NCBI RefSeq assembly: GCF_014750655.1
Contig: NZ_JABBXD010000003.1
Span: forward strand, 124,001-188,000
Source of the DNA: Salinimonas profundi
GTDB lineage: Bacteria; Pseudomonadota; Gammaproteobacteria; Enterobacterales; Alteromonadaceae
Direction of reading: 5' to 3'
Length of the DNA stretch: 64,000 nt
Below are positions 1 through 64,000 of this stretch, piece by piece. Each line of letters begins with the position of its first letter. Position 1 is the first letter of the stretch. The notes below the pieces were generated by a model, which searched no databases, had not been told where the DNA came from, and saw nothing but the letters and a program-made list of their open reading frames with translations. The position numbers and the translations under genes were made by a program.

Positions 1-1005
1 AACCAGTGGCATGAAGCAAACTACCAGTCATTCGCCCGTGGTGGCGCAGGACTGGTAATTGTGGAGGCCACAGCCGTTTCACCCGAAGGCCGTATTTCTC
101 CGGAAGATTTGGGTATCTGGAAAGATGAACATGTCGCCGGCCTGACCAACATCGCTCAGCGCATCAAAGACCAAGGCGCTGTCGCCGGGATTCAGATTGC
201 TCATGCAGGCCGTAAAGCTTCTGCAAACAGCCCGTGGAATGGCGATGATCATCTGGCAGAAGACGATCCCAAAGGCTGGCCGATTATTGGTCCCTCAGCC
301 GAGCCTTTTGGTGCTAACTTACCCCGTACCCCTGAAGCGATGACTAAAGCCGATATTGAGCGGGTAAAAGCAGATTTTGTCGCCGGGGCGAAACGCGCGC
401 TGGACGCAGGGTTTGAGTGGCTGGAGCTGCACTTCGCCCACGGTTATCTGGCGCAAAGCTTTTTCTCCAGGCATGCCAATACCCGTACCGATGAGTACGG
501 TGGCGATGCGCAAGGCCGTGGTCGTTTTCTGCTGGAAACCTTAGAGGCAGTGCGTGAGGTTTGGCCGGAAAATCTGCCGCTGACCATCCGCTTTGGTGTG
601 ATTGAATATGATGGCGAGGATGAACGGACACAGGCGGAATCTATTGAGCTGGTTAAACAGTTTAAAGCCAGGGGCGCTGATTTTGTCAGTGTGAGTGTAG
701 GTTTTAATACCCCAGATGCCAATATCCCGTGGGGGCCTGCTTTTCTCGCCCCTGTCGCTGAGCGGGTACGTCGCGAAGCAGAGATTCCGGTCGCCACTGC
801 CTGGGGTGTGGACACACCGGAACTGGCCAATGAAACCGTTGAAAAAGAGCAGCTGGATTTGGTCATGGTAGGCCGGATGCATCTGACCAACCCACACTGG
901 ACATACTTTGCGGCCAAAACACTTGGCGTTGAACAACCTTCATGGGTAATGCCTGCGCCTTATGCGCACTGGCTGCAACGCTATGCGCCATCTGATGAGC
1001 GCTAA
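1..1005 (+). CDS. NADH:flavin oxidoreductase, Old Yellow Enzyme family (5' end outside window)
   Basis: The frame is open from base 1, so the N-terminus lies before the window. The product is an FMN-dependent ene-reductase of the YqjM/NamA-like class, which reduces activated C=C bonds with NAD(P)H in the cytoplasm. Visible family signatures are GGAGLVIVEATAVSPEGR near the start of the visible part, QIAHAGRKA (the FMN/substrate-binding His region), the LHFAHGYLAQSFFS segment followed by N-x-RTDEYGG, and VGRMHLTNPHW near the C-terminus. A strong terminator follows. The physiological substrate cannot be read from the sequence. Family is certain, subtype likely. Confidence 0.9.
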   Translation, partial: NQWHEANYQSFARGGAGLVIVEATAVSPEGRISPEDLGIWKDEHVAGLTNIAQRIKDQGAVAGIQIAHAGRKASANSPWNGDDHLAEDDPKGWPIIGPSAEPFGANLPRTPEAMTKADIERVKADFVAGAKRALDAGFEWLELHFAHGYLAQSFFSRHANTRTDEYGGDAQGRGRFLLETLEAVREVWPENLPLTIRFGVIEYDGEDERTQAESIELVKQFKARGADFVSVSVGFNTPDANIPWGPAFLAPVAERVRREAEIPVATAWGVDTPELANETVEKEQLDLVMVGRMHLTNPHWTYFAAKTLGVEQPSWVMPAPYAHWLQRYAPSDER

Positions 1006-1060
1006 TCGACAGGTCACAGGCATGACACCCTGAACCGGTGATATAACAGAAAGTAAGCAC

Positions 1061-1087
1061 AACGCTACCTTCGGGTAGCGTTTTTTT
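1061..1087 (+). terminator. Intrinsic terminator after the OYE gene
   Basis: A perfect 9-bp stem (1061-1069 with 1074-1082) closes a TTCG tetraloop and runs into a T tract. It sits between the OYE gene and the convergent LysR gene. UUCG loops are typical of strong rho-independent terminators. Confidence 0.9.
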
Positions 1088-1091
1088 GTGC

Positions 1092-1991
1092 CTACACGTT
1101 ACCCAGCTGCGCCTGTAGCACAGGAATAAGGGTGTGTATCCGGGCCGGTAAATCGCGGTCACTGCGGTAAACCAGATACAACGGCTCTTCAATGAGCGGA
1201 ATGTTTCCCATCACACTGAGTGCGGCGTTGTAAACGCTGGCATCCAACACGCTGCGCGGTAATACAGTAAAGCCCAGTCCCATTGATACCGGTAACAGAA
1301 TTTCATGAATCTGATTCACAAAACTCTGTGTGGGAATGTTATTGAATGGCACCGCTTGCAGATCATCCGACTCACTGTGCCTTAAATATAAATTGGTGTA
1401 ATAGTCGCTGTCGGGGTGGCGAACTATTCCCAGTTCAAACAAATAATCTGCCAGCGCCTGCGCACCCTGCGGTCGGCTTGCCGGTACAATAATAGCGATG
1501 GCTTCGCGGCCGATATTTCTGGCTTCAAAGCCTAATGTGTCCGGTTTTTCTGTCACGATTCCCAGATCAATCTGATTATCTTTAATAGCTGTAAGGATGC
1601 TTTGATAGGGTGCGGCCTGCAGATGAATACGCAGCCCCGGATACGTCTGTTGCTCCTCCAATAATCTGGCATATAAGCGAATAGCGCTGGAGCCGGAACA
1701 GGCGATTCGACAGGTGCCACTGTACGGATCATCTGCGCCAAGCTGCATCAACATTTGCTGCTCTCTATCTTCGATATCCTGAGCGTAGGTATACAGTTTC
1801 TCGCCCTGCATAGTCAGCGTAAAGGCTTTACCGTTGCGTTTTATCAACGGAAAACCACAGGCAGACTCGAGTTTTTGAATGTGCTGACTCACCCCGGGCT
1901 GAGTCATAAACAGCTTTTCAGCGGTACGGGTAAAGTGACCTGTTTCCACCAGCACACGAAATGTATGTAACCAGACCGGATTCATTTTCAT
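1092..1991 (-). CDS. LysR-family transcriptional regulator
   Basis: This 299-residue protein has the standard LysR length. Residues about 4-63 form the winged helix-turn-helix (HTFRVLVETGHFTRTAEKL, then QPGVSQHIQKLE), and residues about 90-295 form the periplasmic-binding-protein-like effector domain. It is divergent from the VOC gene at 2090 and convergent with the OYE gene. LysR proteins commonly regulate the divergent neighbour and themselves, so control of the VOC gene is a reasonable inference. The effector is unknown. Confidence 0.92.
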   Translation of the reverse strand: MKMNPVWLHTFRVLVETGHFTRTAEKLFMTQPGVSQHIQKLESACGFPLIKRNGKAFTLTMQGEKLYTYAQDIEDREQQMLMQLGADDPYSGTCRIACSGSSAIRLYARLLEEQQTYPGLRIHLQAAPYQSILTAIKDNQIDLGIVTEKPDTLGFEARNIGREAIAIIVPASRPQGAQALADYLFELGIVRHPDSDYYTNLYLRHSESDDLQAVPFNNIPTQSFVNQIHEILLPVSMGLGFTVLPRSVLDASVYNAALSVMGNIPLIEEPLYLVYRSDRDLPARIHTLIPVLQAQLGNV

Positions 1992-2089
1992 AATTTAAAT
2001 TTATCAAAATAAGAAAAAACCATAATTTATCATTTTGTCTTTATCGGCGTAACCTTGCTCCTGAATTTACAACATACCGGAGCAATATT
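1992..2089. promoter_or_regulatory. Divergent LysR/VOC promoter region with a direct repeat
   Basis: The 98-bp AT-rich spacer between two divergent genes contains two copies of AATTTATCA (1998-2006 and 2024-2032), 26 bp apart. This is a candidate binding site for the adjacent LysR protein. A Shine-Dalgarno-like GGAGC lies just before the VOC start. Binding is inferred from arrangement only. Confidence 0.4.
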
Positions 2090-2599
2090 ATGAGTGAACA
2101 AGCCCCCTTCCCCAGAACGTTTTCGCACATCGGTCTGTCAGTGCCTGACTTAGATGCTGCTGTAAAGTTCTATACAGAAGTGCTTGGCTGGTACCTGATT
2201 ATGGAACCGACAAAAATTGAAGAAGACGACAGTGCCATTGGTGAAATGTGTACGGATGTCTTTGGTGCAGGATGGGGAGAATTCCGTATTGCTCACCTGT
2301 CGACCGGTGATCGCATCGGTGTTGAGATTTTTGAATTTAAAAATCAGGAAAATCCGAAAAATAACTTTGAGTACTGGAAAACCGGTATTTTCCACTTCTG
2401 CGTGCAGGATCCTGATGTCGAAGGTCTGGCAGAGAAGATTGAAGCAGCAGGAGGCAGACGCCGTATGCCGAAGCCACGTTATTACTATCCTGGCGAAAAA
2501 CCATTTCGCATGATCTACATGGAAGACCCGTTCGGTAACATTCTTGAAATTTATAGTCACAGCTATGAATTAACGTACTCCGCCGGTGCGTATTCATAG
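2090..2599 (+). CDS. VOC (glyoxalase/bleomycin-resistance) family protein
   Basis: This 169-residue cytoplasmic protein has the vicinal-oxygen-chelate fold. It opens with FSHIGLSVPDLDAAVKFYTEVLGW, which includes the first metal-ligand His. A second half begins around FHFCVQDPDVEGLAEKI and ends with MEDPFGNILEIYSH, which carries the usual terminal Glu ligand. Family members are lyases, isomerases or dioxygenases, and the substrate is not predictable here. The divergent LysR gene is the likely regulator. Confidence 0.85.
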   Translation: MSEQAPFPRTFSHIGLSVPDLDAAVKFYTEVLGWYLIMEPTKIEEDDSAIGEMCTDVFGAGWGEFRIAHLSTGDRIGVEIFEFKNQENPKNNFEYWKTGIFHFCVQDPDVEGLAEKIEAAGGRRRMPKPRYYYPGEKPFRMIYMEDPFGNILEIYSHSYELTYSAGAYS

Positions 2600-2901
2600 A
2601 AAACAAAAAAGCCCGCCGTCCAGTGGCGGGCCAAACTCATCACCATGAGAAAGTGATAAACGAAGGAATAACAATAAGAATCGATGCGTATCGTGATACG
2701 CCCGACTATTCACTGTCTAAATTCAATACGGCAAGAGCATTCAAAAAAGTTTAATTAAAACTTAAAAAATATCATTAAAATTCAGCCCTACGATAAACGT
2801 ACCTAAAAGATCATAATAAAAAATTAGAATTTGCAATTCCTCTTAAAAACTATATATTGAGGCCGCCTTTTTTCTGGCAGATTGATTATTAAGGGACTTC
2901 A
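2600..2901. other. Non-coding gap with a hairpin and a dyad
   Basis: No credible gene lies here. A GC-rich hairpin at 2611-2631 (7-bp stem) follows an A tract directly after the VOC stop, and may act as a terminator, better for the minus strand. A 16-base dyad at 2686-2701 (7-bp arms, 2-base centre) may be a regulator site. The rest is very AT-rich and must hold the promoter of the lipoprotein gene at 2902. Confidence 0.5.
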
Positions 2902-3261
2902 ATGAAAGCAAAACTAATCGGACTAGCACTCGCTACTGCGGCACTGACCTCTGGATGTGCCACTATTCTCACCGAAGATAACTACAAAATGAACGTTACA
3001 ACATCTAACGGTCAACAAACCACTGTGGCGGTAGACGGTCAGAATCAAACCGTACCGGGTGTAGTGACAGTCAAAAAAGAAAACAAAGATAAAGTACTGG
3101 TAGCGCAGGATGCTAATTGTTCGGACGTAGCACTTAATAAAGAAGTTGAAGGCGCATTCTTCATCAACTTATTAAGCGGCGGTGTATTCGGCTCGTCTAC
3201 CGATTACGGCACAGATAAAATGTGGCGTTATCAGGAATCTGTGACAGTACCTTGTAGCTAA
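2902..3261 (+). CDS. Small lipoprotein of unknown function
   Basis: This 119-residue precursor begins with a type II signal peptide. The positively charged start MKAKL is followed by a hydrophobic stretch and the lipobox LTSGC, giving a lipid-modified Cys at residue 19. The mature part contains a short stretch around TVAVDGQNQTVPGVVTV that resembles PEGA-like surface-layer beta modules. A segment rich in Gly and Phe near residues 85-100 (FFINLLSGGVFGSSTDYG) resembles similar small lipoproteins of marine gammaproteobacteria. The start is preceded by AAGGGA. Function unknown. Confidence 0.8.
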   Translation: MKAKLIGLALATAALTSGCATILTEDNYKMNVTTSNGQQTTVAVDGQNQTVPGVVTVKKENKDKVLVAQDANCSDVALNKEVEGAFFINLLSGGVFGSSTDYGTDKMWRYQESVTVPCS

Positions 3262-3268
3262 TACCTAC

Positions 3269-5104
3269 ATGAAAACTGTGAGTCATAAAGGAAGCCTTCT
3301 GGCTTCCTTTTTATATTGCATTGTTGTTATTTTCCCTACTGCGTCACTGGCATCAATGCCTGAAAAAAGCCAGCTAATACGCCAGCTTGATGCCGGACAG
3401 GCAGCAGAATCAGTAGTTTGGCAGACATTGCTGCAGTTAAAAGATAAAGCGCCATTAAACCCTAATTATCGGGGATATTTATCCCAGCCCGTCTCAGCAG
3501 AAGCCGAACTTATCGCCACGGTCGATTTGATTTACTCATCTGCGCAACGTGCTTGTCACTATCCGGCCCGCAAGCAATTTATTGAATCCTTTTTGAACCT
3601 GCCTCCCGGCTCGTTATCGCCAGAACGTTGCGCTGAATATGAAGAATTCAGACGCAGCGTACCCACTGATGAAGCTTATCTTGTATTCGCCGCCGAAAAT
3701 GTCACGTCGGCAAGCTCAATGATGGGTCACATCATGTTACGTTTCGACGGGCGCAATGACGAGAACATCAACGTGCAGCATGGGGTAACCTTTTTTACAG
3801 AGTTAAATTCGCTGAATATCCCTTTATTGCTTTATGACACACTGATTAAAGGCAAGCCTGGTATTTTTCAGGTCGCGCCCTATGCACCATTTCAACAGCA
3901 TTACCGGCAGACTGAACAGCGCAATGTGTGGGAATACACCTTGGACTTAAACAAGTCCGATAAATCGCTTATTGCGGGTATGATTTGGGAGTTGGGCCAA
4001 TTCAGCCCCGACTATTTTTTTCACACCTATAACTGCGCAACTGTAACGCAATTACTCTTGACGCTGGCCCGGCCATCACATCTCAGTGAGATGGATGTAA
4101 TTGTGACACCGGCCGACGTGGTTCGGTTTGCTCTCACGCAAGATTTAGTGGCTAAGACCCGACTACTGCCTTCTCACAAGTGGAAAGCACAATCACTCAA
4201 CGAAATAATCGGCGAGAACTCAGCGCAGAATATTCGCCAACATCTGGAAGCTGGTAACAGCAACGACTTAACCTTCAGCGCAAGCTCTGACAGCTTCATG
4301 CAGTACGAATTTGCGACCAGCCTGAACCGCTTACTTCGCCAGCGTAAGCATATTGATAACATCAGATACCAGGCAAATATCCGCCATCTGCAATCTGAAG
4401 GCGCAAAATTCAGGCACATGGCACTGGATGTCAGTGATTATAAAAACCCGGTTAACACCAGTAAAGAAGCGCTTCTTGCTGCGGGCGTAGAAAATTATGA
4501 TGGTGCACAGTCATTACTCTTCCGCTTTTTCCCTGTTGCCAGTGATATTGATTCGGACAACCGTAATTATTCAGGAGAGACCGCGCTGTCTCTGGCTGAT
4601 ATCAGCCTGCGCTATACGCCCCAAAACAATGCGCTGCATCTGGACCGGCTTTTGTTATACAACATGACCTCAAGAGTGCCTTACCATGATGTCTTCGGGA
4701 ACATGTCAACCGGGTTGAAAGTCGGTCTTGATCGCGTATTTGATGATCACTTGAAACGAAACCTGGTGCTGCAGACTGAGCTTTCCGGTGGAATTACATT
4801 GCCGCTTTCAACATCCGGCGGGGTGTTCGCTGAAAGCGGGCTCGGGGTAACCGCCGATGAAGATAGAGTACAGGTATATCTGGAGCCGCGTATCGGCGGA
4901 TTCTTCTATTTACGCCACAATACCAAGGTTCGTTTTGAAGGCATCTGGAGCCTGAATAAATATGCGGGTAGCAATGTGGGCCGGATCGATGCGCATATTA
5001 CGCACTATCTGGATAATACCTGGTCAGTGAACGCGAGGTTAAGCAAGCTGCTGGCAGATGAAAATGAAATGCTCACCACCATCAATTTGCGTTACAGATT
5101 TTAA
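3269..5104 (+). CDS. DUF4105 (Lnb N-terminal domain) envelope protein
   Basis: This 611-residue protein has an N-terminal Sec signal peptide (cleavage near residue 29, after SLA). The DUF4105 core contains SSMMGHIMLRFDG and a conserved HTYNCAT motif, which suggest a Cys/His active site. The C-terminal 200 residues or so are rich in alternating hydrophobic and polar strands and end in LRYRF, which looks like an outer-membrane beta-barrel end. It starts 7 bases after the lipoprotein stop, but a terminator hairpin lies within its first codons. The start is kept because it supplies the signal peptide. Function is unknown beyond envelope location. Confidence 0.8.
   Translation: MKTVSHKGSLLASFLYCIVVIFPTASLASMPEKSQLIRQLDAGQAAESVVWQTLLQLKDKAPLNPNYRGYLSQPVSAEAELIATVDLIYSSAQRACHYPARKQFIESFLNLPPGSLSPERCAEYEEFRRSVPTDEAYLVFAAENVTSASSMMGHIMLRFDGRNDENINVQHGVTFFTELNSLNIPLLLYDTLIKGKPGIFQVAPYAPFQQHYRQTEQRNVWEYTLDLNKSDKSLIAGMIWELGQFSPDYFFHTYNCATVTQLLLTLARPSHLSEMDVIVTPADVVRFALTQDLVAKTRLLPSHKWKAQSLNEIIGENSAQNIRQHLEAGNSNDLTFSASSDSFMQYEFATSLNRLLRQRKHIDNIRYQANIRHLQSEGAKFRHMALDVSDYKNPVNTSKEALLAAGVENYDGAQSLLFRFFPVASDIDSDNRNYSGETALSLADISLRYTPQNNALHLDRLLLYNMTSRVPYHDVFGNMSTGLKVGLDRVFDDHLKRNLVLQTELSGGITLPLSTSGGVFAESGLGVTADEDRVQVYLEPRIGGFFYLRHNTKVRFEGIWSLNKYAGSNVGRIDAHITHYLDNTWSVNARLSKLLADENEMLTTINLRYRF
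3287..3312 (+). terminator. Terminator hairpin inside the signal-peptide codons of the DUF4105 gene
   Basis: A perfect 10-bp stem (3287-3296 with 3301-3310) with a TTCT loop runs into a T-rich stretch. It begins 25 bases after the lipoprotein stop and has the form of its terminator, yet it lies within codons 7-15 of the next gene. Confidence 0.75.
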
Positions 5105-5122
5105 CCACTTTTTTGAAACAAT

Positions 5123-5148
5123 AAGTCGGGAGAACGCTCTCCCGACTT
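5123..5148. terminator. Bidirectional hairpin between DUF4105 gene and hslO
   Basis: Perfect 11-bp arms (5123-5133 and 5138-5148) surround an ACGC loop in the 65-bp space between two convergent genes. It can end transcription from both sides, though the T tracts are short. Confidence 0.75.
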
Positions 5149-5169
5149 TACACCCTGCAAGTATCTTTA

Positions 5170-6072
5170 TTACTGATGATTATCCGGCGCCTGCTCGAAG
5201 TGCCCGGCATGAATCGCTTCAATATCAATAGTATCGAACCGGTACTCGGTGTGGCAGTACTGGCAGTTCATTTTAACGGCGCCTTCCTCTTCGATAACCT
5301 GAAGCAGCTCTGCTTTTTCAACATTGCGTAATGCTTCAGCACTTCTGCTACGTGAGCAGGTACAGGCAAAACTGACTGACTGAGGCTCAAAAAGCTCTAC
5401 TTCCTCTTCGTGATACAGCCGGTAAAGAATATCTTCTACAGGCAAGCCGAATATCTCTTCGGCGCGTAAGGTTTCAGCAAGCTTACTCAGATGCTCAAAT
5501 TCAGTATCCTGCGACACATTGGTATTCTCTGCCTGGGTTGGCATCACCTGAAGCAGCATGCCCGCTGCTTTTACTCGCTCAGGATCGCTTAAGTCAGTAT
5601 ACAAACGGACCTGCGTCGCCAATTGCTCAGACTGCGCGAAATAACTCTCAATACACTCCGCCAGCGTGGGCTTATCTAACGCTACAACCCCCTGGTAACG
5701 CTCTCCGTCTTTAGGTGTTATCGTAATCACCAGCACGCCTTTTTCAATCAGGTCTTCAAAGCGCTCTGGCAACGATGCAGCTTCTTCGTCCCATCGGGCC
5801 ACACCGCGCAGCGTATAATCATGGGTTGCATTCACAACAGCATATTTTACTGCGCCCTGGCCCTGAATTTGTAAGCCTATTTCACCATTGAATTTAAGGA
5901 TGGCGGTCAGCAGGCAGGTTGCCGCGGCCATTTCCCCCAGCAATCTTTGAACCTGTACGGGATATTCATAGCTATGAACGATATGCTGCAGGCTATCGTC
6001 AAGCCGCGCGATTTCGCCACGAACATTGGCTTTGTTGATTAAGAATCGATGTAACTGATCAAAATGCGTCAT
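5170..6072 (-). CDS. hslO: Hsp33 redox-regulated chaperone
   Basis: This cytoplasmic holdase is switched on by oxidation. The N-terminal substrate-binding domain is followed by a linker and the C-terminal zinc centre, visible as CTC and later CQYC, the CxC...CxxC pattern of the family. Also diagnostic are VVITITPKDGERYQGVV and MLLQVMPTQ. I choose the ATG at 6072 (MTHFDQLHRFL, 300 residues) because it aligns with known Hsp33 starts and has AGGA 8 bases upstream. An earlier ATG at 6093 would add seven unusual residues. It lies 20 bases after hslR, probably in one operon. Confidence 0.95.
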   Translation of the reverse strand: MTHFDQLHRFLINKANVRGEIARLDDSLQHIVHSYEYPVQVQRLLGEMAAATCLLTAILKFNGEIGLQIQGQGAVKYAVVNATHDYTLRGVARWDEEAASLPERFEDLIEKGVLVITITPKDGERYQGVVALDKPTLAECIESYFAQSEQLATQVRLYTDLSDPERVKAAGMLLQVMPTQAENTNVSQDTEFEHLSKLAETLRAEEIFGLPVEDILYRLYHEEEVELFEPQSVSFACTCSRSRSAEALRNVEKAELLQVIEEEGAVKMNCQYCHTEYRFDTIDIEAIHAGHFEQAPDNHQ

Positions 6073-6092
6073 ATAGTTTTCCTGGCCACACA

Positions 6093-6497
6093 TTAACTGT
6101 GTTTAAGTTTAATAATTTCCCGGCGCTGTTTTTTGTCGGGGCGACCGTCAGGTTTCGGGCTATGAAAGGTACTGAGCTTGCGTGCGAGCTGGTTCTCCTC
6201 GCGCTTGTCCACACTTGCCTGCGTTTCGCTGTAAAGTTCCTGTGCCAGCGGAGCTCCCAGCCGTTTTTCGCTGAGTTTAAGTACTTCCACCTCTTTAAGA
6301 TCCCAGCCGGCCGGGATTTTTATCAGAGCGCCCACTTCCACCTGTCGGCTGGGCTTAGCACGCTGACCGTTATATTGAACTTTACCAGATTGGACCATGT
6401 CTCTGGCTATTGCGCGGGTTTTAAAAAAGCGCGCTGCCCATAGCCACTTGTCCAGTCTGACATTTTCTGATGATTTGGCTTGTTTGGATTCGCTCAT
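6093..6497 (-). CDS. hslR: Hsp15 heat-shock ribosome-recycling protein
   Basis: This 134-residue protein has an S4 RNA-binding domain at residues about 14-60 (VRLDKWLWAARFFKTRAIAR, then GKVQYNGQRAKPSR) and a basic C-terminal tail (DKKQRREIIKLK). Hsp15 binds free 50S subunits carrying nascent chains and helps to recycle them. It precedes hslO, as in many gammaproteobacteria, and the pair is likely heat-inducible. It is divergent from the gsp operon. Confidence 0.93.
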   Translation of the reverse strand: MSESKQAKSSENVRLDKWLWAARFFKTRAIARDMVQSGKVQYNGQRAKPSRQVEVGALIKIPAGWDLKEVEVLKLSEKRLGAPLAQELYSETQASVDKREENQLARKLSTFHSPKPDGRPDKKQRREIIKLKHS

Positions 6498-6619
6498 GTA
6501 ATATTTTTGTCACTCTTTCGTTTTAGTGTTGTGGCCCCCACGCTGACTAAGCTATGATGGTTCAGCTAACGCTCGGTTTACCAAATTTTAACTAATAAAA
6601 GCAGTACCTCGTTGACAGC

Positions 6620-7561
6620 ATGACATTTAATAAATTCAATTATAACGCCCTGACCTCTCAGCTTGTGCGACACCAGAAAGTGTTGCGCCTTGCGGTCGTT
6701 GTGCTGTTAAGTCTTTACCTTATCGCATTTGCTGCCCGCCTGTTCTGGCAGTTGTGGCCACAACCTGACCAGCCTGCGCCCCCTTCAATAACCAATACAA
6801 CGGGAACGTCGACAACGTCTTCGGCGCAAAATGGGGTCAATATTGCCCGATTACAACAGCTGAATTTATTTGGCGTGCAATCAGAAGCCCCTGAGGCACC
6901 CGCAGAGCAGGTGACTGATGCGCCTCAAACATCGCTGAATCTGACGTTAACCGGTGTTGTTGCCAGCTCTATTGTAGAAGACGCTGCCGCAATTATCGAA
7001 AATAAAGGCACCCAAATGGTATACGGGTTAGGCGAGAAAATAGAGGGTACAAATGTAACCCTGCATCAGGTGCAAAATGATCGGGTCATCATTAAAAATG
7101 GTTCACGCAATGAAACCCTGATGCTGGATGGCCTTGATTATGAAAAGGCCAATAAGCAGCGTCAGCGCAGCACGAATCGACAACGCAACATGACGCCCAG
7201 CAATCCTCCCCCCACCCAGGAGTCTGCGACATTAAGCAGAGAGGCGATCGAAGCAACCGCAGCGCTTCGTGAAGAACCTGCAAGCTTTACCGATTTTATA
7301 TCCATCTCGCCTAAAAGTGCGGATGGTCAATTAGTGGGATACCAGGTCCAGCCAGGTAAGAACCCTTCACTTTTTCAGTCTGCCGGGTTACAAAGCGGCG
7401 ATGTGATTGTTCAAATCAACGGTTATGATTTGACCGATTCGCAGCAGACCATGACAGCAATGAATGAATTACGCAGTGCACAATCTATCGAGCTGACCCT
7501 GGACAGAGGTGGCGAATATCTTACGGTTTATCTGGATATGCCAGAAGCCGGTGCAGAATAA
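6620..7561 (+). CDS. gspC: Type II secretion inner-membrane protein GspC
   Basis: This 313-residue bitopic inner-membrane protein links the inner-membrane platform to the GspD secretin. A single membrane helix at residues about 22-44 is followed by a Thr/Pro-rich linker, the homology region (LQQLNLFGV, then LNLTLTGVVASS), and a C-terminal PDZ domain (about 225-310: GLQSGDVIVQINGYDL). It is the first gene of a 12-gene operon running to 17930. No strong ribosome-binding site precedes the ATG. Confidence 0.95.
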   Translation: MTFNKFNYNALTSQLVRHQKVLRLAVVVLLSLYLIAFAARLFWQLWPQPDQPAPPSITNTTGTSTTSSAQNGVNIARLQQLNLFGVQSEAPEAPAEQVTDAPQTSLNLTLTGVVASSIVEDAAAIIENKGTQMVYGLGEKIEGTNVTLHQVQNDRVIIKNGSRNETLMLDGLDYEKANKQRQRSTNRQRNMTPSNPPPTQESATLSREAIEATAALREEPASFTDFISISPKSADGQLVGYQVQPGKNPSLFQSAGLQSGDVIVQINGYDLTDSQQTMTAMNELRSAQSIELTLDRGGEYLTVYLDMPEAGAE

Positions 7562-7579
7562 TACAGGAATATAAGAATT

Positions 7580-9631
7580 ATGAGGCGAGCCAGTCGTACT
7601 TTGGTATCAAAACTTACCGCCGCAGCCTGCGCCGCGCTGTTAAGTATCAGCGTTTCTGTTACCGCTGCAGAGTATATGCCGAACTTCAAAGACACTGATA
7701 TCAATGAATTTATCAATATCGTCGGCAAAAACCTGCAAAAAACAATCATTGTCGACCCCAATGTGCGGGGCAAAATCAGCGTTCGAAGCTACGACATGCT
7801 GAATGAGGAACAATATTACCAGTTCTTCCTGAACGTTCTGCAAGTGTACGATTTTGCTGTGGTCGAAATGCCCAACGGGGTATTGAAGGTCGTCCGCTCG
7901 AAAGACGCCAAAACATCGAATATTCCGGTTGTGGAAGGGTCGCTTAGAGACGGCGATGAGATGATTACCCGGGTTGTTCCGGTGTACAACGTGCCGGTAC
8001 GCGAGCTGGCACCAATTCTGCGCCAGCTTAATGACCAGGCCGGTGGCGGCAACGTAGTGAGTCACGATCCGTCAAACGTAATGATGCTGACCGGGCGTGC
8101 GGCAGTGGTAAACCGGCTGGTAGAGATTATTGAGCGGGTGGATAAGGCCGGCGATGAAGAGGTTGAAATCGTTAAGCTGCGTTATGCCTCGGCATCTGAA
8201 ATGGTGCGCATTGTTGATAGTATCAATAACTCCCAGGGCAAAAATGCGGCAAACGGCAAGTCAGCGCCGCGCGCAGTAGCCGATGACAGAACCAACTCGG
8301 TGATTGTCAGTGGTGAAGAGAAAGCCCGTCAGCGCATTGTTAACTTGATTAAGCGCATGGACCAGGAGCTGGAGTCCAACGGCAATACCCGCGTCATATT
8401 CCTGAACTACGCCAAAGCAGAAGATTTGGTAAAAGTGCTTCAGGGTGTGTCGGCCAGTATTCAGGCTGAGGAAAGCAGTGCGGGTAACAATGCCGCGCGC
8501 CGTCAAAGCAGCGCTAATCGCGACATTTCCATTGATTCTCACAAAGATTCAAATGCGGTTGTGATTACCGCCGAGCCTGACATGATGCAATCCTTAGAAG
8601 AAGTGATTCGTCAGCTGGACGTGCGCCGCGCACAGGTGCAGGTTGAAGCCATTATTGTAGAGGTCTTTGAAGGTGACGGCACAACCTTAGGTGTGCAGTG
8701 GGTGTCAGAAGAAGGCGGCGGCACACAGTTTAACAACGGCGTTGTGCCGGTTGGCGCACTGGGTGTCGCGTTAAGACAGGCAGAAGATCGTACAGTTGAT
8801 GAATCCTACGTGACCGAAGAAGGCAACGTGGTACAGCGTGAGCGTACCGTCGAAGGAAACCTGACTCCCCTGGCAAATCTGCTGGGCGGCGCAAATGGTT
8901 TGATTGCCGGTGTCATTGAAAACGGCTGGGGCGCCGTGGTGCAAGCGGTGAGTACCGATACCAATTCAAATGTTCTGGCTACCCCGCACCTGACTACCAT
9001 GGATAATGAAGAAGCCTTTTTCATCGTGGGTCAGGAAGTGCCGATTATCACCGGTACGACCACCGGTGATAACAACTCTAACCCTTTCCAGACCGTTGAG
9101 CGTCAGGAAGTGGGTATCAAGCTGAAAGTCACGCCGCAAATCAACGAGGGCGATGCAGTACAGCTGACTATTGAGCAGGAAGTGTCCAGTGTCAGTGGTG
9201 CCACCTCTGTCGATATTTCTATTAATAAAAGACAGATTAAAACGACGGTAATTGTTGATGATGGCGGCACGATTGTATTAGGCGGTCTGATCGATGAAGA
9301 CGTTCAGGAAAGCGTGTCCAAGGTGCCACTGCTGGGGGATATTCCAATCTTGGGGCACTTGTTCAAAACAACATCCACCAGTAAGCGTAAACGCAATCTG
9401 ATGGTGTTCCTGCGTCCTAAAATTGTACGTGATGGCGTGACGATGAACGAAATCAGTCATCGCAAATATAACTTTATTCGTGCCCAGCAAATTCGCCACC
9501 AGCAGAAAGGCGAAACCTTCCTGGACGCAAATGAGCAGCCTTCTATGCCAGAGTGGGATGATGCGCTGGCCCTGCCACCAACCTTTGAAGAATATATTCT
9601 GGAGCAGAATAGAAAGGAAGATAACGACTGA
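7580..9631 (+). CDS. gspD: Type II secretion outer-membrane secretin GspD
   Basis: This 683-residue secretin forms the outer-membrane channel. A signal peptide (cleavage after VTAA) precedes the N0 domain ([19 protein letters not shown]), the N1-N3 domains, and the secretin core with [20 protein letters not shown] and [13 protein letters not shown], ending in the NLMVFLRP motif. No pilotin (GspS) gene or gspAB lies in the window. The stop overlaps the gspE start (TGATG), which indicates translational coupling. Confidence 0.97.
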
Positions 9632-11187
9632 TGGCAGAGCATGAAGAGCAACTTCAACAGGCCGCCATGCTGGCTCAGGAAGATGCACTGGATGCAGAAC
9701 CTGAAGAACAGCAGGCTGATCCACGCCAGCTGAGTTTTGGCTTTGCCAAGCGAAACAGAGTGCTGCTTGAAACGAACAGCGAGCCGGCGGTGCTCTACTA
9801 CACCGCGGCTACGCCCTTCACCGTCTTTGCTGAAGTACGCCGCTTTTTCGGTGAGCCTTTTACGCTAACAGAAATTGATGACGAAAAATTCGATAACCTG
9901 TTAACCCAGGCGTTTCAGCGTGATTCGTCGGCAGCCAAGCAGTTAATGGAAGATTTGGGTAACGAAAGTGATTTGTTCGCGCTGGCTGATGAATTACCGG
10001 ATACCGAAGATTTGCTCGACAGCGAAGACGATGCCCCCATTATCAAGCTCATCAATGCCATGTTGGGTGAAGCGATTAAGGAAGGGGCGTCTGATATCCA
10101 CATTGAAACGTTTGAAAATCAGCTGATTGTGCGTTTTCGCGTGGACGGGGTATTGCGAGAAATCCTGCGTCCAAACCGCAAACTGTCCTCTATGCTGGTG
10201 TCACGTATCAAAGTTATGGCAAAACTGGATATAGCCGAAAAACGTGTCCCACAGGATGGACGCATTACATTGCGTATTGCCGGACGGGCAGTTGATGTGC
10301 GGGTTTCAACCATGCCATCCAGCCACGGCGAACGTGTGGTGTTACGTCTGCTGGACAAGAATAATGCACGGTTGAACCTGGCTGGTCTGGGTATGACCAA
10401 AGCCAATCGCGATAAATTTGACGATCTGATCCGCAAGCCCCACGGCATCATTCTGGTAACGGGTCCTACCGGCTCGGGTAAAAGTACCACGCTATATGCG
10501 GGTCTTTCTGAAATAAACAGCAAAGACCGTAATATTCTGACCGTTGAAGACCCGATTGAGTTTGATTTGGCCGGTATCGGTCAGACCCAGGTCAATCCGC
10601 GGGTTGATATGACCTTTGCTCGTGGTCTGCGCGCCATCTTGCGTCAGGACCCAGATGTGGTCATGGTCGGTGAGATACGTGACGCAGAAACCGCGCAAAT
10701 CGGTGTGCAGGCCAGTTTGACTGGCCACCTGGTTTTATCCACTCTGCATACCAACACGGCTGCAGGCGCCATTACGCGCCTGGAAGATATGGGTATTGAA
10801 CCCTTTTTATTGTCTTCAAGCTTACTGGCGGTCTTATCCCAGCGATTGGTCAGAACGCTTTGCCCTGAGTGTAAGGAGCCGCATCAGCCAAGCGCCCAGC
10901 AAGCCGAGGTGCTGGGTGTTAGCGACCTGTCCTCCTACCCGGATATTTATATTCCCAAGGGATGCGCTGCCTGCAATCAAACCGGCTATCGCGGCCGGAC
11001 CGGAATCCACGAATTGCTGACGATTGATGAAACCATTCGCGAACTGATGCATGAAGGTAAAGGTGAGCAGGCTATTGAACGGTATGTTCGACGTTCGACC
11101 CCAAGCATACGCGAAGATGGCTGTCGTAAAGTGTTGGCGGGAATGACCTCTCTGGAAGAAGTGCTGCGGGTCACGCGGGAAGATTAA
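9631..11187 (+). CDS. gspE: Type II secretion ATPase GspE
   Basis: This 518-residue cytoplasmic hexameric ATPase powers pseudopilus assembly. After an N-terminal GspL-binding region come the N2 domain ([20 protein letters not shown]), Walker A (GPTGSGKST, near residue 283), Asp and His boxes, Walker B ([12 protein letters not shown]), and a tetra-cysteine zinc element (CPEC...CAAC near residues 412-452). All catalytic motifs are intact. Confidence 0.97.
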
Positions 11188-11189
11188 TT

Positions 11190-12407
11190 ATGGCAGCATT
11201 TTCCTATAAAGCGGTCAATCACAAGGGCCGCAACAGCAGCGGTGTTATTGAAGCCGACAACGCACGTCAGGTACGGCAACAGTTACGGGAAAAAGGCCTG
11301 ATCCCTGTGCAGGTCGAGCAGGTCGCTGAAAAAAATAAGCGGCAGAAATCCGGCTTCAGTCTGTTTGGCCCCCGGGTATCAGCCTCAGAGCTGGCTTTGA
11401 TTACCCGCCAGATGGCCACGTTAGTAGAATCAGCGCTTCCCATTGAAGAAGCACTTCTGGCAGTTGCCGATCAAAGCAACAAGCCCACACAACGCAATAT
11501 GATGATGGCAGTGCGCAGTAAGGTTGTTGAAGGCCACGGCCTGGCAGATGCCATGGGCGAGTTTCCCAGTGTGTTTGACGAGCTTTATCGTGCCATGGTG
11601 GCGGCGGGCGAAAAGTCAGGCCATCTGGATACCGTTTTAAACCGTCTGGCCGACTATACCGAGCGGCGCCAGCAAACCCGCAGCCAGATTATTCAGGCAA
11701 TGGTTTATCCCTCCCTGATGATGTTTTTCGCTGTTGCCATCGTTGTGCTGCTGCTAACCATTGTTGTGCCCGAAATTGTTGGTCAGTTTGATAACATGGG
11801 GCAGGAACTTCCGGCGATTACGCAGGTACTAATCAGTACCAGTGAGTGGTTACAAAATTATGGCCTGTATCTGGCTGTTTTTATTGTATTGCTGATTGTC
11901 GGCATACGTCAGGCGCTGAAAAACCCGGCGTTGAGGCTCAAGTATCACAAAATGATATTGAAAACGCCATTGCTGGGAAAAATCTCAAAAGGCCTGAATA
12001 CATCACGTTTTGCACGTACGCTCAGTATACTGACATCCAGCGCCGTGCCCTTGCTTGAAGCAATGCGTATATCCGGCGATGTGCTGGAGAACCGCTACAT
12101 GAAACAGCAGATTGAAGCGGCAACCATTAATGTAAAAGAAGGAAGCAGCCTGCGGGCCGCGTTGGATCATACCAAGATGTTTCCGCCCATGATGATGCAT
12201 ATGATTTCATCGGGAGAAAAATCCGGAGAACTGCAAAATATGCTTAGCCGGGCAGCGGACAATCAGGACAGGGAATTTGAGTCGCTGGTCAATGTGTCAT
12301 TGAAGACCTTTGAACCGCTTCTTATTGTGACAATGGCAGGCGTGGTACTGTTTATTGTATTGGCAATCTTGCAGCCCATTCTGGGCTTAAATCAAATGGT
12401 GAGTTAA
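11190..12407 (+). CDS. gspF: Type II secretion inner-membrane platform protein GspF
   Basis: This 405-residue polytopic protein carries two T2SSF domains (about 70-195 and 275-398). The first contains TRQMATLVESALPIEEAL and the second contains ARTLSILTSSAVPLLEAM, with three hydrophobic helices. The N-terminal AFSYKAVNHKGRNSSGVIEA is typical of the family. It follows gspE by two bases. Confidence 0.97.
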   Translation: MAAFSYKAVNHKGRNSSGVIEADNARQVRQQLREKGLIPVQVEQVAEKNKRQKSGFSLFGPRVSASELALITRQMATLVESALPIEEALLAVADQSNKPTQRNMMMAVRSKVVEGHGLADAMGEFPSVFDELYRAMVAAGEKSGHLDTVLNRLADYTERRQQTRSQIIQAMVYPSLMMFFAVAIVVLLLTIVVPEIVGQFDNMGQELPAITQVLISTSEWLQNYGLYLAVFIVLLIVGIRQALKNPALRLKYHKMILKTPLLGKISKGLNTSRFARTLSILTSSAVPLLEAMRISGDVLENRYMKQQIEAATINVKEGSSLRAALDHTKMFPPMMMHMISSGEKSGELQNMLSRAADNQDREFESLVNVSLKTFEPLLIVTMAGVVLFIVLAILQPILGLNQMVS

Positions 12408-12409
12408 TA

Positions 12410-12859
12410 ATGAAATACATGTCTCGTTCTTCAGGCTTCACGCTTATTGAGGTCATGGTTGTACTGTTTATTATTGGTATTATGGCAGCAATCGTTGCAC
12501 CGCAGATTCTGGGTGAATCCGATAATGCGCGTTTGCAAAAAGCGGCGCTGGATATCCGTCAGTTGGAGAATACACTGCAGATGTACAAGCTGAAAAATAG
12601 CCGTTATCCCACCACCGAACAGGGGCTTGATGCGCTGGTAACCGCACCCACCATCGAGCCTATTCCACGTAACTACCCGTCAGATGGTTTTATTGATCGC
12701 ATTCCAAACGATCCATGGGGCAACCCCTACGAACTGATGAGCCCGGGTGAAATGGGCACCATTGATATCTACTCTAATGGCCCGGACCTACAGCCAGGTA
12801 CCGATGATGATATTGGTAACTGGAACATGCATGAGTATCTGGGTAACAACGCCGGCTGA
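12410..12859 (+). CDS. gspG: Type II secretion major pseudopilin GspG
   Basis: This 149-residue prepilin has a short leader cut by the prepilin peptidase between Gly and Phe in SSGFTLIEVMVV, with Glu at +5. The C-terminal domain has the calcium-site region typical of GspG (DPWGNPYELMSPGE ... IDIYSNGPDLQPGTDDDIGNW). No prepilin peptidase (gspO) is in this operon, so a pilD elsewhere presumably processes it. Its stop overlaps the gspH start. Confidence 0.97.
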   Translation: MKYMSRSSGFTLIEVMVVLFIIGIMAAIVAPQILGESDNARLQKAALDIRQLENTLQMYKLKNSRYPTTEQGLDALVTAPTIEPIPRNYPSDGFIDRIPNDPWGNPYELMSPGEMGTIDIYSNGPDLQPGTDDDIGNWNMHEYLGNNAG

Positions 12860-13500
12860 TGATGGCAGTAGCAACGCAGTTTCGGCACCCCCTGCGGGTG
12901 CGCGGGTTTACCCTGCTGGAAGTCATGATCGTGTTGCTACTGATGGGGCTGGCGGCAAGCTACGTCGTATTTAACGCGGTCGGCACAGAGCCTGCCGATG
13001 AGCTTGAAGAGCAGGTTCGGCGCATACAGGTCGTCACTGATATGGCCTCAGATTATGCGGTGATGAATCAAAAGCAGATGGGGATCCGCTTTGAACCTGA
13101 TGAAGCGGTGTATTACTTTGTTTTTCTGAATGAAGAAAATGAGTGGCAGCGCCTTGAAGACAACGATATTTATGCTGAGCGCCAGCTACCCGAGCCGTTT
13201 TATTTCACCTTAAATCTGGACGATTTACCCTGGGAACAGGACTCACTAATGGCTGACCGGGAAATCTTTGACGAAGATTTTGCACTGGGTAATGCACAAA
13301 CTGAGATTGGTAACGAAGAAGATAAGCGCCTGCCCCCCCCTCAGGTTTTAATCATGCCCAGCGGTGACATCACCCCCTTCGTTCTGACCTTTCACTTTGA
13401 GCCGGGATTTGGCAGCGATCTGCCCGTCTACTTCCAGCTTAAAAATGAAGATTTACCGCCACTAGAGCTGGCCGGCCCGCTGGATCAGGTGCCCGAATGA
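12859..13500 (+). CDS. gspH: Type II secretion minor pseudopilin GspH
   Basis: This 213-residue minor pseudopilin has the cleavage motif RGFTLLEVMIVLLLMG after a leader of about 16 residues. The globular domain is acidic. Two adjacent ATG codons (12859, 12862) overlap the gspG stop and either may be used. Minor pseudopilins H, I, J and K form the pseudopilus tip. Confidence 0.92.
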   Translation: MMAVATQFRHPLRVRGFTLLEVMIVLLLMGLAASYVVFNAVGTEPADELEEQVRRIQVVTDMASDYAVMNQKQMGIRFEPDEAVYYFVFLNEENEWQRLEDNDIYAERQLPEPFYFTLNLDDLPWEQDSLMADREIFDEDFALGNAQTEIGNEEDKRLPPPQVLIMPSGDITPFVLTFHFEPGFGSDLPVYFQLKNEDLPPLELAGPLDQVPE

Positions 13501-13895
13501 GATCGCTGGCATCCAGTCGGGGCATGACCCTGCTTGAGGTTATGATTGCGTTGTTCGTGTTTGCATTAGCAGGCACGGCGGTGATGAAAGCCGCCTCCTC
13601 ACATCTTAACAGTATCTCTGAAATTGAAGATATCACCTTCGCCACCTGGGTGGCGTCTAACCGACTTAATCAGTTAAAACTTAATGACACCTGGCCGCCC
13701 AAAAACGATCAAAAAGGCACAATGGATATGTCTGAGCGCACCTGGTACTGGCGGCAAAAAGTTGAGAAAACCAATGACGACACATTGCGCCAGGTCGAAA
13801 TTATTGTCGGCCTGGATGAGCTGTATACCGACTCAGTAACCAGCGTTAAGACCTTTGTGACCAAACCGGCACAACGCGGTGGCAACGATGGCTAA
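13497..13895 (+). CDS. gspI: Type II secretion minor pseudopilin GspI
   Basis: This 132-residue protein has the prepilin motif SRGMTLLEVMIALFVFALAG. The downstream stretch ATWVASNRLNQLKL is a typical GspI segment. The ATG overlaps the gspH stop by four bases. GspI nucleates the tip complex with GspJ and GspK. Confidence 0.94.
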   Translation: MRSLASSRGMTLLEVMIALFVFALAGTAVMKAASSHLNSISEIEDITFATWVASNRLNQLKLNDTWPPKNDQKGTMDMSERTWYWRQKVEKTNDDTLRQVEIIVGLDELYTDSVTSVKTFVTKPAQRGGNDG

Positions 13896-14520
13896 GGTGT
13901 CGCGCGGTTTCACGCTGATTGAAATTCTGGTCGCCATGGCAATCTTTTCGCTGATAGGCCTGGCGTCCACAGGCGTTCTTACCGCTGTTATTGATAGCGA
14001 CGAAATCTCACAGGAGCGGTTTCAGAAGTTACAATCATTGCAGCGCGCGATGCTCATCATCGAACGTGACGTGTTACAGGCTATCCCCAGACCCGTAAGG
14101 CTCAATGGCGAGCGTACCGACGTTGTGATGAAAGGCGGAATGACTGAGGATAGTGATGCTGACGGTATCGGGTTTGTACGGGGAGGCTGGCAGAATCCGC
14201 AACTAATGCTGCCACGAAGCACGCAGCAGTTTGTCGCCTATCGGCTTAATGATGAGAAGTTAGAACGGGTCTATTCCAATTACGTTGATAATGTCATTGG
14301 CTTTGAACCTAAAGTGCGGGTGTTATTGGACAATGTGATCGATCTGAATATTGAGTTTTATGTTCAGGCTGAAGATGGTTCAGGCTTCGGTGATGACGAG
14401 CTAAGCTGGAACGAAAGTTTTACCGGCGCCAAACTTCCCCGCGCAGTTGCTTTTGAAATTGAAACCCGGGACTTTGGCATATTGCGTCGAGAGTTTGCTC
14501 TGACAGGAAACGGCTCATGA
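13888..14520 (+). CDS. gspJ: Type II secretion minor pseudopilin GspJ
   Basis: This 210-residue protein has the prepilin motif SRGFTLIEILVAMAIFSLIG. I choose the ATG at 13888, which overlaps the end of gspI and has GGTGG just upstream. A GTG at 13879 would add three residues. The body contains QRAMLIIERDVLQAIPRPVR, characteristic of GspJ. Confidence 0.94.
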   Translation: MAKVSRGFTLIEILVAMAIFSLIGLASTGVLTAVIDSDEISQERFQKLQSLQRAMLIIERDVLQAIPRPVRLNGERTDVVMKGGMTEDSDADGIGFVRGGWQNPQLMLPRSTQQFVAYRLNDEKLERVYSNYVDNVIGFEPKVRVLLDNVIDLNIEFYVQAEDGSGFGDDELSWNESFTGAKLPRAVAFEIETRDFGILRREFALTGNGS

Positions 14521-15503
14521 AGCGTTCTGAGCAACAGCGAGGTGTGGCCCTTCTTATCGTGATGATGATAGTGGCGCTGGTCACCATCATTGCGACCCAG
14601 ATGGGGACTCGCCTGCAGTTACAGATTCAGCGCACCGCCAACCTCAAAGAGAATAATCAGGCGTATTGGTATGCCATGGGCGCAGAGGCGTTCGCGCGCC
14701 AGTCGCTGAAAAAGCTGATGGAAGAAACGGCCGATAAAATAACGCTGAATCAGCCATGGACACAAGCGTTTGCCTATCCGGTAGACGGCGGTACGATAGA
14801 AGCCAGGTTAGAAGATATGTCCAGCTGCTTTAATTTGAATGCCCTGCCGGGATCTGCGCAGGATAACGGCCAGTCGCCTACCAGTGATGCCATGGATGCA
14901 TTTCACAGGATGTTGTTAATGGCTGAGATCCAGGACATGACAAGCTATGATGCCGATACGCTCAGAGACAGCCTGGCTGACTGGATTGATGAAGATAGCC
15001 AGATGCGCCCCTATGGCGCTGAGGACAGTGAGTATGAGTCAAGACCCTCACCCTATCTGGCAGCCAACAGCCCGATGACCGCCCAGTCTGAAATTCGTCT
15101 GGTTAACGGGATGAAACCGGGCTGGATAAGAACATTATTACCGCTGGTGTGTGTGGTACCGGATGTGACCGAGCTAAGCATCAATGTGAATACACTGGAT
15201 GAAAGCAAAGCGGCGGTTCTGGCTGGTGTAACCGGCCTGTCATTGGCGCAGGCGCAGAACATCATCAGCTCGCGGCCGGCCGATGGATGGGATTCCGCCG
15301 AGGATTTCCTGCAGGACCCGGCCATCTCTGCGCTCGATCTGACTGAGGCACAACGAGGTTGGTTTACCGTAACGACGGAACATTTTCTTTTACATACAAA
15401 AGCCCGCTACAATGCAGCATCGTTTTCGATGACATCGGTACTTAAAGCCTCTGAGGCTGCGCCGGCAAAGGTCCTGCGACGTGAGTTTTTAGGAGTAGAC
15501 TAA
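14517..15503 (+). CDS. gspK: Type II secretion minor pseudopilin GspK
   Basis: This 328-residue tip pseudopilin has the motif QQRGVALLIVMMIVALV and lacks Glu at +5, as is usual for GspK. A large helical insertion domain (about 100-230) and a helix-hairpin-helix-like segment (LSLAQAQNIISSRPADGWDS) follow. The start overlaps the gspJ stop by four bases. Confidence 0.95.
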   Translation: MKRSEQQRGVALLIVMMIVALVTIIATQMGTRLQLQIQRTANLKENNQAYWYAMGAEAFARQSLKKLMEETADKITLNQPWTQAFAYPVDGGTIEARLEDMSSCFNLNALPGSAQDNGQSPTSDAMDAFHRMLLMAEIQDMTSYDADTLRDSLADWIDEDSQMRPYGAEDSEYESRPSPYLAANSPMTAQSEIRLVNGMKPGWIRTLLPLVCVVPDVTELSINVNTLDESKAAVLAGVTGLSLAQAQNIISSRPADGWDSAEDFLQDPAISALDLTEAQRGWFTVTTEHFLLHTKARYNAASFSMTSVLKASEAAPAKVLRREFLGVD

Positions 15504-16702
15504 TGGAACAATTGGTAGTGCGCCTGGGCGCCCGGTATGAAGAGCCGGTACAGTGGCTGGTACTTGATACCACCAGCAAAGAGGTGTTGTCGTCAGGTGA
15601 ACTGGATTCAGCCGGTGCTCTGGACACGCTAACAGAGCGGACCGGCCATCAGACAGTCATCGCGCTGGCCCCCAGCAGTGAAATATTGCTGACCTGGGTC
15701 ACACTACCGCCCCGGGCTGGCAGAAAAGTGCTCAGTGCTATTCCCTATATGCTCGAAGATGAGCTGGCATCAGATATTAATGAGCAGTTCTTCGCGCTTG
15801 GGCCCAAAGTGGGCGATGAACAAGCAGTCGCTGTGGTCAGTCGTAATCTGCTCAAAGAGTGGCTGCAGTGGCTCAGTGATGCGGGTTTACGATGTCACCA
15901 TATGCTACCGGATGTGTTGGCCGTGCCACACAACGAAGATGGCTGGACGCTGGTCGCAATTGGCGATCAACTTATACTGCGCGAAGATCGCTGGAAGGGA
16001 ATGCAGGGCGAAGGGACCTGGATTTTGCCGGCATTCAGCCACATGGCCAAACAACAGGAAACGCCGGTACAACTAACCACTTACAGCGATATGTCGCTGG
16101 AGAATCTGCCCAACGTGCATGCCCATCAGGCTCAGCTGGAATTACCGATGCAGGTGCTTGCCCTTGAGGCAACGCAATCTGATATGAACCTGCTACAGGG
16201 TGAGTTTAAAGTCAAAAGACAGCGCTCAGGCGCACTCAGACAATGGGCGGTGGTCGCGGTACTGGCTATAGCGGTATTGGTGACTGCGCTGGTCGACAAA
16301 GCAGCCACCCTGTATCAGCTTGAACAGGACACTGCCGCGCTGGATACGCAAATTGATGAGCTGGTCAATCAGGCATTTCCCAATATGGGCGCATATCGGG
16401 ATGTACGGCGTAAAATCCGCAGCGAACTGGCGCGACTGCAACAAGGTGGCGGCGGCGCCTCGATGCTGGTGATGCTGGAACAGCTTCAGCCTGCCTTCAA
16501 TGGTTCAAGTGTGCGGCCCCAGACATTACGTTTCGATGCGACCCGGACAGAAATTCGTATGCAGGCCCTGGCGGGTAATTTTGAAGCGCTGGAAACATTT
16601 CGCAGACAGGCTGAACAGGCGGGCTTTACCGTCGAACAGGGGGCTATCAATAACCGGGATAATGCGGTGATTGGTAACGTGACAATCAGGAGCGAATCGT
16701 GA
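15503..16702 (+). CDS. gspL: Type II secretion inner-membrane protein GspL
   Basis: This 399-residue bitopic protein recruits GspE to the membrane. The N-terminal actin-like cytoplasmic domain (about 1-235) contains VTLPPRAGRKVLSAIPYMLEDEL, a GspL hallmark. One membrane helix lies near residues 248-268, followed by a periplasmic ferredoxin-like domain. It shares a base with the gspK stop. Confidence 0.95.
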   Translation: MEQLVVRLGARYEEPVQWLVLDTTSKEVLSSGELDSAGALDTLTERTGHQTVIALAPSSEILLTWVTLPPRAGRKVLSAIPYMLEDELASDINEQFFALGPKVGDEQAVAVVSRNLLKEWLQWLSDAGLRCHHMLPDVLAVPHNEDGWTLVAIGDQLILREDRWKGMQGEGTWILPAFSHMAKQQETPVQLTTYSDMSLENLPNVHAHQAQLELPMQVLALEATQSDMNLLQGEFKVKRQRSGALRQWAVVAVLAIAVLVTALVDKAATLYQLEQDTAALDTQIDELVNQAFPNMGAYRDVRRKIRSELARLQQGGGGASMLVMLEQLQPAFNGSSVRPQTLRFDATRTEIRMQALAGNFEALETFRRQAEQAGFTVEQGAINNRDNAVIGNVTIRSES

Positions 16703-17178
16703 ATATCATCACTGAAAAGTTTAAAGGCTTATCCGATCGTGAGCAGAAGCTGGTTTTACTGTGCGGTATCGTTCTTATCGTAGGCATTTTCTATTTTGCA
16801 GTCTGGAATCCGCTGAATCAGGGCATTACTCAGGCGCAGGCAAAAAAGGACAGCCAGCAGGAATTGCTCGTATGGATCAAGCAAAATGCCGCCAAAGCCC
16901 GGCAGTTACGCCGCGCCGGTGGGGGGACGTCTCAGTTTTCAGGTTCTTTGGCGCAAGCCGTCAGTCAGTCCGCTGCGCGGTTTGATATTCCGGTATCGCG
17001 CATGCAGCCTATTAATGATGAATTACAGGTCTGGGTCGAACAGGCACCATTTAACGCTGTATTGGCCTGGCTAAATCAGCTTGAAGAGCGTGGCATTTCA
17101 ATTCTTCAGGTCGATATCAGTGAAACCGATGAACCCGGCCTGATAAAGATTCGCCGGCTACAGCTAGGAGTATCATGA
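16699..17178 (+). CDS. gspM: Type II secretion inner-membrane protein GspM
   Basis: This 159-residue bitopic protein begins with the family-typical FKGLSDREQKLVLLCG, then one membrane helix (about 18-36) and a periplasmic ferredoxin-like domain that pairs with GspL. Its start overlaps the gspL stop by four bases. Confidence 0.93.
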   Translation: MNIITEKFKGLSDREQKLVLLCGIVLIVGIFYFAVWNPLNQGITQAQAKKDSQQELLVWIKQNAAKARQLRRAGGGTSQFSGSLAQAVSQSAARFDIPVSRMQPINDELQVWVEQAPFNAVLAWLNQLEERGISILQVDISETDEPGLIKIRRLQLGVS

Positions 17179-17930
17179 GAGCAAAAATTGGATGGATAAT
17201 CGGTGGCATACTGGTTTTCCTGTTTTTCCTGATTGCGTATATGCCAGCCAGTCAAATCACCACACGGCTTTCGTTGCCGGACAACATCGCATTGTATGGG
17301 GTCTCCGGAACCTTATGGGATGGTGAAGCCGAGCAGGTAATAATTAATGGTTTGCCTGTTGATAATGTGCAATGGGATGTGCACCCGCTATGGCTGTTGA
17401 TAGGTGATCTGCATGTCACTGTAAAAGGCGGCAATATGCGCTCAGCAGACGCGATATCCTTCGCCGGCCCCCTTACAACAGGCGTGCTTTCCACCGAGCG
17501 TATCAGCGCAAGCAATTTTACCGCTTACGTACCGGTGGACCGGGTGTTAGCCCAGGTCTCGCTGCCACTGCCGGTCAATGCGTCGGGTCGCTTTAAATTA
17601 ACGCTTAAAACATTGGATTACGATGGCCAGTGTAATGAACTCAATGGTCAGGGTAGCTGGCTGAATGCGGCAGTTGCCGGGACGCAAGGCCCTATTGATT
17701 TTGGCACTTACAACGCCTCGTTGAGCTGTGCCGACGGCAACTTTGTCGTGAATGTGGAAGAGCCAAATAAACTGGGCTTGTCCATGCAGGCGCAGGCCGA
17801 TGCACAGTTTACTGATATTACTGTTGAGGGCCGCTTTAAGCCTGATCAGGATTTGCCCAAAGAAGTGCATCAGGCCGCCAGATTTTTTGGTCAGCCAGAC
17901 AGCAACGGCTATACGCAGTTTAAGTTGTAA
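17175..17930 (+). CDS. gspN: Type II secretion protein GspN
   Basis: This 251-residue protein has an N-terminal membrane anchor (about 7-25) and a periplasmic domain with LYGVSGTLWDGEAEQV and VQWDVHPLWLLIGDL, motifs of GspN. GspN is an accessory component absent from some type II systems. It closes the operon, overlapping gspM by four bases. No clear terminator follows in the 150-bp gap. Confidence 0.92.
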   Translation: MRAKIGWIIGGILVFLFFLIAYMPASQITTRLSLPDNIALYGVSGTLWDGEAEQVIINGLPVDNVQWDVHPLWLLIGDLHVTVKGGNMRSADAISFAGPLTTGVLSTERISASNFTAYVPVDRVLAQVSLPLPVNASGRFKLTLKTLDYDGQCNELNGQGSWLNAAVAGTQGPIDFGTYNASLSCADGNFVVNVEEPNKLGLSMQAQADAQFTDITVEGRFKPDQDLPKEVHQAARFFGQPDSNGYTQFKL

Positions 17931-18081
17931 TGTAATGCCGGTTGATAGTGCGCAGAGTATGCTGTCTTTTGCGACGTTTGATGCTTAAGATGAAAAATCG
18001 CTTGCTCGAAAAGCAATAGCGTTAGGGAATAGCGGCTGTCAGTACACAGTAGGATTACTGAAAAGGATTTCAAAAAAGTCT

Positions 18082-18612
18082 ATGCGAGCCATTAAATTAC
18101 TTCTACTTTTACTGTTTGTCAGTGGCATTGTCTTATTTTTGTCTTACGAGAAAATTGTTTCTGATGTCTTGCTTCCGCAATATATTGACTGGGCGTATAA
18201 AATAGATAAAAAAGGACAGCAAGAAGGCACTGCGCTTTCTGCTGACCAACTAATACTGGCAACAGAGATCGGCATCAAGCATCCGGAAAAAGTCAGGCTT
18301 GTTTATATAGATGAAATTCCCTTTCCCCGGGATAACTATGCGCTGAAAGTCCTCGGTGAGGCGCTCGGGTTTATTGGTGAGGGGATTGTTAATAATGCGC
18401 AGGCTTTCGGTTATTCAATTTATATCCGAAATGGGTATCCCCTGGATACGCCCAAACTTGCCCATGAACTGGTTCACGTATTGCAAATCGAAAGGTCTAG
18501 CCTGGATAGTATTATCAGACAGCACATCTCTGACCTTGCCACGTATGGCTATGATAATGCACCACTAGAGGTCGAAGCGTTTAAAGCAAATAACGCTTAT
18601 AAGGAAGAGTAG
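18082..18612 (+). CDS. Membrane-anchored protein with an HELVH zinc-peptidase motif
   Basis: I do not recognise an exact family. The 176-residue product has one N-terminal hydrophobic helix (about 4-22) and then a soluble domain, probably periplasmic. It contains KLAHELVHVLQIE near residue 135, a perfect HExxH zinc-protease motif. A later Glu-rich segment (PLEVEAFKANNAY) could give the third ligand, as in DUF4157-like gluzincin domains. It stands alone after the gsp operon and ends before a strong terminator. Confidence 0.7.
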   Translation: MRAIKLLLLLLFVSGIVLFLSYEKIVSDVLLPQYIDWAYKIDKKGQQEGTALSADQLILATEIGIKHPEKVRLVYIDEIPFPRDNYALKVLGEALGFIGEGIVNNAQAFGYSIYIRNGYPLDTPKLAHELVHVLQIERSSLDSIIRQHISDLATYGYDNAPLEVEAFKANNAYKEE

Positions 18613-18690
18613 CCGAAGCGTGAGTTTGGCCACACAGCACTTACGTCGAAAAATGTAATATTCATTGATAGATGGAATATTGAGTACAAA

Positions 18691-18722
18691 AAAACGCGCG
18701 GTCTAATCTGACCGCGCGTTTT
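18691..18722. terminator. Strong bidirectional terminator
   Basis: Arms of 13 bases (18691-18703 and 18710-18722) with a GC-rich core, A's on one side and T's on the other, close a 6-base loop. It separates the convergent HELVH-protein and aldehyde dehydrogenase genes and can serve both. Confidence 0.92.
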
Positions 18723-18742
18723 TCATAGACACTAGCTAAAAC

Positions 18743-20119
18743 TTAGTCGGCAATGAAAATAGTCTTAGCGTTTACAAACTCCTTTATACCAAAGCCACCG
18801 TGCTCACGCCCGTAGCCACTTTCTTTAACACCACCAAATGGCAGGTTAGGCTGAGCAAGAGAATAACCATTGATATTAACCATACCCGTGTCGAATTCGG
18901 TGCGGGCAAGCTCTATAGCACGTTCTTTATCTGACGAGAATATGCCGCCCCCTAAGCCGTAACGTGAATCGTTCGCGATACGCATCGCATCACCATCGTC
19001 CTTGGCTCTTATAAATGAAGCTACGGGACCAAATAGTTCATCATCGTAAGCCGGCATGCCGGGTTTCACATCTTCAAGAATGGTCAGAGGATAGTAATAG
19101 CCGGTATCGCTGCTCATATCTCCGCCTAAGGTACAGGTTGCGCCTTTTTTAATGGACTCCTGAACCTGATCGTTCAGTTTGTCGCGTAAGTCTTTACGCG
19201 CCATTGGACCGACATCGGTATCTTCTGCGCGTGGATCGCCCACCTTCAGGTTCTTAAACTGCTGAACATAAGCATCACGGAATTTATCATAAACTTTGTC
19301 TGTGATAATAAACCGCTTTGCAGACACACAGGTTTCGCCGTTATTAATTACGCGCCCCTGAACGCAGGCTTCCACTGCTGTCTCAATATCAGCATCCTCG
19401 AGCACAACAAATGCATCGTTACTGCCAAGCTCCAACACACTTTTCTTGGACTGACTGCCGGCATTTTCACCGACTTTTTTGCCAATCTTGTCAGAGCCTG
19501 TAAAGGTCACGCCGCGTACTTTGTCGTGCTGGATTAATTCACTGGCTGTTTCACCACTGATTAGCAGTGATTGATAAACATTTTTCGGAAAACCAGCCTG
19601 TTCGTACAGTTCCTGAATCATTTCAGCCATACCAAAAACATTGTCGGCATGCTTAAGCACGGTCGTATTCCCTGCCATAATGTTAGGGACGCTGTAGCGA
19701 ATAACCTGATAAAGTGGGAAGTTCCAAGGCTGAATGCCCAATATTACACCGATAGGCTGGTAAGTAATGATGGCGTTGCCACCGTCATATTCGCGCTTTT
19801 CGTCAGCTAACTGACTTTCTGCGTTTTCTGCAGTGTAGCGGCAAATGCCAGCGCATAATTCAACTTCCTGATAGCCCTGCGCTTTGACCTTGCCCATTTC
19901 TTCAATCATCAGCTCTACAATTTCATCTGCGCGCTCATCAATTTTATCTGCCAACGCATTAAATAATTTGCTGCGTTCGGCTAAGGAGGTTTTACGCCAG
20001 CTTGTATAGGCTTCATGAGAGGCATCAACGGCCTTTTTGGCTTCGTCGGTACTTAATAGTGAGTATTTCTTAAGTGTTTGTTCAGTTGCGGGGTTAATAG
20101 TTTCTACAGTGTCTGACAT
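18743..20119 (-). CDS. NAD(P)-dependent aldehyde (succinate-semialdehyde) dehydrogenase
   Basis: This 458-residue cytoplasmic enzyme oxidises an aldehyde to the acid. Catalytic Glu lies in LELGSND and the nucleophilic Cys in NNGETCVSAKRF. The cofactor region is visible at IGVILGIQPWNFPLYQV and VTFTGSDKIGKKVGENAG. The length and the ending PFGGVKESGYGREHGGFGIKEF match the short Sad/YneI-type succinate-semialdehyde dehydrogenases. The substrate assignment is by resemblance. AGGAG sits about 7 bases before the ATG. Confidence 0.88.
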   Translation of the reverse strand: MSDTVETINPATEQTLKKYSLLSTDEAKKAVDASHEAYTSWRKTSLAERSKLFNALADKIDERADEIVELMIEEMGKVKAQGYQEVELCAGICRYTAENAESQLADEKREYDGGNAIITYQPIGVILGIQPWNFPLYQVIRYSVPNIMAGNTTVLKHADNVFGMAEMIQELYEQAGFPKNVYQSLLISGETASELIQHDKVRGVTFTGSDKIGKKVGENAGSQSKKSVLELGSNDAFVVLEDADIETAVEACVQGRVINNGETCVSAKRFIITDKVYDKFRDAYVQQFKNLKVGDPRAEDTDVGPMARKDLRDKLNDQVQESIKKGATCTLGGDMSSDTGYYYPLTILEDVKPGMPAYDDELFGPVASFIRAKDDGDAMRIANDSRYGLGGGIFSSDKERAIELARTEFDTGMVNINGYSLAQPNLPFGGVKESGYGREHGGFGIKEFVNAKTIFIAD

Positions 20120-20314
20120 TATAGTCTCCTGATTTGAACATGTGTTCTAAGGAGTGCAACAACGACGCCAACACGATGGATTTAGCATATTTGCTGATTG
20201 ATCATGGCGTTATCTGCATCGAATAGGTAGGGAACGGTGGTTTGTTTACATTTATATAAAGCACAAATTGCACGCGGGTGAGGCAGAATTTCATAGCACT
20301 TTTTTGGTCAGACG

Positions 20315-20860
20315 TTATATGCCGCCGTACAACTCAGGATGATTAAATTTTGCTAACCCAAGAATTAGTGCCAGCTCATAAACCGACTGGCGGGTAGCCA
20401 GGTCATTGGTAAGCAAGCTTATTGCGCCTCCTTTTTGCTTGATATTATCGGTCTCAAATACCTCATCCATCACATCACCGAGTTCGCGGCCTGCCTGCAA
20501 TGCATCGAAAATGATGCCGGGCAGGGGTAAATTAGCACTGCGATTAACCGCCCAAAAACCATTATGGTAAATAGCAACATAGGCAAACGTTGCCGGGCCA
20601 TCAGAAAAATCATCGACGCCACCCTCAATGGCAATAAACCAATAGGTTTTTCTCTCTTGCTCGCTGGCAACATCCACGCAGGCCTGTACACGATTAATCG
20701 CCCCCTGCCGCGTTTCCTTTTCGGTCATAGGCTGGTCGGCAACACCACTGGGTACGGAACGTGGAATGATGGTCACTGTCTCGTTTCGCGTCCGCTCCAA
20801 CGCATGTCGGGCGGCATTTATTTTGACGGGATTTTCAGACCCCACCACGCAATAAATCAT
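20315..20860 (-). CDS. yjjX: Inosine/xanthosine triphosphatase, YjjX family
   Basis: This 181-residue house-cleaning NTPase removes non-canonical purine nucleotides such as ITP and XTP. It starts VVGSENPVKINAARHAL and contains GVADQPMTEKETRQGAINR and IEGGVDD, signatures of this family (DUF84). It overlaps the yrfG-like gene by four bases, so the two nucleotide-pool enzymes are probably co-translated. Confidence 0.92.
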   Translation of the reverse strand: MIYCVVGSENPVKINAARHALERTRNETVTIIPRSVPSGVADQPMTEKETRQGAINRVQACVDVASEQERKTYWFIAIEGGVDDFSDGPATFAYVAIYHNGFWAVNRSANLPLPGIIFDALQAGRELGDVMDEVFETDNIKQKGGAISLLTNDLATRQSVYELALILGLAKFNHPELYGGI

Positions 20861-21561
20861 TCCGGGCTCCTCTGCGTATCTGAACTGACCGGCGTCGCCA
20901 GTATCGCATTTAACAACTGCGTGTAATCTGTAACGGCCGGGAACGCATGAATCGTTTTAGCGGGCTGTTTACTGTCTGGATTGGCTACCGCAAGCAGATG
21001 GGCAATACCAAATTCTTCGGCAGCACGAAGTATTGGCAAACTGTCGTCGACAAAAAGTGTACGCGCCGGATCGAAAGCTAGCCGGGCATGCAATTGTTGC
21101 CATAATGACTGTGATTCTTTGGTCACACCGAACTCATGGGTGGAAATAAGCGTATCTATGTGGGCATCAAGGTTTGTGCGCTCTACTTTAAGCGCCAGGC
21201 CTTGCGGATGAGAGTTAGTGACCAGAATGACGTCGCGACCAGAGCGTTTCAGTGCATCCAGAAATGCAATGGTATCCGGACGAAGCGCAATGAGATGTGC
21301 AATCTCACGCTTTGCAGCCATGATATCGAGATTGAGTTGTTCGGCCCAGTAATCAAGACAGTACCACTGGATTTGGCCACTGACCCGTTCATAATGATTC
21401 ATCATTTGCGCTTTGCACTGTGACAGATCCTGGCCGGTGGCCTGCGCAACCAGTTGTGGCAGGTGATGAAGCCAGAAATGATTATCGTAGTGCAGGTCAA
21501 GCAAGGTGCCGTCCATATCAAGCAGAACGGTATCAATTTCGTGCCAGGGCAGGTTCGGCAA
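20857..21561 (-). CDS. yrfG: GMP/IMP nucleotidase, HAD family
   Basis: This 234-residue HAD phosphatase resembles E. coli YrfG. The nucleophile motif I is LLDMDGTLLDLHYDN, motif II includes VILVTNSHP, and motif IV is LFVDDSLPIL. LDYWAEQLNLDI lies in the cap region. It dephosphorylates purine nucleoside monophosphates. It is divergent from nudE. Confidence 0.9.
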   Translation of the reverse strand: MPNLPWHEIDTVLLDMDGTLLDLHYDNHFWLHHLPQLVAQATGQDLSQCKAQMMNHYERVSGQIQWYCLDYWAEQLNLDIMAAKREIAHLIALRPDTIAFLDALKRSGRDVILVTNSHPQGLALKVERTNLDAHIDTLISTHEFGVTKESQSLWQQLHARLAFDPARTLFVDDSLPILRAAEEFGIAHLLAVANPDSKQPAKTIHAFPAVTDYTQLLNAILATPVSSDTQRSPE

Positions 21562-21629
21562 GCGCGTTTCCTTCTATTGCGATAAGCTTTAGACTAACAA
21601 CATAATAGCGAAGAATAGCCACGATAAAC

Positions 21630-22193
21630 ATGAGTAAAATAGATCCAGCCAAAGTATTACCGCAGATCCATCATCGCGAAATAGTGGCCAGAAGCCGCTT
21701 GTTTAAAGTGGAGCGTCTTGATTTAGAGTTTTCCAATGGCGCAACCCGGCAGTTTGAGCGGATGGCCGGCACCTCCCACGGTGCAGTAATGATTGTGCCC
21801 ATGTTAGATGATGACACCATGATTCTGGTACGAGAGTACGCTGCGGGAAATCACTCTTATCAGCTGGGCTTTCCAAAAGGTCTTATTGATCCCGGCGAAA
21901 ACGCTGTACAAGCTGCCAACCGCGAATTGCAGGAAGAAGCAGGCTATGCAGCGAATGATTTGCAGGAAATTCACAAAGTGAATATGGCACCCAATTTTTT
22001 CAATTCTGAAATGCGTATCGTGGTTGCCAGAGATTTGTATCCACAACAGCTTGAAGGCGACGAGCCTGAGCCGTTAGAAGTCGTGAAGTGGAAAATGAGC
22101 GATGCCGCCTCATTACTTACCCGGGATGACTTTATTGAAGCGCGGTGTATTGCCGCCTTATTTTTAGCGCAACAGTGGTTAAAGGAGCGGTAA
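21630..22193 (+). CDS. nudE: ADP-compounds hydrolase NudE
   Basis: This 187-residue Nudix hydrolase acts on ADP-ribose, NADH and Ap3A-like substrates. The Nudix box is complete, from GLIDPGENAV to NRELQEEAGY (about residues 91-113). It is followed four bases later by cysQ, an association seen in other gammaproteobacteria. Confidence 0.93.
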   Translation: MSKIDPAKVLPQIHHREIVARSRLFKVERLDLEFSNGATRQFERMAGTSHGAVMIVPMLDDDTMILVREYAAGNHSYQLGFPKGLIDPGENAVQAANRELQEEAGYAANDLQEIHKVNMAPNFFNSEMRIVVARDLYPQQLEGDEPEPLEVVKWKMSDAASLLTRDDFIEARCIAALFLAQQWLKER

Positions 22194-22197
22194 CACT

Positions 22198-23025
22198 ATG
22201 CCTGAAGATGACAGAAAGAAACTTTTAGAACTGGCCAAAGAGGTCGCGATAGAAGCAGGCAGAGAAGTGCTTTCTATCTATGATACGGGCGAATTTGATG
22301 CTTACCAGAAAGACGATGACTCGCCGGTCACCAGTGCTGATTATCTTGCCAATGATATTATCAACAAACGCCTTAAAGCTGCCACGCCCGATATCCCGAT
22401 TTTATCCGAAGAAAACAAACACGCCAGTCTGGCTGAGCGTGAAACGTGGCCACGCTACTGGCTGATTGACCCGATTGACGGCACGCAGGAGTTTATTGCC
22501 CGTAGCGGTGACTTTGCCATCAATATTGCGTTGGTTGAAAACAATACACCCACAATCGGCGTTATATTCTGGCCGCCGGGTCAGTCGCTTTATTATGCAA
22601 GTAAAGGCGACGGTGCGTACAAAGAGGCTCCCGGAGAGCACCGCAGGATTCAGGTACGCAAGCTTGATGATCCGCACAATAGCGTAGTGATGATAGCCAT
22701 CAGTCGTCGTCAGTCCCGCGATAAAATCATGTCTCGCATGACCGCTAAACGGGTTTATCAAACCTTACCGCTGGGAAGCTGTTCACTAAAATCCTGCTTC
22801 ATTGCCGAAGGCAAAGCGGATGTATTCATGCGCATCGGTATTACCGGCGAATGGGATACCGGTGCATCACAATGCATTGTAGAAGAAGCGGGCGGACGTA
22901 TTTTGGCGGCGAATTTTGAGCCTCTTACGTATAACCAGCGAAAATCACTGGAAAATCCTGACTTTGTAGTGATGGGCGACCAGCGCGTTCCGTGGCAGGA
23001 AATTGTTCAGTATGAAAAGGAGTAA
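22198..23025 (+). CDS. cysQ: 3'(2'),5'-bisphosphate nucleotidase CysQ
   Basis: This 275-residue protein of the inositol-monophosphatase fold hydrolyses PAP, the by-product of sulfate assimilation. Metal-binding motifs are present: ILSEEN, the DPIDGTQEFI loop and, near the C-terminus, GEWDTGASQCIVEEAGG. AAGGAG precedes the start. It is likely co-transcribed with nudE and the yceI-like gene. Confidence 0.95.
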   Translation: MPEDDRKKLLELAKEVAIEAGREVLSIYDTGEFDAYQKDDDSPVTSADYLANDIINKRLKAATPDIPILSEENKHASLAERETWPRYWLIDPIDGTQEFIARSGDFAINIALVENNTPTIGVIFWPPGQSLYYASKGDGAYKEAPGEHRRIQVRKLDDPHNSVVMIAISRRQSRDKIMSRMTAKRVYQTLPLGSCSLKSCFIAEGKADVFMRIGITGEWDTGASQCIVEEAGGRILAANFEPLTYNQRKSLENPDFVVMGDQRVPWQEIVQYEKE

Positions 23026-23029
23026 CACC

Positions 23030-23602
23030 ATGCGCAATACTATTCTGGCCAGCCTTGGCCTGATGCTTTCACTGCCAGCCACCGCGGCCTGGCAGCTGGA
23101 TGAAACCGAATCGACAATGCACTTTCTATCGACAAAAAATGCCCAAATTACAGAATTGCATACATTCGAATCACTTTCCGGCACCATCAGTGACAGTGGT
23201 GAACTGACCGTCACGATTCCGCTTTCCTCCGTAAATACGAATATCGAAATTCGTGACACCCGCATGAAGGAAAAGCTGTTTGAAATCAGCCAGTTTCCCA
23301 AAGCCGTATTCTCGGCTTCCTTAAATGAAGACATTCTGGCAATGAAGGCCGGTGATTCTGACACCTTCATCGTTGAAGGTGCCATTGATTTACATGATAA
23401 AAATGTGGCTACTACTTTCAATGTCGCGGTTTCGCGCTTAGATGACGCGACCTTTCGGGTGACCACTGTAGCACCTACTCTGCTTAGTGCGGGCGATTTT
23501 GGTCTGGCCGAGGGTGTTAAAACCTTGCAGGCCATTGCCGGACTAAAGAGTATTTCGATGACAGTACCGGTGACTTTCTCAGTGGTATTCGATAAGCAGT
23601 AG
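23030..23602 (+). CDS. YceI-family periplasmic lipocalin-like protein
   Basis: This 190-residue secreted protein has a signal peptide (MRNTILASLGLMLSLPATA, cleaved before AWQLD). The YceI domain binds isoprenoid-like lipids in studied members. TLHF-like and RDTRMKEKLFEISQFPKAVF segments are typical. I start at the ATG at 23030, which has AAGGAG at proper spacing. An in-frame ATG at 23003 inside cysQ would spoil the signal peptide. Confidence 0.9.
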   Translation: MRNTILASLGLMLSLPATAAWQLDETESTMHFLSTKNAQITELHTFESLSGTISDSGELTVTIPLSSVNTNIEIRDTRMKEKLFEISQFPKAVFSASLNEDILAMKAGDSDTFIVEGAIDLHDKNVATTFNVAVSRLDDATFRVTTVAPTLLSAGDFGLAEGVKTLQAIAGLKSISMTVPVTFSVVFDKQ

Positions 23603-23616
23603 TCAGCTGGCTGGAT

Positions 23617-23644
23617 GCCTGTAGCCGGTTATCGCGCTACAGGC
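23617..23644. terminator. Hairpin between yceI-like gene and opgH
   Basis: Nine-base arms (23617-23625 and 23636-23644) enclose a 10-base loop. The opgH stop codon lies in the loop. There is no long T tract, so it may stabilise mRNA ends rather than terminate on its own. Confidence 0.5.
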
Positions 23645-25569
23645 AGCGCGCTTCGCATGGGTAACGGTTTCTTTTTAAAATCCTGCACAGGCATTGGCTG
23701 ATGCCGTTCGGCCGGTAAAGCAGGTACTGGCGCATCAATTCCGGAAAGTGAAAACGACGGCATATCTTGTCTTACTCTGACCAGGCTGCTGTTCTCGTTA
23801 TGTTCCTCGGCAATCACAAAAATGCCGAGGCGGCGACAGGTCAGCCCAAATGTTTCGCTACTGGTAAGGCGAATTATCGGTGCGCCAAAAAACATCCCGG
23901 TTAACACAGGCAGTAACCATAAAAACAAGGTTGGCGTATACCAGGCCGTCACCGCACCCCAGATGATGGCCAGCAGTGTCATCCACCGTGTGTAAGCAAA
24001 CGCATCTTTCCAGGGCACCATACGCCCCTCACGGGCTTGCGCATCCCACCTGACTTTGTGACCAATCAGTACGCTTAATACGAAGTAACTGTGATAGAAC
24101 ATCATGACAGGCGCTATCAGTACCGCCATGCAAAGCTCAACCGTACCACCTTTAAACAGGGCAAACAGGCCACCGAAGTCCTTTCTGCGCTGTATCATCG
24201 CCAGCAGGATGCCCAGTATTTTAGGCAGAAATAATAAGGCGATGGTGCCCCATAATGTCCACAGCATCATTTTTTCTTTTGCAATAGGCCAGTCCGGAAA
24301 CAACTGATACCGGGAGGCAAAAAAGTCGGGCAGGGTTGTCGCACGAATGATAGCGTCGGCGGTGCCCAGCATCAGTACTGCAAAAAGAATAATCGATGAG
24401 ATATAGGCAAATGCGCCAAACAGAAAATGAAGGCGGTTGGTGGTTTTCAGCCCACGAATAGACAGCAAGCCAAGATGCTGAATATTACCCTGCACCCAGC
24501 GGCGATCACGGATAGCGTAATCAATCATATTCGCCGGCACCTCTTCATAACTGCCGTCGGTGTCAGTTATCAGATAGCATTGCCAGCCTGCGCGTCGCAG
24601 TAAGGCGGCTTCTACGAAATCGTGACTAAGAATGTCTCCGCCAAAGGGCGCGCGTCCCGGCACTTGCGGCAACCCACAATGAGCCATAAACGGTTCGATG
24701 CGGATAATTGCATTGTGACCCCAATAGTTGGCACTGTCGGTTTGCCAAAACGATAAGCCTGTGGCGAGCATAGGACTGTACAGGTGCGCTGCAAACTGCA
24801 CAAAACGACCAAAAAAGGAATGTTGGCGCACCGGCATCGGTATCGTCTGTATCAGCGCAACATCGTCATTAAATTCCAGACGCCGTGCTAAATCACGCAT
24901 ACGGGTGCCAGACATTACGCTATCGGCATCCAGCACAATCATTCCCTCGTACTGGGCGCCCCAACGCTCACAGAAGTCGGTCACATTACCCACTTTGCGA
25001 CCGATATTTTTTTCTCTGCGGCGGTAAAACAGTCTACCGCGGGCTTCGGTTATCCGTTTTTCCAGCGCCTGCCAGCTTTCCCGCTCTGCTTTAGCCAGCT
25101 CGGCGTCCCGAGTGTCAGACAGCATGTAGAAATCAAATTTATCAGCATCCGGGGTCGCAAGCATTTCCCTCACACAGGCCTCGAAGCCCACCATGATCCT
25201 TCGCGTATCTTCGTTATACACCGGCATAATGATGGCGTGACGTTTTTTGAGCGGAGCATCCGTTGCGACAGGTTTCAGTTCACGACGTAAACTCAGCGGA
25301 TCAATGCGCAATAGTTTGAGCACGAAACCGATTATCGCAGTCCAGAAAGCCATGGATAACCAGACGAACAGCGTTACCGCAAGAATCAGCTGACCGGCTT
25401 CCAGCGCTGTTAATTGATTGGGGCGGAATATCTCAAATAAGCTGTAAGTGGCCAGTGCTGCGGTCGGTAATACCAGCAGCAGCATTATAATTAGCCGAAA
25501 GCGCCGTGCACGGGTAAACAGTCGATTAGGATTTTTCCTGTCTGCCGCCTTATTGTGGCTGGTAGACAT
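23629..25569 (-). CDS. opgH: Glucan biosynthesis glucosyltransferase OpgH (MdoH)
   Basis: This 646-residue polytopic inner-membrane GT2 glucosyltransferase makes the beta-1,2-linked backbone of osmoregulated periplasmic glucans from UDP-glucose. Seen are two N-terminal membrane helices, AIIMPVYNED, the metal-binding LDADSVM, and the acceptor motif RDRRWVQGN, followed by four or more helices. The E. coli protein is about 200 residues longer, mostly at the N-terminus, and this one has the compact form. Its start overlaps opgG by 20 bases. Confidence 0.95.
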   Translation of the reverse strand: MSTSHNKAADRKNPNRLFTRARRFRLIIMLLLVLPTAALATYSLFEIFRPNQLTALEAGQLILAVTLFVWLSMAFWTAIIGFVLKLLRIDPLSLRRELKPVATDAPLKKRHAIIMPVYNEDTRRIMVGFEACVREMLATPDADKFDFYMLSDTRDAELAKAERESWQALEKRITEARGRLFYRRREKNIGRKVGNVTDFCERWGAQYEGMIVLDADSVMSGTRMRDLARRLEFNDDVALIQTIPMPVRQHSFFGRFVQFAAHLYSPMLATGLSFWQTDSANYWGHNAIIRIEPFMAHCGLPQVPGRAPFGGDILSHDFVEAALLRRAGWQCYLITDTDGSYEEVPANMIDYAIRDRRWVQGNIQHLGLLSIRGLKTTNRLHFLFGAFAYISSIILFAVLMLGTADAIIRATTLPDFFASRYQLFPDWPIAKEKMMLWTLWGTIALLFLPKILGILLAMIQRRKDFGGLFALFKGGTVELCMAVLIAPVMMFYHSYFVLSVLIGHKVRWDAQAREGRMVPWKDAFAYTRWMTLLAIIWGAVTAWYTPTLFLWLLPVLTGMFFGAPIIRLTSSETFGLTCRRLGIFVIAEEHNENSSLVRVRQDMPSFSLSGIDAPVPALPAERHQPMPVQDFKKKPLPMRSALPVAR

Positions 25570-27187
25570 AGTTCCATACCTCGCTGATTTGCTTATCCTG
25601 ATGATTCAGGAATAACCGCATATCCACAGGCTTCTGAGAGTCCGGCATAAGAAGAAATGTCGCGCGTATTTCACTGTTACCATTGACCTTGAAAATTCGC
25701 GCCTGTTTCACTGAGCCGCGGTTTACATCCAGTATCAGATCGATTTCATCGGTATCCAGGCTGAAACCACTGGGTAGCGTAAAGTCAACCACGAAGCGTC
25801 TGACGGTCTGTTCATCAGAGGATTCAAACCCTGGCAAATGACTGACGCCCTGACGGGTTCGGACCACGACGGCTTTATCATAAAGCTTGGGTTCCTGATT
25901 GACGGTGCGGACCCGGTAAGAAAAATAGCGGCTCTGGCCTTCTTCCATTGATTGCTCGGGGACCCAGTAGGCTACAATATTGTCGTGGATTTCAGCGTCG
26001 GTAGGGATCTCCACGACCTCCAGCTTTCCTTTACCAAATCCCTTTTTAGGTACTACCCACAGTCCCGGGCGGGCATGATAATTGGCCTCTGCATCAAGAT
26101 AACTGTTGAAACTGCCATCGCGCTGCAACATGCCAAACGCCTGTGGTGCAGTATCACTTAACGCGGTAATCTGTAGTCGTGACGGGTTGGTCAGTGGCCG
26201 CCAGATTTGCTCACCCTTTTCGGTAATCATCAGTACGCCATCGCTGTCGTGCACTTCGGGGCGATAATCATCATGGCGTTTTTCAGTATTTTCACCATAC
26301 AAAAACATGCTGGTAAATGGCGCAACGCCCAGCTTATTGATGTCAGCACGAGCAAACAGCCACGCCTGAACATCGGCCTTCGTAGACTCACCCGGATAAA
26401 GGGTGAATGCAAATGCCCCTGCCACGGACTGGCTTTCCAGTCGGGCGTAAATGGTTATGGATTCGCCACTACCGGGCTTTATCAGCCAGAATTTGGTAAA
26501 GCGAGGAAATTCTTCACCTTCAGGCAGGGCAGTATCAATCGCCAAACCTCGTGCAGAAATACCATAGACCTGATTTTTGCCAATCAGTCGAAAGTACGAG
26601 GCGCCCTGAAACACCGCAAACTCATCTTTATATTCGCTGTCATTGAGTGGATAGTGGATGCGAAAACCAGCAAACCCGCTGTTCTTATTGGTTAGCCCTT
26701 TTACCTTTTTGGCTTTTTTCTCGTACCGGAACATATTGGCGTCGAAGGGGAATGCGGCAGTACTATTATCACGTTCTACAATGGTGACAGAGACAGGTTC
26801 ATCATATAAAAAGCCCGGATGGAAGAACTGAATTTCGTAAGGGCTTTTGTTTTTCCACAAGGCTTCTTTGGGTTTAAAGTGAATTGCTTTATAAGCCTGG
26901 TAATCCATATTTTTGAGCTTGTCGTCCAGCCCGTGATCATTGGCCTGAAAATCACTTTTTGCTGACTCTCTGGCCTCTGCAATTACTGACTCAAGAATAG
27001 GTTTATTCTTTGGCAAATTTGTTTCATCTACTTTCTGCGCCAGTACAGGCGCACTACCTAAAAGCAGACCTGCATACAGCAGCGCTGTCACTGTTTTAGC
27101 GCCATTACCTAGCCGCCTGAGACTCGCCGACGTCGAAAAAACTATCCCCACAACATGGGAAAACGGGGAAGAGCGGCGTGGCAGCAT
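25550..27187 (-). CDS. opgG: Glucan biosynthesis periplasmic protein OpgG (MdoG)
   Basis: This 545-residue periplasmic protein works with OpgH to branch or release glucans. A long signal region (about 50 residues, ending APVLA) precedes DFQANDHGLDDKLKNMDYQAYKAIHFKP. FGLLQRDGSF-like text appears as FGMLQRDGSFNSYLDAEANYHARPGLWVVP, which is diagnostic when read in parts. GGAGAC lies 7 bases before the ATG at 27187, supporting this start despite the long leader. opgG and opgH form an operon. Confidence 0.95.
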   Translation of the reverse strand: MLPRRSSPFSHVVGIVFSTSASLRRLGNGAKTVTALLYAGLLLGSAPVLAQKVDETNLPKNKPILESVIAEARESAKSDFQANDHGLDDKLKNMDYQAYKAIHFKPKEALWKNKSPYEIQFFHPGFLYDEPVSVTIVERDNSTAAFPFDANMFRYEKKAKKVKGLTNKNSGFAGFRIHYPLNDSEYKDEFAVFQGASYFRLIGKNQVYGISARGLAIDTALPEGEEFPRFTKFWLIKPGSGESITIYARLESQSVAGAFAFTLYPGESTKADVQAWLFARADINKLGVAPFTSMFLYGENTEKRHDDYRPEVHDSDGVLMITEKGEQIWRPLTNPSRLQITALSDTAPQAFGMLQRDGSFNSYLDAEANYHARPGLWVVPKKGFGKGKLEVVEIPTDAEIHDNIVAYWVPEQSMEEGQSRYFSYRVRTVNQEPKLYDKAVVVRTRQGVSHLPGFESSDEQTVRRFVVDFTLPSGFSLDTDEIDLILDVNRGSVKQARIFKVNGNSEIRATFLLMPDSQKPVDMRLFLNHQDKQISEVWNYVYQPQ

Positions 27188-27499
27188 GATAAGTCTCCGA
27201 AAAAGTCAGCTGGGAAATAAGAAAAGTGCTGTAGAACAACAAGAAGATATGCAATTTTCGGTCAGTCAGATCAGTTCACCCACAGTCAGAAAAACATCTC
27301 TTTCACAAAGTTATGTATGCCAACTGTCTGATAATTCAGACAGATACCAGGTTATTAAGCACATTTTGCCGCTGCCGTTTTAGCAACATCTCTCTGTCCC
27401 CCCTATACCACAGACGCCAGACACATACTTTCCGTTGTTGGCAAGTATGTTGCAATGCTCAGCATCTGAAGCAAAAAAGTAGTAAAAAAAGGATTAGTT
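27188..27499. other. Divergent opgG / barrel-protein promoter region
   Basis: This is a 312-bp gap between opgG (minus strand) and the barrel-protein gene (plus strand), so it must hold both promoters. Short open frames here have no coding character. I could not single out a regulator site by eye. Confidence 0.4.
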
Positions 27500-28039
27500 A
27501 TGCAAAAACGTTTACCTGTCATCGCAGCACTGATGTTCAGTGCGTTCGCTCCTACCACTCTGGCTGCCGTGAACTGGCAATTTGTAGAAGGTGGCTACAG
27601 CGATCTGGATGCCGGAAATTCTGATGCAGATGGCTTTACTATTGCAAGCAAGTATTTGATGGATAACAACATCTATCTTAATGGTGATTATAAGCATTTT
27701 GATGATTCTAATGCTGACTTCAGCATGCTGACACTGGGCGGTGGGTATCGCATGCCTTTAAGTAGCCAGACCGACGCCTACTTTGGTGCCAACTTCGAGC
27801 GTATTGATGCTGATGGCTATGATGATAACGGGTTCAGCCTGAATGCCGGCGTACGTTCCATGGTACTGCGTGAACTGGAATTGGCCGGTCAGATTGGCTA
27901 TTACGATGTCAACAATGGCGATATCACGCTAAAAGTCAGCGCTAATTATTATTTCGCGCCACGCTGGGCGGTTGGTCTGAGCCACGAAGAGCTCGACAAC
28001 GCAGACATTACACAACTGACTGCGCGCTACACGTTCTGA
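27500..28039 (+). CDS. YfaZ-like small outer-membrane beta-barrel protein
   Basis: This 179-residue protein has a clear signal peptide (MQKRLPVIAALMFSAFAPTTLAA). The mature part is built of short amphipathic strands separated by acidic turns rich in Asp/Asn/Gly and ends in ARYTF, the terminal-Phe signal for barrel insertion. The predicted size fits an 8-strand barrel. AAGGA lies before the ATG. The function (porin, adhesin or structural) cannot be read. Confidence 0.82.
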   Translation: MQKRLPVIAALMFSAFAPTTLAAVNWQFVEGGYSDLDAGNSDADGFTIASKYLMDNNIYLNGDYKHFDDSNADFSMLTLGGGYRMPLSSQTDAYFGANFERIDADGYDDNGFSLNAGVRSMVLRELELAGQIGYYDVNNGDITLKVSANYYFAPRWAVGLSHEELDNADITQLTARYTF

Positions 28040-28082
28040 TAGCTCCCACTTCTCCCGTAACTTTTCTGTTGGGACTACTTCG

Positions 28083-28107
28083 AGCAGGCCGCGTGCCTGC
28101 TTTTTTT
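28083..28107 (+). terminator. Terminator after the barrel-protein gene
   Basis: Seven-base GC-rich arms (28083-28089 and 28095-28101) with a 5-base loop are followed by a T tract. It ends the barrel-protein transcript and supports a downstream start for the next gene. Confidence 0.88.
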
Positions 28108-28119
28108 CACAGGCGAAAC

Positions 28120-28503
28120 ATGTTCAGAACCGCCAGCCTGATAGTTATCGCACTCTTCGTTTGTGCATGCACATCAATTCCTGCACGTACGCCAGAGCAC
28201 CTGGTCGGTTATACGCAGCATGGCCAGGCCAGTTATTATGCGATGAAATATCAGTTTCAGACCACCGCGAGTGGCGAAGCACTGAATAATCTGTCGAATA
28301 CAGCGGCCCACCGAACTTTACCATTCGGCACAATCGTCAAAGTGACCAATCGTGATACCGGGCAAAGTGTTCTCGTGAAAATTAACGACCGGGGCCCGTT
28401 TATAAAGGAGCGTATTATCGACCTAACCCGTTCGGCGTTCTCTGCTATTGCCGACACCGATCAGGGCGTGGTGCCGGTGTCAATTGAGGTGGTTACTCCG
28501 TAG
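28120..28503 (+). CDS. RlpA-like double-psi beta-barrel lipoprotein
   Basis: This 127-residue lipoprotein starts MFRTASLIVIALFVCAC, with a lipobox and a lipid-modified Cys. The double-psi beta-barrel (DPBB) domain has GQASYYAMKYQFQTTASGE, AAHRTLPFGTIVKVTN and KINDRGPF...RIIDLTRSAF, motifs of RlpA, a septal lytic transglycosylase. No C-terminal SPOR domain follows, so it is a minimal form. I place the start at 28120, after the terminator. A GTG/ATG at 28069 would run through the terminator and lose the signal. Confidence 0.87.
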   Translation: MFRTASLIVIALFVCACTSIPARTPEHLVGYTQHGQASYYAMKYQFQTTASGEALNNLSNTAAHRTLPFGTIVKVTNRDTGQSVLVKINDRGPFIKERIIDLTRSAFSAIADTDQGVVPVSIEVVTP

Positions 28504-28732
28504 GCTCCTCTGCACTGGGGTCATAACTTTCAGCAGGGCGGATATCGACGGTTTCATGTAACTGAGAGTAAACCAGCACCGCCTCACCGCTGTTAAGCCG
28601 CTCGATCACATGGTCGACTTTTTCTTCAAAGCTGACCTCAACCTCACCGTAATCCGTGCCCTCACGCAACACAAATGCTTCTGCAATGCTTTTGATGGTC
28701 TCATTTTCCAGTTCAGATAACGGTACTATCAT
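28493..28732 (-). CDS. yheU: YheU family protein
   Basis: This 79-residue cytoplasmic protein matches E. coli YheU in FVLREGTDYGE and GEAVLVYSQLHETVDI. The function is unknown. It overlaps the yheT stop and converges on the RlpA-like gene with an 11-base overlap. Confidence 0.9.
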   Translation of the reverse strand: MIVPLSELENETIKSIAEAFVLREGTDYGEVEVSFEEKVDHVIERLNSGEAVLVYSQLHETVDIRPAESYDPSAEEPTE

Positions 28733-29786
28733 GGGTTTTCCTCACTGCGTGCTGACTGGCACTATGCCCCTGGTCACTACCAGGCATGAATTGTTCCAGA
28801 AAATGTCTGACCCGGGTTTGCAGCCAGACCTGGGGCCTTAAAATATTGCCTTGCATAAACCCTACATGACCTCCGCGGTCGCTTAATTCAACCGTTACCG
28901 CTTCGGCCAGTTCCTCTTGCTGTGGCACAATCAGATGATTCATAAAGGGGTCATCAATACTGTGCAGCACCAGCGTTGGACAATGAATAGCGCTTAAATA
29001 ATGAAACGCACTACATTTTTGATAATAGTCTTCAGCATCAGAAAAATCATGTAGCGGCGCAGTCACCAGCTCATCAAATTGTCTGAAATCCTGAATTTTA
29101 TCGACATCGTCAGGATTGAGCTGAATCAGCTTTCTGTAATCAATAAACGCCATTTTCTTTTTAAGCGTCGCCTTCATGCTTCCCAGTAAATATTTCTGAT
29201 AAACCTTGGAGAACCCCTGATTAATGCTTCGCGCACATTCGCTAAGTTTCAGTGGTGCAGAGATCGCTACTGCGGCGTTCAGCCATTTTTGAGCCGGGTT
29301 TTCACCTAACAGTTTCAACAGCATATTGGCCCCGAGTGAGAATCCCACGGCTACTTTGGGTAACTCAGGAAACCGTTTATTCAGAAGATCCAGGAAAAAT
29401 GCCGGATCTTCTGTTTCCCCGGAGTGATAAGCGCGTGGTAGCCGGTTCGGTTCGCCCGAACAGGATCTGAAATGCATCATCACCACCTGCCAGCCCTGGT
29501 GACTCAGCGCTGCCATCATGTCATTGGCGTAGTGCGAGCGAATACTGCCTTCCAGCCCATGGAACATCGCAACGATACCGGTGGTTTTAGCCGGTTTCGG
29601 CCCCCACGCCAAATCCAGAAAATCAGTATCAGGTAGCGTTACACGCTCCCATGTGTAGTCCAGCGGCAGGCGTTTTTGAATAAAACGCGGCCATATGGTT
29701 TGCATGTGTCGGTTCTTCGCCCACCAGGGCGCGGTAAAGGCGCTTTTGACTATTTTGCCATGGAGCAGGTTCTTTCTGTGCGACAT
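28713..29786 (-). CDS. yheT: YheT alpha/beta hydrolase
   Basis: This 357-residue hydrolase belongs to the YheT/embryogenesis-associated EMB8 family. The nucleophile elbow is GFSLGAN, and MHFRSCSGEPNRLPRAYHSGETED, DDPFMNHLIVP and GGHVGFM supply conserved segments with the Asp and His. I choose the ATG at 29786 (MSHRKN), just after the preceding gene's stop at 29794. An in-frame ATG at 29888 would add 34 residues overlapping that gene. Substrate unknown. Confidence 0.9.
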   Translation of the reverse strand: MSHRKNLLHGKIVKSAFTAPWWAKNRHMQTIWPRFIQKRLPLDYTWERVTLPDTDFLDLAWGPKPAKTTGIVAMFHGLEGSIRSHYANDMMAALSHQGWQVVMMHFRSCSGEPNRLPRAYHSGETEDPAFFLDLLNKRFPELPKVAVGFSLGANMLLKLLGENPAQKWLNAAVAISAPLKLSECARSINQGFSKVYQKYLLGSMKATLKKKMAFIDYRKLIQLNPDDVDKIQDFRQFDELVTAPLHDFSDAEDYYQKCSAFHYLSAIHCPTLVLHSIDDPFMNHLIVPQQEELAEAVTVELSDRGGHVGFMQGNILRPQVWLQTRVRHFLEQFMPGSDQGHSASQHAVRKTHDSTVI

Positions 29787-29793
29787 AGTACGG

Positions 29794-30282
29794 TTAAACA
29801 CTATCCTTGATGATTTGACGTATATCTGCAATTGCCATTGCGTTGTCCCGCAGATTAAAAGCATGAATAAAGGCAACCACGCTGGCATTGATGCCCGGCA
29901 TATCGGTCGTATCGACTGTCATGTTGTTGTAGGCACTGACTAAATCTGCCTGTTGCTGCGCTTCCAGTTCCAGTTCAGACGCTTTGAGCTGCGCGTACTG
30001 CCCATGTTCTTCGCTGGCTTCATCACGCGCGGCGCGGCGGCGTTGTCGGTGCTGTTGGAGCTGATGTTCACTATGGGCGATGGCCGCTTTCAATGTGTGC
30101 CATTGTTTTAGCACCACCAGCTGCTGATGCTTCAGGCACCAGCATAAAAACAGCAGCATATTGACGTTTACCCCTGCGTTATCCTGCAAACGTAAGCACA
30201 GCGCGGCAATTGCCGGGTCGCTGTATAGCTGGGTAGAGAACGCCCAGAAATCGGACGGGGTTAAATCATGGGTTGCTGTCAT
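29794..30282 (-). CDS. TIGR02444 family protein
   Basis: This 162-residue cytoplasmic protein begins DLTPSDFWAFSTQLYSDPAIAALCLRLQD, with NVNMLLFLCWC, the signature of TIGR02444. The middle (about 65-125) is a long charged helix, probably a coiled coil. The family is often found beside yheS in gammaproteobacteria. I start at the ATG at 30282, which has CAGGA upstream and overlaps the end of yheS by 17 bases. Function unknown. Confidence 0.85.
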   Translation of the reverse strand: MTATHDLTPSDFWAFSTQLYSDPAIAALCLRLQDNAGVNVNMLLFLCWCLKHQQLVVLKQWHTLKAAIAHSEHQLQQHRQRRRAARDEASEEHGQYAQLKASELELEAQQQADLVSAYNNMTVDTTDMPGINASVVAFIHAFNLRDNAMAIADIRQIIKDSV

Positions 30283-32167
30283 AATCCTGCCTTGCCTGCT
30301 CAATTGCCTCCTGGGCTTCCATCCAGGCCATTTCGGTGTCTTCCTGCGCGGCGGTCAGCTGTTTTTGCTCATCCAGCAACGCCAGCAGTTTTGCTTTGTT
30401 TTCATCATTATAAAGCTGTGTATCTGATAAACGCTCTTCGAGGCCGGAAAGTTCAGCTGACAACTTTTCCAGCTGTTTCTCGTGTTTCTGTAGCGCCTTG
30501 GTATAGGGTGCAATTGTTTGACGAAACTCAGCATCTTTTCGTTTTTGGGCTTTGCGATCATCTTTAGCGCGCGCCTCTTTCGTCGGCTTCTGGTCGCCCT
30601 GCTGACTTAGAATCCACTCACGATAATCATCCAGATCGCCGTCAAAGGGCGCAGCATGGCCACTATCAACCAGATAAAAATCCTCACAGACTGACGCCAG
30701 CAAGAAGCGGTCATGGGATACCAGAACCATGGCCCCGTCAAACCCTTGCAGCGCCATATTCAGCGCATGGCGCATTTCCAAATCGAGGTGGTTAGTCGGT
30801 TCATCCAATAACAGCAAATTCGGTTTTTGATAAACAATAATCGCCAATACCAGGCGCGCCTTTTCTCCGCCGGACATCGGTGCAACAGAAGCCAGCGCAG
30901 CATCACCGAAAAAGCCGAAGCCGCCCAGAAAGTCACGCAGCTGCTGCTCGGTAGCGCGTTTATCCAGCCGCTGAAGGTGTAATAATGGTGATGCCTGAGG
31001 ATCAAGGTACTCAAGCTGATGCTGGGCAAAATAACCGACTTTTAACCCGTGGGCAGTAGTAAACTCACCTTTCAAAGGATTGAGCACCCCTGCCAGCAAT
31101 TTAATTAACGTTGATTTCCCCTGGCCATTTCGTCCCAGCAAACCAATCCGGCTACCGGGCACAAGGTTGAGCTTCACTTCATTTAAAATAACAGTCTCAC
31201 CGTAACCCAGCTGAACATGTTCCATCCGGATAAGCGGATTCGGCAGATCGTCTGGCTTGGCAAACGAAAAGCTGAAGGCGCTGGCCGAATGCGCCGGTAA
31301 GATTGTTTCCATTCGCTCAAGCTGTTTAATCCGGCTTTGGGCCTGTTTTGCCTTGCTGGCTTTAGCCTTAAAGCGAGTGATAAAAGATTCCAGATGAGCA
31401 ATCTTATCCTGCTGCTTTTCATATTCAATATTTTGCAGTCGAATACGCTCAGCGCGCTGTGTTTCATAGGCGCTGTAATTACCGGTATAGGCAATAAGCT
31501 GCTGATGCTCCACACTGATAATCTGTGACACCGTGGCATCGATAAATGCTTTGTCGTGGGATATCAGCATCAATGTACCGGAATAGCGTTGCAACCATTT
31601 TTCAAGCCAGATAACGGCATCTAAATCAAGGTGGTTAGTCGGCTCGTCCAGCAATAGCAGGTCAGAGGGACACAACAGCGCCTGCGCCAGGTTCAGTCGC
31701 ATTCGCCAGCCACCTGAAAAGTCAGTAACCGGTGCCTGGAGCTGCGCGTTGCTGAATCCAAGCCCAGCCAGAATCGTCGCTGCACGCGCTTCTACATCGT
31801 AAGCCCCGGCCTGATCAAGCGCGTCATGCAGCGCGGCAATGCGCTCCCCCTCATGCTGCGCCTCAGCGTCAGCCAGCTCATGTTGCAATTTCCGTAAGTG
31901 TTTATCGCCATCGATGACATATTCAATGGCGCTGCGCGACACAGCGGGTGTTTCCTGCGCAACACTGACAATTCGCCAGTGTCCGGGTACGACACAATCC
32001 CCGGCATCCAGTGATATTTCGCCACGTAGCAGCGCAAACAGGCTGGACTTTCCACAACCGTTGCTGCCGATAAGTGCCACTTTATGGCCCGGAAAAATTT
32101 GCGCTGACGCCGTTTCAAGCAGTATTTTACTGCCCCGCATCAACGTAACATCTGAAAGCTTGATCAT
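30266..32167 (-). CDS. yheS: ABC-F ATPase YheS
   Basis: This 633-residue soluble ABC-F protein has two ATPase domains. Walker A motifs are GSNGCGKSS (domain 1) and GRNGQGKST (domain 2). Signature motifs are FSGGWRMRLNLAQA and MSGGEKARLVLA, and both Walker B regions read LLLDEPTNHLDL. The interdomain linker carries KAKASKAKQAQSRIKQLERM, and the C-terminal 80 residues are a coiled coil. ABC-F proteins act on the ribosome. I start at the ATG at 32167 (MIKLSDV), the conserved N-terminus. The upstream ATG at 32212 is not favoured. Confidence 0.95.
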   Translation of the reverse strand: MIKLSDVTLMRGSKILLETASAQIFPGHKVALIGSNGCGKSSLFALLRGEISLDAGDCVVPGHWRIVSVAQETPAVSRSAIEYVIDGDKHLRKLQHELADAEAQHEGERIAALHDALDQAGAYDVEARAATILAGLGFSNAQLQAPVTDFSGGWRMRLNLAQALLCPSDLLLLDEPTNHLDLDAVIWLEKWLQRYSGTLMLISHDKAFIDATVSQIISVEHQQLIAYTGNYSAYETQRAERIRLQNIEYEKQQDKIAHLESFITRFKAKASKAKQAQSRIKQLERMETILPAHSASAFSFSFAKPDDLPNPLIRMEHVQLGYGETVILNEVKLNLVPGSRIGLLGRNGQGKSTLIKLLAGVLNPLKGEFTTAHGLKVGYFAQHQLEYLDPQASPLLHLQRLDKRATEQQLRDFLGGFGFFGDAALASVAPMSGGEKARLVLAIIVYQKPNLLLLDEPTNHLDLEMRHALNMALQGFDGAMVLVSHDRFLLASVCEDFYLVDSGHAAPFDGDLDDYREWILSQQGDQKPTKEARAKDDRKAQKRKDAEFRQTIAPYTKALQKHEKQLEKLSAELSGLEERLSDTQLYNDENKAKLLALLDEQKQLTAAQEDTEMAWMEAQEAIEQARQDYDSNP

Positions 32168-32325
32168 AGCTGCCGCTTTTACCCTTAATAATTGCGCGCA
32201 ATATGGTAGCAAAAAAGCACGACGGTCGCTTGTATTACGCGCCTTTAACTCAACAGACTAAACAGCACGGCGGCGAATACGGTACACTATCAGGCAGAAC
32301 TCAATTCATCGATTACGAGGCACCT

Positions 32326-32532
32326 ATGACCAACCGGGAACGCCGCCGCTTTATTGCCGGCGCTATCTGCCCAAAATGTAACACCATGGATACCATTATG
32401 CTGTACTTCGAAAACAACGTTGAGAAGTTAAAGTGTGTGGCGTGTGACTATCAGGAATCACAAACCGATGATTCAGTAAAAGAACAAAGCAAGGGCAGCG
32501 ACAATATTATCGGGGTATTTAAGCCTGAGTAA
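32326..32532 (+). CDS. yheV: YheV zinc-ribbon protein
   Basis: This 68-residue protein matches YheV: RRRFIAGAICPKCNTMDTIM, then LKCVACDYQES, forming a CxxC...CxxC zinc ribbon, and ending IIGVFKPE. I start at the ATG at 32326, preceded by GAGG. The frame is open upstream to 32203 but that part has no match to the family. It is divergent from yheS. Confidence 0.88.
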   Translation: MTNRERRRFIAGAICPKCNTMDTIMLYFENNVEKLKCVACDYQESQTDDSVKEQSKGSDNIIGVFKPE

Positions 32533-32693
32533 AAATTACGCTGTTGTAATCTGCCTTTGTAAATTTAGACCGCGTATCGCTGCCACTCACTTCAAGTATC
32601 TACGTACATCTCTGATATAAAATAACTTTCTTTTTATTTTTTATGGCACAAAACTTTCAATGTATTCAACTCGCCTAAATAAAGAGAAAAGCT

Positions 32694-33863
32694 ATGGGAA
32701 AGCGAACCAAACGAACAACGTGGTGCATCATCAGTGTACTGGCAGTATTACTGCTTATTCGCTTTTCTCTTCCTTATGGTGCCCAGTGGTATATTAACCG
32801 GACTCTTGAAACGCAGCCCGGCGGTTATTCCGGCCACGTCGGTGATGTTGATATCATGTTATGGCGCGGCGCTTACAGCATAGAAGACATTACGATTGTC
32901 CAGGACGGTGGTTCCGTTGAAAGACCCCTGTTTGAAGCACGTGAAATTGAATTTAGCTTACTGTGGTCAGCACTGGCAGATGGCGCCCTGGTAGGTGATA
33001 TTATCCTGACTGAGCCTGAAATTAATTTTATTGACTCGCAAAAAGACGATTCAAAGGATCAAACCGGTGAGTCTGAAAACTGGCTAAGTCTGGCAGATCA
33101 GCTATTCCCGCTCAAAGTTGACCATCTGCGTATTCAGCGCGGCAAAATTGCGTTTTATAACCCGGACTCAGCACCGCCTATTGATTTGGCGATTCATGAC
33201 ATTAATGGCGAGGCTCGCAACCTGGTCAATAGTCGCGATCTTAACAAAAACCTCGTAGCAACATTTGATGCATCAGCCCAGACAGCCGAACAAGGCACGC
33301 TGACTATTGCCTCATCGCTGAACCCCAGTACTAAAAAACCGACATTTGATATGGATATTCAGGCCAAAGATGTCGCTTTGGTAAACTTTGACAACCTGTT
33401 AAACACCTATGCGCCTTTTGATTTGGAAGCCGGGACTCTTGAACTGGCACTGGAAATAGCCAGTGATGATGGCTATGTCGAAGGCTATATAAAACCGATT
33501 TTAAGAGATGTAACTGTCTTTTCCTGGAAAGGTGACATAGAAGAAGATAACGACGGATTTTTTAAAGGCATGGTTGAAATGGCATCGGCATTTATTACCG
33601 AGTTATTCGAAAATCAGTCAAAAGACCAAATCGCAACACGAATTCCTATTGAGGGCCAGCTCAGCGAACCGGATACCGCCTTGCTGCCAGCCATTGGCGC
33701 GGTACTGAAAAACGCATTTATCTCTGCCATGAAAGGCGACGTTGAAAAGAGTATTGAACTTAAAGATGCCACTGAGCAAAAGCAGGAAGCAGAACAAGAG
33801 GCCGCAGAGCAAAATGAGGCTGAAAAGCGCGCTACAACCTCTGATGAATCTTCTTATCAATAA
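32694..33863 (+). CDS. DUF748 (AsmA-like) envelope protein
   Basis: This 389-residue protein has one N-terminal membrane helix (about 10-27) and a periplasmic repeat domain of the AsmA/DUF748 type (GHVGDVDIMLWRGAYSIEDI, then FEAREIEFSLLWSALADGALVGDI). Related proteins are proposed phospholipid carriers between membranes. The last 30 residues are an Ala/Glu/Gln-rich charged tail. Its stop overlaps the convergent slyX gene by 7 bases. Confidence 0.85.
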   Translation: MGKRTKRTTWCIISVLAVLLLIRFSLPYGAQWYINRTLETQPGGYSGHVGDVDIMLWRGAYSIEDITIVQDGGSVERPLFEAREIEFSLLWSALADGALVGDIILTEPEINFIDSQKDDSKDQTGESENWLSLADQLFPLKVDHLRIQRGKIAFYNPDSAPPIDLAIHDINGEARNLVNSRDLNKNLVATFDASAQTAEQGTLTIASSLNPSTKKPTFDMDIQAKDVALVNFDNLLNTYAPFDLEAGTLELALEIASDDGYVEGYIKPILRDVTVFSWKGDIEEDNDGFFKGMVEMASAFITELFENQSKDQIATRIPIEGQLSEPDTALLPAIGAVLKNAFISAMKGDVEKSIELKDATEQKQEAEQEAAEQNEAEKRATTSDESSYQ

Positions 33864-34105
33864 TGCGGTGGCGGCGTCTCTTCACTGAGCCTTGCGACAT
33901 TTGAAGGTTCCATAGCTTTCAGCTTATCCAGTAAATGCCGGGTTTGAACCTGCAGCTTTTCAATTTGATACTGCTGACCTGTCAGCGCATCGTTAAGCTC
34001 TTCAATTGTATGGTCCTGAAAGGCAACTTTTGTCTGCAATTCAGCAATGGCCTGAAGCGCATCAGACAGTGAATGTATTTCGCTTTGTTCACTCATGGTC
34101 AACAT
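33857..34105 (-). CDS. slyX: SlyX coiled-coil protein
   Basis: This 82-residue protein is almost entirely a coiled coil (ELQTKVAFQDHTIEELNDAL, then QQYQIEKLQVQTRHLLDKL) and ends in the SlyX-typical Pro/His-rich PPPHY. Function unknown. It overlaps the WD40 gene by 17 bases and lies near an fkpA-like gene, as slyX does in enterobacteria. Confidence 0.9.
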   Translation of the reverse strand: MLTMSEQSEIHSLSDALQAIAELQTKVAFQDHTIEELNDALTGQQYQIEKLQVQTRHLLDKLKAMEPSNVARLSEETPPPHY

Positions 34106-35084
34106 CCCATAATTCGGCTAAGCCGCTACTGCTTTCAGAAAGAATGTGTGCTGGTCCGGTAAACCCGACAGCATAAACGACCGCGCTGGGCGGCGATGCG
34201 CCTTCTTTCGGCGTCACCTTCCATTCCTGCACCGGCTCTCCGGTCGCCACACGCCACAGGTCTACACTTCGGGTCGGCGAGCCAGTGAGTAGGTACTCAC
34301 CATCTTTTGAAAACACAGCGTCTGTGAAAATTTTCTGGCGCGCAATATACTGCAAGTTAGACACCGGCGCACCCGTTTGTGCATTCCAAATTTGCGATTT
34401 TTGCTGGCTATCGGCAGTAAACACGTAGCGGCCTTCATCATCCAGTGCCACCAGCGTCACGCGGCTGGGATGGTTGAACGTATGAATAATCTGTCCATTG
34501 TCTGTGCTCCACAGATAAGCAACATAATCGTTTGATCCTGTCAGCGCATATTTGCCATTAGGCGAGATATCAACGCTATTGATCTTTTCCTGGTGGCCGA
34601 AAAACTCCAGCCGCCGGCCGGTTTCAGGCTCAAAATACATCGCCTGGCCATTGGAACGACCGACCAGAATACCTTTGCCACCGTTTGCGACTGCAATGCC
34701 CCGAATGGTTGATTCATCAATCCGCCAGAATCCGACTGGCTCACCGGTCTGCAGATTCCACAACGCAAAGGCTTCGCGATCGCTGGTAACGACAGCCTTT
34801 TTATCCGCTGAGATATGCACTGCATTGACCAAATTGGCCGCTTCCCCCTGATGAGACCAATGATACAGTGGCTCACCGGCCTTTGCTTCCCATACATTGA
34901 TGCCATTGTTCGCGCCCGAGACAACCGATAACTGCCCATCGGGTGAAATATCTGCGGCAAAAGCCCCTTTGTCGGCATGAATCCATTGTTTTTCAGGATC
35001 AAGATCAGGGCCGGTACAGGCGGTAGCACAACAAATACTAACCAGCAGAATCGATAGGCGATGGAACGATTTTAACAAGCTCAT
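34089..35084 (-). CDS. WD40-repeat lipoprotein
   Basis: This 331-residue protein has a type II signal peptide with lipobox ATAC (Cys at about residue 23). It is followed by about seven WD40 blades, seen as repeated GH...IS.DGK..LTGS...LW units such as HQEKINSVDISPNGKYALTG and TGSPTRSVDLWRVATGEP. It probably folds as a beta propeller on the outer-membrane periplasmic face. Its partner is unknown. Confidence 0.85.
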   Translation of the reverse strand: MSLLKSFHRLSILLVSICCATACTGPDLDPEKQWIHADKGAFAADISPDGQLSVVSGANNGINVWEAKAGEPLYHWSHQGEAANLVNAVHISADKKAVVTSDREAFALWNLQTGEPVGFWRIDESTIRGIAVANGGKGILVGRSNGQAMYFEPETGRRLEFFGHQEKINSVDISPNGKYALTGSNDYVAYLWSTDNGQIIHTFNHPSRVTLVALDDEGRYVFTADSQQKSQIWNAQTGAPVSNLQYIARQKIFTDAVFSKDGEYLLTGSPTRSVDLWRVATGEPVQEWKVTPKEGASPPSAVVYAVGFTGPAHILSESSSGLAELWDVDHE

Positions 35085-35267
35085 GTCGAAGAGTTTTTCC
35101 TTTTAACAGCCTGAAATACCATAACATGGCGTAAAGTAAATCGCGTAAAAGTCTTGTAATCGACACAATGCGCCTACACAGTATACATAATTAACATGCG
35201 GTTACGTGTTCGTAAGGCGTTAACGAACAGTGACTCGCTATTCAATTTACTTAAGATGGAGAATATT

Positions 35268-36059
35268 ATGCGTAAGTCACTTGTCGCTTTGTCGACAGTT
35301 GCCGCGCTTGGCTTGTTTGCCTGCCAGCCGGACACAGCAGAGAAGAACACTACCAACAATAATGAAGAAACCGCGTCATCTGATGTGTCTAAATCGAATG
35401 ATGATATGACCGATACTCAAAAACATGCTTATGCCATGGGCGCAAGCATGGGGTTGTTTGTCAGCAACCGTGCTGAACAACAGGAGCAGCTGGGTGTGCC
35501 TATGGATCAGGAAGCGCTTAAACAAGGCTTCGAAGACGGGTTAAATGACTCACTGAAGTATAGCCAAGAAGAAATTCAGAAGCTGGCCCAGGAAGGCGAA
35601 CAGGTGCTGCGCGAGAAACAGCAAGCCCAGGCCCAGGAGCAAGCAGAAGAAAATGTTCAGAAAGGCAAAGACTACATGGCTGAAAATGCCAAAAAAGACG
35701 GTGTAAAGACGACCGAGTCAGGCATTCAGTACGAAGTACTTGAAGAAGGTGACGGCGAGAGCCCGTCTGCCGAAGATACCGTTCAGGTTCATTATCGCGG
35801 TACACTGATTGACGGTACTGAGTTTGATTCATCGTATAAGCGTGATGAGCCGGCAACGTTCCCTCTTAATCGCGTTATTCCAGGCTGGACTGAAGGTGTT
35901 CAGTTAATGCAGGAAGGTGCAAAATACCGTTTTGTTATTCCACCAGAACTGGCTTATGGCGAACGTGCAACTGGCGCAATTACACCAAATTCAACGCTGA
36001 TCTTCGAAGTTGAGCTGCTGGATGTGGTTGAAGAAGAAGCGCAGGAAGAGACTGAGTAA
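35268..36059 (+). CDS. FKBP-type peptidyl-prolyl isomerase, FkpA-like lipoprotein
   Basis: This 263-residue periplasmic isomerase has a lipobox (ALGLFAC), an N-terminal helical dimerisation domain (about 45-145, ending in a Gln/Glu-rich coiled coil) and a C-terminal FKBP domain ([49 protein letters not shown]). I choose the ATG at 35268, which has GGAG upstream and gives a clean signal peptide. FkpA proteins help fold outer-membrane proteins. The lipid anchor differs from E. coli FkpA, which is soluble. Confidence 0.92.
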
Positions 36060-36076
36060 GACTTTTATTCAGACGT

Positions 36077-36107
36077 AAAAAAGCCGATGTACTTACATCG
36101 GCTTTTT
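36077..36107 (+). terminator. Terminator after the FkpA-like gene
   Basis: An AAAAAGCCGATGT arm pairs with ACATCGGCTTTTT around a 5-base loop. It is a strong, potentially bidirectional terminator. Confidence 0.92.
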
Positions 36108-36297
36108 TGTTTGTAACGGCAAATCCGTGCCTGCCTTTGTTCCATCGTGCATAAACATTGGACGTGGTTTATAAGCGCGTGCCCGGATAGTAATACGGGC
36201 TTTTCAATTGGTTGTCTAATCGACTCTTTAAGTATAGACAGCGGCTCTCATCCTGCCACTGTCTGCTCAAACCAATTTGGAACAAAAAACAAATGGG

Positions 36298-36567
36298 TTA
36301 TAGCTTTAAATGATTTCGGCGCTCACGCTTTACACGGTTGGTGGCACATTGGCGTAATACAATACCGCCCGCCTTATACAGAAAGAGTCCGCCTATCAGG
36401 TATAACGCTGTTGAAAGATGTTCAATTACTTTCAAAACCTCAATGACACCGACTGCTAAAAGCATCGCCCCGGTCATAAACAGCAATAATCCCATAATAG
36501 TCAGCCCAAACTTGCTGGGTACTGACGACTTATGATAATTAACCACTTTTACACTCTCACTGACCAT
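36298..36567 (-). CDS. Small two-helix membrane protein
   Basis: This 89-residue protein is not recognised. It has two hydrophobic helices (about 20-44 and 50-72) and a basic C-terminus (RVKRERRNHLKL). GAGAG lies about 7 bases before the ATG, which supports a real gene. The gap from 36108 to 36297 holds nothing convincing. It is divergent from the greB fragment. Confidence 0.6.
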   Translation of the reverse strand: MVSESVKVVNYHKSSVPSKFGLTIMGLLLFMTGAMLLAVGVIEVLKVIEHLSTALYLIGGLFLYKAGGIVLRQCATNRVKRERRNHLKL

Positions 36568-36743
36568 AACGTTGCTCTCTTTAAATCATATCCATTGATA
36601 TGGATAATAATGAGACCATTTCTTATACAGGTTGGTTCATTTTTACCCTTTGGCAACACAGATTTCCATGATGACGGCCGCGCCGTAAGTCACGCTGAGT
36701 TGCTTAACAAATAGTTTAAAATCATAACTTTGGCAAATAAACG

Positions 36744-36893
36744 TTGAAAACTCCTCTGATAACCCGTGGCGGATACCACAAACTGAAAGACGAGCTGGAT
36801 TATTTATGGCGCGAGGAGCGGCCTGAGGTAACGCGCAAAGTTACCTGGGCGGCTAGCCTTGGTGACAGAAGTGAAAATGCAGACTTTGTATAA
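36744..36893 (+). pseudogene. greB: 5' fragment of host greB, cut by the island
   Basis: A TTG start opens a frame reading KTPLITRGGYHKLKDEL, then RKVTWAASLGDRSENAD, the conserved N-terminal coiled coil of transcript-cleavage factor GreB. It then leaves the family (F-V-stop) at 36891. The rest of the gene is found 18.7 kb away at 55596-55940. The fragment retains the acidic tip (GDRSENAD) but lacks half of the coiled coil and the whole C-terminal domain, so it cannot work as GreB. No good Shine-Dalgarno sequence is seen. Confidence 0.93.
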
Positions 36894-36894
36894 G

Positions 36895-36968
36895 AACCTC
36901 ATTATCCATACTACTACGATCCCCAAGACTGTTTTACATAAACTTATTTTTAGTATGCATACTAAAAA
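36895..36968. repeat. Left-end motifs of the island: inverted repeat and 22-bp palindrome
   Basis: AACCTCATT (36895-36903) and CATACTA (36907-36913) recur inverted at the right end (see 55570-55591). Further in, 36947-36968 is a perfect 22-bp palindrome centred on ATGCAT that contains TAGTATG/CATACTA again. Recurrence of this heptamer at both ends suggests recombinase-binding sites. The palindrome could instead terminate the minus-strand gene ending at 36990. Confidence 0.5.
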
Positions 36969-36989
36969 ATATACTATTTAAGAAATGCT

Positions 36990-38285
36990 TCAATCGATAC
37001 TGCGAACGGATAAAGTATCTGACTGAAAATTAAGATCTACACCAGCCGCCCATTTTTCGATGATTTCTGACATTGTTAAATCAAACCAATTAAACTCATT
37101 CTCGAAGAAATGATTACAGGTAAACGATTCAAGCAATGGTGTATCCACACTCACCGGTAAGAATTTTTCATAGACAATATTCCAACCACGACTTTTTGCT
37201 TTTGTCAGATGAACATCTATCTCTTTGGCAAACAGTTTATTTTTGATGTATCCGGGAACGGGATTTTGATTAATCTGTGAAGAAACATTTAGCGCTCTTT
37301 GGTGCAAATAGTTGCTGATAACAGGAAGCTTAAAGTTTTTGGCAAGATATTTAAGGAGATTGTCGAGTTTCATCGATCTCTCAAAGGTAAAGTTAAACTC
37401 ATCCGCGTATGCTCTTGCGACATCGTATAGTAGAGATATTCTTGATCTTTCGACAATATGCTGAAAGTCTTCAATGTCCGATTTTGTAAGTTTTCGTTCA
37501 CAAATATCTGCGTATAAAGCGGTTTGCAGTTCCATTGCATTGTTGTAGTTCGAAAACCGGAGGTACATGCCGGAAGCGTATGTCTCCATTACTGGACTGT
37601 TGTAATTGACGCGCAGGCAAATGCTTTGCTTACTTTCATGAAACTTGAACTTTTTCTCGCGAATGAGATGAAATTCTTTCTTCAATGCTTTGATCTCTTC
37701 GCTTCTTTCTTCAATAACCAGAATGGCACCTTTTTCAACAAACTTTGCAATAAAGGCTCTATCTGTTTGTTGGCAACCAGTTAAACTAAATCGATTTGCA
37801 TCGCAGTATAAAGGTCCACCATCTTCTCTGTGATATTCAGACAGTAAGAGAAACAAAGCTAACTTTTCCATGTAGCTTAATTCGTTACAGTCAAAAGTTG
37901 AGTTGTATAAGTCTTCTGTACAACTGTCTAAAACCTCAGTAAACCTGGCGAGTACGTTTTTCTCTTGCTCTTCAAGACAGCCTTCGCACGTATAACCATA
38001 AGAATTAGCCTGTTCTTTGAAATTAGAACGGATCCTTATCGTCTCACCTCTCCCACAACTCTTACATCGGAAATTTGACAAATCGCAGCAGTAACTTGAT
38101 TTTGAACGTGCCAGCGATGCGATACTAGTAATTGCGGGTACAAATTCATTATTGATATCAGTCACTTTGTATTTGAAGCTCATTTCTTCAAATTCAACGT
38201 CCCAATACATCATCAGAGCTTCAGCCTCCGCCGTCGTGACTGTCTGCTCAAAACATACGTACCCTCGGTTAGTTGTAGATAACAT
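36990..38285 (-). CDS. Unknown protein with a treble zinc-ribbon motif (island cargo)
   Basis: I do not recognise this 431-residue protein. Residues about 66-101 hold CCDLSNFRCKSCGRGE and, 22 residues on, CEGC, a likely zinc-binding CxxC...CxxC module. The remainder is predicted helical and soluble, with no enzyme motif I can name. AGAGG lies 8 bases before the ATG. It is the only minus-strand gene at the left end and diverges from the restriction operon over two dyads, so it may be a regulator, a defence protein or part of the mobility machinery. Confidence 0.75.
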   Translation of the reverse strand: MLSTTNRGYVCFEQTVTTAEAEALMMYWDVEFEEMSFKYKVTDINNEFVPAITSIASLARSKSSYCCDLSNFRCKSCGRGETIRIRSNFKEQANSYGYTCEGCLEEQEKNVLARFTEVLDSCTEDLYNSTFDCNELSYMEKLALFLLLSEYHREDGGPLYCDANRFSLTGCQQTDRAFIAKFVEKGAILVIEERSEEIKALKKEFHLIREKKFKFHESKQSICLRVNYNSPVMETYASGMYLRFSNYNNAMELQTALYADICERKLTKSDIEDFQHIVERSRISLLYDVARAYADEFNFTFERSMKLDNLLKYLAKNFKLPVISNYLHQRALNVSSQINQNPVPGYIKNKLFAKEIDVHLTKAKSRGWNIVYEKFLPVSVDTPLLESFTCNHFFENEFNWFDLTMSEIIEKWAAGVDLNFQSDTLSVRSID

Positions 38286-38330
38286 TATATTTGCCTCTTG
38301 TAAGATTAGTGATTAAGACCCATTCAACTG

Positions 38331-38402
38331 CATCATTTGAAATGATGTCTTGAATTCAGTCTAAAACAAGAGTAATTTAAATGCATCATTCAAAATGGTG
38401 CA
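38331..38402. promoter_or_regulatory. Two related dyads in the divergent promoter of the restriction operon
   Basis: Dyad 1 (38331-38347) is a perfect inverted repeat, CATCATTT-G-AAATGATG. Dyad 2 (38382-38402) is TGCATCATT-CAA-AATGGTGCA, with one mismatch, and reaches to 3 bases before the ATG at 38406. Both share TGCATCATT and their centres are about 53 bases apart. They look like operators for one regulator that would control the restriction operon, and perhaps the divergent gene. The regulator is not identified. Confidence 0.6.
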
Positions 38403-38405
38403 GCT

Positions 38406-38996
38406 ATGAGAACGACTTTAAAAGCCGTCGCGAACGTGTCGCTAGGTCACCCGTTTCGAGGAAAAATAGAACCTGACAAATATGGTAACGGTAACGTCAT
38501 ACAGTTTAAGAATATTGCTGAGGATGGGGGGCTGCTTTGGCATGATGTACAACGCACCCAAGTGAAGAGCAGGCTTGAGGTAAACTGGCTTCAGCTGGGC
38601 GATATAATACTTCCAAATAGAGGAGCGAGGATCAGGGCCACTTGCCTTCTCAACCTTCCTGACAACACAGTTACGACACCACATTTTTATAACATAAGGG
38701 TTTGCGATCCATGCATAGATCCTTTGTTTTTAACTTGGCAAATCAACCAAAAGCCCACACAGCGCTATTTTGAGAAAACCGCCGAGGGCTCACGTCAACT
38801 GAGCTTAAGAAAAAGTATTGTTGAAGATATTGAAATAGTTATTCCAAGCATCGCTGAACAACAAAGCATCATAAATATCTATGCTGCGGCTCAGAGAGAA
38901 AAGGAGATATATACTGAGTTGCTTCAAAATAGAGCCACGCATTTAGACTGTATAGCTAAACATATACTGGAACCAAGTCAAACTTGTAAGGGGTAG
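38406..38996 (+). CDS. HsdS-like protein with a single target-recognition domain
   Basis: This 196-residue protein looks like half of a type I specificity subunit. It has one recognition domain (GHPFRGKIEPDKYGNGNVIQ ... WLQLGDIILPNRG ... GSRQLSLRKSIVEDIEIVIP) and then one conserved helix (IAEQQSIINIYAAAQREKEIYTELL). Full HsdS proteins have two of each. Half-size HsdS proteins can work as dimers. It starts inside dyad 2's reach with no good ribosome-binding site and is followed 4 bases later by hsdM. It could give the methylase an alternative specificity or act as a regulator. Confidence 0.8.
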   Translation: MRTTLKAVANVSLGHPFRGKIEPDKYGNGNVIQFKNIAEDGGLLWHDVQRTQVKSRLEVNWLQLGDIILPNRGARIRATCLLNLPDNTVTTPHFYNIRVCDPCIDPLFLTWQINQKPTQRYFEKTAEGSRQLSLRKSIVEDIEIVIPSIAEQQSIINIYAAAQREKEIYTELLQNRATHLDCIAKHILEPSQTCKG

Positions 38997-39000
38997 AGAG

Positions 39001-40518
39001 ATGTCCACAAAAGCTATAGACCAAAGTGACATTAACAAAGCAGTATGGGCTGCCTGCGATACGTTCCGTGGCGTGATCAGTGCTGACACTTACAAAGACT
39101 TCATTCTGACGATGTTGTTTCTAAAATACATCTCTGATTTATACAAAGACGAATACAACAAGTTGGTCGCACAATATGGAGAGAATCCTGAGCTCATCCG
39201 CGCCATGATGTCGAAACAGCGTTTCGTGTTACCAGAAGGTGCAAGCTTCTGGGACCTCTATGAGAAGCGCTATGAAGCAGGCAATGGTGAACGTATTGAT
39301 AAAGCCCTTCATGCTATTGAAGAAGCGAACGGCAGTAAGCTTAAAAATGTATTCCAGGATATCAGTTTTAATACTGACCGACTTGGGCAGGAAAAGCAAA
39401 AGAACGACTTGCTTCGTCATTTACTGGATGACTTCGGTAAAGACATTTTAGATTTGAGCTCCGAGCGAGTGGGTAGTTTAGACATCATCGGTAATGCCTA
39501 TGAATACCTCATCAAACATTTCGCGGCGGGTAGCGGTGCCACCGCAGGTGAATATTACACCCCCCCAGAGGTATCGACGCTATTAGCAACAGTGTTAGAG
39601 CCTGTCGAAGGTGACCAAATATGTGACCCATGTACAGGCAGTGGCTCATTGCTTCTAAAATGTGGCGCTATGGTTCGCAAGAATTCAGGCTCGAAGAAAT
39701 ATGCGCTGTTCGGTCAGGAAGCGATAGGTTCAACATGGGCCCTGGCAAAAATGAATATGTTTCTTCACGGAGAGGACAATCATCGTATTGAATGGGGAGA
39801 CACAATCCGCAATCCATTATTAAAAGAAAAAGGCGGCTCGCGCTTAATTCATTTTGATGTGGTAACCGCAAACCCTCCCTTTAGTCTGGACAAATGGGGT
39901 TTTGAAGACGCAAGTAATGATCATTTTGGCCGATTCAGAAGGGGAATACCGCCGAAAACCAAAGGTGACTACGCCTTCATAAGCCACATGATCGAAACCC
40001 TTAAACCTGAAACAGGCAGAATGGGTGTAGTTGTGCCTCATGGCGTTCTTTTCCGCGCATCTTCAGAAGGGAAAATTCGCCAGCAACTGATTGAAGAAAA
40101 TCTACTGGATACCGTTATCGGCCTGCCAGAAAAGCTCTTCTTTGGAACAGGTATTCCTGCTGCCATCCTGGTTTTCAAGAAACAGAAAACCGATAACAAC
40201 GTCCTGTTTATTGATGCAAGCCGTGAGTTCAAAGCAGGTAAAAACCAAAACCAGTTAACACCTGAGAATATTCAAAAGATTATCGATACCTACAAAGCGC
40301 GAGAAAGCGTTGATAAGTATGCTTATCTTGCAAGTTTCGATGAGATTAAAGAGAACGATTTTAACCTTAATATTCCTCGCTATGTGGATACTTTTGAAAA
40401 AGAAGCCGATATCGATTTGGTCGCAGTGCGTAATGAGCGTGTACAGCTTAAAGGCGAGCTGCAAACCCTTGAAGCAGAAATGGAAGGCTACTTAAAGGAA
40501 TTGGGTTATGGTGCCTAG
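39001..40518 (+). CDS. hsdM: Type I restriction-modification methylase subunit HsdM
   Basis: This 505-residue N6-adenine methyltransferase has the N-terminal HsdM domain (about 10-150) and the catalytic domain with the AdoMet motif DPCTGSGS (209-216) and the catalytic NPPF (291-294). GEYYTPPEV precedes motif I, as usual. The C-terminus ends in a coiled coil. All motifs are intact, so methylation is possible if a specificity subunit is present. Its end overlaps the hsdS start by 11 bases. Confidence 0.96.
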   Translation: MSTKAIDQSDINKAVWAACDTFRGVISADTYKDFILTMLFLKYISDLYKDEYNKLVAQYGENPELIRAMMSKQRFVLPEGASFWDLYEKRYEAGNGERIDKALHAIEEANGSKLKNVFQDISFNTDRLGQEKQKNDLLRHLLDDFGKDILDLSSERVGSLDIIGNAYEYLIKHFAAGSGATAGEYYTPPEVSTLLATVLEPVEGDQICDPCTGSGSLLLKCGAMVRKNSGSKKYALFGQEAIGSTWALAKMNMFLHGEDNHRIEWGDTIRNPLLKEKGGSRLIHFDVVTANPPFSLDKWGFEDASNDHFGRFRRGIPPKTKGDYAFISHMIETLKPETGRMGVVVPHGVLFRASSEGKIRQQLIEENLLDTVIGLPEKLFFGTGIPAAILVFKKQKTDNNVLFIDASREFKAGKNQNQLTPENIQKIIDTYKARESVDKYAYLASFDEIKENDFNLNIPRYVDTFEKEADIDLVAVRNERVQLKGELQTLEAEMEGYLKELGYGA

Positions 40519-41803
40519 TGACTGGAAAACGTTAACGCTTGGTGACCTAATCATCAATAGCGCTTTCGGGCCTTGATTTTCATCCGATTTGTATTCAGAA
40601 AAAGGGGCTATTGGAACTATACGTACCACTGACCTTTGTGATGAAGGAACAATAAATTATCAAACAATTCCTTACGCTAATTTAGATGTTAACGAATTCA
40701 GCTCACATATTCTTGAAAGTGGTGATTTACTAATTACCCGCTCTGGTTCGTGTGGCATCCCATGTATTTTTGAGAAACAAGAAAAGCCGATAGTTGCAGG
40801 AGCATTCCTAATAAGATTCAAACTTAAGGGTGATGTCGATCCTTCTTATCTACACTCGCTATTAAAATATGATGTGACACAGCATCACATTTCAAAAATG
40901 GCATCCGGGGGGGTACAAAAGAATCTTACAGGCACTAGTTTAAAGAAATTGAAACTACAGTTACCAGAGCTTTTAGAGCAACGTAAAGTCGCCAAAATCT
41001 TATCCACTTGGGATAAAGCGATTAGCGCTATCGAGCGCCTAATCGACAACAGCAAGCAGCAGAAAAAAGCTCTGATGCAGCAGCTGCTCACAGGCAAAAA
41101 ACGCCTACTTGATGATTCAGGTATGCCGTTTGAGGGAGAGTGGGAAGATAGGAAGCTTGAGGACATTTCTTCTTTGATGACCGATTACGTGGCTAATGGA
41201 AGTTTTCAATCATTGAGAGAAAATGTAAATGTTACAGAGAGTAAAGATTATGCATTGTATGTGAGGCTGGTTGATCTTCGTGCTGGACTCGGACATTCAG
41301 AGCAAAAATACGTAGATAAAGAAAGCTTCAATTTCCTGAAAAAATCCTGTCTACAGGGAGGCGAACTCCTGATGGCAAACATAGGTGCAAATGTTGGGGA
41401 GGTCTGGCAGATGCCTAACGTTGATCTACCAGCCACCCTAGCACCAAATATGCTCATGACCAAATTCAAAAGTTACATCGATAGTGGTTATGTATTTTTT
41501 TTTCTGGCAAGTGATTTTGGTCAAAACCGTATTTCTAAGGTAATTGCGGGAAGCGGTCATCCAAAAATCAATAAAACTGAGTTAAAACAAGTAAAAGTTT
41601 TATTACCACCTCTTAAAGAACAACAAAAAATCACCAAAGTTCTCATCAATGCCGGCAAAGAAATAGAGCTATTAGAGCGACAGCTTGCTGACCTAAAGCA
41701 AGAGAAAAAAGCGCTGATGCAACAACTATTAACAGGCAAGCGCAGAGTGAAAATTGATGATAAGGAAGTCGCACAATGTCAAAAGGCAAAAATCAACACG
41801 TAG
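40508..41803 (+). pseudogene. hsdS: Type I specificity subunit hsdS with in-frame stop at codon 23
   Basis: The natural start is the ATG at 40508, overlapping hsdM: VPSDWKTLTLGDLIINSAFGP, then TGA at 40574-40576, then FSSDLYSEKGAIGTIRTTDL in the same frame. HsdS proteins usually read FGPRFSS here, so one change from CGA (Arg) to TGA explains the stop. The rest is a full subunit with two recognition domains and two conserved helices (each ending KKALMQQLLTGK). Restart at the TTG at 40589 would give a 404-residue protein lacking the first 27 residues. No ribosome-binding site supports that. A sequencing error is possible. Confidence 0.85.
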
Positions 41804-42009
41804 TGAAGCACCCTGATGGCTGGGCAGTGAAAGGTGCGGGAAATAGCAAAGCCACGAAGGTTACCAATACTCAGCGAGAGGCTATAGATAGAGCTGAAGA
41901 TATAGCCAGGAATCAACGATCAGATACAAAAATACATGGAAGAGACGGCAAAATCAGGGCTGGTAATAGCTACGGTAATGATCCGCATCCGCCTAAAGAT
42001 AAAAAGTAA
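41776..42009 (+). CDS. DUF2188 family small protein
   Basis: This 77-residue protein is charged and Lys-rich. HVVKHPDGWAVKGAGNSKAT, then TQREAIDRAEDIARNQ and IHGRDGKIRAGNSYGNDPHPPKD, match the DUF2188 pattern (two beta strands, a helix, then HGRDGKI). It overlaps the 3' end of hsdS by 28 bases and precedes the nucleotidyltransferase gene by 8. Function unknown. Such proteins occur in restriction and other defence loci. Confidence 0.85.
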   Translation: MSKGKNQHVVKHPDGWAVKGAGNSKATKVTNTQREAIDRAEDIARNQRSDTKIHGRDGKIRAGNSYGNDPHPPKDKK

Positions 42010-42017
42010 GGACTTTC

Positions 42018-43292
42018 ATGACAACTTCGGAAATGTTCTCCAGCTTTCTAAGCAATCTAGCTATAAATAATGCTGGGGCAATTACTTCTAGGTATGAAGA
42101 AATCACATCAGCGCTTAATAAAAAATTTAGGGAGACCGAATCTAAGACTGCCAACAGTTTACAAGTCGGTTCATATGGACGCTGGACTGGGATTAAAGGT
42201 ATTTCCGATTTAGATATGCTCTTTGTCATGCCCGCATCTAAATGGGCCCTTTACGAGAATGGAAAGCAATCCAAGTTGCTAGACGATACTCGAGAAGCAA
42301 TCAAAGCCAGGTACCCCGCAACTACGGTAAAAAAAGACCGATTGGTTGTTCAAGTTGTTTACAACAATTTCATGGTAGAGGTTCAGCCTGTATTTGAACA
42401 AAGCGATGGTAGTTTTAAATATCCAGACACATACAATGGCGGCAGTTGGAAGATCACCAAACCTCGAGACGAAATAAGAGCAATGAAAGAATTTGTTGCT
42501 CAGAAAAACAAAAATCTTCGAAAACTATGCAAAATGGCCAGAGCTTGGAAAAACAAGCATGGGGTCGGCATGGGAGGACTACTAATTGATACCTTGGCAT
42601 ATAACTTTTTGAAATCCAGAACCGATTACGATAATCGTTCAACGGCGTATTATGACTGGATGTGCCGAGACTTCTTTCTTTACCTCTCAGAAGAGCCAAA
42701 TAAAGATTACTACCTCGCTCTAGGCAGTAATCAACGAGTAAGCGTTAAAAGTAAGTTTCAACGCAAAGCAAAAGAAGCGTATCAGCAGTGTTGTGATGCT
42801 ATTGCTGCTGAAGAAACTAATTCAGCAAACAAGAAATGGAAAAAAGTGTTTGGCCGCCCATTTCCTGCAGCCCAAACTGAAACTAAAGCAGCTAAGGCTT
42901 ATCGTGATACCGAACAGTTTATCGAAGACCTTTACCCAGTAGATGTTCGATTCAACCTAAAGCTTGAATGTGAGGTATCACAGAATGGCTTTAGAGTCGA
43001 ATTACTTCGTAACATGCTCTCCAGACGGCTAAAACTTGCACCTTCCAAGAGACTCGATTTTTACGTCACCGAGATAGATGTTCCTGGTGAATTTACCTTG
43101 AAGTGGAAAGTTTTAAATCGCGGGGCTGAAGCTGAGCGCAGAGACTGTATCAGAGGAAATATTGTTGCTGATGCAGGCTACAGGAAGTTGCGTGAGAGGA
43201 CGAGCTTCGCTGGTGAACATATAGTTGAATGTTACGCAATACAAAATGGCGTTGTAGTGGCGAAGGATAGGATTCACGTACCAATCCAGTGA
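42018..43292 (+). CDS. CBASS-like nucleotidyltransferase with AGS-C sensor domain
   Basis: This 424-residue enzyme has the CD-NTase core: GSYGRW at 51-56, the metal-binding DLD at 64-66, and a likely third carboxylate at Glu121 in VEVQPVF. Residues about 320-424 match the adenylyl/guanylyl-cyclase and SMODS C-terminal sensor domain (AGS-C): LKWKVLNRG, RDCIRGNI, GEHIVECYAIQNGVVVAKD. CD-NTases make cyclic oligonucleotide signals on phage infection. The effector is presumably the SLATT protein encoded 7 bases downstream. It has no Cap2/Cap3 ancillary genes. It is embedded between hsdS and hsdR in what looks like one operon. Confidence 0.88.
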   Translation: MTTSEMFSSFLSNLAINNAGAITSRYEEITSALNKKFRETESKTANSLQVGSYGRWTGIKGISDLDMLFVMPASKWALYENGKQSKLLDDTREAIKARYPATTVKKDRLVVQVVYNNFMVEVQPVFEQSDGSFKYPDTYNGGSWKITKPRDEIRAMKEFVAQKNKNLRKLCKMARAWKNKHGVGMGGLLIDTLAYNFLKSRTDYDNRSTAYYDWMCRDFFLYLSEEPNKDYYLALGSNQRVSVKSKFQRKAKEAYQQCCDAIAAEETNSANKKWKKVFGRPFPAAQTETKAAKAYRDTEQFIEDLYPVDVRFNLKLECEVSQNGFRVELLRNMLSRRLKLAPSKRLDFYVTEIDVPGEFTLKWKVLNRGAEAERRDCIRGNIVADAGYRKLRERTSFAGEHIVECYAIQNGVVVAKDRIHVPIQ

Positions 43293-43299
43293 GGTATTT

Positions 43300-43914
43300 A
43301 TGGAAAAAAACAATTTACTAAAACATATTGCAGAAACTGGCTATAACGTTGGTTACAGCGCAAAACTCCACTTTGCCAGTTTTGAAATGATAGAAAAGCT
43401 TCCAGGCTTGATTAGTTTTGTCTCGACCGCTTTCGGTATATATGCGTTGGCATTTTCTCAATTATCCACCAAATTCATGTCATGCACACTATTAGTACTT
43501 GGTCTTATCGGTTTATACATTACGATGAAAAATGGTGAAAAAGCCAATTATGAAGAGAAAGGTATCCTTCTAACTAACTTGTTCAATGAACTGAAGCATC
43601 TCTTGTCCGAAGCGGAGAAAACATCGTCTGATTCGAGTCTTATAACAAGCAAACTCCAGGACATTGAGTCTCGGTACAACACGAGTTGCGCTTCTCATCA
43701 TGTGATGTTCGCATCTTGGTTCGCACACTATAAGTTTTTTTGGGAACAACAAACTTCATGGATTGAAAAACACCGTTCATTTGGTTTTTTCAGAGACAAG
43801 GTTCCGTTAACTCTTTGGTTTTCACTTATCGTTTTAGTGATTTTAACCACATTTCATTACACCAGTTTGCTGGGAGTCTTTTGTCACCATTTGAATAATA
43901 ATTGTGGTAACTAA
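43300..43914 (+). CDS. SLATT-type membrane effector
   Basis: This 204-residue protein has two adjacent membrane helices (about 35-53 and 58-76) followed by a cytoplasmic helical region (77-165) and a third hydrophobic segment (about 169-191). This is the layout of SLATT domains, membrane effectors associated with nucleotide-sensing defence systems. They are thought to form pores or channels when activated. Its stop overlaps the hsdR start (TAATG), so it is translationally tied to hsdR. Confidence 0.8.
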   Translation: MEKNNLLKHIAETGYNVGYSAKLHFASFEMIEKLPGLISFVSTAFGIYALAFSQLSTKFMSCTLLVLGLIGLYITMKNGEKANYEEKGILLTNLFNELKHLLSEAEKTSSDSSLITSKLQDIESRYNTSCASHHVMFASWFAHYKFFWEQQTSWIEKHRSFGFFRDKVPLTLWFSLIVLVILTTFHYTSLLGVFCHHLNNNCGN

Positions 43915-46900
43915 TGAACGTCTCTAATGTAACTTTCCAAGAAGAATTCAGCGCCAAAATTCCGGCTCTAGCACTGCTAGCTAATTTGGGTTACACATAC
44001 CTGCCACCAAGCCAGTGTGAAGCGTTACGCGGCAACACTTTGGCGAACGAAAAAAAAAGTACCCATCAGGTTATTTTGCTATCTGTGATGCGAGCCTATT
44101 TAGCAAAGCAAACCTTTTCGTTGGCAGGGAAGCAGCATAAGCTATCAGAGGCAGGCATCAATAAGATTATCCATGAACTAAGCCCTGCAATGAACTTAGG
44201 TTTAAAGGCCGCTAACGAGAGGATCTACAACGCATTAATTTATGGTATTAGTGTTACTGAATTCATCGATGGTAAAAAAGCCTCACCCACCATTAAGCTT
44301 ATCGACTGGCAAAACATTAATAACAACCAGTTCCACTTTACTGAGGAATTTGTCGTTCAAAATGCAGAAGCTACAGGTAATCGAATCCCGGATATTGTAT
44401 GTTTTGTGAATGGTTTACCTCTTGTAGTCATCGAGGCGAAGCGCCCGGACTCTAATAAAGAGGGTAAATCAACCAACGCAGAAGCGGTCTCTCAGCATAT
44501 CCGAAATCAAGGCCAGGCTGAAATCCCTCATTTATATGCATTCAGCCAGTTGTTGCTTGCAATTAATGGACATGATGGCCTGTATGCAACTTGTGGAACA
44601 AAAGTTAAGTTCTGGGCGAAGTGGAAGGAAGAGCAAATACCTGAAGCCGAATTTGCCAGGTTAAAAAACCTCAAACTGAGCGATGAACAATTGGAAGGTC
44701 TCTTTCAGTATCGTCCTATTAAAGCAAAAGATGACTACCTGTCACTTGTGGCTGCCGGGGACTTGGCCGTAACCGATCAAGACCGTCTCATTATCAGTTT
44801 GTTGAGCCCAGAACGGCTATTAGATATCACTCGCTTTTTTACCTTATTCGATAAAAAAGCAGGCAAAATTGTTGCTCGGTATCAGCAGGTGTTCGGTATC
44901 AAGGCGCTGATCGAGCGAATTAATACATTCGATAACTCAGGCGCTCGAGAAGGTGGTGTTATCTGGCATACCACGGGCAGCGGAAAGTCTTTTACCATGG
45001 TGTTCTTATCAAAAGCGCTCATTTGGCTGGAAGAATTAGCGCAATGCCGCGTGATTATCGTGACTGACCGAGTGGACTTGGAAGATCAGCTAAGCCGCAC
45101 TTTTGCATCTGGTGGAGTATTAACTGACCGGGATAAAAAAGATGCAATGGCAACTACTGGGAAGCGTTTAGCCGAACAGATAGGTAAAGGAAATGAAAGG
45201 GTTATCTTTTCGATAATCAACAAGTTTGGCTCCGCGATTAAGTACAAAGAATGCTTCAATGACAGCCCGAATATTATTGTCCTGGTTGACGAGGGTCACC
45301 GTAGTCAAAATGGTGAAAATAATATCCGGATGCAACAGACTCTGCCAAAAGCAGCCTACATCGCTTTCACAGGCACGCCGCTGTTAAAAGAAGATAAGAC
45401 CGAGAACAAGTTCGGAAAGATCATTCACTCCTACACTATGCAGCAAGCTGTTGAAGATAAGACCGTCACACCTTTGCTGTACGAAGAGCGCATCCCTGAG
45501 CTGAACGTTAACGACAAAGCCATTGATGCCTGGTTCGAACGCAGCACCAGTAAGCTGACTGACGACCAAAAGTCTGATTTAAAAAAGAAGTTTTCACAGA
45601 AAGGTCAGATTTATCAAACTGAAGGTCGCATCGAGTTAATCGCCTATGATATCGCCGATCATTTTCAGAACTTCAAGCAACAAGGCCTAAAGGGTCAGTT
45701 AGCATGTGACTCTAAGGCCTCTGCAATACGCTATAAGAAAGCTTTAGATAAAATAGGTACGGTAACTTCAGTTGTGACGATGTCGGCTCCAGATACTCGC
45801 GAGGGGCATGAAACTGTAGACCAGGAAAGTAAAGACATCGTCCAGAACTGGTGGAAGGCTAACGTCAATAAAATGGACGAGAAGGCCTATACCAAGGCAA
45901 TTATCGAAGAATATGAAAGGGACGACGGCCCAGACATCATGATAGTGGTCGATAAGTTACTGACGGGCTTTGATGAACCCAAAAACACAGTATTGTATAT
46001 CGATAAACCACTCAAAGAGCACAACCTCATCCAAGCAATCGCCCGTGTAAACCGTCTGCACAGTAAAAAGCAGTTTGGTTACTTAATAGATTACCGGGGC
46101 ATTTTGAAAGAACTTGATACCACTATTGAAAGGTATCAAGACCTTGCTGAACGTACTCAAGGCGGATTTGATATTGAGGATCTTAAAGGTTTGTATAACC
46201 GAATGGATACTGAGTACAAGAAGCTACCGGGGTTACACGGTGATTTGTGGGCAATTTTCGATGGCGTAAAAAACAAGCAAGATGGCCCGGCACTTCGCCA
46301 GGCGCTAGCGCCGAAGGTGCAGGAAATCGACGGCAAGCTTGTTGATACCAACCTGAAAAAGCGTGATGACTTTTATTCTGTGCTGATTTCATATTCAAAT
46401 TGCATGAAAGTAGCCCTGCAATCAGCTACCTATTTTGAAGACAAGTCATTTGATAATAAACGTGACGTATATAAACGTGATCTGAAAATGTTTATCGGTT
46501 TGCGCAAACAAGTTCGTGAAGATGCAGACGAAACGATTAATTACGATGAGTACGCGGAAGACATCAGAAGCCTGCTAGACAAGCATATAGCTGGTATAGA
46601 AGTTAAAGAGCCAGGTGGGGCGTATTTAGTCGGGAATCTAGGCAAAGACGTCAAACCACACGAGATGAGCGATGTTGAGGCCCGTAACCAAACTGACAAG
46701 ATTACTGGTCGAATCACGAAAATGATTGAGCAGGATCTGGCGGATGATCCATATGCTCAGGAATATTTTTCGAAGATGCTGAAGAAGGCTATTGAAGATG
46801 CCAGAGCCATGTTTGATGCTCCGGTTAAGCAATACATCTTATTCGCTGACTTTGAACAGGAAGTTAAAGAACGTAAAGTTGCTGACCTTCCTAAAGACTT

Positions 46901-47207
46901 CGTAGATGAAACTGGCAAATTGAATAAGCACGCCCAGGCCTACTATGGTTTGTTCAAGCTCTTATTTGACTCTGAGTTTTTAACTGAAAAAGCACTATAT
47001 GATGAAAAGCTGGTATCGCTAGCATTTGATATCGATTCTGTCGTAAAGGATGCCGTCGCCGAGTATTCAATAAACCCGTCGGAAATCGAAAATGCGATAC
47101 ATATGAAACTCTTGCCATCGTTGTTTGCTGAACTTGGCCTCGATAATGCTCAAAAGCTGATTGAGGAAATACTAAAAATCACTCGTTTAGGTTTAGCGAG
47201 AGGCTGA
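43914..47207 (+). CDS. hsdR: Type I restriction endonuclease subunit HsdR
   Basis: This 1097-residue motor-nuclease has the PD-(D/E)xK nuclease at the N-terminus (Asp160, Glu174 and Lys176 in PDIVCFVNGLPLVVIEAKRP), then superfamily 2 translocase motifs: Walker A HTTGSGKSFTM, LVDEGHRS, FTGTPLL, and motif VI region QAIARVNRLH. A long C-terminal helical region binds the methylase core. It appears intact. Cleavage needs HsdM and a working HsdS, so the hsdS stop bears directly on its activity. Confidence 0.96.
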   Translation: MNVSNVTFQEEFSAKIPALALLANLGYTYLPPSQCEALRGNTLANEKKSTHQVILLSVMRAYLAKQTFSLAGKQHKLSEAGINKIIHELSPAMNLGLKAANERIYNALIYGISVTEFIDGKKASPTIKLIDWQNINNNQFHFTEEFVVQNAEATGNRIPDIVCFVNGLPLVVIEAKRPDSNKEGKSTNAEAVSQHIRNQGQAEIPHLYAFSQLLLAINGHDGLYATCGTKVKFWAKWKEEQIPEAEFARLKNLKLSDEQLEGLFQYRPIKAKDDYLSLVAAGDLAVTDQDRLIISLLSPERLLDITRFFTLFDKKAGKIVARYQQVFGIKALIERINTFDNSGAREGGVIWHTTGSGKSFTMVFLSKALIWLEELAQCRVIIVTDRVDLEDQLSRTFASGGVLTDRDKKDAMATTGKRLAEQIGKGNERVIFSIINKFGSAIKYKECFNDSPNIIVLVDEGHRSQNGENNIRMQQTLPKAAYIAFTGTPLLKEDKTENKFGKIIHSYTMQQAVEDKTVTPLLYEERIPELNVNDKAIDAWFERSTSKLTDDQKSDLKKKFSQKGQIYQTEGRIELIAYDIADHFQNFKQQGLKGQLACDSKASAIRYKKALDKIGTVTSVVTMSAPDTREGHETVDQESKDIVQNWWKANVNKMDEKAYTKAIIEEYERDDGPDIMIVVDKLLTGFDEPKNTVLYIDKPLKEHNLIQAIARVNRLHSKKQFGYLIDYRGILKELDTTIERYQDLAERTQGGFDIEDLKGLYNRMDTEYKKLPGLHGDLWAIFDGVKNKQDGPALRQALAPKVQEIDGKLVDTNLKKRDDFYSVLISYSNCMKVALQSATYFEDKSFDNKRDVYKRDLKMFIGLRKQVREDADETINYDEYAEDIRSLLDKHIAGIEVKEPGGAYLVGNLGKDVKPHEMSDVEARNQTDKITGRITKMIEQDLADDPYAQEYFSKMLKKAIEDARAMFDAPVKQYILFADFEQEVKERKVADLPKDFVDETGKLNKHAQAYYGLFKLLFDSEFLTEKALYDEKLVSLAFDIDSVVKDAVAEYSINPSEIENAIHMKLLPSLFAELGLDNAQKLIEEILKITRLGLARG

Positions 47208-48025
47208 TGAATGTGAATCACCAAGACGTCACTCCTGAGATGGTGGCAGAAACCGATGAACGTGGAGTTTTTATCTATGGTAATGACGTCATTCATTATG
47301 ATGTCATTCGCAAATTAAAATCTTCTGATAACTCAGGAAAGGCGGTTCGGAAAGTCATTATTAAGGTACATCCCGATCAGAGAGTTGTTGCTGTTGTACC
47401 CCACGATGCGAAAGAAGATGCTATCCAAAAAGCGATGCTTAAGCGTGCAAGATGGATTTGGCAAAGTATTGACGACTTCTCGAAGCAGACCGATTCAGTC
47501 TTTCCCAAACGCTATGTAAGTGGTGAGACTCAGTTCTACTTAGGAAAACGCTATGTCTTGAAAGTTATTGTTGATAGCAACCAAGTACCCAGCGTAAAAC
47601 TAAGTCGTGGCAAGTTAAATGTGACACTGAAGCAAGAGACCGTTAGCGGTACTGATCACAGGCTAAAAAAGGTAAAACCTCTAATTGATTCGTGGTATCA
47701 GACAAAAGCCAAGGGTATTTTTCATGAAAGACTGGCTGAATTGCTGCCGAAAACATCTTGGGTAACCGGGATACCTTCATTTCGCGTTATGGCCATGAAA
47801 AAGCAATGGGGTAGCTGTTCAAACAAAGGCAATCTGATGCTAAACCCACATTTAGTAAAAGCCCCCAAGGAGTGCATTGATTACGTAATACTCCATGAGC
47901 TTTGCCATATTGCTGAGCACAATCACAGCGAACGATTCTGGCGCTTACTTACCCAGGTGATGCCTGACTGGAAAGAAGTAAAAGCGAAGCTAGACGAAAT
48001 GGCTGAAGCCTACCTGAATGAATAA
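47207..48025 (+). CDS. YgjP-like (DUF45) metallopeptidase
   Basis: This 272-residue protein ends in a zincin domain: WGSCSNKGNLMLNPHLVKAP, then YVILHELCHIAEHNHSERFW, giving the HExxH motif with a third His downstream, as in YgjP/M48-like proteins. YgjP-like genes are frequent companions of type I restriction operons. Its start overlaps the hsdR stop, so it is the last coupled gene of the operon. Its role in restriction is unknown. Confidence 0.9.
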   Translation: MNVNHQDVTPEMVAETDERGVFIYGNDVIHYDVIRKLKSSDNSGKAVRKVIIKVHPDQRVVAVVPHDAKEDAIQKAMLKRARWIWQSIDDFSKQTDSVFPKRYVSGETQFYLGKRYVLKVIVDSNQVPSVKLSRGKLNVTLKQETVSGTDHRLKKVKPLIDSWYQTKAKGIFHERLAELLPKTSWVTGIPSFRVMAMKKQWGSCSNKGNLMLNPHLVKAPKECIDYVILHELCHIAEHNHSERFWRLLTQVMPDWKEVKAKLDEMAEAYLNE

Positions 48026-48065
48026 TCTAGCAAACCCAAAATAAGAATTTGTTTAAGAGAACACA

Positions 48066-48542
48066 GTGAAAACCAACTTAATTACCAGAGATGGTTATAA
48101 CAAACTAAAAGAAGAACTGGATTATCTTTGGAGAGAATATCGCCCAGAAATCACCAAGAAAGTCACTTGGGCTGCCAGCCTTGGCGATAGGTCTGAGAAT
48201 GCTGACTATAAGGAAAACAAGCGTTTGTTGAGACAGATCGACTCACGAGTAAGGTACCTCAGAAAACGTCTGGAAGTGCTTAAAGTTGTAGATTACAGCC
48301 CTGAGCAAGAGGGCAGAGTTTTTTTTGGTGCATGGGTTGAAATAGAAAACGAAGATGGTCAGAAGATGTCTTTTAAGATTGTCGGTCCAGACGAAATCTA
48401 TAAGGGAGCGAAAAACTGCATTTCGATAGACTCTCCCATGGCTCGTGCTCTTATCAAGAAGGAAGAAGGCGATGATGTTTTAGTCTCAACACCATCTGGG
48501 CCTGTTGAGTGGGTTATTTTACGAATTGATTATTTGGCTTAG
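48066..48542 (+). CDS. greB: Island-borne transcript-cleavage factor GreB
   Basis: This full-length 158-residue GreB has the N-terminal coiled coil (residues about 1-75, with KVTWAASLGDRSENADY at the catalytic tip) and the C-terminal FKBP-like domain (GRVFFGAWVEIENEDG, ISIDSPMARALIKKE). GreB binds the RNA polymerase secondary channel and rescues backtracked complexes. The start is GTG with AAGAGA upstream. It is clearly diverged from the split host copy, including the four codons at the insertion point (KENKR instead of QYNKK). It most likely supplies the GreB function lost by insertion. Confidence 0.95.
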   Translation: MKTNLITRDGYNKLKEELDYLWREYRPEITKKVTWAASLGDRSENADYKENKRLLRQIDSRVRYLRKRLEVLKVVDYSPEQEGRVFFGAWVEIENEDGQKMSFKIVGPDEIYKGAKNCISIDSPMARALIKKEEGDDVLVSTPSGPVEWVILRIDYLA

Positions 48543-48872
48543 TGTCTCTTGAACCGAAGTAAGCCTACTCTTATTCCAATTCTACATTATAACTGCATAG
48601 ACGATTCAATAAGAGACTGTGCTTACTTGCAAATGCATATAAATGAAAAAACCACCTGTAGGTGGCTTTTCCTCCCTCAACTTGCAAGTCGCTTTGCCTG
48701 CATAGTCTACGGGTGAGTTCAATATACTATAATTGAACTCGGCTACTTGCACAATGAGTTATTAGGGATTACAAAAAATACAGATTAAATCTAAACTGGC
48801 ACTCGCACCAAAAAAACTGGATAACTGTCAGCTCGAGTCTGAGCTAGTACACCTTAGTTCGTTACGTAACGA
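48543..48872. other. Non-coding gap with terminator, dyad and palindromes
   Basis: No gene is seen in 330 bp. A hairpin with T's lies at 48648-48670 (CCACC-TGTA-GGTGG followed by CTTTT) and can end the greB transcript. ACTTGCAAGT (48680-48689) is a palindrome. 48715-48740 is a perfect inverted repeat (9-base arms GAGTTCAAT/ATTGAACTC, 8-base centre). TCGTTACGTAACGA (48859-48872) is a 14-bp palindrome directly at the end of the minus-strand gene. The middle dyad could be a regulator site. Confidence 0.55.
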
Positions 48873-49307
48873 TCAGATTTCTATAATTCCTTTCACGTTC
48901 AAGCTTTCGATTTCTCCTTTAAGCTCATCACTTAGTTCTCCAACAAATAAAATTTTTGAATTTCTTGGAGCGCTCTTTAGGGCTTTTTTCACTTTTACTT
49001 TCGTTGGTGTTGGACCTGCTACTACTTCTTGAATTTTAAGAATGCTGTTATCTGATTCAACGGGAAGAGAATTTAAAACATCTAAAACAACATTCCCAAT
49101 CAACGATAAAGAAACCTTCCCGTTCTTAAACTCTCCTCCGGCCCACCCAACATAAACAACTTTCTTATCAATATAAGTTTTATAAACTTGATAAACAGTT
49201 CTCGATTCCATTGGAAGTTTATATTTTAGTTTCAATTGAAACTCTAACCCTGCACTAGCGACAGCGTTACTTATCAAATAAGATTTAATTAATGCCATCT
49301 TTTTCAT
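48873..49307 (-). CDS. Unknown 144-residue partner of the DUF6602-like protein
   Basis: I do not recognise this protein. It is Lys- and Val-rich, with alternating strand-like segments (TVYQVYKTYIDKKVVYVGWAGG) in the first half and a basic linker then a small alpha/beta end (KILFVGELSDELKGEIESL) in the second. It overlaps the upstream gene by 23 bases, so the two products are probably made together and may act together. It is very AT-rich. Confidence 0.65.
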   Translation of the reverse strand: MKKMALIKSYLISNAVASAGLEFQLKLKYKLPMESRTVYQVYKTYIDKKVVYVGWAGGEFKNGKVSLSLIGNVVLDVLNSLPVESDNSILKIQEVVAGPTPTKVKVKKALKSAPRNSKILFVGELSDELKGEIESLNVKGIIEI

Positions 49308-50703
49308 TCCAAAGAAAACTTAACAAATTTTCAAACTGTGTCTCTTCCCTTGATCTCATGTGATCACTAAAATACTTAAAAAGTTCGCGATAACTTTTAG
49401 ATATTCTTATCGGTGTGCAATCGTCAGCTATCTCAATAAATCCTTTTTCATTTAATTTATCAATGGTGTAAAGCACTTTTTCTCTATGAAATTCATATTC
49501 TGCATCTGTAATTTTATCTTCGTAAAAACAAATTAGAGAAGCATCTAACAATTCCGATTTCATAGCTCTATACTCAATTCCTTTGATGTCGGTACAGTAG
49601 ATCATTAAAATTGTTAAATAAAGGATAGGTTCTGCGTTAAGGATAAGTTCAGTAAATATTTCTTCAGCATTTTCATCACCGATTGATTCACTATCTTCCT
49701 GTTCCTCTGTATTGTATTCAAATTCTGGTCGATTACTGAGTTGGGTGCTTAAATCTGTACCCTTTGATGAAAGTAGATCTCTTTGAATTACATGGTGGAG
49801 AAATGCAGGTGGGGATAACGTTAGGTCACGTAATTTTAGCCTATTGTGTAAAAATCCGACCCAACCACTATCAATTCCATCAGCTTTAAGAGAGTATCCT
49901 GAAATGTTGTATTGCAGCATAGTGCTAGCGTACTGAGGTGAACCTATTCTTCTCATTACCTGTTCTAGCAGTTGGTTTATTATGAACCGTATAGAGTGTA
50001 TATCCTCTTTAATAGCAACTGCATTACAATTTTCTTTCGGTATAGAAACCCCATCTAAGTCTTTTACTACTGCAATTTTATTAGTACTTATTGCTTCAGG
50101 TAAGTAATAACTATTGGAGTTTGCTCCTTCCTTAGAGGCATACCAATTTTGTAGGTGCTCTTTCGTTGTATTCAACTCTTGCCCAAAATACGCAAATATA
50201 TATGTTTCTGGTGCAACCATTTGTTTGAAAGAAAAATATTCGGATGCGTTTAGTTCTGACTTTCTGGTTTTAAAAAAATATGACTCGTAAGTATGAATTA
50301 CTGAATCGTCCACAAACGTTGGTTCAAGTTCCTTAACAGACTTCGAGTTTTCCAACGCTTTTATTAAATTATCTTTATCTAATTTAGACTTAACCTCTAT
50401 TGTTGCAATTACTCCCTCAATTAGATAAACGTCTGCAGCCCCAAATGTTTTGAGAATAGGGAATTCTCTTCTATAAATAATGATGTCGACTTGTTTTGAT
50501 CTTCTGCCATGCTGGTCAATTATTTGACCGCTTCCAATTGATATTGAGCTAGGAAGAAACTGCTCTAAAATGTCTCTTATGAAACTCTCTCTTGCATCTC
50601 CGAGTATAGTCGAATGGTCTGAAACAGACGCACCAACTTCAAAAGATACTTCAATCATTTTCGAAATTGTCTTAATCCAATCGTCGATAGCATTTTTACT
50701 CAA
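49285..50703 (-). CDS. DUF6602-like protein with putative PD-(D/E)xK nuclease core
   Basis: This 472-residue soluble protein begins with a domain resembling DUF6602. Residues 56-110 contain IGSGQIIDQHGRRSKQVDII and later IATIEVKSKLDK, giving Asp73, Glu103 and Lys105 in the spacing of a PD-(D/E)xK nuclease. The C-terminal 150 residues are acidic then helical, possibly a winged-helix end (YTIDKLNEKGFIEIADD). Its position in a defence-rich island suggests an anti-phage effector. That is inference. It is preceded by a 113-bp AT-rich spacer. Confidence 0.7.
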   Translation of the reverse strand: MSKNAIDDWIKTISKMIEVSFEVGASVSDHSTILGDARESFIRDILEQFLPSSISIGSGQIIDQHGRRSKQVDIIIYRREFPILKTFGAADVYLIEGVIATIEVKSKLDKDNLIKALENSKSVKELEPTFVDDSVIHTYESYFFKTRKSELNASEYFSFKQMVAPETYIFAYFGQELNTTKEHLQNWYASKEGANSNSYYLPEAISTNKIAVVKDLDGVSIPKENCNAVAIKEDIHSIRFIINQLLEQVMRRIGSPQYASTMLQYNISGYSLKADGIDSGWVGFLHNRLKLRDLTLSPPAFLHHVIQRDLLSSKGTDLSTQLSNRPEFEYNTEEQEDSESIGDENAEEIFTELILNAEPILYLTILMIYCTDIKGIEYRAMKSELLDASLICFYEDKITDAEYEFHREKVLYTIDKLNEKGFIEIADDCTPIRISKSYRELFKYFSDHMRSREETQFENLLSFLWNEKDGIN

Positions 50704-50816
50704 ACTACAATCCTTTTAATCTCAATATTGGTTTTCAAATAATCCATAAAAACATTATATAGTTTTTCTCCGTATCTAAAAGACTCTTTAATCTTTGAAT
50801 TTTAATGCTTTTTATA

Positions 50817-51410
50817 CTATAAATACCGCAGAGCTTTTTTTAACGCATCCACAGTTCCAGGCTTAAAAACTACTTTCCCACTGTCATCAGTCATCTCCCC
50901 AAACTCTGTGGTTGTGAGATACCATTTTTTCATGAAAGAATCTGACAATATATAATCGAGTGCTCGCCTCTCGATGGGATTCAACCTCTCAAATTCGCTG
51001 ATTGGTTCACCGTGGTCATAAACGTGAACAACTTTGTTGGGTGGCACAATCTCATTCACTTTTTGTTTCGTCTCAGCCAGCTCAGCAGCCATCATTTGCA
51101 CTAATAGTCGATGCTTCGGGCTTTTGATTTCATCAATCCAATTTTCAGTAACTTTTGCTTTAGCTGCCTTGGCATTGTTCTGTGCGAAACACTCAATCAA
51201 AGCCCGATACTTTTCACCAGACTTATTCCGTATACTTTGTGCTTTTGGAACACCTCTATGAGCACCGATACGAGCAATAGTTGAAACTGAGAAATCATTT
51301 ATCCCCTGTTTGACCTGTTCACCGCATACCTCATAAATCGCCTCAAGTGTTACTTGTACCTTTTGACTTGAGTTAATTTTTAGTTGGTCTAATAGCTCTT
51401 CTGGTTTCAT
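50817..51410 (-). CDS. gmtX: Gamma-Mobile-Trio protein GmtX
   Basis: This 197-residue protein is the third gene of the recombinase operon, one base after gmtZ. An N-terminal region resembling helix-turn-helix (FSVSTIARIGAHRGVPKAQS) suggests DNA binding. The C-terminal part has PIERRALDYILSDSFMKKW. GmtX proteins accompany GmtY and GmtZ in GMT islands. Their biochemical role was not established as far as I know. The name rests on operon position, length and the two recombinase partners. Confidence 0.75.
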   Translation of the reverse strand: MKPEELLDQLKINSSQKVQVTLEAIYEVCGEQVKQGINDFSVSTIARIGAHRGVPKAQSIRNKSGEKYRALIECFAQNNAKAAKAKVTENWIDEIKSPKHRLLVQMMAAELAETKQKVNEIVPPNKVVHVYDHGEPISEFERLNPIERRALDYILSDSFMKKWYLTTTEFGEMTDDSGKVVFKPGTVDALKKALRYL

Positions 51411-51411
51411 A

Positions 51412-54168
51412 TTAATTCAAAGCTTGAGAGGGTTTGTGCGTCAGCAGGTTAATATCAGTTTGGGTAATGCGTTCATCCTCGCCCAGTTCAGAAAACTTGA
51501 TAGCTCCGGATACAACCTCGTTAACACGCTGCCAGGTTTTTAAACGGGACTTTAACAATTGAACCATTTGATTCCCAGCTTCTAACTGCATGTTTTCAGT
51601 TAACATGAAAAGAGAAGGCGCTAGATTGTTGATATGAGCCATTCTATCTAAAAGCTGAGACCTCGGGACAATTGCTAATGACGCGTTTGCAGATTCGAAT
51701 ATCGTTGCGTTCTCGCATACTTCATGGAGCTGCTGGAGTGGCGATACTTCATCAATCTCTATCTGTAATTCAGCCTCAGGCTGTCTGAGCAACGCGAATT
51801 CATTTGTGTCTGATTCAATACTTGCGTGCGTGAGAGCTTGTGTCTGCTTTACTAACTTGTATGTTGCCTGCAGATCACAGAGAAACATGTCCATTTTCTT
51901 CGCCGCACTTTCATATTCTGATTCAAGTTTCCTCTGATCAATTTCAAGTTGCTCGCGAAGTTCGGTATCAAATGCTTTATTTTGGATTTCGTGAAAATAC
52001 TCTTCTTGGTCTAGTTTATTGATTTTTCTTTCTAGCACATCAATTTTGTGAGCCAGTTCGGCGCAAATGTCAGACTGCAAGTTGGCTTGAAGCAGGATCT
52101 CATTCGCCAGGGAGGTAAGTCCTCCGAGAAATGCAGGTCCAGTCATAAAGTGACGACACCTGACACAATTCTGCTGGCCTAAGTACCCACTTGTTACATG
52201 CGCGCGCAGTTGAGAGGAACCGATTTCTTCGCCTCCATCTTCACAGCGACTCGCCCCGTAAGGACAAATGCCATAATCGCGGAACATGAAATTGCCAGCG
52301 GGGATATCGTTAGATAGAGAGCTAAGTAACTCATCATTGTTAGCCACTAACTGATTTTTTACTTCTTCGATCTTATTTGACTCTATTTGGATTTGGGTTG
52401 CCCGGGCCTTTTCTTTTAATGCTAACTTTTCTCCCTTCTCCAACCTTTCACGTATACCTTGCTGAGTGACCTTACAGTAGTAAATCGACATCACTATTGA
52501 TGAATGCCCGACTATCTTCATAACTACTTCAACTGGCATTCCCATTTCCATGACGTACGCAGTGATCAAGCTAACTCGCATGGAGTGGGGAGTGTACTGC
52601 GACTTATAATGATTGAGCGTGAAGCCTTTACTACCAGAGGCCAAAGTAGCCAATTTCAGTGACTTTGGCTGAATATGATAAAGAGCTGCAGCAAGACGAG
52701 GCGTCAGGGCGTTTCCAACATTGGATGGTTCAATATCTCCAAATGCCCGAAAGAGAAAACAGTTTACGCCTTTTTGTTTGCGCTGGGTCTCATTGAGGTT
52801 TGTGCGAATGCATTTCATCCATGGTGTAGGTGAGGAAAGTGGATTGTATTTTTGCTGCCATTTTCGGAGCTTTACAAGCCAATAGGCAAGATCTTCTGGA
52901 ATCCACGGAATAATATATCCTTCTCCGCGATTACTTGTTTTATTCGTGGTGATGAACATTCCAAGTTGATCATCTTTCATTCGTCGGATGAATGATTGCT
53001 GCGAGGTAAACCCTGCTATGTCGGACTTATTTTTTTCCCAAATGATTTTTCCAGTATCACTCACCTCAGCAATAAATTGATCGGCTTCACCTGAATCGTT
53101 ATATGCGATTTGCCGTCCTCTTAACGGCACTTTCGTAAGTGCGTAGGTGTGTATCCAGCTTATTGGCTGCCACAAGAAATATTGATTATGGACTTGCTTA
53201 TACACGCAGTCCGCATCTAAGAAATCAATCTGAGATTTTTTAACCTTTATCCAATCGGCATCAAAGCTGTGCAGATGCTTTAAATCTCTGAACGATTTCG
53301 CGCTTTCCGGGATTATCCAGGATTGGGCTTTCTTTACGAAGTGATATTGAAGACAAGGCTTTGTCGATTCTGAACGCTTTGGAGAGGTAACCGTTTGAAT
53401 GTTCATCATCAACGCAAAGGGATTTCTAGCCTCCATCACCCTTACAATTTCGCCGGTCTCCGGATCTTCTTCCGTTAAGTGATGGGTTATCACGTACTCG
53501 AGAAACTCATTTACAGCGATAATGACACTTCTTCGCATGTTGTCGGTTTTCAGTTTTTCGAGCTCTAGTTTGAATGGCTTGATGTTGGGCTTTTCTTTGG
53601 TAAGAAATGCTTCGGGAGATGGGCTATTGTCATATTTTTCAATGTAGTAACGCACAAACCGACAGAGATAGTTTATTTTCGACTCACCACCAAGAGCAAT
53701 TTTCATGAACTCTCTGATTCTATCTGCCCATAAATAATACTCTGCTTGAATAAAATCCGGTTTGAAAGGCTCATCTTTCCCAAGGAAAACATACCAATTT
53801 TTCCACTCCGTCTCATAAACGCCTTGAGGATCTAGAGGTATTCTTTCATCACCTGATTCTTTTACGTAACGACTGTAAGCAGCTTTGGAGCTTAACTTTA
53901 GAGGCTGAATTAATCTTGTCAGCTCAGCATAGGTGTAGGGAATGGGCATATCCAGTAAGTCGTAGTAGCTTATCCACTCTGAGGGAAACATTCTCTCAGG
54001 ATGTGCTGGCAATCCGGTGATCTGCTTATATTTCTGCCTATATTCAACGGAGTTCCGAATCCCATAATGTTTACAAATCATCTTCACATCAGCGAGACAA
54101 GAGCATCTGGTCGGGATATTTACGGCACCTGGATTTTCAAAGGTTTGAATATCTTTTTTAAGCATCAT
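51412..54168 (-). CDS. gmtZ: Gamma-Mobile-Trio large tyrosine recombinase GmtZ
   Basis: This 918-residue protein has a phage-integrase-type catalytic domain near residues 340-570, with TPHSMRVSLITAYVMEMG (HxxR) and VGHSSIVMSIYYCK (His and nucleophile Tyr). A cysteine cluster follows (CPYGASRCEDGG near 634 and CVRCRHF near 670), probably binding zinc, and then a long coiled coil (about 690-790). The size and the zinc/coiled-coil tail set it apart from ordinary integrases. It overlaps gmtY by 11 bases. Confidence 0.82.
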   Translation of the reverse strand: MMLKKDIQTFENPGAVNIPTRCSCLADVKMICKHYGIRNSVEYRQKYKQITGLPAHPERMFPSEWISYYDLLDMPIPYTYAELTRLIQPLKLSSKAAYSRYVKESGDERIPLDPQGVYETEWKNWYVFLGKDEPFKPDFIQAEYYLWADRIREFMKIALGGESKINYLCRFVRYYIEKYDNSPSPEAFLTKEKPNIKPFKLELEKLKTDNMRRSVIIAVNEFLEYVITHHLTEEDPETGEIVRVMEARNPFALMMNIQTVTSPKRSESTKPCLQYHFVKKAQSWIIPESAKSFRDLKHLHSFDADWIKVKKSQIDFLDADCVYKQVHNQYFLWQPISWIHTYALTKVPLRGRQIAYNDSGEADQFIAEVSDTGKIIWEKNKSDIAGFTSQQSFIRRMKDDQLGMFITTNKTSNRGEGYIIPWIPEDLAYWLVKLRKWQQKYNPLSSPTPWMKCIRTNLNETQRKQKGVNCFLFRAFGDIEPSNVGNALTPRLAAALYHIQPKSLKLATLASGSKGFTLNHYKSQYTPHSMRVSLITAYVMEMGMPVEVVMKIVGHSSIVMSIYYCKVTQQGIRERLEKGEKLALKEKARATQIQIESNKIEEVKNQLVANNDELLSSLSNDIPAGNFMFRDYGICPYGASRCEDGGEEIGSSQLRAHVTSGYLGQQNCVRCRHFMTGPAFLGGLTSLANEILLQANLQSDICAELAHKIDVLERKINKLDQEEYFHEIQNKAFDTELREQLEIDQRKLESEYESAAKKMDMFLCDLQATYKLVKQTQALTHASIESDTNEFALLRQPEAELQIEIDEVSPLQQLHEVCENATIFESANASLAIVPRSQLLDRMAHINNLAPSLFMLTENMQLEAGNQMVQLLKSRLKTWQRVNEVVSGAIKFSELGEDERITQTDINLLTHKPSQALN

Positions 54169-55486
54169 GTGCCTTCTTTAAGTAGTCTCTGACGTCATCT
54201 GAAGTCGGTTGAATATATACCAAACATGAAAAAGGACTTTTATGATGCATCGCTTTTTGAATTTCTACTTGTGTCAGACCCTGTTTGCGCAGCCTGTAAC
54301 CATAAGCATGGCGATGTCCATGTTCTGTTGTCCCGTACTCCTTTTTACAAACAAGACCAATACGTTCAACAGCATTTTTGTGAAGTCTTTGGTAATTTTT
54401 GATAGTTTCAGGCTGGCCTGAACTATTAGTGAACGCGAAGGGATGCGGGTCGCTTTTAGGTGGCTCCACACGTTGATATTTCAGATAATTTGCCCAAACC
54501 AAGAGAAATTCCGAAGCCTTCTCAGCTGGGCTAAAAATGACTTCAAAGAAATACTGCTTACTTGTTAACAATGGAGCCTTCCATCCAGCAAAAAGTCGTT
54601 CAGTATTTCTATATTGAGTTCTGGGTTTGTACCTGGTCGTTTTAAGAAGATACTCGCTTCTGTTAGCAAAACTCGGATCAGGAGAGGCACCATACTCCGG
54701 ATGATATACTCGCACCAATGCTTCATTTTTATGAATTGGATGCAAAGTGATATCACCAACAAAAAGGTGGAATACTTCGCTTTTCCTCAAGCCCCCATAG
54801 TGCAGTAACATCGTTATTGCCTGCGATTTAAAATCTTGCTTACCCCTTTTACTAAACCCTGATTCTAAAAGTGAATCAATTTTGTCTTTTGGAAACTGTA
54901 CAACCTTTTCTTGTCTGATGACGGGCTCCAACAAACTGTTGATTTGCCGTACTTGCTGATTTTTTATGTACGCTTCACTTTTAGAAGATAAATGATTGAG
55001 AAAGACGTTAGCCTGCTTATTATAGTAAGCACACCAGTTAAGCCTGACTTCAACCGAAGTTGCTTTCCTGAACGGATTTATTCGCGAAGCTTCATAACCA
55101 TCTTGTAGTGCTAAGTAATCAGTGTAATGAGTTATGTGGTGCAAAATATTATTGGCATCTGGTATTTTTCGAGCTTGCCAAAATAGGCCCGACTTATCGT
55201 CAACACTGTCGTAATCAATGGTGCCTGTTACCAGCACCTTCGAGAATTCCCTTAACAGTTTTGTAGATTGTTCATAAGCAGATTCATTTGCGTTGATAAA
55301 GCTAATGAGAAGTCTGACGGAAAAAAGCGATCTTTCTTTCCAAGATTCACTCTTAAAATAATTTTCTGCCAGATATCTCAGATGTGAGATCACAAGCCCT
55401 TTGTCTGTCAACAAAGCAGGAAGCAGTAACTCCTTTCCAACCTCAGAACTGTGATAGCTTACTTTGACTTTATGAACGTAGGGCAT
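54158..55486 (-). CDS. gmtY: Gamma-Mobile-Trio tyrosine recombinase GmtY
   Basis: This 442-residue site-specific recombinase has catalytic residues Arg234 (GGLRKSEV), His389 and Arg392 (EHGHRHAYGYRLR), His415 and Tyr424 (MHHKSPFSCLVYIQ). It is the first gene of the gmtYZX operon and begins about 110 bp from the right end of the island, so the operon points inward. With GmtZ it is expected to catalyse integration and excision at greB. Confidence 0.85.
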   Translation of the reverse strand: MPYVHKVKVSYHSSEVGKELLLPALLTDKGLVISHLRYLAENYFKSESWKERSLFSVRLLISFINANESAYEQSTKLLREFSKVLVTGTIDYDSVDDKSGLFWQARKIPDANNILHHITHYTDYLALQDGYEASRINPFRKATSVEVRLNWCAYYNKQANVFLNHLSSKSEAYIKNQQVRQINSLLEPVIRQEKVVQFPKDKIDSLLESGFSKRGKQDFKSQAITMLLHYGGLRKSEVFHLFVGDITLHPIHKNEALVRVYHPEYGASPDPSFANRSEYLLKTTRYKPRTQYRNTERLFAGWKAPLLTSKQYFFEVIFSPAEKASEFLLVWANYLKYQRVEPPKSDPHPFAFTNSSGQPETIKNYQRLHKNAVERIGLVCKKEYGTTEHGHRHAYGYRLRKQGLTQVEIQKAMHHKSPFSCLVYIQPTSDDVRDYLKKAHDA

Positions 55487-55569
55487 TTGCGAAATAGTAC
55501 ATATTAAGTAGTGTTTACCAATCCAGTATACACATATTGATTCTATTTGAAGTACTTTAGGTTCTAAAA

Positions 55570-55591
55570 TAGTATGCTTTTGAGTGGGGTT
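55570..55591. repeat. Right-end inverted-repeat motifs of the island
   Basis: TAGTATG (55570-55576) and AGTGGGGTT (55583-55591) are the inverted counterparts of CATACTA and AACCTCATT at the left end (7 of 9 matches in the second motif; the spacers differ by 3 bases). They end 4 bases before the first greB codon of the right half. Confidence 0.5.
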
Positions 55592-55595
55592 ATAA

Positions 55596-55940
55596 TATCA
55601 ATACAACAAAAAACGCTTACGCGAGATAGATCGTCGTGTACGCTATCTGCGTAAGTGCTTAGAACGCTTAAAAGCAATTGACTACAACCCGGAGCAGGAA
55701 GGTCGCGTATTTTTCGGCGCCTGGGTCGAGATAGAAAATGACGAAGGAAAGACGCTAACCCTGCGCATCGCCGGTTACGATGAGATATTCGGTCGCAAAG
55801 ATTATATCTCAGTGGACTCACCGATGGCGCGAGCCCTGTTGGGCAAGTACCCTGATGATGATGTGGTAGTTCGCACCGAAGCAGGAGTATTTGAGTGGTG
55901 GATAAACCGTATCTGGTACGATAAAACAGATAAACTATAA
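55596..55940 (+). pseudogene. greB: 3' remnant of host greB
   Basis: The frame reads YQYNKKRLREIDRRVRYLRK and continues through GRVFFGAWVEIENDEG and GRKDYISVDSPMARALLG to a normal stop at 55938-55940. It continues exactly where the 5' fragment at 36744-36893 stops and has the composition of the host, not the island. It lacks any start codon at its 5' edge. Precise excision of the island would restore a greB of about 161 codons. Confidence 0.93.
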
Positions 55941-56010
55941 TTTTTCAGGCTGCGCCAGCGAGCGTGCAGATGTCGATACTACGGACAGGCCTGTACCGAT
56001 ATAAGGAAAG

Positions 56011-56841
56011 ATGATGCAGTTTCGTAGCACGTTGATGTATGCAGGTTTATTGATGAGCACCTCGTTTACAGCCTCAGCCCATGATTTTTGGCTGGCCCCG
56101 GGCAAGTATCAGGTGGCCCCCTCCAGCACCGTTCCAATACAGTTCAAGGTAGGGCACAACGACAGCGCAGATGACTGGAATTTGCGCTGGGATAAAATTG
56201 TAGCGCTGCGTAATTACACGCCTGTGGGTGTGGCCGATTTGTCGGCCAGTATCATTCAGAAATCTGACTTGCTGCCCGGCGCTGCCAAAACACAGTCCCT
56301 TGAATCCGGCACCTATGTTATCGGGCTGGAAAGCTATCACAGCGTCAGCGAGCTCAGCGCCGATCCTTTCAACAGTTATATTGAGGAAGAGGGGCTTACT
56401 GAGATTCACGACTACCGTCAGCAAAAAGGTCTGACCGGCAGAGCCGGCACTGAACTTTACTCACGTAAGGCCAAAACCATCATTCAGGTTGGCGATAAAC
56501 TGACGGAAAACGCCACCCACCCGATTGGTCATACGCTTGAAATTATCCCCGTATCTCATCCTTACGACTTAAATGAGCAAGCCGCACTGCCGCTTCAGGT
56601 TCTTTTCAAAGGACGTCCACTGGAAGGTGCCCTGGTAAAAACCAGCGCGCTTAAAGGTGCTAATCATAAAGCGCAGTCGGTGAAAACCGATGCCGAGGGC
56701 CGCGCGACAGTTTCATTTAGCGAAGAAGGACCGGTCAAACTCAGTGTGGTTTGGGGTGAGCCGTTATCGGGCAATCCTCGCGCCGACTTTGAAACCTACT
56801 TCTCCAGCCTGACCTTTTCGGTAAACAAATCCGCAAATTAG
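56011..56841 (+). CDS. DUF4198 periplasmic protein
   Basis: This 276-residue secreted protein has a signal peptide (cleavage after FTASA) followed by HDFWLAPGKYQV, the hallmark start of DUF4198. Family members are often encoded with metal (nickel/cobalt) or TonB uptake genes. The body has Ig-like strands (QVLFKGRPLEGALVKT, TDAEGRATVSFSEEGPVKLSV). Two ATG codons (56011, 56014) follow AAGGAAAG, and the second has better spacing. A broken copy of its 3' end lies at 58831-58932. Confidence 0.88.
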   Translation: MMQFRSTLMYAGLLMSTSFTASAHDFWLAPGKYQVAPSSTVPIQFKVGHNDSADDWNLRWDKIVALRNYTPVGVADLSASIIQKSDLLPGAAKTQSLESGTYVIGLESYHSVSELSADPFNSYIEEEGLTEIHDYRQQKGLTGRAGTELYSRKAKTIIQVGDKLTENATHPIGHTLEIIPVSHPYDLNEQAALPLQVLFKGRPLEGALVKTSALKGANHKAQSVKTDAEGRATVSFSEEGPVKLSVVWGEPLSGNPRADFETYFSSLTFSVNKSAN

Positions 56842-57024
56842 TGTTCCTTTCGTATCGAACTTGAATACTCAGACAGGCTGGTAAGCAATACACTGACCCA
56901 GCCTGTCAATATCAACGGCCAACTTTGACGATTTGTTCCACAGCCCATTTTTTACAAGACATTTCCATTCATGCTATCCCCAGTGCAGCTCGACGCCGGA
57001 CGTCGTTAGCTTCCAGAAAAACAC

Positions 57025-58581
57025 TCATCGGTTAATATTCTGAGAGTTTATAAATTCGCTGACATTGGATACCTGGGCTGAAAAGCTCTTCTGCGTCGGT
57101 GGAAATTTTTCAAAGCTTTTAACGAATTCTGCTATCTGATTGCCAGCAGGGCCAAGGGTCCAGGAGCGGTTTTCTGCCCACTCATCATAGCCTCTTGCTT
57201 CGATAAATCGTTCGAAAGGGTCCAGTTTGAGATTAATAATGTAAGGTGTGGTCATCTCCTGTTGCGAGGCGCGAAACCACTCTTCCTGATCAATGAATAA
57301 AAACTTCCAGTCTCCGTAGCGCATACCGTGGAAAGTTGTTTCTGTAAAATAATAAAACTCTTTTCGGTTGGACGGTCCCTGTTTTAAAAGAATATCTGTT
57401 TGATCATAGCCATCAATATGCGCTGTTTGCGTTTTGCCATCGACCTTCATTCCTGTAAGCAGCGACGCTTTGACGTCTTTATCACCCACTATAGCCATTA
57501 ACGTGGGTAACCAGTCTTCCATTGTCATAAACTCTCCGGTGTGGGTACCGGCTGGAATATTGCCGGGCCATTTGACCAGCATAGGCACCCGAAATCCGCC
57601 CTCCCAGCCGCCGACACCTTTTTCACCATGAAATGGCTGATTGCCACCGTCTGGCCAGGAATTCGACGCAGCACCGTTGTCGGTAGAAAACATCACAATA
57701 GTTTCGTCTGCTATTTTCAGCTCATCGAGCAGATCAAGTAACTCCCCGACGTCATCATCCAACTCCATCATGCCGTCAGCGTAGATTCCATAACCGCTCT
57801 TGCCTTGATATTCTTCATTCAGATTGGTGCGATAATGCATCCGCGTGGTGTTATGCCATACAAAGAAGGGCGCATCCTTTTTGGCTGCCTCACGAATAAA
57901 ACGCTTAGATTGCTCCAGGACATCCTGATCGAGGTTACGCTGGACATCCTGACCAAAGGGTCCTAAATCTTCTATTTTCTGCGTGCCATCAGGCATAGCT
58001 TTAGCGTGAATAATGCCACGCATTTTTAAATTCAGTTCATCCTGTTTTTCACTGTCTTTGGGATAGTCATATTGTTCGGCGTACTCCCCCGCATTGAGGT
58101 GGTAGAGGATCCCGTAAAACTCATCAAAGCCATGGTTGGTTGGCAAATGCTCGTCTCTGTCGCCCAAATGATTCTTGCCGAACTGTCCGGTAATATACCC
58201 CTTGTCTTTAAGCAACTCTGCAAGGGTGGGAACGCTTTCCTGTAGCCCCTGTTTTGCACCTGGTAGCCCGACCGTACTCAGCCCGATGCGAATAGGATAC
58301 TGCCCGGTCAAAAACGCAGCGCGCCCTGCCGTACATGATGCTTGCGCATAATGGTCCATGAAAATCATGCCTTCCTGTGCAATGCTATCAATATTAGGCG
58401 TAGACCCGCCCATCATGCCACGGTGATAAGCACTAATATTCCACATGCCAACATCATCACCCCAAATAACAAGAATATTAGGTTGGTTGTCATCCTGTGC
58501 GACAGTCTGCGAGATTGACAGGAGGATAACGAGAGGAATAAGAAAACTACGCAGTAAAATACGTCCAAAGAGGCGATTCAT
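57025..58581 (-). CDS. Periplasmic arylsulfatase (formylglycine sulfatase)
   Basis: This 518-residue enzyme hydrolyses sulfate esters. A signal peptide (cleavage after TVAQ) precedes ILVIWGDDVG, which holds metal-binding Asp residues. The active-site motif CTAGR (Cys83) has the CxAxR form, and the Cys must be matured to formylglycine. FSTDNGAASNSWPDGGN provides the later metal ligands. No sulfatase maturase or sulfated-polysaccharide locus is nearby. Marine bacteria commonly use such enzymes on algal polymers. The substrate is unknown. Confidence 0.92.
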   Translation of the reverse strand: MNRLFGRILLRSFLIPLVILLSISQTVAQDDNQPNILVIWGDDVGMWNISAYHRGMMGGSTPNIDSIAQEGMIFMDHYAQASCTAGRAAFLTGQYPIRIGLSTVGLPGAKQGLQESVPTLAELLKDKGYITGQFGKNHLGDRDEHLPTNHGFDEFYGILYHLNAGEYAEQYDYPKDSEKQDELNLKMRGIIHAKAMPDGTQKIEDLGPFGQDVQRNLDQDVLEQSKRFIREAAKKDAPFFVWHNTTRMHYRTNLNEEYQGKSGYGIYADGMMELDDDVGELLDLLDELKIADETIVMFSTDNGAASNSWPDGGNQPFHGEKGVGGWEGGFRVPMLVKWPGNIPAGTHTGEFMTMEDWLPTLMAIVGDKDVKASLLTGMKVDGKTQTAHIDGYDQTDILLKQGPSNRKEFYYFTETTFHGMRYGDWKFLFIDQEEWFRASQQEMTTPYIINLKLDPFERFIEARGYDEWAENRSWTLGPAGNQIAEFVKSFEKFPPTQKSFSAQVSNVSEFINSQNINR

Positions 58582-59115
58582 AGGAAATCCCGTTCAGGTT
58601 GAATAAGTTTTTACAGCACGAGTACTTTAAAAAATAGTGTACATTTTTCAACCAGACAACTATTTGTTTGCTTTTTGATGTAATGGCCCCTTGAGCATCC
58701 TGATGGTCGAAAATGAAATCCTTTCTCTGCCCGTACGCGGACGAAATTCAACCAGTCATTATAAGCGCCAAATGCCCCCGAGCAGGCGATATAGGCAGGT
58801 AGGTAGGTAGGTAATTATCAGGGTTGGTAAGACTCGATTGAATTAAGAGTGGTTTTGAATGGGCCGCTGTCGGGCAACCCTCATGCCGAGGTTGAAAGCT
58901 ATTTCTTAAGCCTGACGTTCTCTGTCACTCCTTTTAAAAAAATAAAGGGCTGGCATGTCTTGATCATAAATCCGCCAGGCGGCGCACATGTCGGGTTCGG
59001 TAAAATTCAGCCATCGGCCTCTTTTGGAAAAGCTGACGACGTAGACACTTGTATTCCCTTTTAGCGTTTGTGTTTAACAACCAGGGGGCAATCACTGCAA
59101 TAGATCGCTAAATTG
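58582..59115. other. Intergenic region with tandem GGTA repeat
   Basis: This 534-bp stretch has no intact gene. It contains a (GGTA)x4 tandem repeat at 58798-58813 and the DUF4198 remnant listed separately. It looks like a scar of past rearrangement between the arylsulfatase and the bacteriocin-like genes. Confidence 0.6.
58831..58932 (+). pseudogene. Remnant of a second DUF4198 gene (3' end only)
   Basis: The frame from 58831 reads IELRVVLNGPLSGNPHAEVE then SYFLSLTFSV. This aligns residue for residue with the end of the intact DUF4198 protein (KLSVVWGEPLSGNPRADFET then YFSSLTFSV). Everything upstream of this stretch is missing, with a stop at 58828-58830. It indicates a past duplication or gene exchange with deletion around the arylsulfatase gene. 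Confidence 0.8.
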
Positions 59116-59331
59116 TTAGCTTAGCGCCAAAACAATCATCGCTTTTAAACCGTTTAAAATAAAAACCACCGACACGCCAATCATCAGCCCGGATACAAAG
59201 ACGCGTCTTATGTCGCGATTTGAAAAATCGGCACAATCCTTTTCTTTTTTGAAAAGCACTTTCAACTCCTTATGACCCCGCTTCTTATGAAGCGGGTATT
59301 TAGCATCAAGACTGGCAAGTATTAAGGCCAA
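59116..59331 (-). CDS. Small membrane protein, possible bacteriocin immunity protein
   Basis: This 71-residue protein has a basic N-terminal half (HKKRGHKELKVLFKKEKD) and one membrane helix (about 44-68, VFVSGLMIGVSVVFILNGLK). It overlaps the double-glycine peptide gene by 10 bases in the same direction. Small basic membrane proteins placed directly after bacteriocin genes are often immunity proteins. That role is inferred from position only. Confidence 0.55.
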   Translation of the reverse strand: MALILASLDAKYPLHKKRGHKELKVLFKKEKDCADFSNRDIRRVFVSGLMIGVSVVFILNGLKAMIVLALS

Positions 59332-59585
59332 TTGTGATAAAGGTATGAACCTGTAAGGGCCAGGCTGGTACCGATGAACAATGCCGCACCGAAAGGAGCT
59401 AGCGCGATCCCAGCAGCGTAAAGCCCGACACCGCTACCAATTAACCCCATTTGTGCTCCAATTTGAGTTGACTGGCTAATACCACCACTAACGGCAGTTA
59501 TCTCATCACTATTCAATACTTTGATTGAAGTGCTGTTTCTGTAATCTTTGGAAGAATGATAGGTTTTGCCGTAATCCTTCAACAT
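59322..59585 (-). CDS. Double-glycine leader, bacteriocin-like peptide
   Basis: The 87-residue precursor has a leader ending LNSDEITAVSGG (residues 24-35), the classic double-glycine processing site with the conserved L..E(I)..VSGG pattern. The 52-residue mature part is hydrophobic and full of small residues with GxxxG-like spacing (GAQMGLIGSGVGLYAAG, then GAALFIGTSLALTGSYLY), as in class II bacteriocins and microcins that insert in membranes. AAGGA precedes the ATG. No peptidase-containing ABC transporter (PCAT) is in the window, so export would depend on one elsewhere. Confidence 0.75.
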   Translation of the reverse strand: MLKDYGKTYHSSKDYRNSTSIKVLNSDEITAVSGGISQSTQIGAQMGLIGSGVGLYAAGIALAPFGAALFIGTSLALTGSYLYHNWP

Positions 59586-59795
59586 AAAAAATCCTTTTTA
59601 TTACGATTTAAGATATGAAACTTGTGTTTCTTTGCTTGTGACACCTTTAACCGTGTGTCAACAGGATTACCTTAATACAAGGCGCGGCTTCACCACACCT
59701 GCCTTCATAGACAGATCGTGTAAGATAAAATGCCCGCTGCCGTCCGACACTGCCTTATTTATTTCCCGCGACATGACGGATGCCATATTAACAGC

Positions 59796-61139
59796 CTATT
59801 CTCTGGAAAAGATGTACTTACCACCAGCCTGATTTAACTCAAAAACCGAGTGGTCGACCTCTCCGTCATTTGTTTTAAATATCAGTACGATACCAGCTGC
59901 ATCAAAATGAAATTTTGAATCGGAGTATGGAGTAAGGGGAAAAGCACCCTGACCACTGGCCTGTGCCATCAACCTTCCATCATTTACTTTTAGTGATATT
60001 TTAAGTGGTATTTGTGGTGAGGAATATACTCCCTCATAGTTAACCAGCTTCTCTTGTGGCAGCGAGACAGGCTTATCGTTGAAGTCCGGAATGTCGTAAG
60101 GGAGATCAAAATAAATACTTAAAATAGCAATGCCTATTTCATTTATCGAATAGTTCATTGCGTTTGAGGTGAGAGATATTGCAACTTTATCAGCTTCAAA
60201 ATAAGCAGCCTGTGACGAAAATCCGTCGATTCCTCCGTCATGGCCATAGGCTGTTCTATCATTAAAACGATATTGAAAGAGACCTCGACCAAACCCCTGA
60301 TTAATCTCCTTCATTTTGCTAAGAGAGGGCGCCGAAATCAGCTTTCCCGAAAACAAGCCAGAGAGAAACATTGAAACATCAGCAGGCGTAGATATTATTG
60401 CGCCGGCACCATGCGGAATACTCATATCAGTTTGGCTCGCGGGCGACCAGTCAAAGCCGGCTCTAACATAAGAATTCGCCTGATTGTCCTGCACATTTAT
60501 GGGGCCACCATAAGCCGTTCTTTTGAGACCTAATTTATTGCTGATGCGCTTTTCTAGTTGTGAAGCGTAACTATCATTGGTGACATTTTCTAAAATGAAA
60601 CCTAACAACACGTAGCCACTGTTAGAGTATTTTGCCTTACTACCTGGCAAAAACTCGCTATCCAATTTCTTAATCTTATTTATCATCTCAGCTTCGGTAT
60701 GAGACTGAGTCATGTACTGGCTGTACTGGGGACTATCTGTAAAGTTAGGAATACCGCTTCTGTGACTCAACAGCATTGAAACTGTAATTTTATCGGCGTT
60801 TTCAATATTTGGGTAAAATTGGTCCAACGTCGTATCTAACGAAAGCTTACTTTCTTCAATAAGCTGAAAAATCATTACCGAAGTGAACATTTTTGTAATC
60901 GATCCAATTCGGTATTGTGTAGCTTCGTTAGCTGGTTGTTTTGTTTCTAAATCTTTAACGCCAGTCGATTTATGGTAAATGAGAGTACCATTTTCAACTA
61001 TTGCAAGACTGAGCATCGCTTTATCATGTTTAGCAAGTGCTTCTACATAGCTGTCAAGCTTGGCATTTTCAACGCCCTGAGCTGTGGCACTGAAAATTAA
61101 AATGAAAATATAAAGTAGCAGGCTACCTGGCTTTTTCAT
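59796..61139 (-). CDS. Serine hydrolase, class C beta-lactamase fold
   Basis: This 447-residue exported protein has a signal peptide (cleavage near TAQG). The nucleophile motif is SITK (Ser80, Lys83), the second motif is YSN in AKYSNSGYVLLG, and the third is HDGG. This is the beta-lactamase/D-aminopeptidase family. A C-terminal lipocalin-like domain of about 100 residues (VNYEGVYSSPQIPLKISLKV ...) is common in esterase/peptidase members. Antibiotic hydrolysis is not implied. Substrate unknown. Confidence 0.88.
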   Translation of the reverse strand: MKKPGSLLLYIFILIFSATAQGVENAKLDSYVEALAKHDKAMLSLAIVENGTLIYHKSTGVKDLETKQPANEATQYRIGSITKMFTSVMIFQLIEESKLSLDTTLDQFYPNIENADKITVSMLLSHRSGIPNFTDSPQYSQYMTQSHTEAEMINKIKKLDSEFLPGSKAKYSNSGYVLLGFILENVTNDSYASQLEKRISNKLGLKRTAYGGPINVQDNQANSYVRAGFDWSPASQTDMSIPHGAGAIISTPADVSMFLSGLFSGKLISAPSLSKMKEINQGFGRGLFQYRFNDRTAYGHDGGIDGFSSQAAYFEADKVAISLTSNAMNYSINEIGIAILSIYFDLPYDIPDFNDKPVSLPQEKLVNYEGVYSSPQIPLKISLKVNDGRLMAQASGQGAFPLTPYSDSKFHFDAAGIVLIFKTNDGEVDHSVFELNQAGGKYIFSRE

Positions 61140-61203
61140 CGGAAACTCCTTTTCACAAAGCGTTAAATGAAAAGATAGCCCGATAACTGACGACTGAGAA
61201 GTT

Positions 61204-61626
61204 CTAAAGAATCTTTTTCCTTAGCTGCTTGCGCTCGCCCTGCTGCTTTTTCGCCTTGATACGCTTTTCTTTTGCACCTTTACTGACTTTGGTGGGTTTG
61301 CGTGTTTTTTTCACCACAAGCGCCTGTGCTATCCAGGCCACCAGTCGTTCCTGTGCATCAAAGCGATTTTGCTCCTGCGTTCGGTAATTCTGCGCTTTTA
61401 ATACAAACACACCGTCTGTGTTAACCCGGCTGTCAGGCTTGCTCAGTAGCTTTTCTTTAATCTCGTCCGGCAGTGAGGATGCTGCAATATCAAACCGTAA
61501 GTGAATGGCAGAATTCACTTTATTTACATTCTGGCCTCCTGAACCCTGGGCGCGAATTGCGGTCATTTCTATCTCATCCTCATCAATTTGCACCGATGAT
61601 GAAATGTTTATCATATGTTTTGTCAC
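61204..61626 (-). CDS. arfB: Alternative ribosome-rescue factor ArfB
   Basis: This 140-residue codon-independent peptidyl-tRNA hydrolase resembles YaeJ/ArfB. The catalytic GGQ lies in AIRAQGSGGQNVNKVNSAIH, and the C-terminal Lys/Arg-rich tail (KTRKPTKVSKGAKEKRIKAK) is the part that probes the empty mRNA channel of stalled ribosomes. All key features are intact. Confidence 0.94.
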   Translation of the reverse strand: MTKHMINISSSVQIDEDEIEMTAIRAQGSGGQNVNKVNSAIHLRFDIAASSLPDEIKEKLLSKPDSRVNTDGVFVLKAQNYRTQEQNRFDAQERLVAWIAQALVVKKTRKPTKVSKGAKEKRIKAKKQQGERKQLRKKIL

Positions 61627-61897
61627 ACTCTTACTTTATTTGATGAAAGTCAGCCTTTTGACCTTTGTATAAAGGAAAATCAGGCTCTGCATACGATCAT
61701 CCATGCGGTTTCAGATGCATTTGCTGACTATTTATAGCAGTTTCTATTTTACACTACAGCAATGCACCCGTATTATCGTTTTGTAGGTAACTTTACGTAT
61801 CCACAAAATATAAACATACCTATATTATCATTAATAAGTATTTTCTTATCCCCACGGAGTGGGAGTTCTTTGTTTCAGCATGGTTACAGGGGGGTGC

Positions 61898-62278
61898 ATG
61901 GTTGATACATCGAAAGTACCAGATTGTGAGTTATCCCGACGCCTCGGGGGTGACACTATGTTGGTCAGAAAGTTACTCAGCCGCTTTTCTGCCAACCTGC
62001 CTATTTTGATTGTACGTTTATCCCTGGCTATCAAAAGTAACGATGTCTCACGCGCCAGGTCGCAGATAACGATGCTGGAAGAAGTTGCCAAGGCGATCAG
62101 TGCCAGCGATCTTGAAGTTCAGTTATCGGTGCTTGGGGCGAAACTGACAGAGACCCCGTCAGATAATTCGAAAGCATTACAGGCTTATGTTGAAACTATT
62201 TTTGAAAACTTTCGTGAGCATTTACAAAAACGCTTTTCAATTACTCTGAAAGACCGCCCTGACGCTGCAGCATTATGA
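61898..62278 (+). CDS. Degenerate HPt-like domain protein
   Basis: This 126-residue helical protein resembles histidine-phosphotransfer domains (SRRLGGDTMLVRKLLSRFSA, then LSLAIKSNDVSRARSQITML). It lacks the phospho-accepting His in the expected AHxLKG position; its only His is near residue 102. It may therefore bind a response regulator without phosphotransfer, or belong to another four-helix family. I start at the ATG at 61898 after GGGGGG. An ATG/GTG at 61859 is also in frame. Confidence 0.6.
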   Translation: MVDTSKVPDCELSRRLGGDTMLVRKLLSRFSANLPILIVRLSLAIKSNDVSRARSQITMLEEVAKAISASDLEVQLSVLGAKLTETPSDNSKALQAYVETIFENFREHLQKRFSITLKDRPDAAAL

Positions 62279-62408
62279 GACAAAGCCTCTGTTTCACAGG
62301 CATAACAATGCTATACTAACGGCCAATTTTTTCATTTAATCTTTTCTTTTTGCAGCAACGTTTAATTACGTTTTTTGCTGGCAATCTTCTGAGTACCGCA
62401 CTGATATT

Positions 62409-64000
62409 ATGATTACAAAGACTATCGCAAATGAACTGGCGGTAAATCCCGCCCAGATTGAAGCCGCTGTTTCATTACTGGACAGCGGTGCTACAGTTCC
62501 CTTTATTGCCCGCTACCGTAAAGAGGCTACGCAGGGGCTGGACGATACCCAGCTGCGCATGCTGGAGCAGCGTCTCACTTATCTTCGCGAGCTGGATGAG
62601 CGCCGCAACGTCATCTTAAAGTCTATTGACGAGCAGGGTAAGCTGACCGATGAATTGAAACAGCAGATTACCGGCGCAGACAGTAAAACCACGCTGGAAG
62701 ATCTCTACCTGCCTTATAAGCCTCGCCGTCGTACTAAAGGGCAAATTGCTATCGAAGCCGGTCTGTTGCCGCTGGCAGACAAGTTATTTGAAGACCCGTC
62801 GCTTTCTCCGGAACAAGCCGCTGAAGCATTTGTTGCACCGGATAATGGTATTGCAGATACAAAAGCGGCGCTGGAAGGCGCGCGCTATATTTTGATGGAA
62901 CGTTTTGCCGAAGATGCAGCGCTGTTAGGAAAAATCCGTAGTTATTTGTCTGAGCAGGCGTTTATCGACAGTACGGTCGTAAAAGGTAAAGAAAAGGATG
63001 CGCAAAAGTATAAAGATTACTTTTCCCATTCAGAAAAGCTGAAAAATGTCCCCTCACACCGCGCACTGGCGATGTTTCGTGGTCGTAATGAAGGCGTACT
63101 TCAGATACAGCTTAATGCGGATCCCAAAAACGAAGATCCTAAAGCGCCGTCGCACTGTGAGCACATTATCGCCGAGCATTACAATATTGCGAACCGTGGT
63201 CGTCCTGCTGATGCCTTTATGCAGCAGGTTGTTCAGTGGACCTGGAAAATAAAAATCGGGTTGCACATGGAAACAGAGCTTTTCAGCGCGCTGCGGGATC
63301 GTGCTGAAGAAGAAGCCATTACCGTTTTTGCTAAAAACCTCAACGATTTGCTGATGGCTGCGCCTGCTGGCGCCAAAACAACGATGGGTCTGGACCCTGG
63401 CCTGCGTACCGGCGTAAAAGTAGCCATTGTTGATAGCACAGGCAAAGTGGTCGCTACCAATACTATCTTTCCTCATGCCCCGCAAAACCAATGGGATAAA
63501 GCCGCCCGTACGCTGGCAACCTTATGCAAGCAGCACAAGGTTCAGCTTATCAGTATTGGTAATGGGACCGGCTCTCGTGAAACCGATAAGCTGGTTGGAG
63601 AAATGCTTAAGGCTAACACCGATATCGGCGCGCAGAAGATTATGGTCAGCGAAGCCGGCGCGTCGGTTTACTCAGCATCGGAGCTGGCTTCAAAAGAGCT
63701 GCCGGGCATGGATGTTTCCTTAAGAGGGGCAGTCTCCATTGCTCGCCGGTTGCAGGATCCGTTGGCAGAGCTGGTTAAAATTGAGCCCAAGGCGATTGGC
63801 GTGGGTCAGTATCAGCATGATGTCAGCCAGAGCCAGTTAGGCAAGTCGCTGGACAGGGTGATTGAAGACTGTGTTAACGCGGTGGGTGTAGATCTGAATA
63901 CTGCTTCTCCGGCACTGTTAAGCTACGTATCCGGTTTAAACAAGACACTGGCGCACAATATTGTTCAGTATCGTGACACAAACGGCGCTTTTGATAACCG
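62409..64000 (+). CDS. tex: Tex transcription accessory/RNA-binding protein (3' end outside window)
   Basis: The frame is open from the ATG at 62409 to the window end (about 530 residues of a protein usually near 770). It matches Tex/Yhg[54 protein letters not shown], and the YqgF-like domain with [17 protein letters not shown]. Later helix-hairpin-helix and S1 domains lie outside the window. In E. coli the orthologue follows greB directly. Here about 6.5 kb of accessory genes separate them. Confidence 0.95.

Follow-up and report, generated by a model that had tools for sequence, protein, structure and literature searches.

GMT islands split greB and carry a complete copy of it in Salinimonas profundi and other Gammaproteobacteria

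Site-specific mobile elements usually choose tRNA genes or the ends of genes, where insertion is harmless. How, then, can an element afford to cut a conserved transcription factor gene inside its coding sequence? This question is raised by a 64,000-nucleotide stretch of a Salinimonas profundi contig (the window), in which greB is interrupted. The 5′ part of the host gene (36744..36884, plus strand, TTG start) comprises codons 1-47 and ends in GDRSENAD. The 3′ part (55596..55940, plus strand) runs from codon 48 to the stop, begins with YQYNKK and gives a match at residues 47-155. Joined together, the two pieces (36744-36884 and 55596-55940) form an uninterrupted 161-aa GreB reading frame, which matches greB as it stands unbroken in a close relative. 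Among relatives whose site is empty, G004 is the nearest: the window flanks align to it at 90% on the left and 80-90% on the right, and its greB is continuous across the position of the window junction, which places the insertion inside a housekeeping gene. The original prediction that the host gene is interrupted and resumes in frame at 55596 is thus borne out, the frame running to a stop at 55940, and it is excluded that the pieces do not belong to a single gene. The proposed cut after SENAD also stands, but its position, 36893, overshoots by some 9 nt: positions 36885-36890 are taken up by a spacer, and 36891 already lies on the island. In relatives, the 5′ fragments of greB likewise end near residue 47.

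The sequence between the fragments is, as had been expected, an island of 18.7 kb containing a complete, diverged greB. Comparison with the empty site delimits it to 36885..55595 (18,711 bp), with a G+C content of 40.7% versus 46-48% in the flanks. It opens with a 6-bp spacer, TTTGTA (36885..36890), which is absent from the empty site of G004 and is foreign to the host here. The spacer is followed by the left terminal repeat (36891..36913; TAAGAACC ... CATACTA), which recurs across loci and is inverted with respect to the right terminal repeat (55570..55595; TAGTATG ... GGGGTTATAA). Near the right end, on the minus strand, lie gmtY, encoding a tyrosine recombinase (54158..55486; NF040693, 539 bits, cut-off 340), gmtZ, encoding a large tyrosine recombinase (51412..54168; NF047926, 794 bits, cut-off 600), and gmtX (50817..51410; NF040692, 224 bits, cut-off 40). 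With all three products above their curated cut-offs, the element is a GMT (Gamma-Mobile-Trio) island, a class reportedly described in a Nature Microbiology paper of 2024. It shares with that class a cargo of defence systems, here type I restriction-modification and CBASS, and differs in belonging to a clade that has greB both as target and as carried gene.

The cargo begins on the left with a 431-aa protein that reaches no family cut-off (36990..38285, minus strand). The plus strand then encodes a half-length hsdS-like ORF of 196 aa (38406..38996), the type I methyltransferase gene hsdM (39001..40518), the specificity subunit gene hsdS (40589..41803), a CBASS cyclase with SMODS and AGS_C domains (42018..43292), a CBASS two-helix membrane effector (SLATT_6, 43300..43914), the restriction subunit gene hsdR (43914..47207) and a YgjP-like metallopeptidase (47207..48025). 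The replacement greB follows on the same strand (48066..48542; GTG start, 158 aa; TIGR01461, 242.9 bits, cut-off 171.05). A small ORF matching no family (48873..49307) and a DUF6602 protein resembling NucC/PD-(D/E)xK nucleases (49285..50703), both on the minus strand, separate it from gmtX. The reading frame of this greB is intact, and dN/dS is low in the copies of related islands. The window genome gives four greB-type matches, three of them listed (the island copy, the 3′ fragment and a GreA). The fourth scores below these and consequently is no complete greB; the 5′ fragment is visible directly in the window. The island copy is therefore the only complete greB of this genome.

The same arrangement recurs widely. 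The sample was assembled through GmtY, with greB disruptions of other origin outside it, and 58 genomes were searched through 59 loci (L159 was left out). A greB split near codon 47 is present in 55 genomes, and every one of them (55/55) holds exactly one complete greB. Where all three pieces lie on one contig, the complete gene is situated between the fragments in 33 of 33 genomes, in islands of 11.7-97.8 kb (median 20.1 kb). As a control, the 93 greB rows above the cut-off came from 93 different genomes. Seven of the 58 searched genomes are not among the 55: G811, which shows a scar; G812, in which the fragment ends at a contig end and a second greB scores 170.1 bits, just below the cut-off; G820, G822, G823 and G824, whose islands occupy other sites; and G866, which is without a long fragment. 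In G828 and G829, the GmtY through which the genome was retrieved does not lie next to the broken greB. The GmtY proteins of greB islands form one clade (9/9 rows, support 100/99), and, judged from sequence, it is this clade that targets codon 47 of greB in many Gammaproteobacteria of many genera. Because the same codon is split and one complete greB is kept in 55/55 genomes, chance is not a sensible explanation. This recurrence is strong support for the proposal of an element that disrupts greB and provides a substitute, and the search for further islands in greB, with or without a copy, yielded only genomes that hold one.

It is accordingly very probable that a GMT island was inserted after codon 47 of greB, that the host gene was destroyed, and that the cell survives by means of the carried, complete and diverged greB. 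In the proposed mechanism, the site recognised by the GMT recombinases would be the stretch of DNA that codes for GreB's conserved catalytic tip (RSENAD/E). Insertion after codon 47 would destroy the host gene, and the element would be tolerated through its own greB, the only complete one in the cell. The carried gene would be expressed and functional, its rescue function being predicted from sequence. The excised circle could re-insert, and selection against the loss of GreB would keep the copy wherever greB is broken. At a later stage, the remaining island might be lost while the carried greB stays as the resident gene; over time, such an element might displace a housekeeping gene.

The later stage is suggested by other members of the genus. 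At least six other species (six genomes) keep only an island-type greB, and it occupies the native locus, next to the FKBP gene. Had relatives carried such a greB at some fixed but unrelated locus, this would have spoken against the original prediction; the six genomes do not show that arrangement. In quick trees, all six residents group within clades of island copies and separately from the clade of native greB of the genus; which way transfer ran between residents and islands is not fixed by these trees. A remnant of the start of the native gene is clear beside one resident and faint beside another, and these remnants, together with the native position, favour replacement. Four residents are flipped at the native locus, and no native remnant was found beside these four. 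The orientation of the residents is that of the matching island type: the native strand for the type of the window island and flipped for that of the G010 island. The residents could instead represent ordinary greB variation or unrelated transfer with no connection to GMT islands. Such an origin agrees with the missing remnant in four of the six and with the 3.5 kb around the residents, where neither GMT genes nor clear GMT ends were found, only stray motif matches. It is nevertheless the less likely origin, given the nesting in island clades, the native locus with a fossil start at one or two residents, and the matching orientations. As to the original idea that internal deletions of the cargo would be costly, the residents suggest that an island can lose everything else provided that greB stays. 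Replacement copies may become the resident gene. Among 59 genomes of the genus, 2 represent the island stage, and at least 6 have the appearance of the stage after it. The broadest reading, that GMT-greB islands are 'break-and-rescue' drivers that have repeatedly displaced greB across Gammaproteobacteria, with part of greB diversity consisting of domesticated rescue copies, is tentative and falls slightly short of an even chance.

Islands outside greB or outside the clade bear on whether the carried gene is tied to its target. The gene might be a passenger or accessory with a role of its own, for example in island transcription or defence, its match to the target being incidental. Clade islands at other sites can indeed still carry greB (L117, L147 with L176, pTHAF12_a and pNY8896). 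Against this, greB is present, at several positions, in 55/55 genomes with a broken greB. No extra greB accompanies GMT islands outside the clade in 6/6 genomes, or outside-clade GMT plasmids in 3/3 records within 9 kb of gmtY (from an incomplete gene table). Three clade members with islands outside greB (L149, L150 and L151) come from genomes with one greB, a type that also occurs in Pseudomonas islands; since these genomes hold this one gene only, greB is not a constant part of the element. A passenger would not be expected to follow the insertion site, which makes this explanation improbable and leaves the rescue reading preferred. A translated search for own-target copies in the GMT islands of 11 non-greB loci gave no matches, with 3/3 positive controls found and with coverage of 2.5-2.8 kb of island for L147, L149 and L161 and about 0.4 kb of the host side for L156 and L161. 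A twelfth such locus, G144, gave two short matches (34-40 aa), which were taken for a repeat.

The position and type of the rescue copy point to a mobile history. In 36 of 44 genomes with both on one contig, 4.8-8.7 kb separate the island copy from the 3′ fragment, and the copy is on the gmt strand. It directly follows gmtX where genes were read (G010 and four plasmid records), lies less than 100 bp from the left end in four genomes (G816, G818, G819 and G825), and elsewhere inside the island in others. The window copy is of another type, flipped, and placed beyond two cargo genes, yet the locus with the GmtY nearest to that of the window (L115, 79%) has the usual layout. Judged by this difference, island greB appears to have been acquired repeatedly. 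Distances between GmtY proteins correlate weakly with those between island GreB proteins (Spearman 0.15, p 0.018, 48 loci), and island GreB distances correlate more strongly with those of host GreB (0.27, p 0.0005). These values do not support strict co-inheritance of gmtY with its greB, and indicate frequent exchange of the copy, or its sharing by related hosts. The positions of fragments and copies used for distances, dN/dS and the typing of split copies come from a shortened profile (for twelve intact loci, the translation was taken from the wrong strand), and the placements agree with searches independent of it. Low dN/dS is found in island copies (four groups computed) and in split host pieces alike, so this ratio does not discriminate between them; it cannot show relaxed selection, because species divergence predates the insertions.

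A different function for the carried gene would be that of a decoy, which offers later insertions a place to attach within the island, and not mainly that of a rescue gene. Its target codons, compared by eye in nine island copies and eight host pieces, show no systematic difference, which fits a decoy and lends no support to recoding of the carried copy as immunity. Some split copies, typed by quick trees, are themselves of island type (L127, L130 and L169). For L127 and L130, this is suggestive of serial insertion into the greB of an older island; in both, a tRNA-Ser gene lies upstream, versus downstream of greB in other Acinetobacter. As the main function, however, a decoy is very improbable: no second pair of greB fragments is listed in any of the 55 split genomes, and the copies are full-length, with low dN/dS in the four groups computed. 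That the split is an artefact of assembly or a pseudogene can be dismissed for practical purposes: the draft assembly of the window genome has 30 contigs, but the window lies inside one 312 kb contig, and the same arrangement occurs in the single-contig genomes G010 and G417 and on a 4.4 Mb contig of G228.

Several known systems resemble the rescue arrangement. The recA mobile element (RME) is an island in recA that excises in circular form and carries a complete but divergent recA, which was shown to be functional (PMC4405046). It is reported from a few Vibrio strains, with a counterpart in V. parahaemolyticus (PMC4334540). In both cases, an island sits within a housekeeping gene and brings along a full-length, diverged version of it; the target and carried gene are recA there and greB here. 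In the available portions of PMC4405046 and PMC4334540, the RME is not described as GMT, nor is the carried recA spoken of as a resident gene. Tn6283 and related strand-biased circularizing elements (SEs) have two tyrosine recombinases, terminal inverted repeats and a 6-bp spacer (PMC5991714, PMC10214605). Tn6283, whose target is bcp, has a gene for a related peroxidase, and partial compensation for bcp has been proposed (PMC5991714, PMC10214605); its empty sites are rare and sometimes scarred (PMC5991714). The greB islands resemble SEs in having two tyrosine recombinases, inverted repeats and the spacer. Tn552-II, a tnpABC element with a homologue of its target and a possible rescue proposed (PMC12486829), differs in its host (Staphylococcus), its recombinases and a target of unknown role. 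In Clostridioides difficile, a 4.2 kb insert breaks the thymidylate synthase gene and likewise holds another version of it (cited in PMC4405046). Elements that disrupt and replace a gene are thus already known (RME; Tn6283 in bcp), and the greB islands are a new and unusually clear variant. No island in greB is described in the titles or abstracts among the literature matches listed, and an earlier mention may exist.

In the greB islands, a single recombinase clade splits a conserved transcription factor at its catalytic heart, with a complete copy every time. They consequently amount to a natural experiment, run in replicate, on the means by which an element can afford a target where insertion does damage, and they offer a natural parallel to engineered rescue drives. 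They could explain foreign copies of a vertically inherited gene at its own locus. Because a cell with a broken greB would depend on part of the island, they also provide a possible reason for the stable retention of defence-carrying GMT islands.

Excision that restores the host greB, as originally envisaged, holds in principle. Restoration may be rare, given the 6-bp spacer, a greB with a scar in Methylomonas and the example of Tn6283, whose empty sites are infrequent and in some cases scarred (PMC5991714). The layout of spacer and repeat was found in 50 of the 51 left junctions read out from the 52 left ends given; L140 was missed by the pattern, and L134 is without a recognisable left end. 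Spacers as records of earlier greB insertions were not supported, with 10 of 50 starting like a tyrosine codon versus 6.9 expected (p 0.15). Imperfect inverted repeats with a 6-bp spacer, as in SEs, occur both at the junctions and at the joint of a circle. This circle is the Halomonas 'plasmid' record pTHAF12_b, a circular molecule from the public record of a relative, which has the sequence of the excised island of pTHAF12_a, with 100% identity except at the 6-bp joint.

The insert in the window is a Gamma-Mobile-Trio (GMT) island, which occupies 36885-55595 with a G+C content of 40.7% against 46-48% in the flanks and in which gmtY, gmtZ and gmtX each score above the curated cut-off. Host greB is split by this island: the 5' piece starts at 36744 and ends at 36884 with codon 47, and the 3' piece resumes in frame at 55596. 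The original prediction had recognized the split and the in-frame resumption correctly, and its cut position of 36893 has to be moved to 36884. It had also proposed joining the pieces and comparing them with a relative. The fused pieces give an intact GreB of 161 aa, and in the closest relative with an uninterrupted greB (G004) the left and right flanks both align with the window and greB continues over the junction. The complete greB predicted within the island is present at 48066-48542. Further cargo includes a type I restriction system, with a CBASS pair of cyclase and SLATT_6 effector (42018-43914) nested between hsdS and hsdR, as well as a DUF6602/NucC-like protein. Separately, an 87-aa ORF at 59322-59585 gives the impression of an N-terminus reminiscent of a double-glycine bacteriocin leader.

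This arrangement recurs widely. GmtY exceeds the cut-off in 4 of the 59 genomes of the genus, the window's included, and two of these four, the window's genome and G010, share a greB break at the identical codon; the two islands differ in cargo and in complete greB. Counting the window's genome each time, GmtY was found in 17 of 394 genomes of the order (E 1e-60 or better) and in 4 of 369 in the class search. A search of named genomes with a profile built from eight greB-site GmtYs yielded 59 loci and widened the range to Acinetobacter, Pseudomonas, Marinobacter, Shewanella, Vibrio, Marinomonas, Methylomonas and others. The suggestion to look for other islands in greB was borne out by a GreB search of the genomes found through GmtY: 55 have a split greB, and every one of them has exactly one complete greB. 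The match to the 3' fragment begins at residue 42-47 in 54 genomes and, in G228, at residue 32; several matches extend a few codons into island sequence. The 5' fragment was detected too in 52. The gmtY used for detection adjoins the broken greB in 53 of the 55 and lies on a separate contig in G828 and G829. Where both fragments and the complete copy share a single contig (33 genomes), the copy always lies between the fragments, and island size ranges from 11.7 to 97.8 kb (median 20.1 kb). As controls, the 93 above-cut-off greB rows among 98 relatives came from 93 genomes, none with two, and each of six genomes whose GMT island belongs to another clade (G022, G031, G305, G186, G144, G126) has a single complete greB.

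TAGTATG and GGGGTTATAA are present at the right end of the island; at the left end stand the inverted counterparts of these motifs, preceded by six bases that do not belong to greB. A script was given 52 left ends and read 51, of which 50 have the same arrangement of inverted repeat and six-base spacer, with varied spacers. A circular form is on record for a relative, Halomonas sp. THAF12, whose island is integrated in pTHAF12_a. A second record, pTHAF12_b (L207, NZ_CP045401.1; 47,894 bp), was deposited as a 'plasmid', although none of its 44 listed features is a replication gene. It is 100% identical to the integrated island throughout, apart from a joint of six bases, and those six also stand next to one end of the island in pTHAF12_a. 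An assembly artefact is the less likely origin of this circle; the simplest reading of the sequence is that pTHAF12_b represents an excised GMT island. The native greB of Methylomonas sp. LW13 (L174) has a frameshift at precisely the codon where GMT islands insert, and the chromosome has a GMT island at another place that includes an intact greB. The frameshift looks like an excision scar similar to those of Tn6283, whose empty donor sites are reported to be rare and at times scarred (PMC5991714).

Within this framework, the GMT recombinases would insert the excised circle at the catalytic-tip codons of greB, the carried greB would provide GreB after the host gene is broken, and carriers lacking it would drop out. 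The recA mobile element of Vibrio, whose carried recA has been proven functional, is the clear precedent (PMC4405046), and Tn6283 (in bcp) and Tn552-II are further examples. The greB system differs in target, recombinase family, breadth and displacement traces. In its inverted repeats and 6-bp spacer it resembles strand-biased circularizing elements such as Tn6283 (PMC5991714).

All nine GmtY rows from greB islands fall into a single clade (9/9, support 100/99), and in a quick tree of 70 GmtYs they fall inside a clade of 62 rows. Four clade members at other sites still have greB (L117, L147, pTHAF12 and pNY8896). Three Pseudomonas members at other sites (L149-L151) have no greB nearby and one greB per genome, and for two more (L156, L161) a contig end is close by. 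Seven of 147 plasmid records with a match were inspected: greB directly follows gmtX in four clade records, and the three outside the clade list no greB within 9 kb in an incomplete gene table. Several individual genomes deserve mention. Stutzerimonas stutzeri 95A6 (G820; L147, L176) has a greB-clade GMT island outside greB and two complete copies, an island-type greB by a GMT-like left end and an intact native greB. Three Pseudomonas genomes (G822-G824; L254-L256) have a GMT island elsewhere and a sole greB of Pseudomonas-island type, which may be native or a fixed rescue copy. A Methyloprofundus MAG (G812; L119, L257), perhaps a mixed bin, combines an island whose greB fragment is cut by the contig end with a second, apparently intact greB.

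The position and type of the carried copy also vary. Among 44 genomes with the copy and the 3' fragment on the same contig, it lies on the gmt strand, opposite host greB, in 39, and in 36 it does so 4.8-8.7 kb from the 3' fragment; the window copy is one of the five strand exceptions. The copy stands directly after gmtX where genes were read (G010 and the four plasmid records), less than 100 bp from the island left end in three genomes of the Pseudomonas group (G816, G818, G825) and in G819 (Hahella), and far inside the island in further genomes. The GmtY nearest to the window's (L115, 79%) belongs to an island with greB at the usual place; the window copy is of a different type, flipped and past two cargo genes. 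These islands have acquired greB several times, and its loss and regain at differing places are as predicted by selection for possessing greB. The Shewanella frigidimarina island greB (L106) has the catalytic tip SDNAD instead of the usual SENAD. In two Acinetobacter loci (L127, L130), the interrupted gene is an island-type greB itself and adjoins a tRNA-Ser, which flanks greB on the opposite side compared with relatives; serial insertion is possible there.

Subsequent collapse of an island would leave the carried greB in place. Seven genomes of the genus with low-scoring greB were re-examined together with G004 and G043; in G043, a draft 96% complete in which a gap is possible, GreA alone was found and no greB. 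The sole greB is of island type in six of the seven, and therefore in at least 6 of 59 genomes of the genus, and of native type in the seventh (G011). All six residents adjoin the FKBP gene, which precedes native greB. Four are flipped relative to FKBP, like the G010 island copy (G006, L264; G012, L267; G015, L266; G045, L263), and two are in native orientation, like the window island copy (G016, L262; G051, L261). Directly upstream of the G051 resident lie about 12 codons of the native greB start (score 56; 0/200 shuffles as good, highest 37), and G016 has a faint, decayed native start in the same place (score 38; 0/200, highest 36). No native-start remnant stood out at the four flipped residents, where 5, 45, 48 and 45 of 60 shuffles were as good. 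In the tree, a single clade (support 96) unites 26 native greBs of the genus, the window island copy groups with the G051 and G016 residents (97), and all four flipped residents share a set with the island copies of G010 and Vibrionaceae (98).
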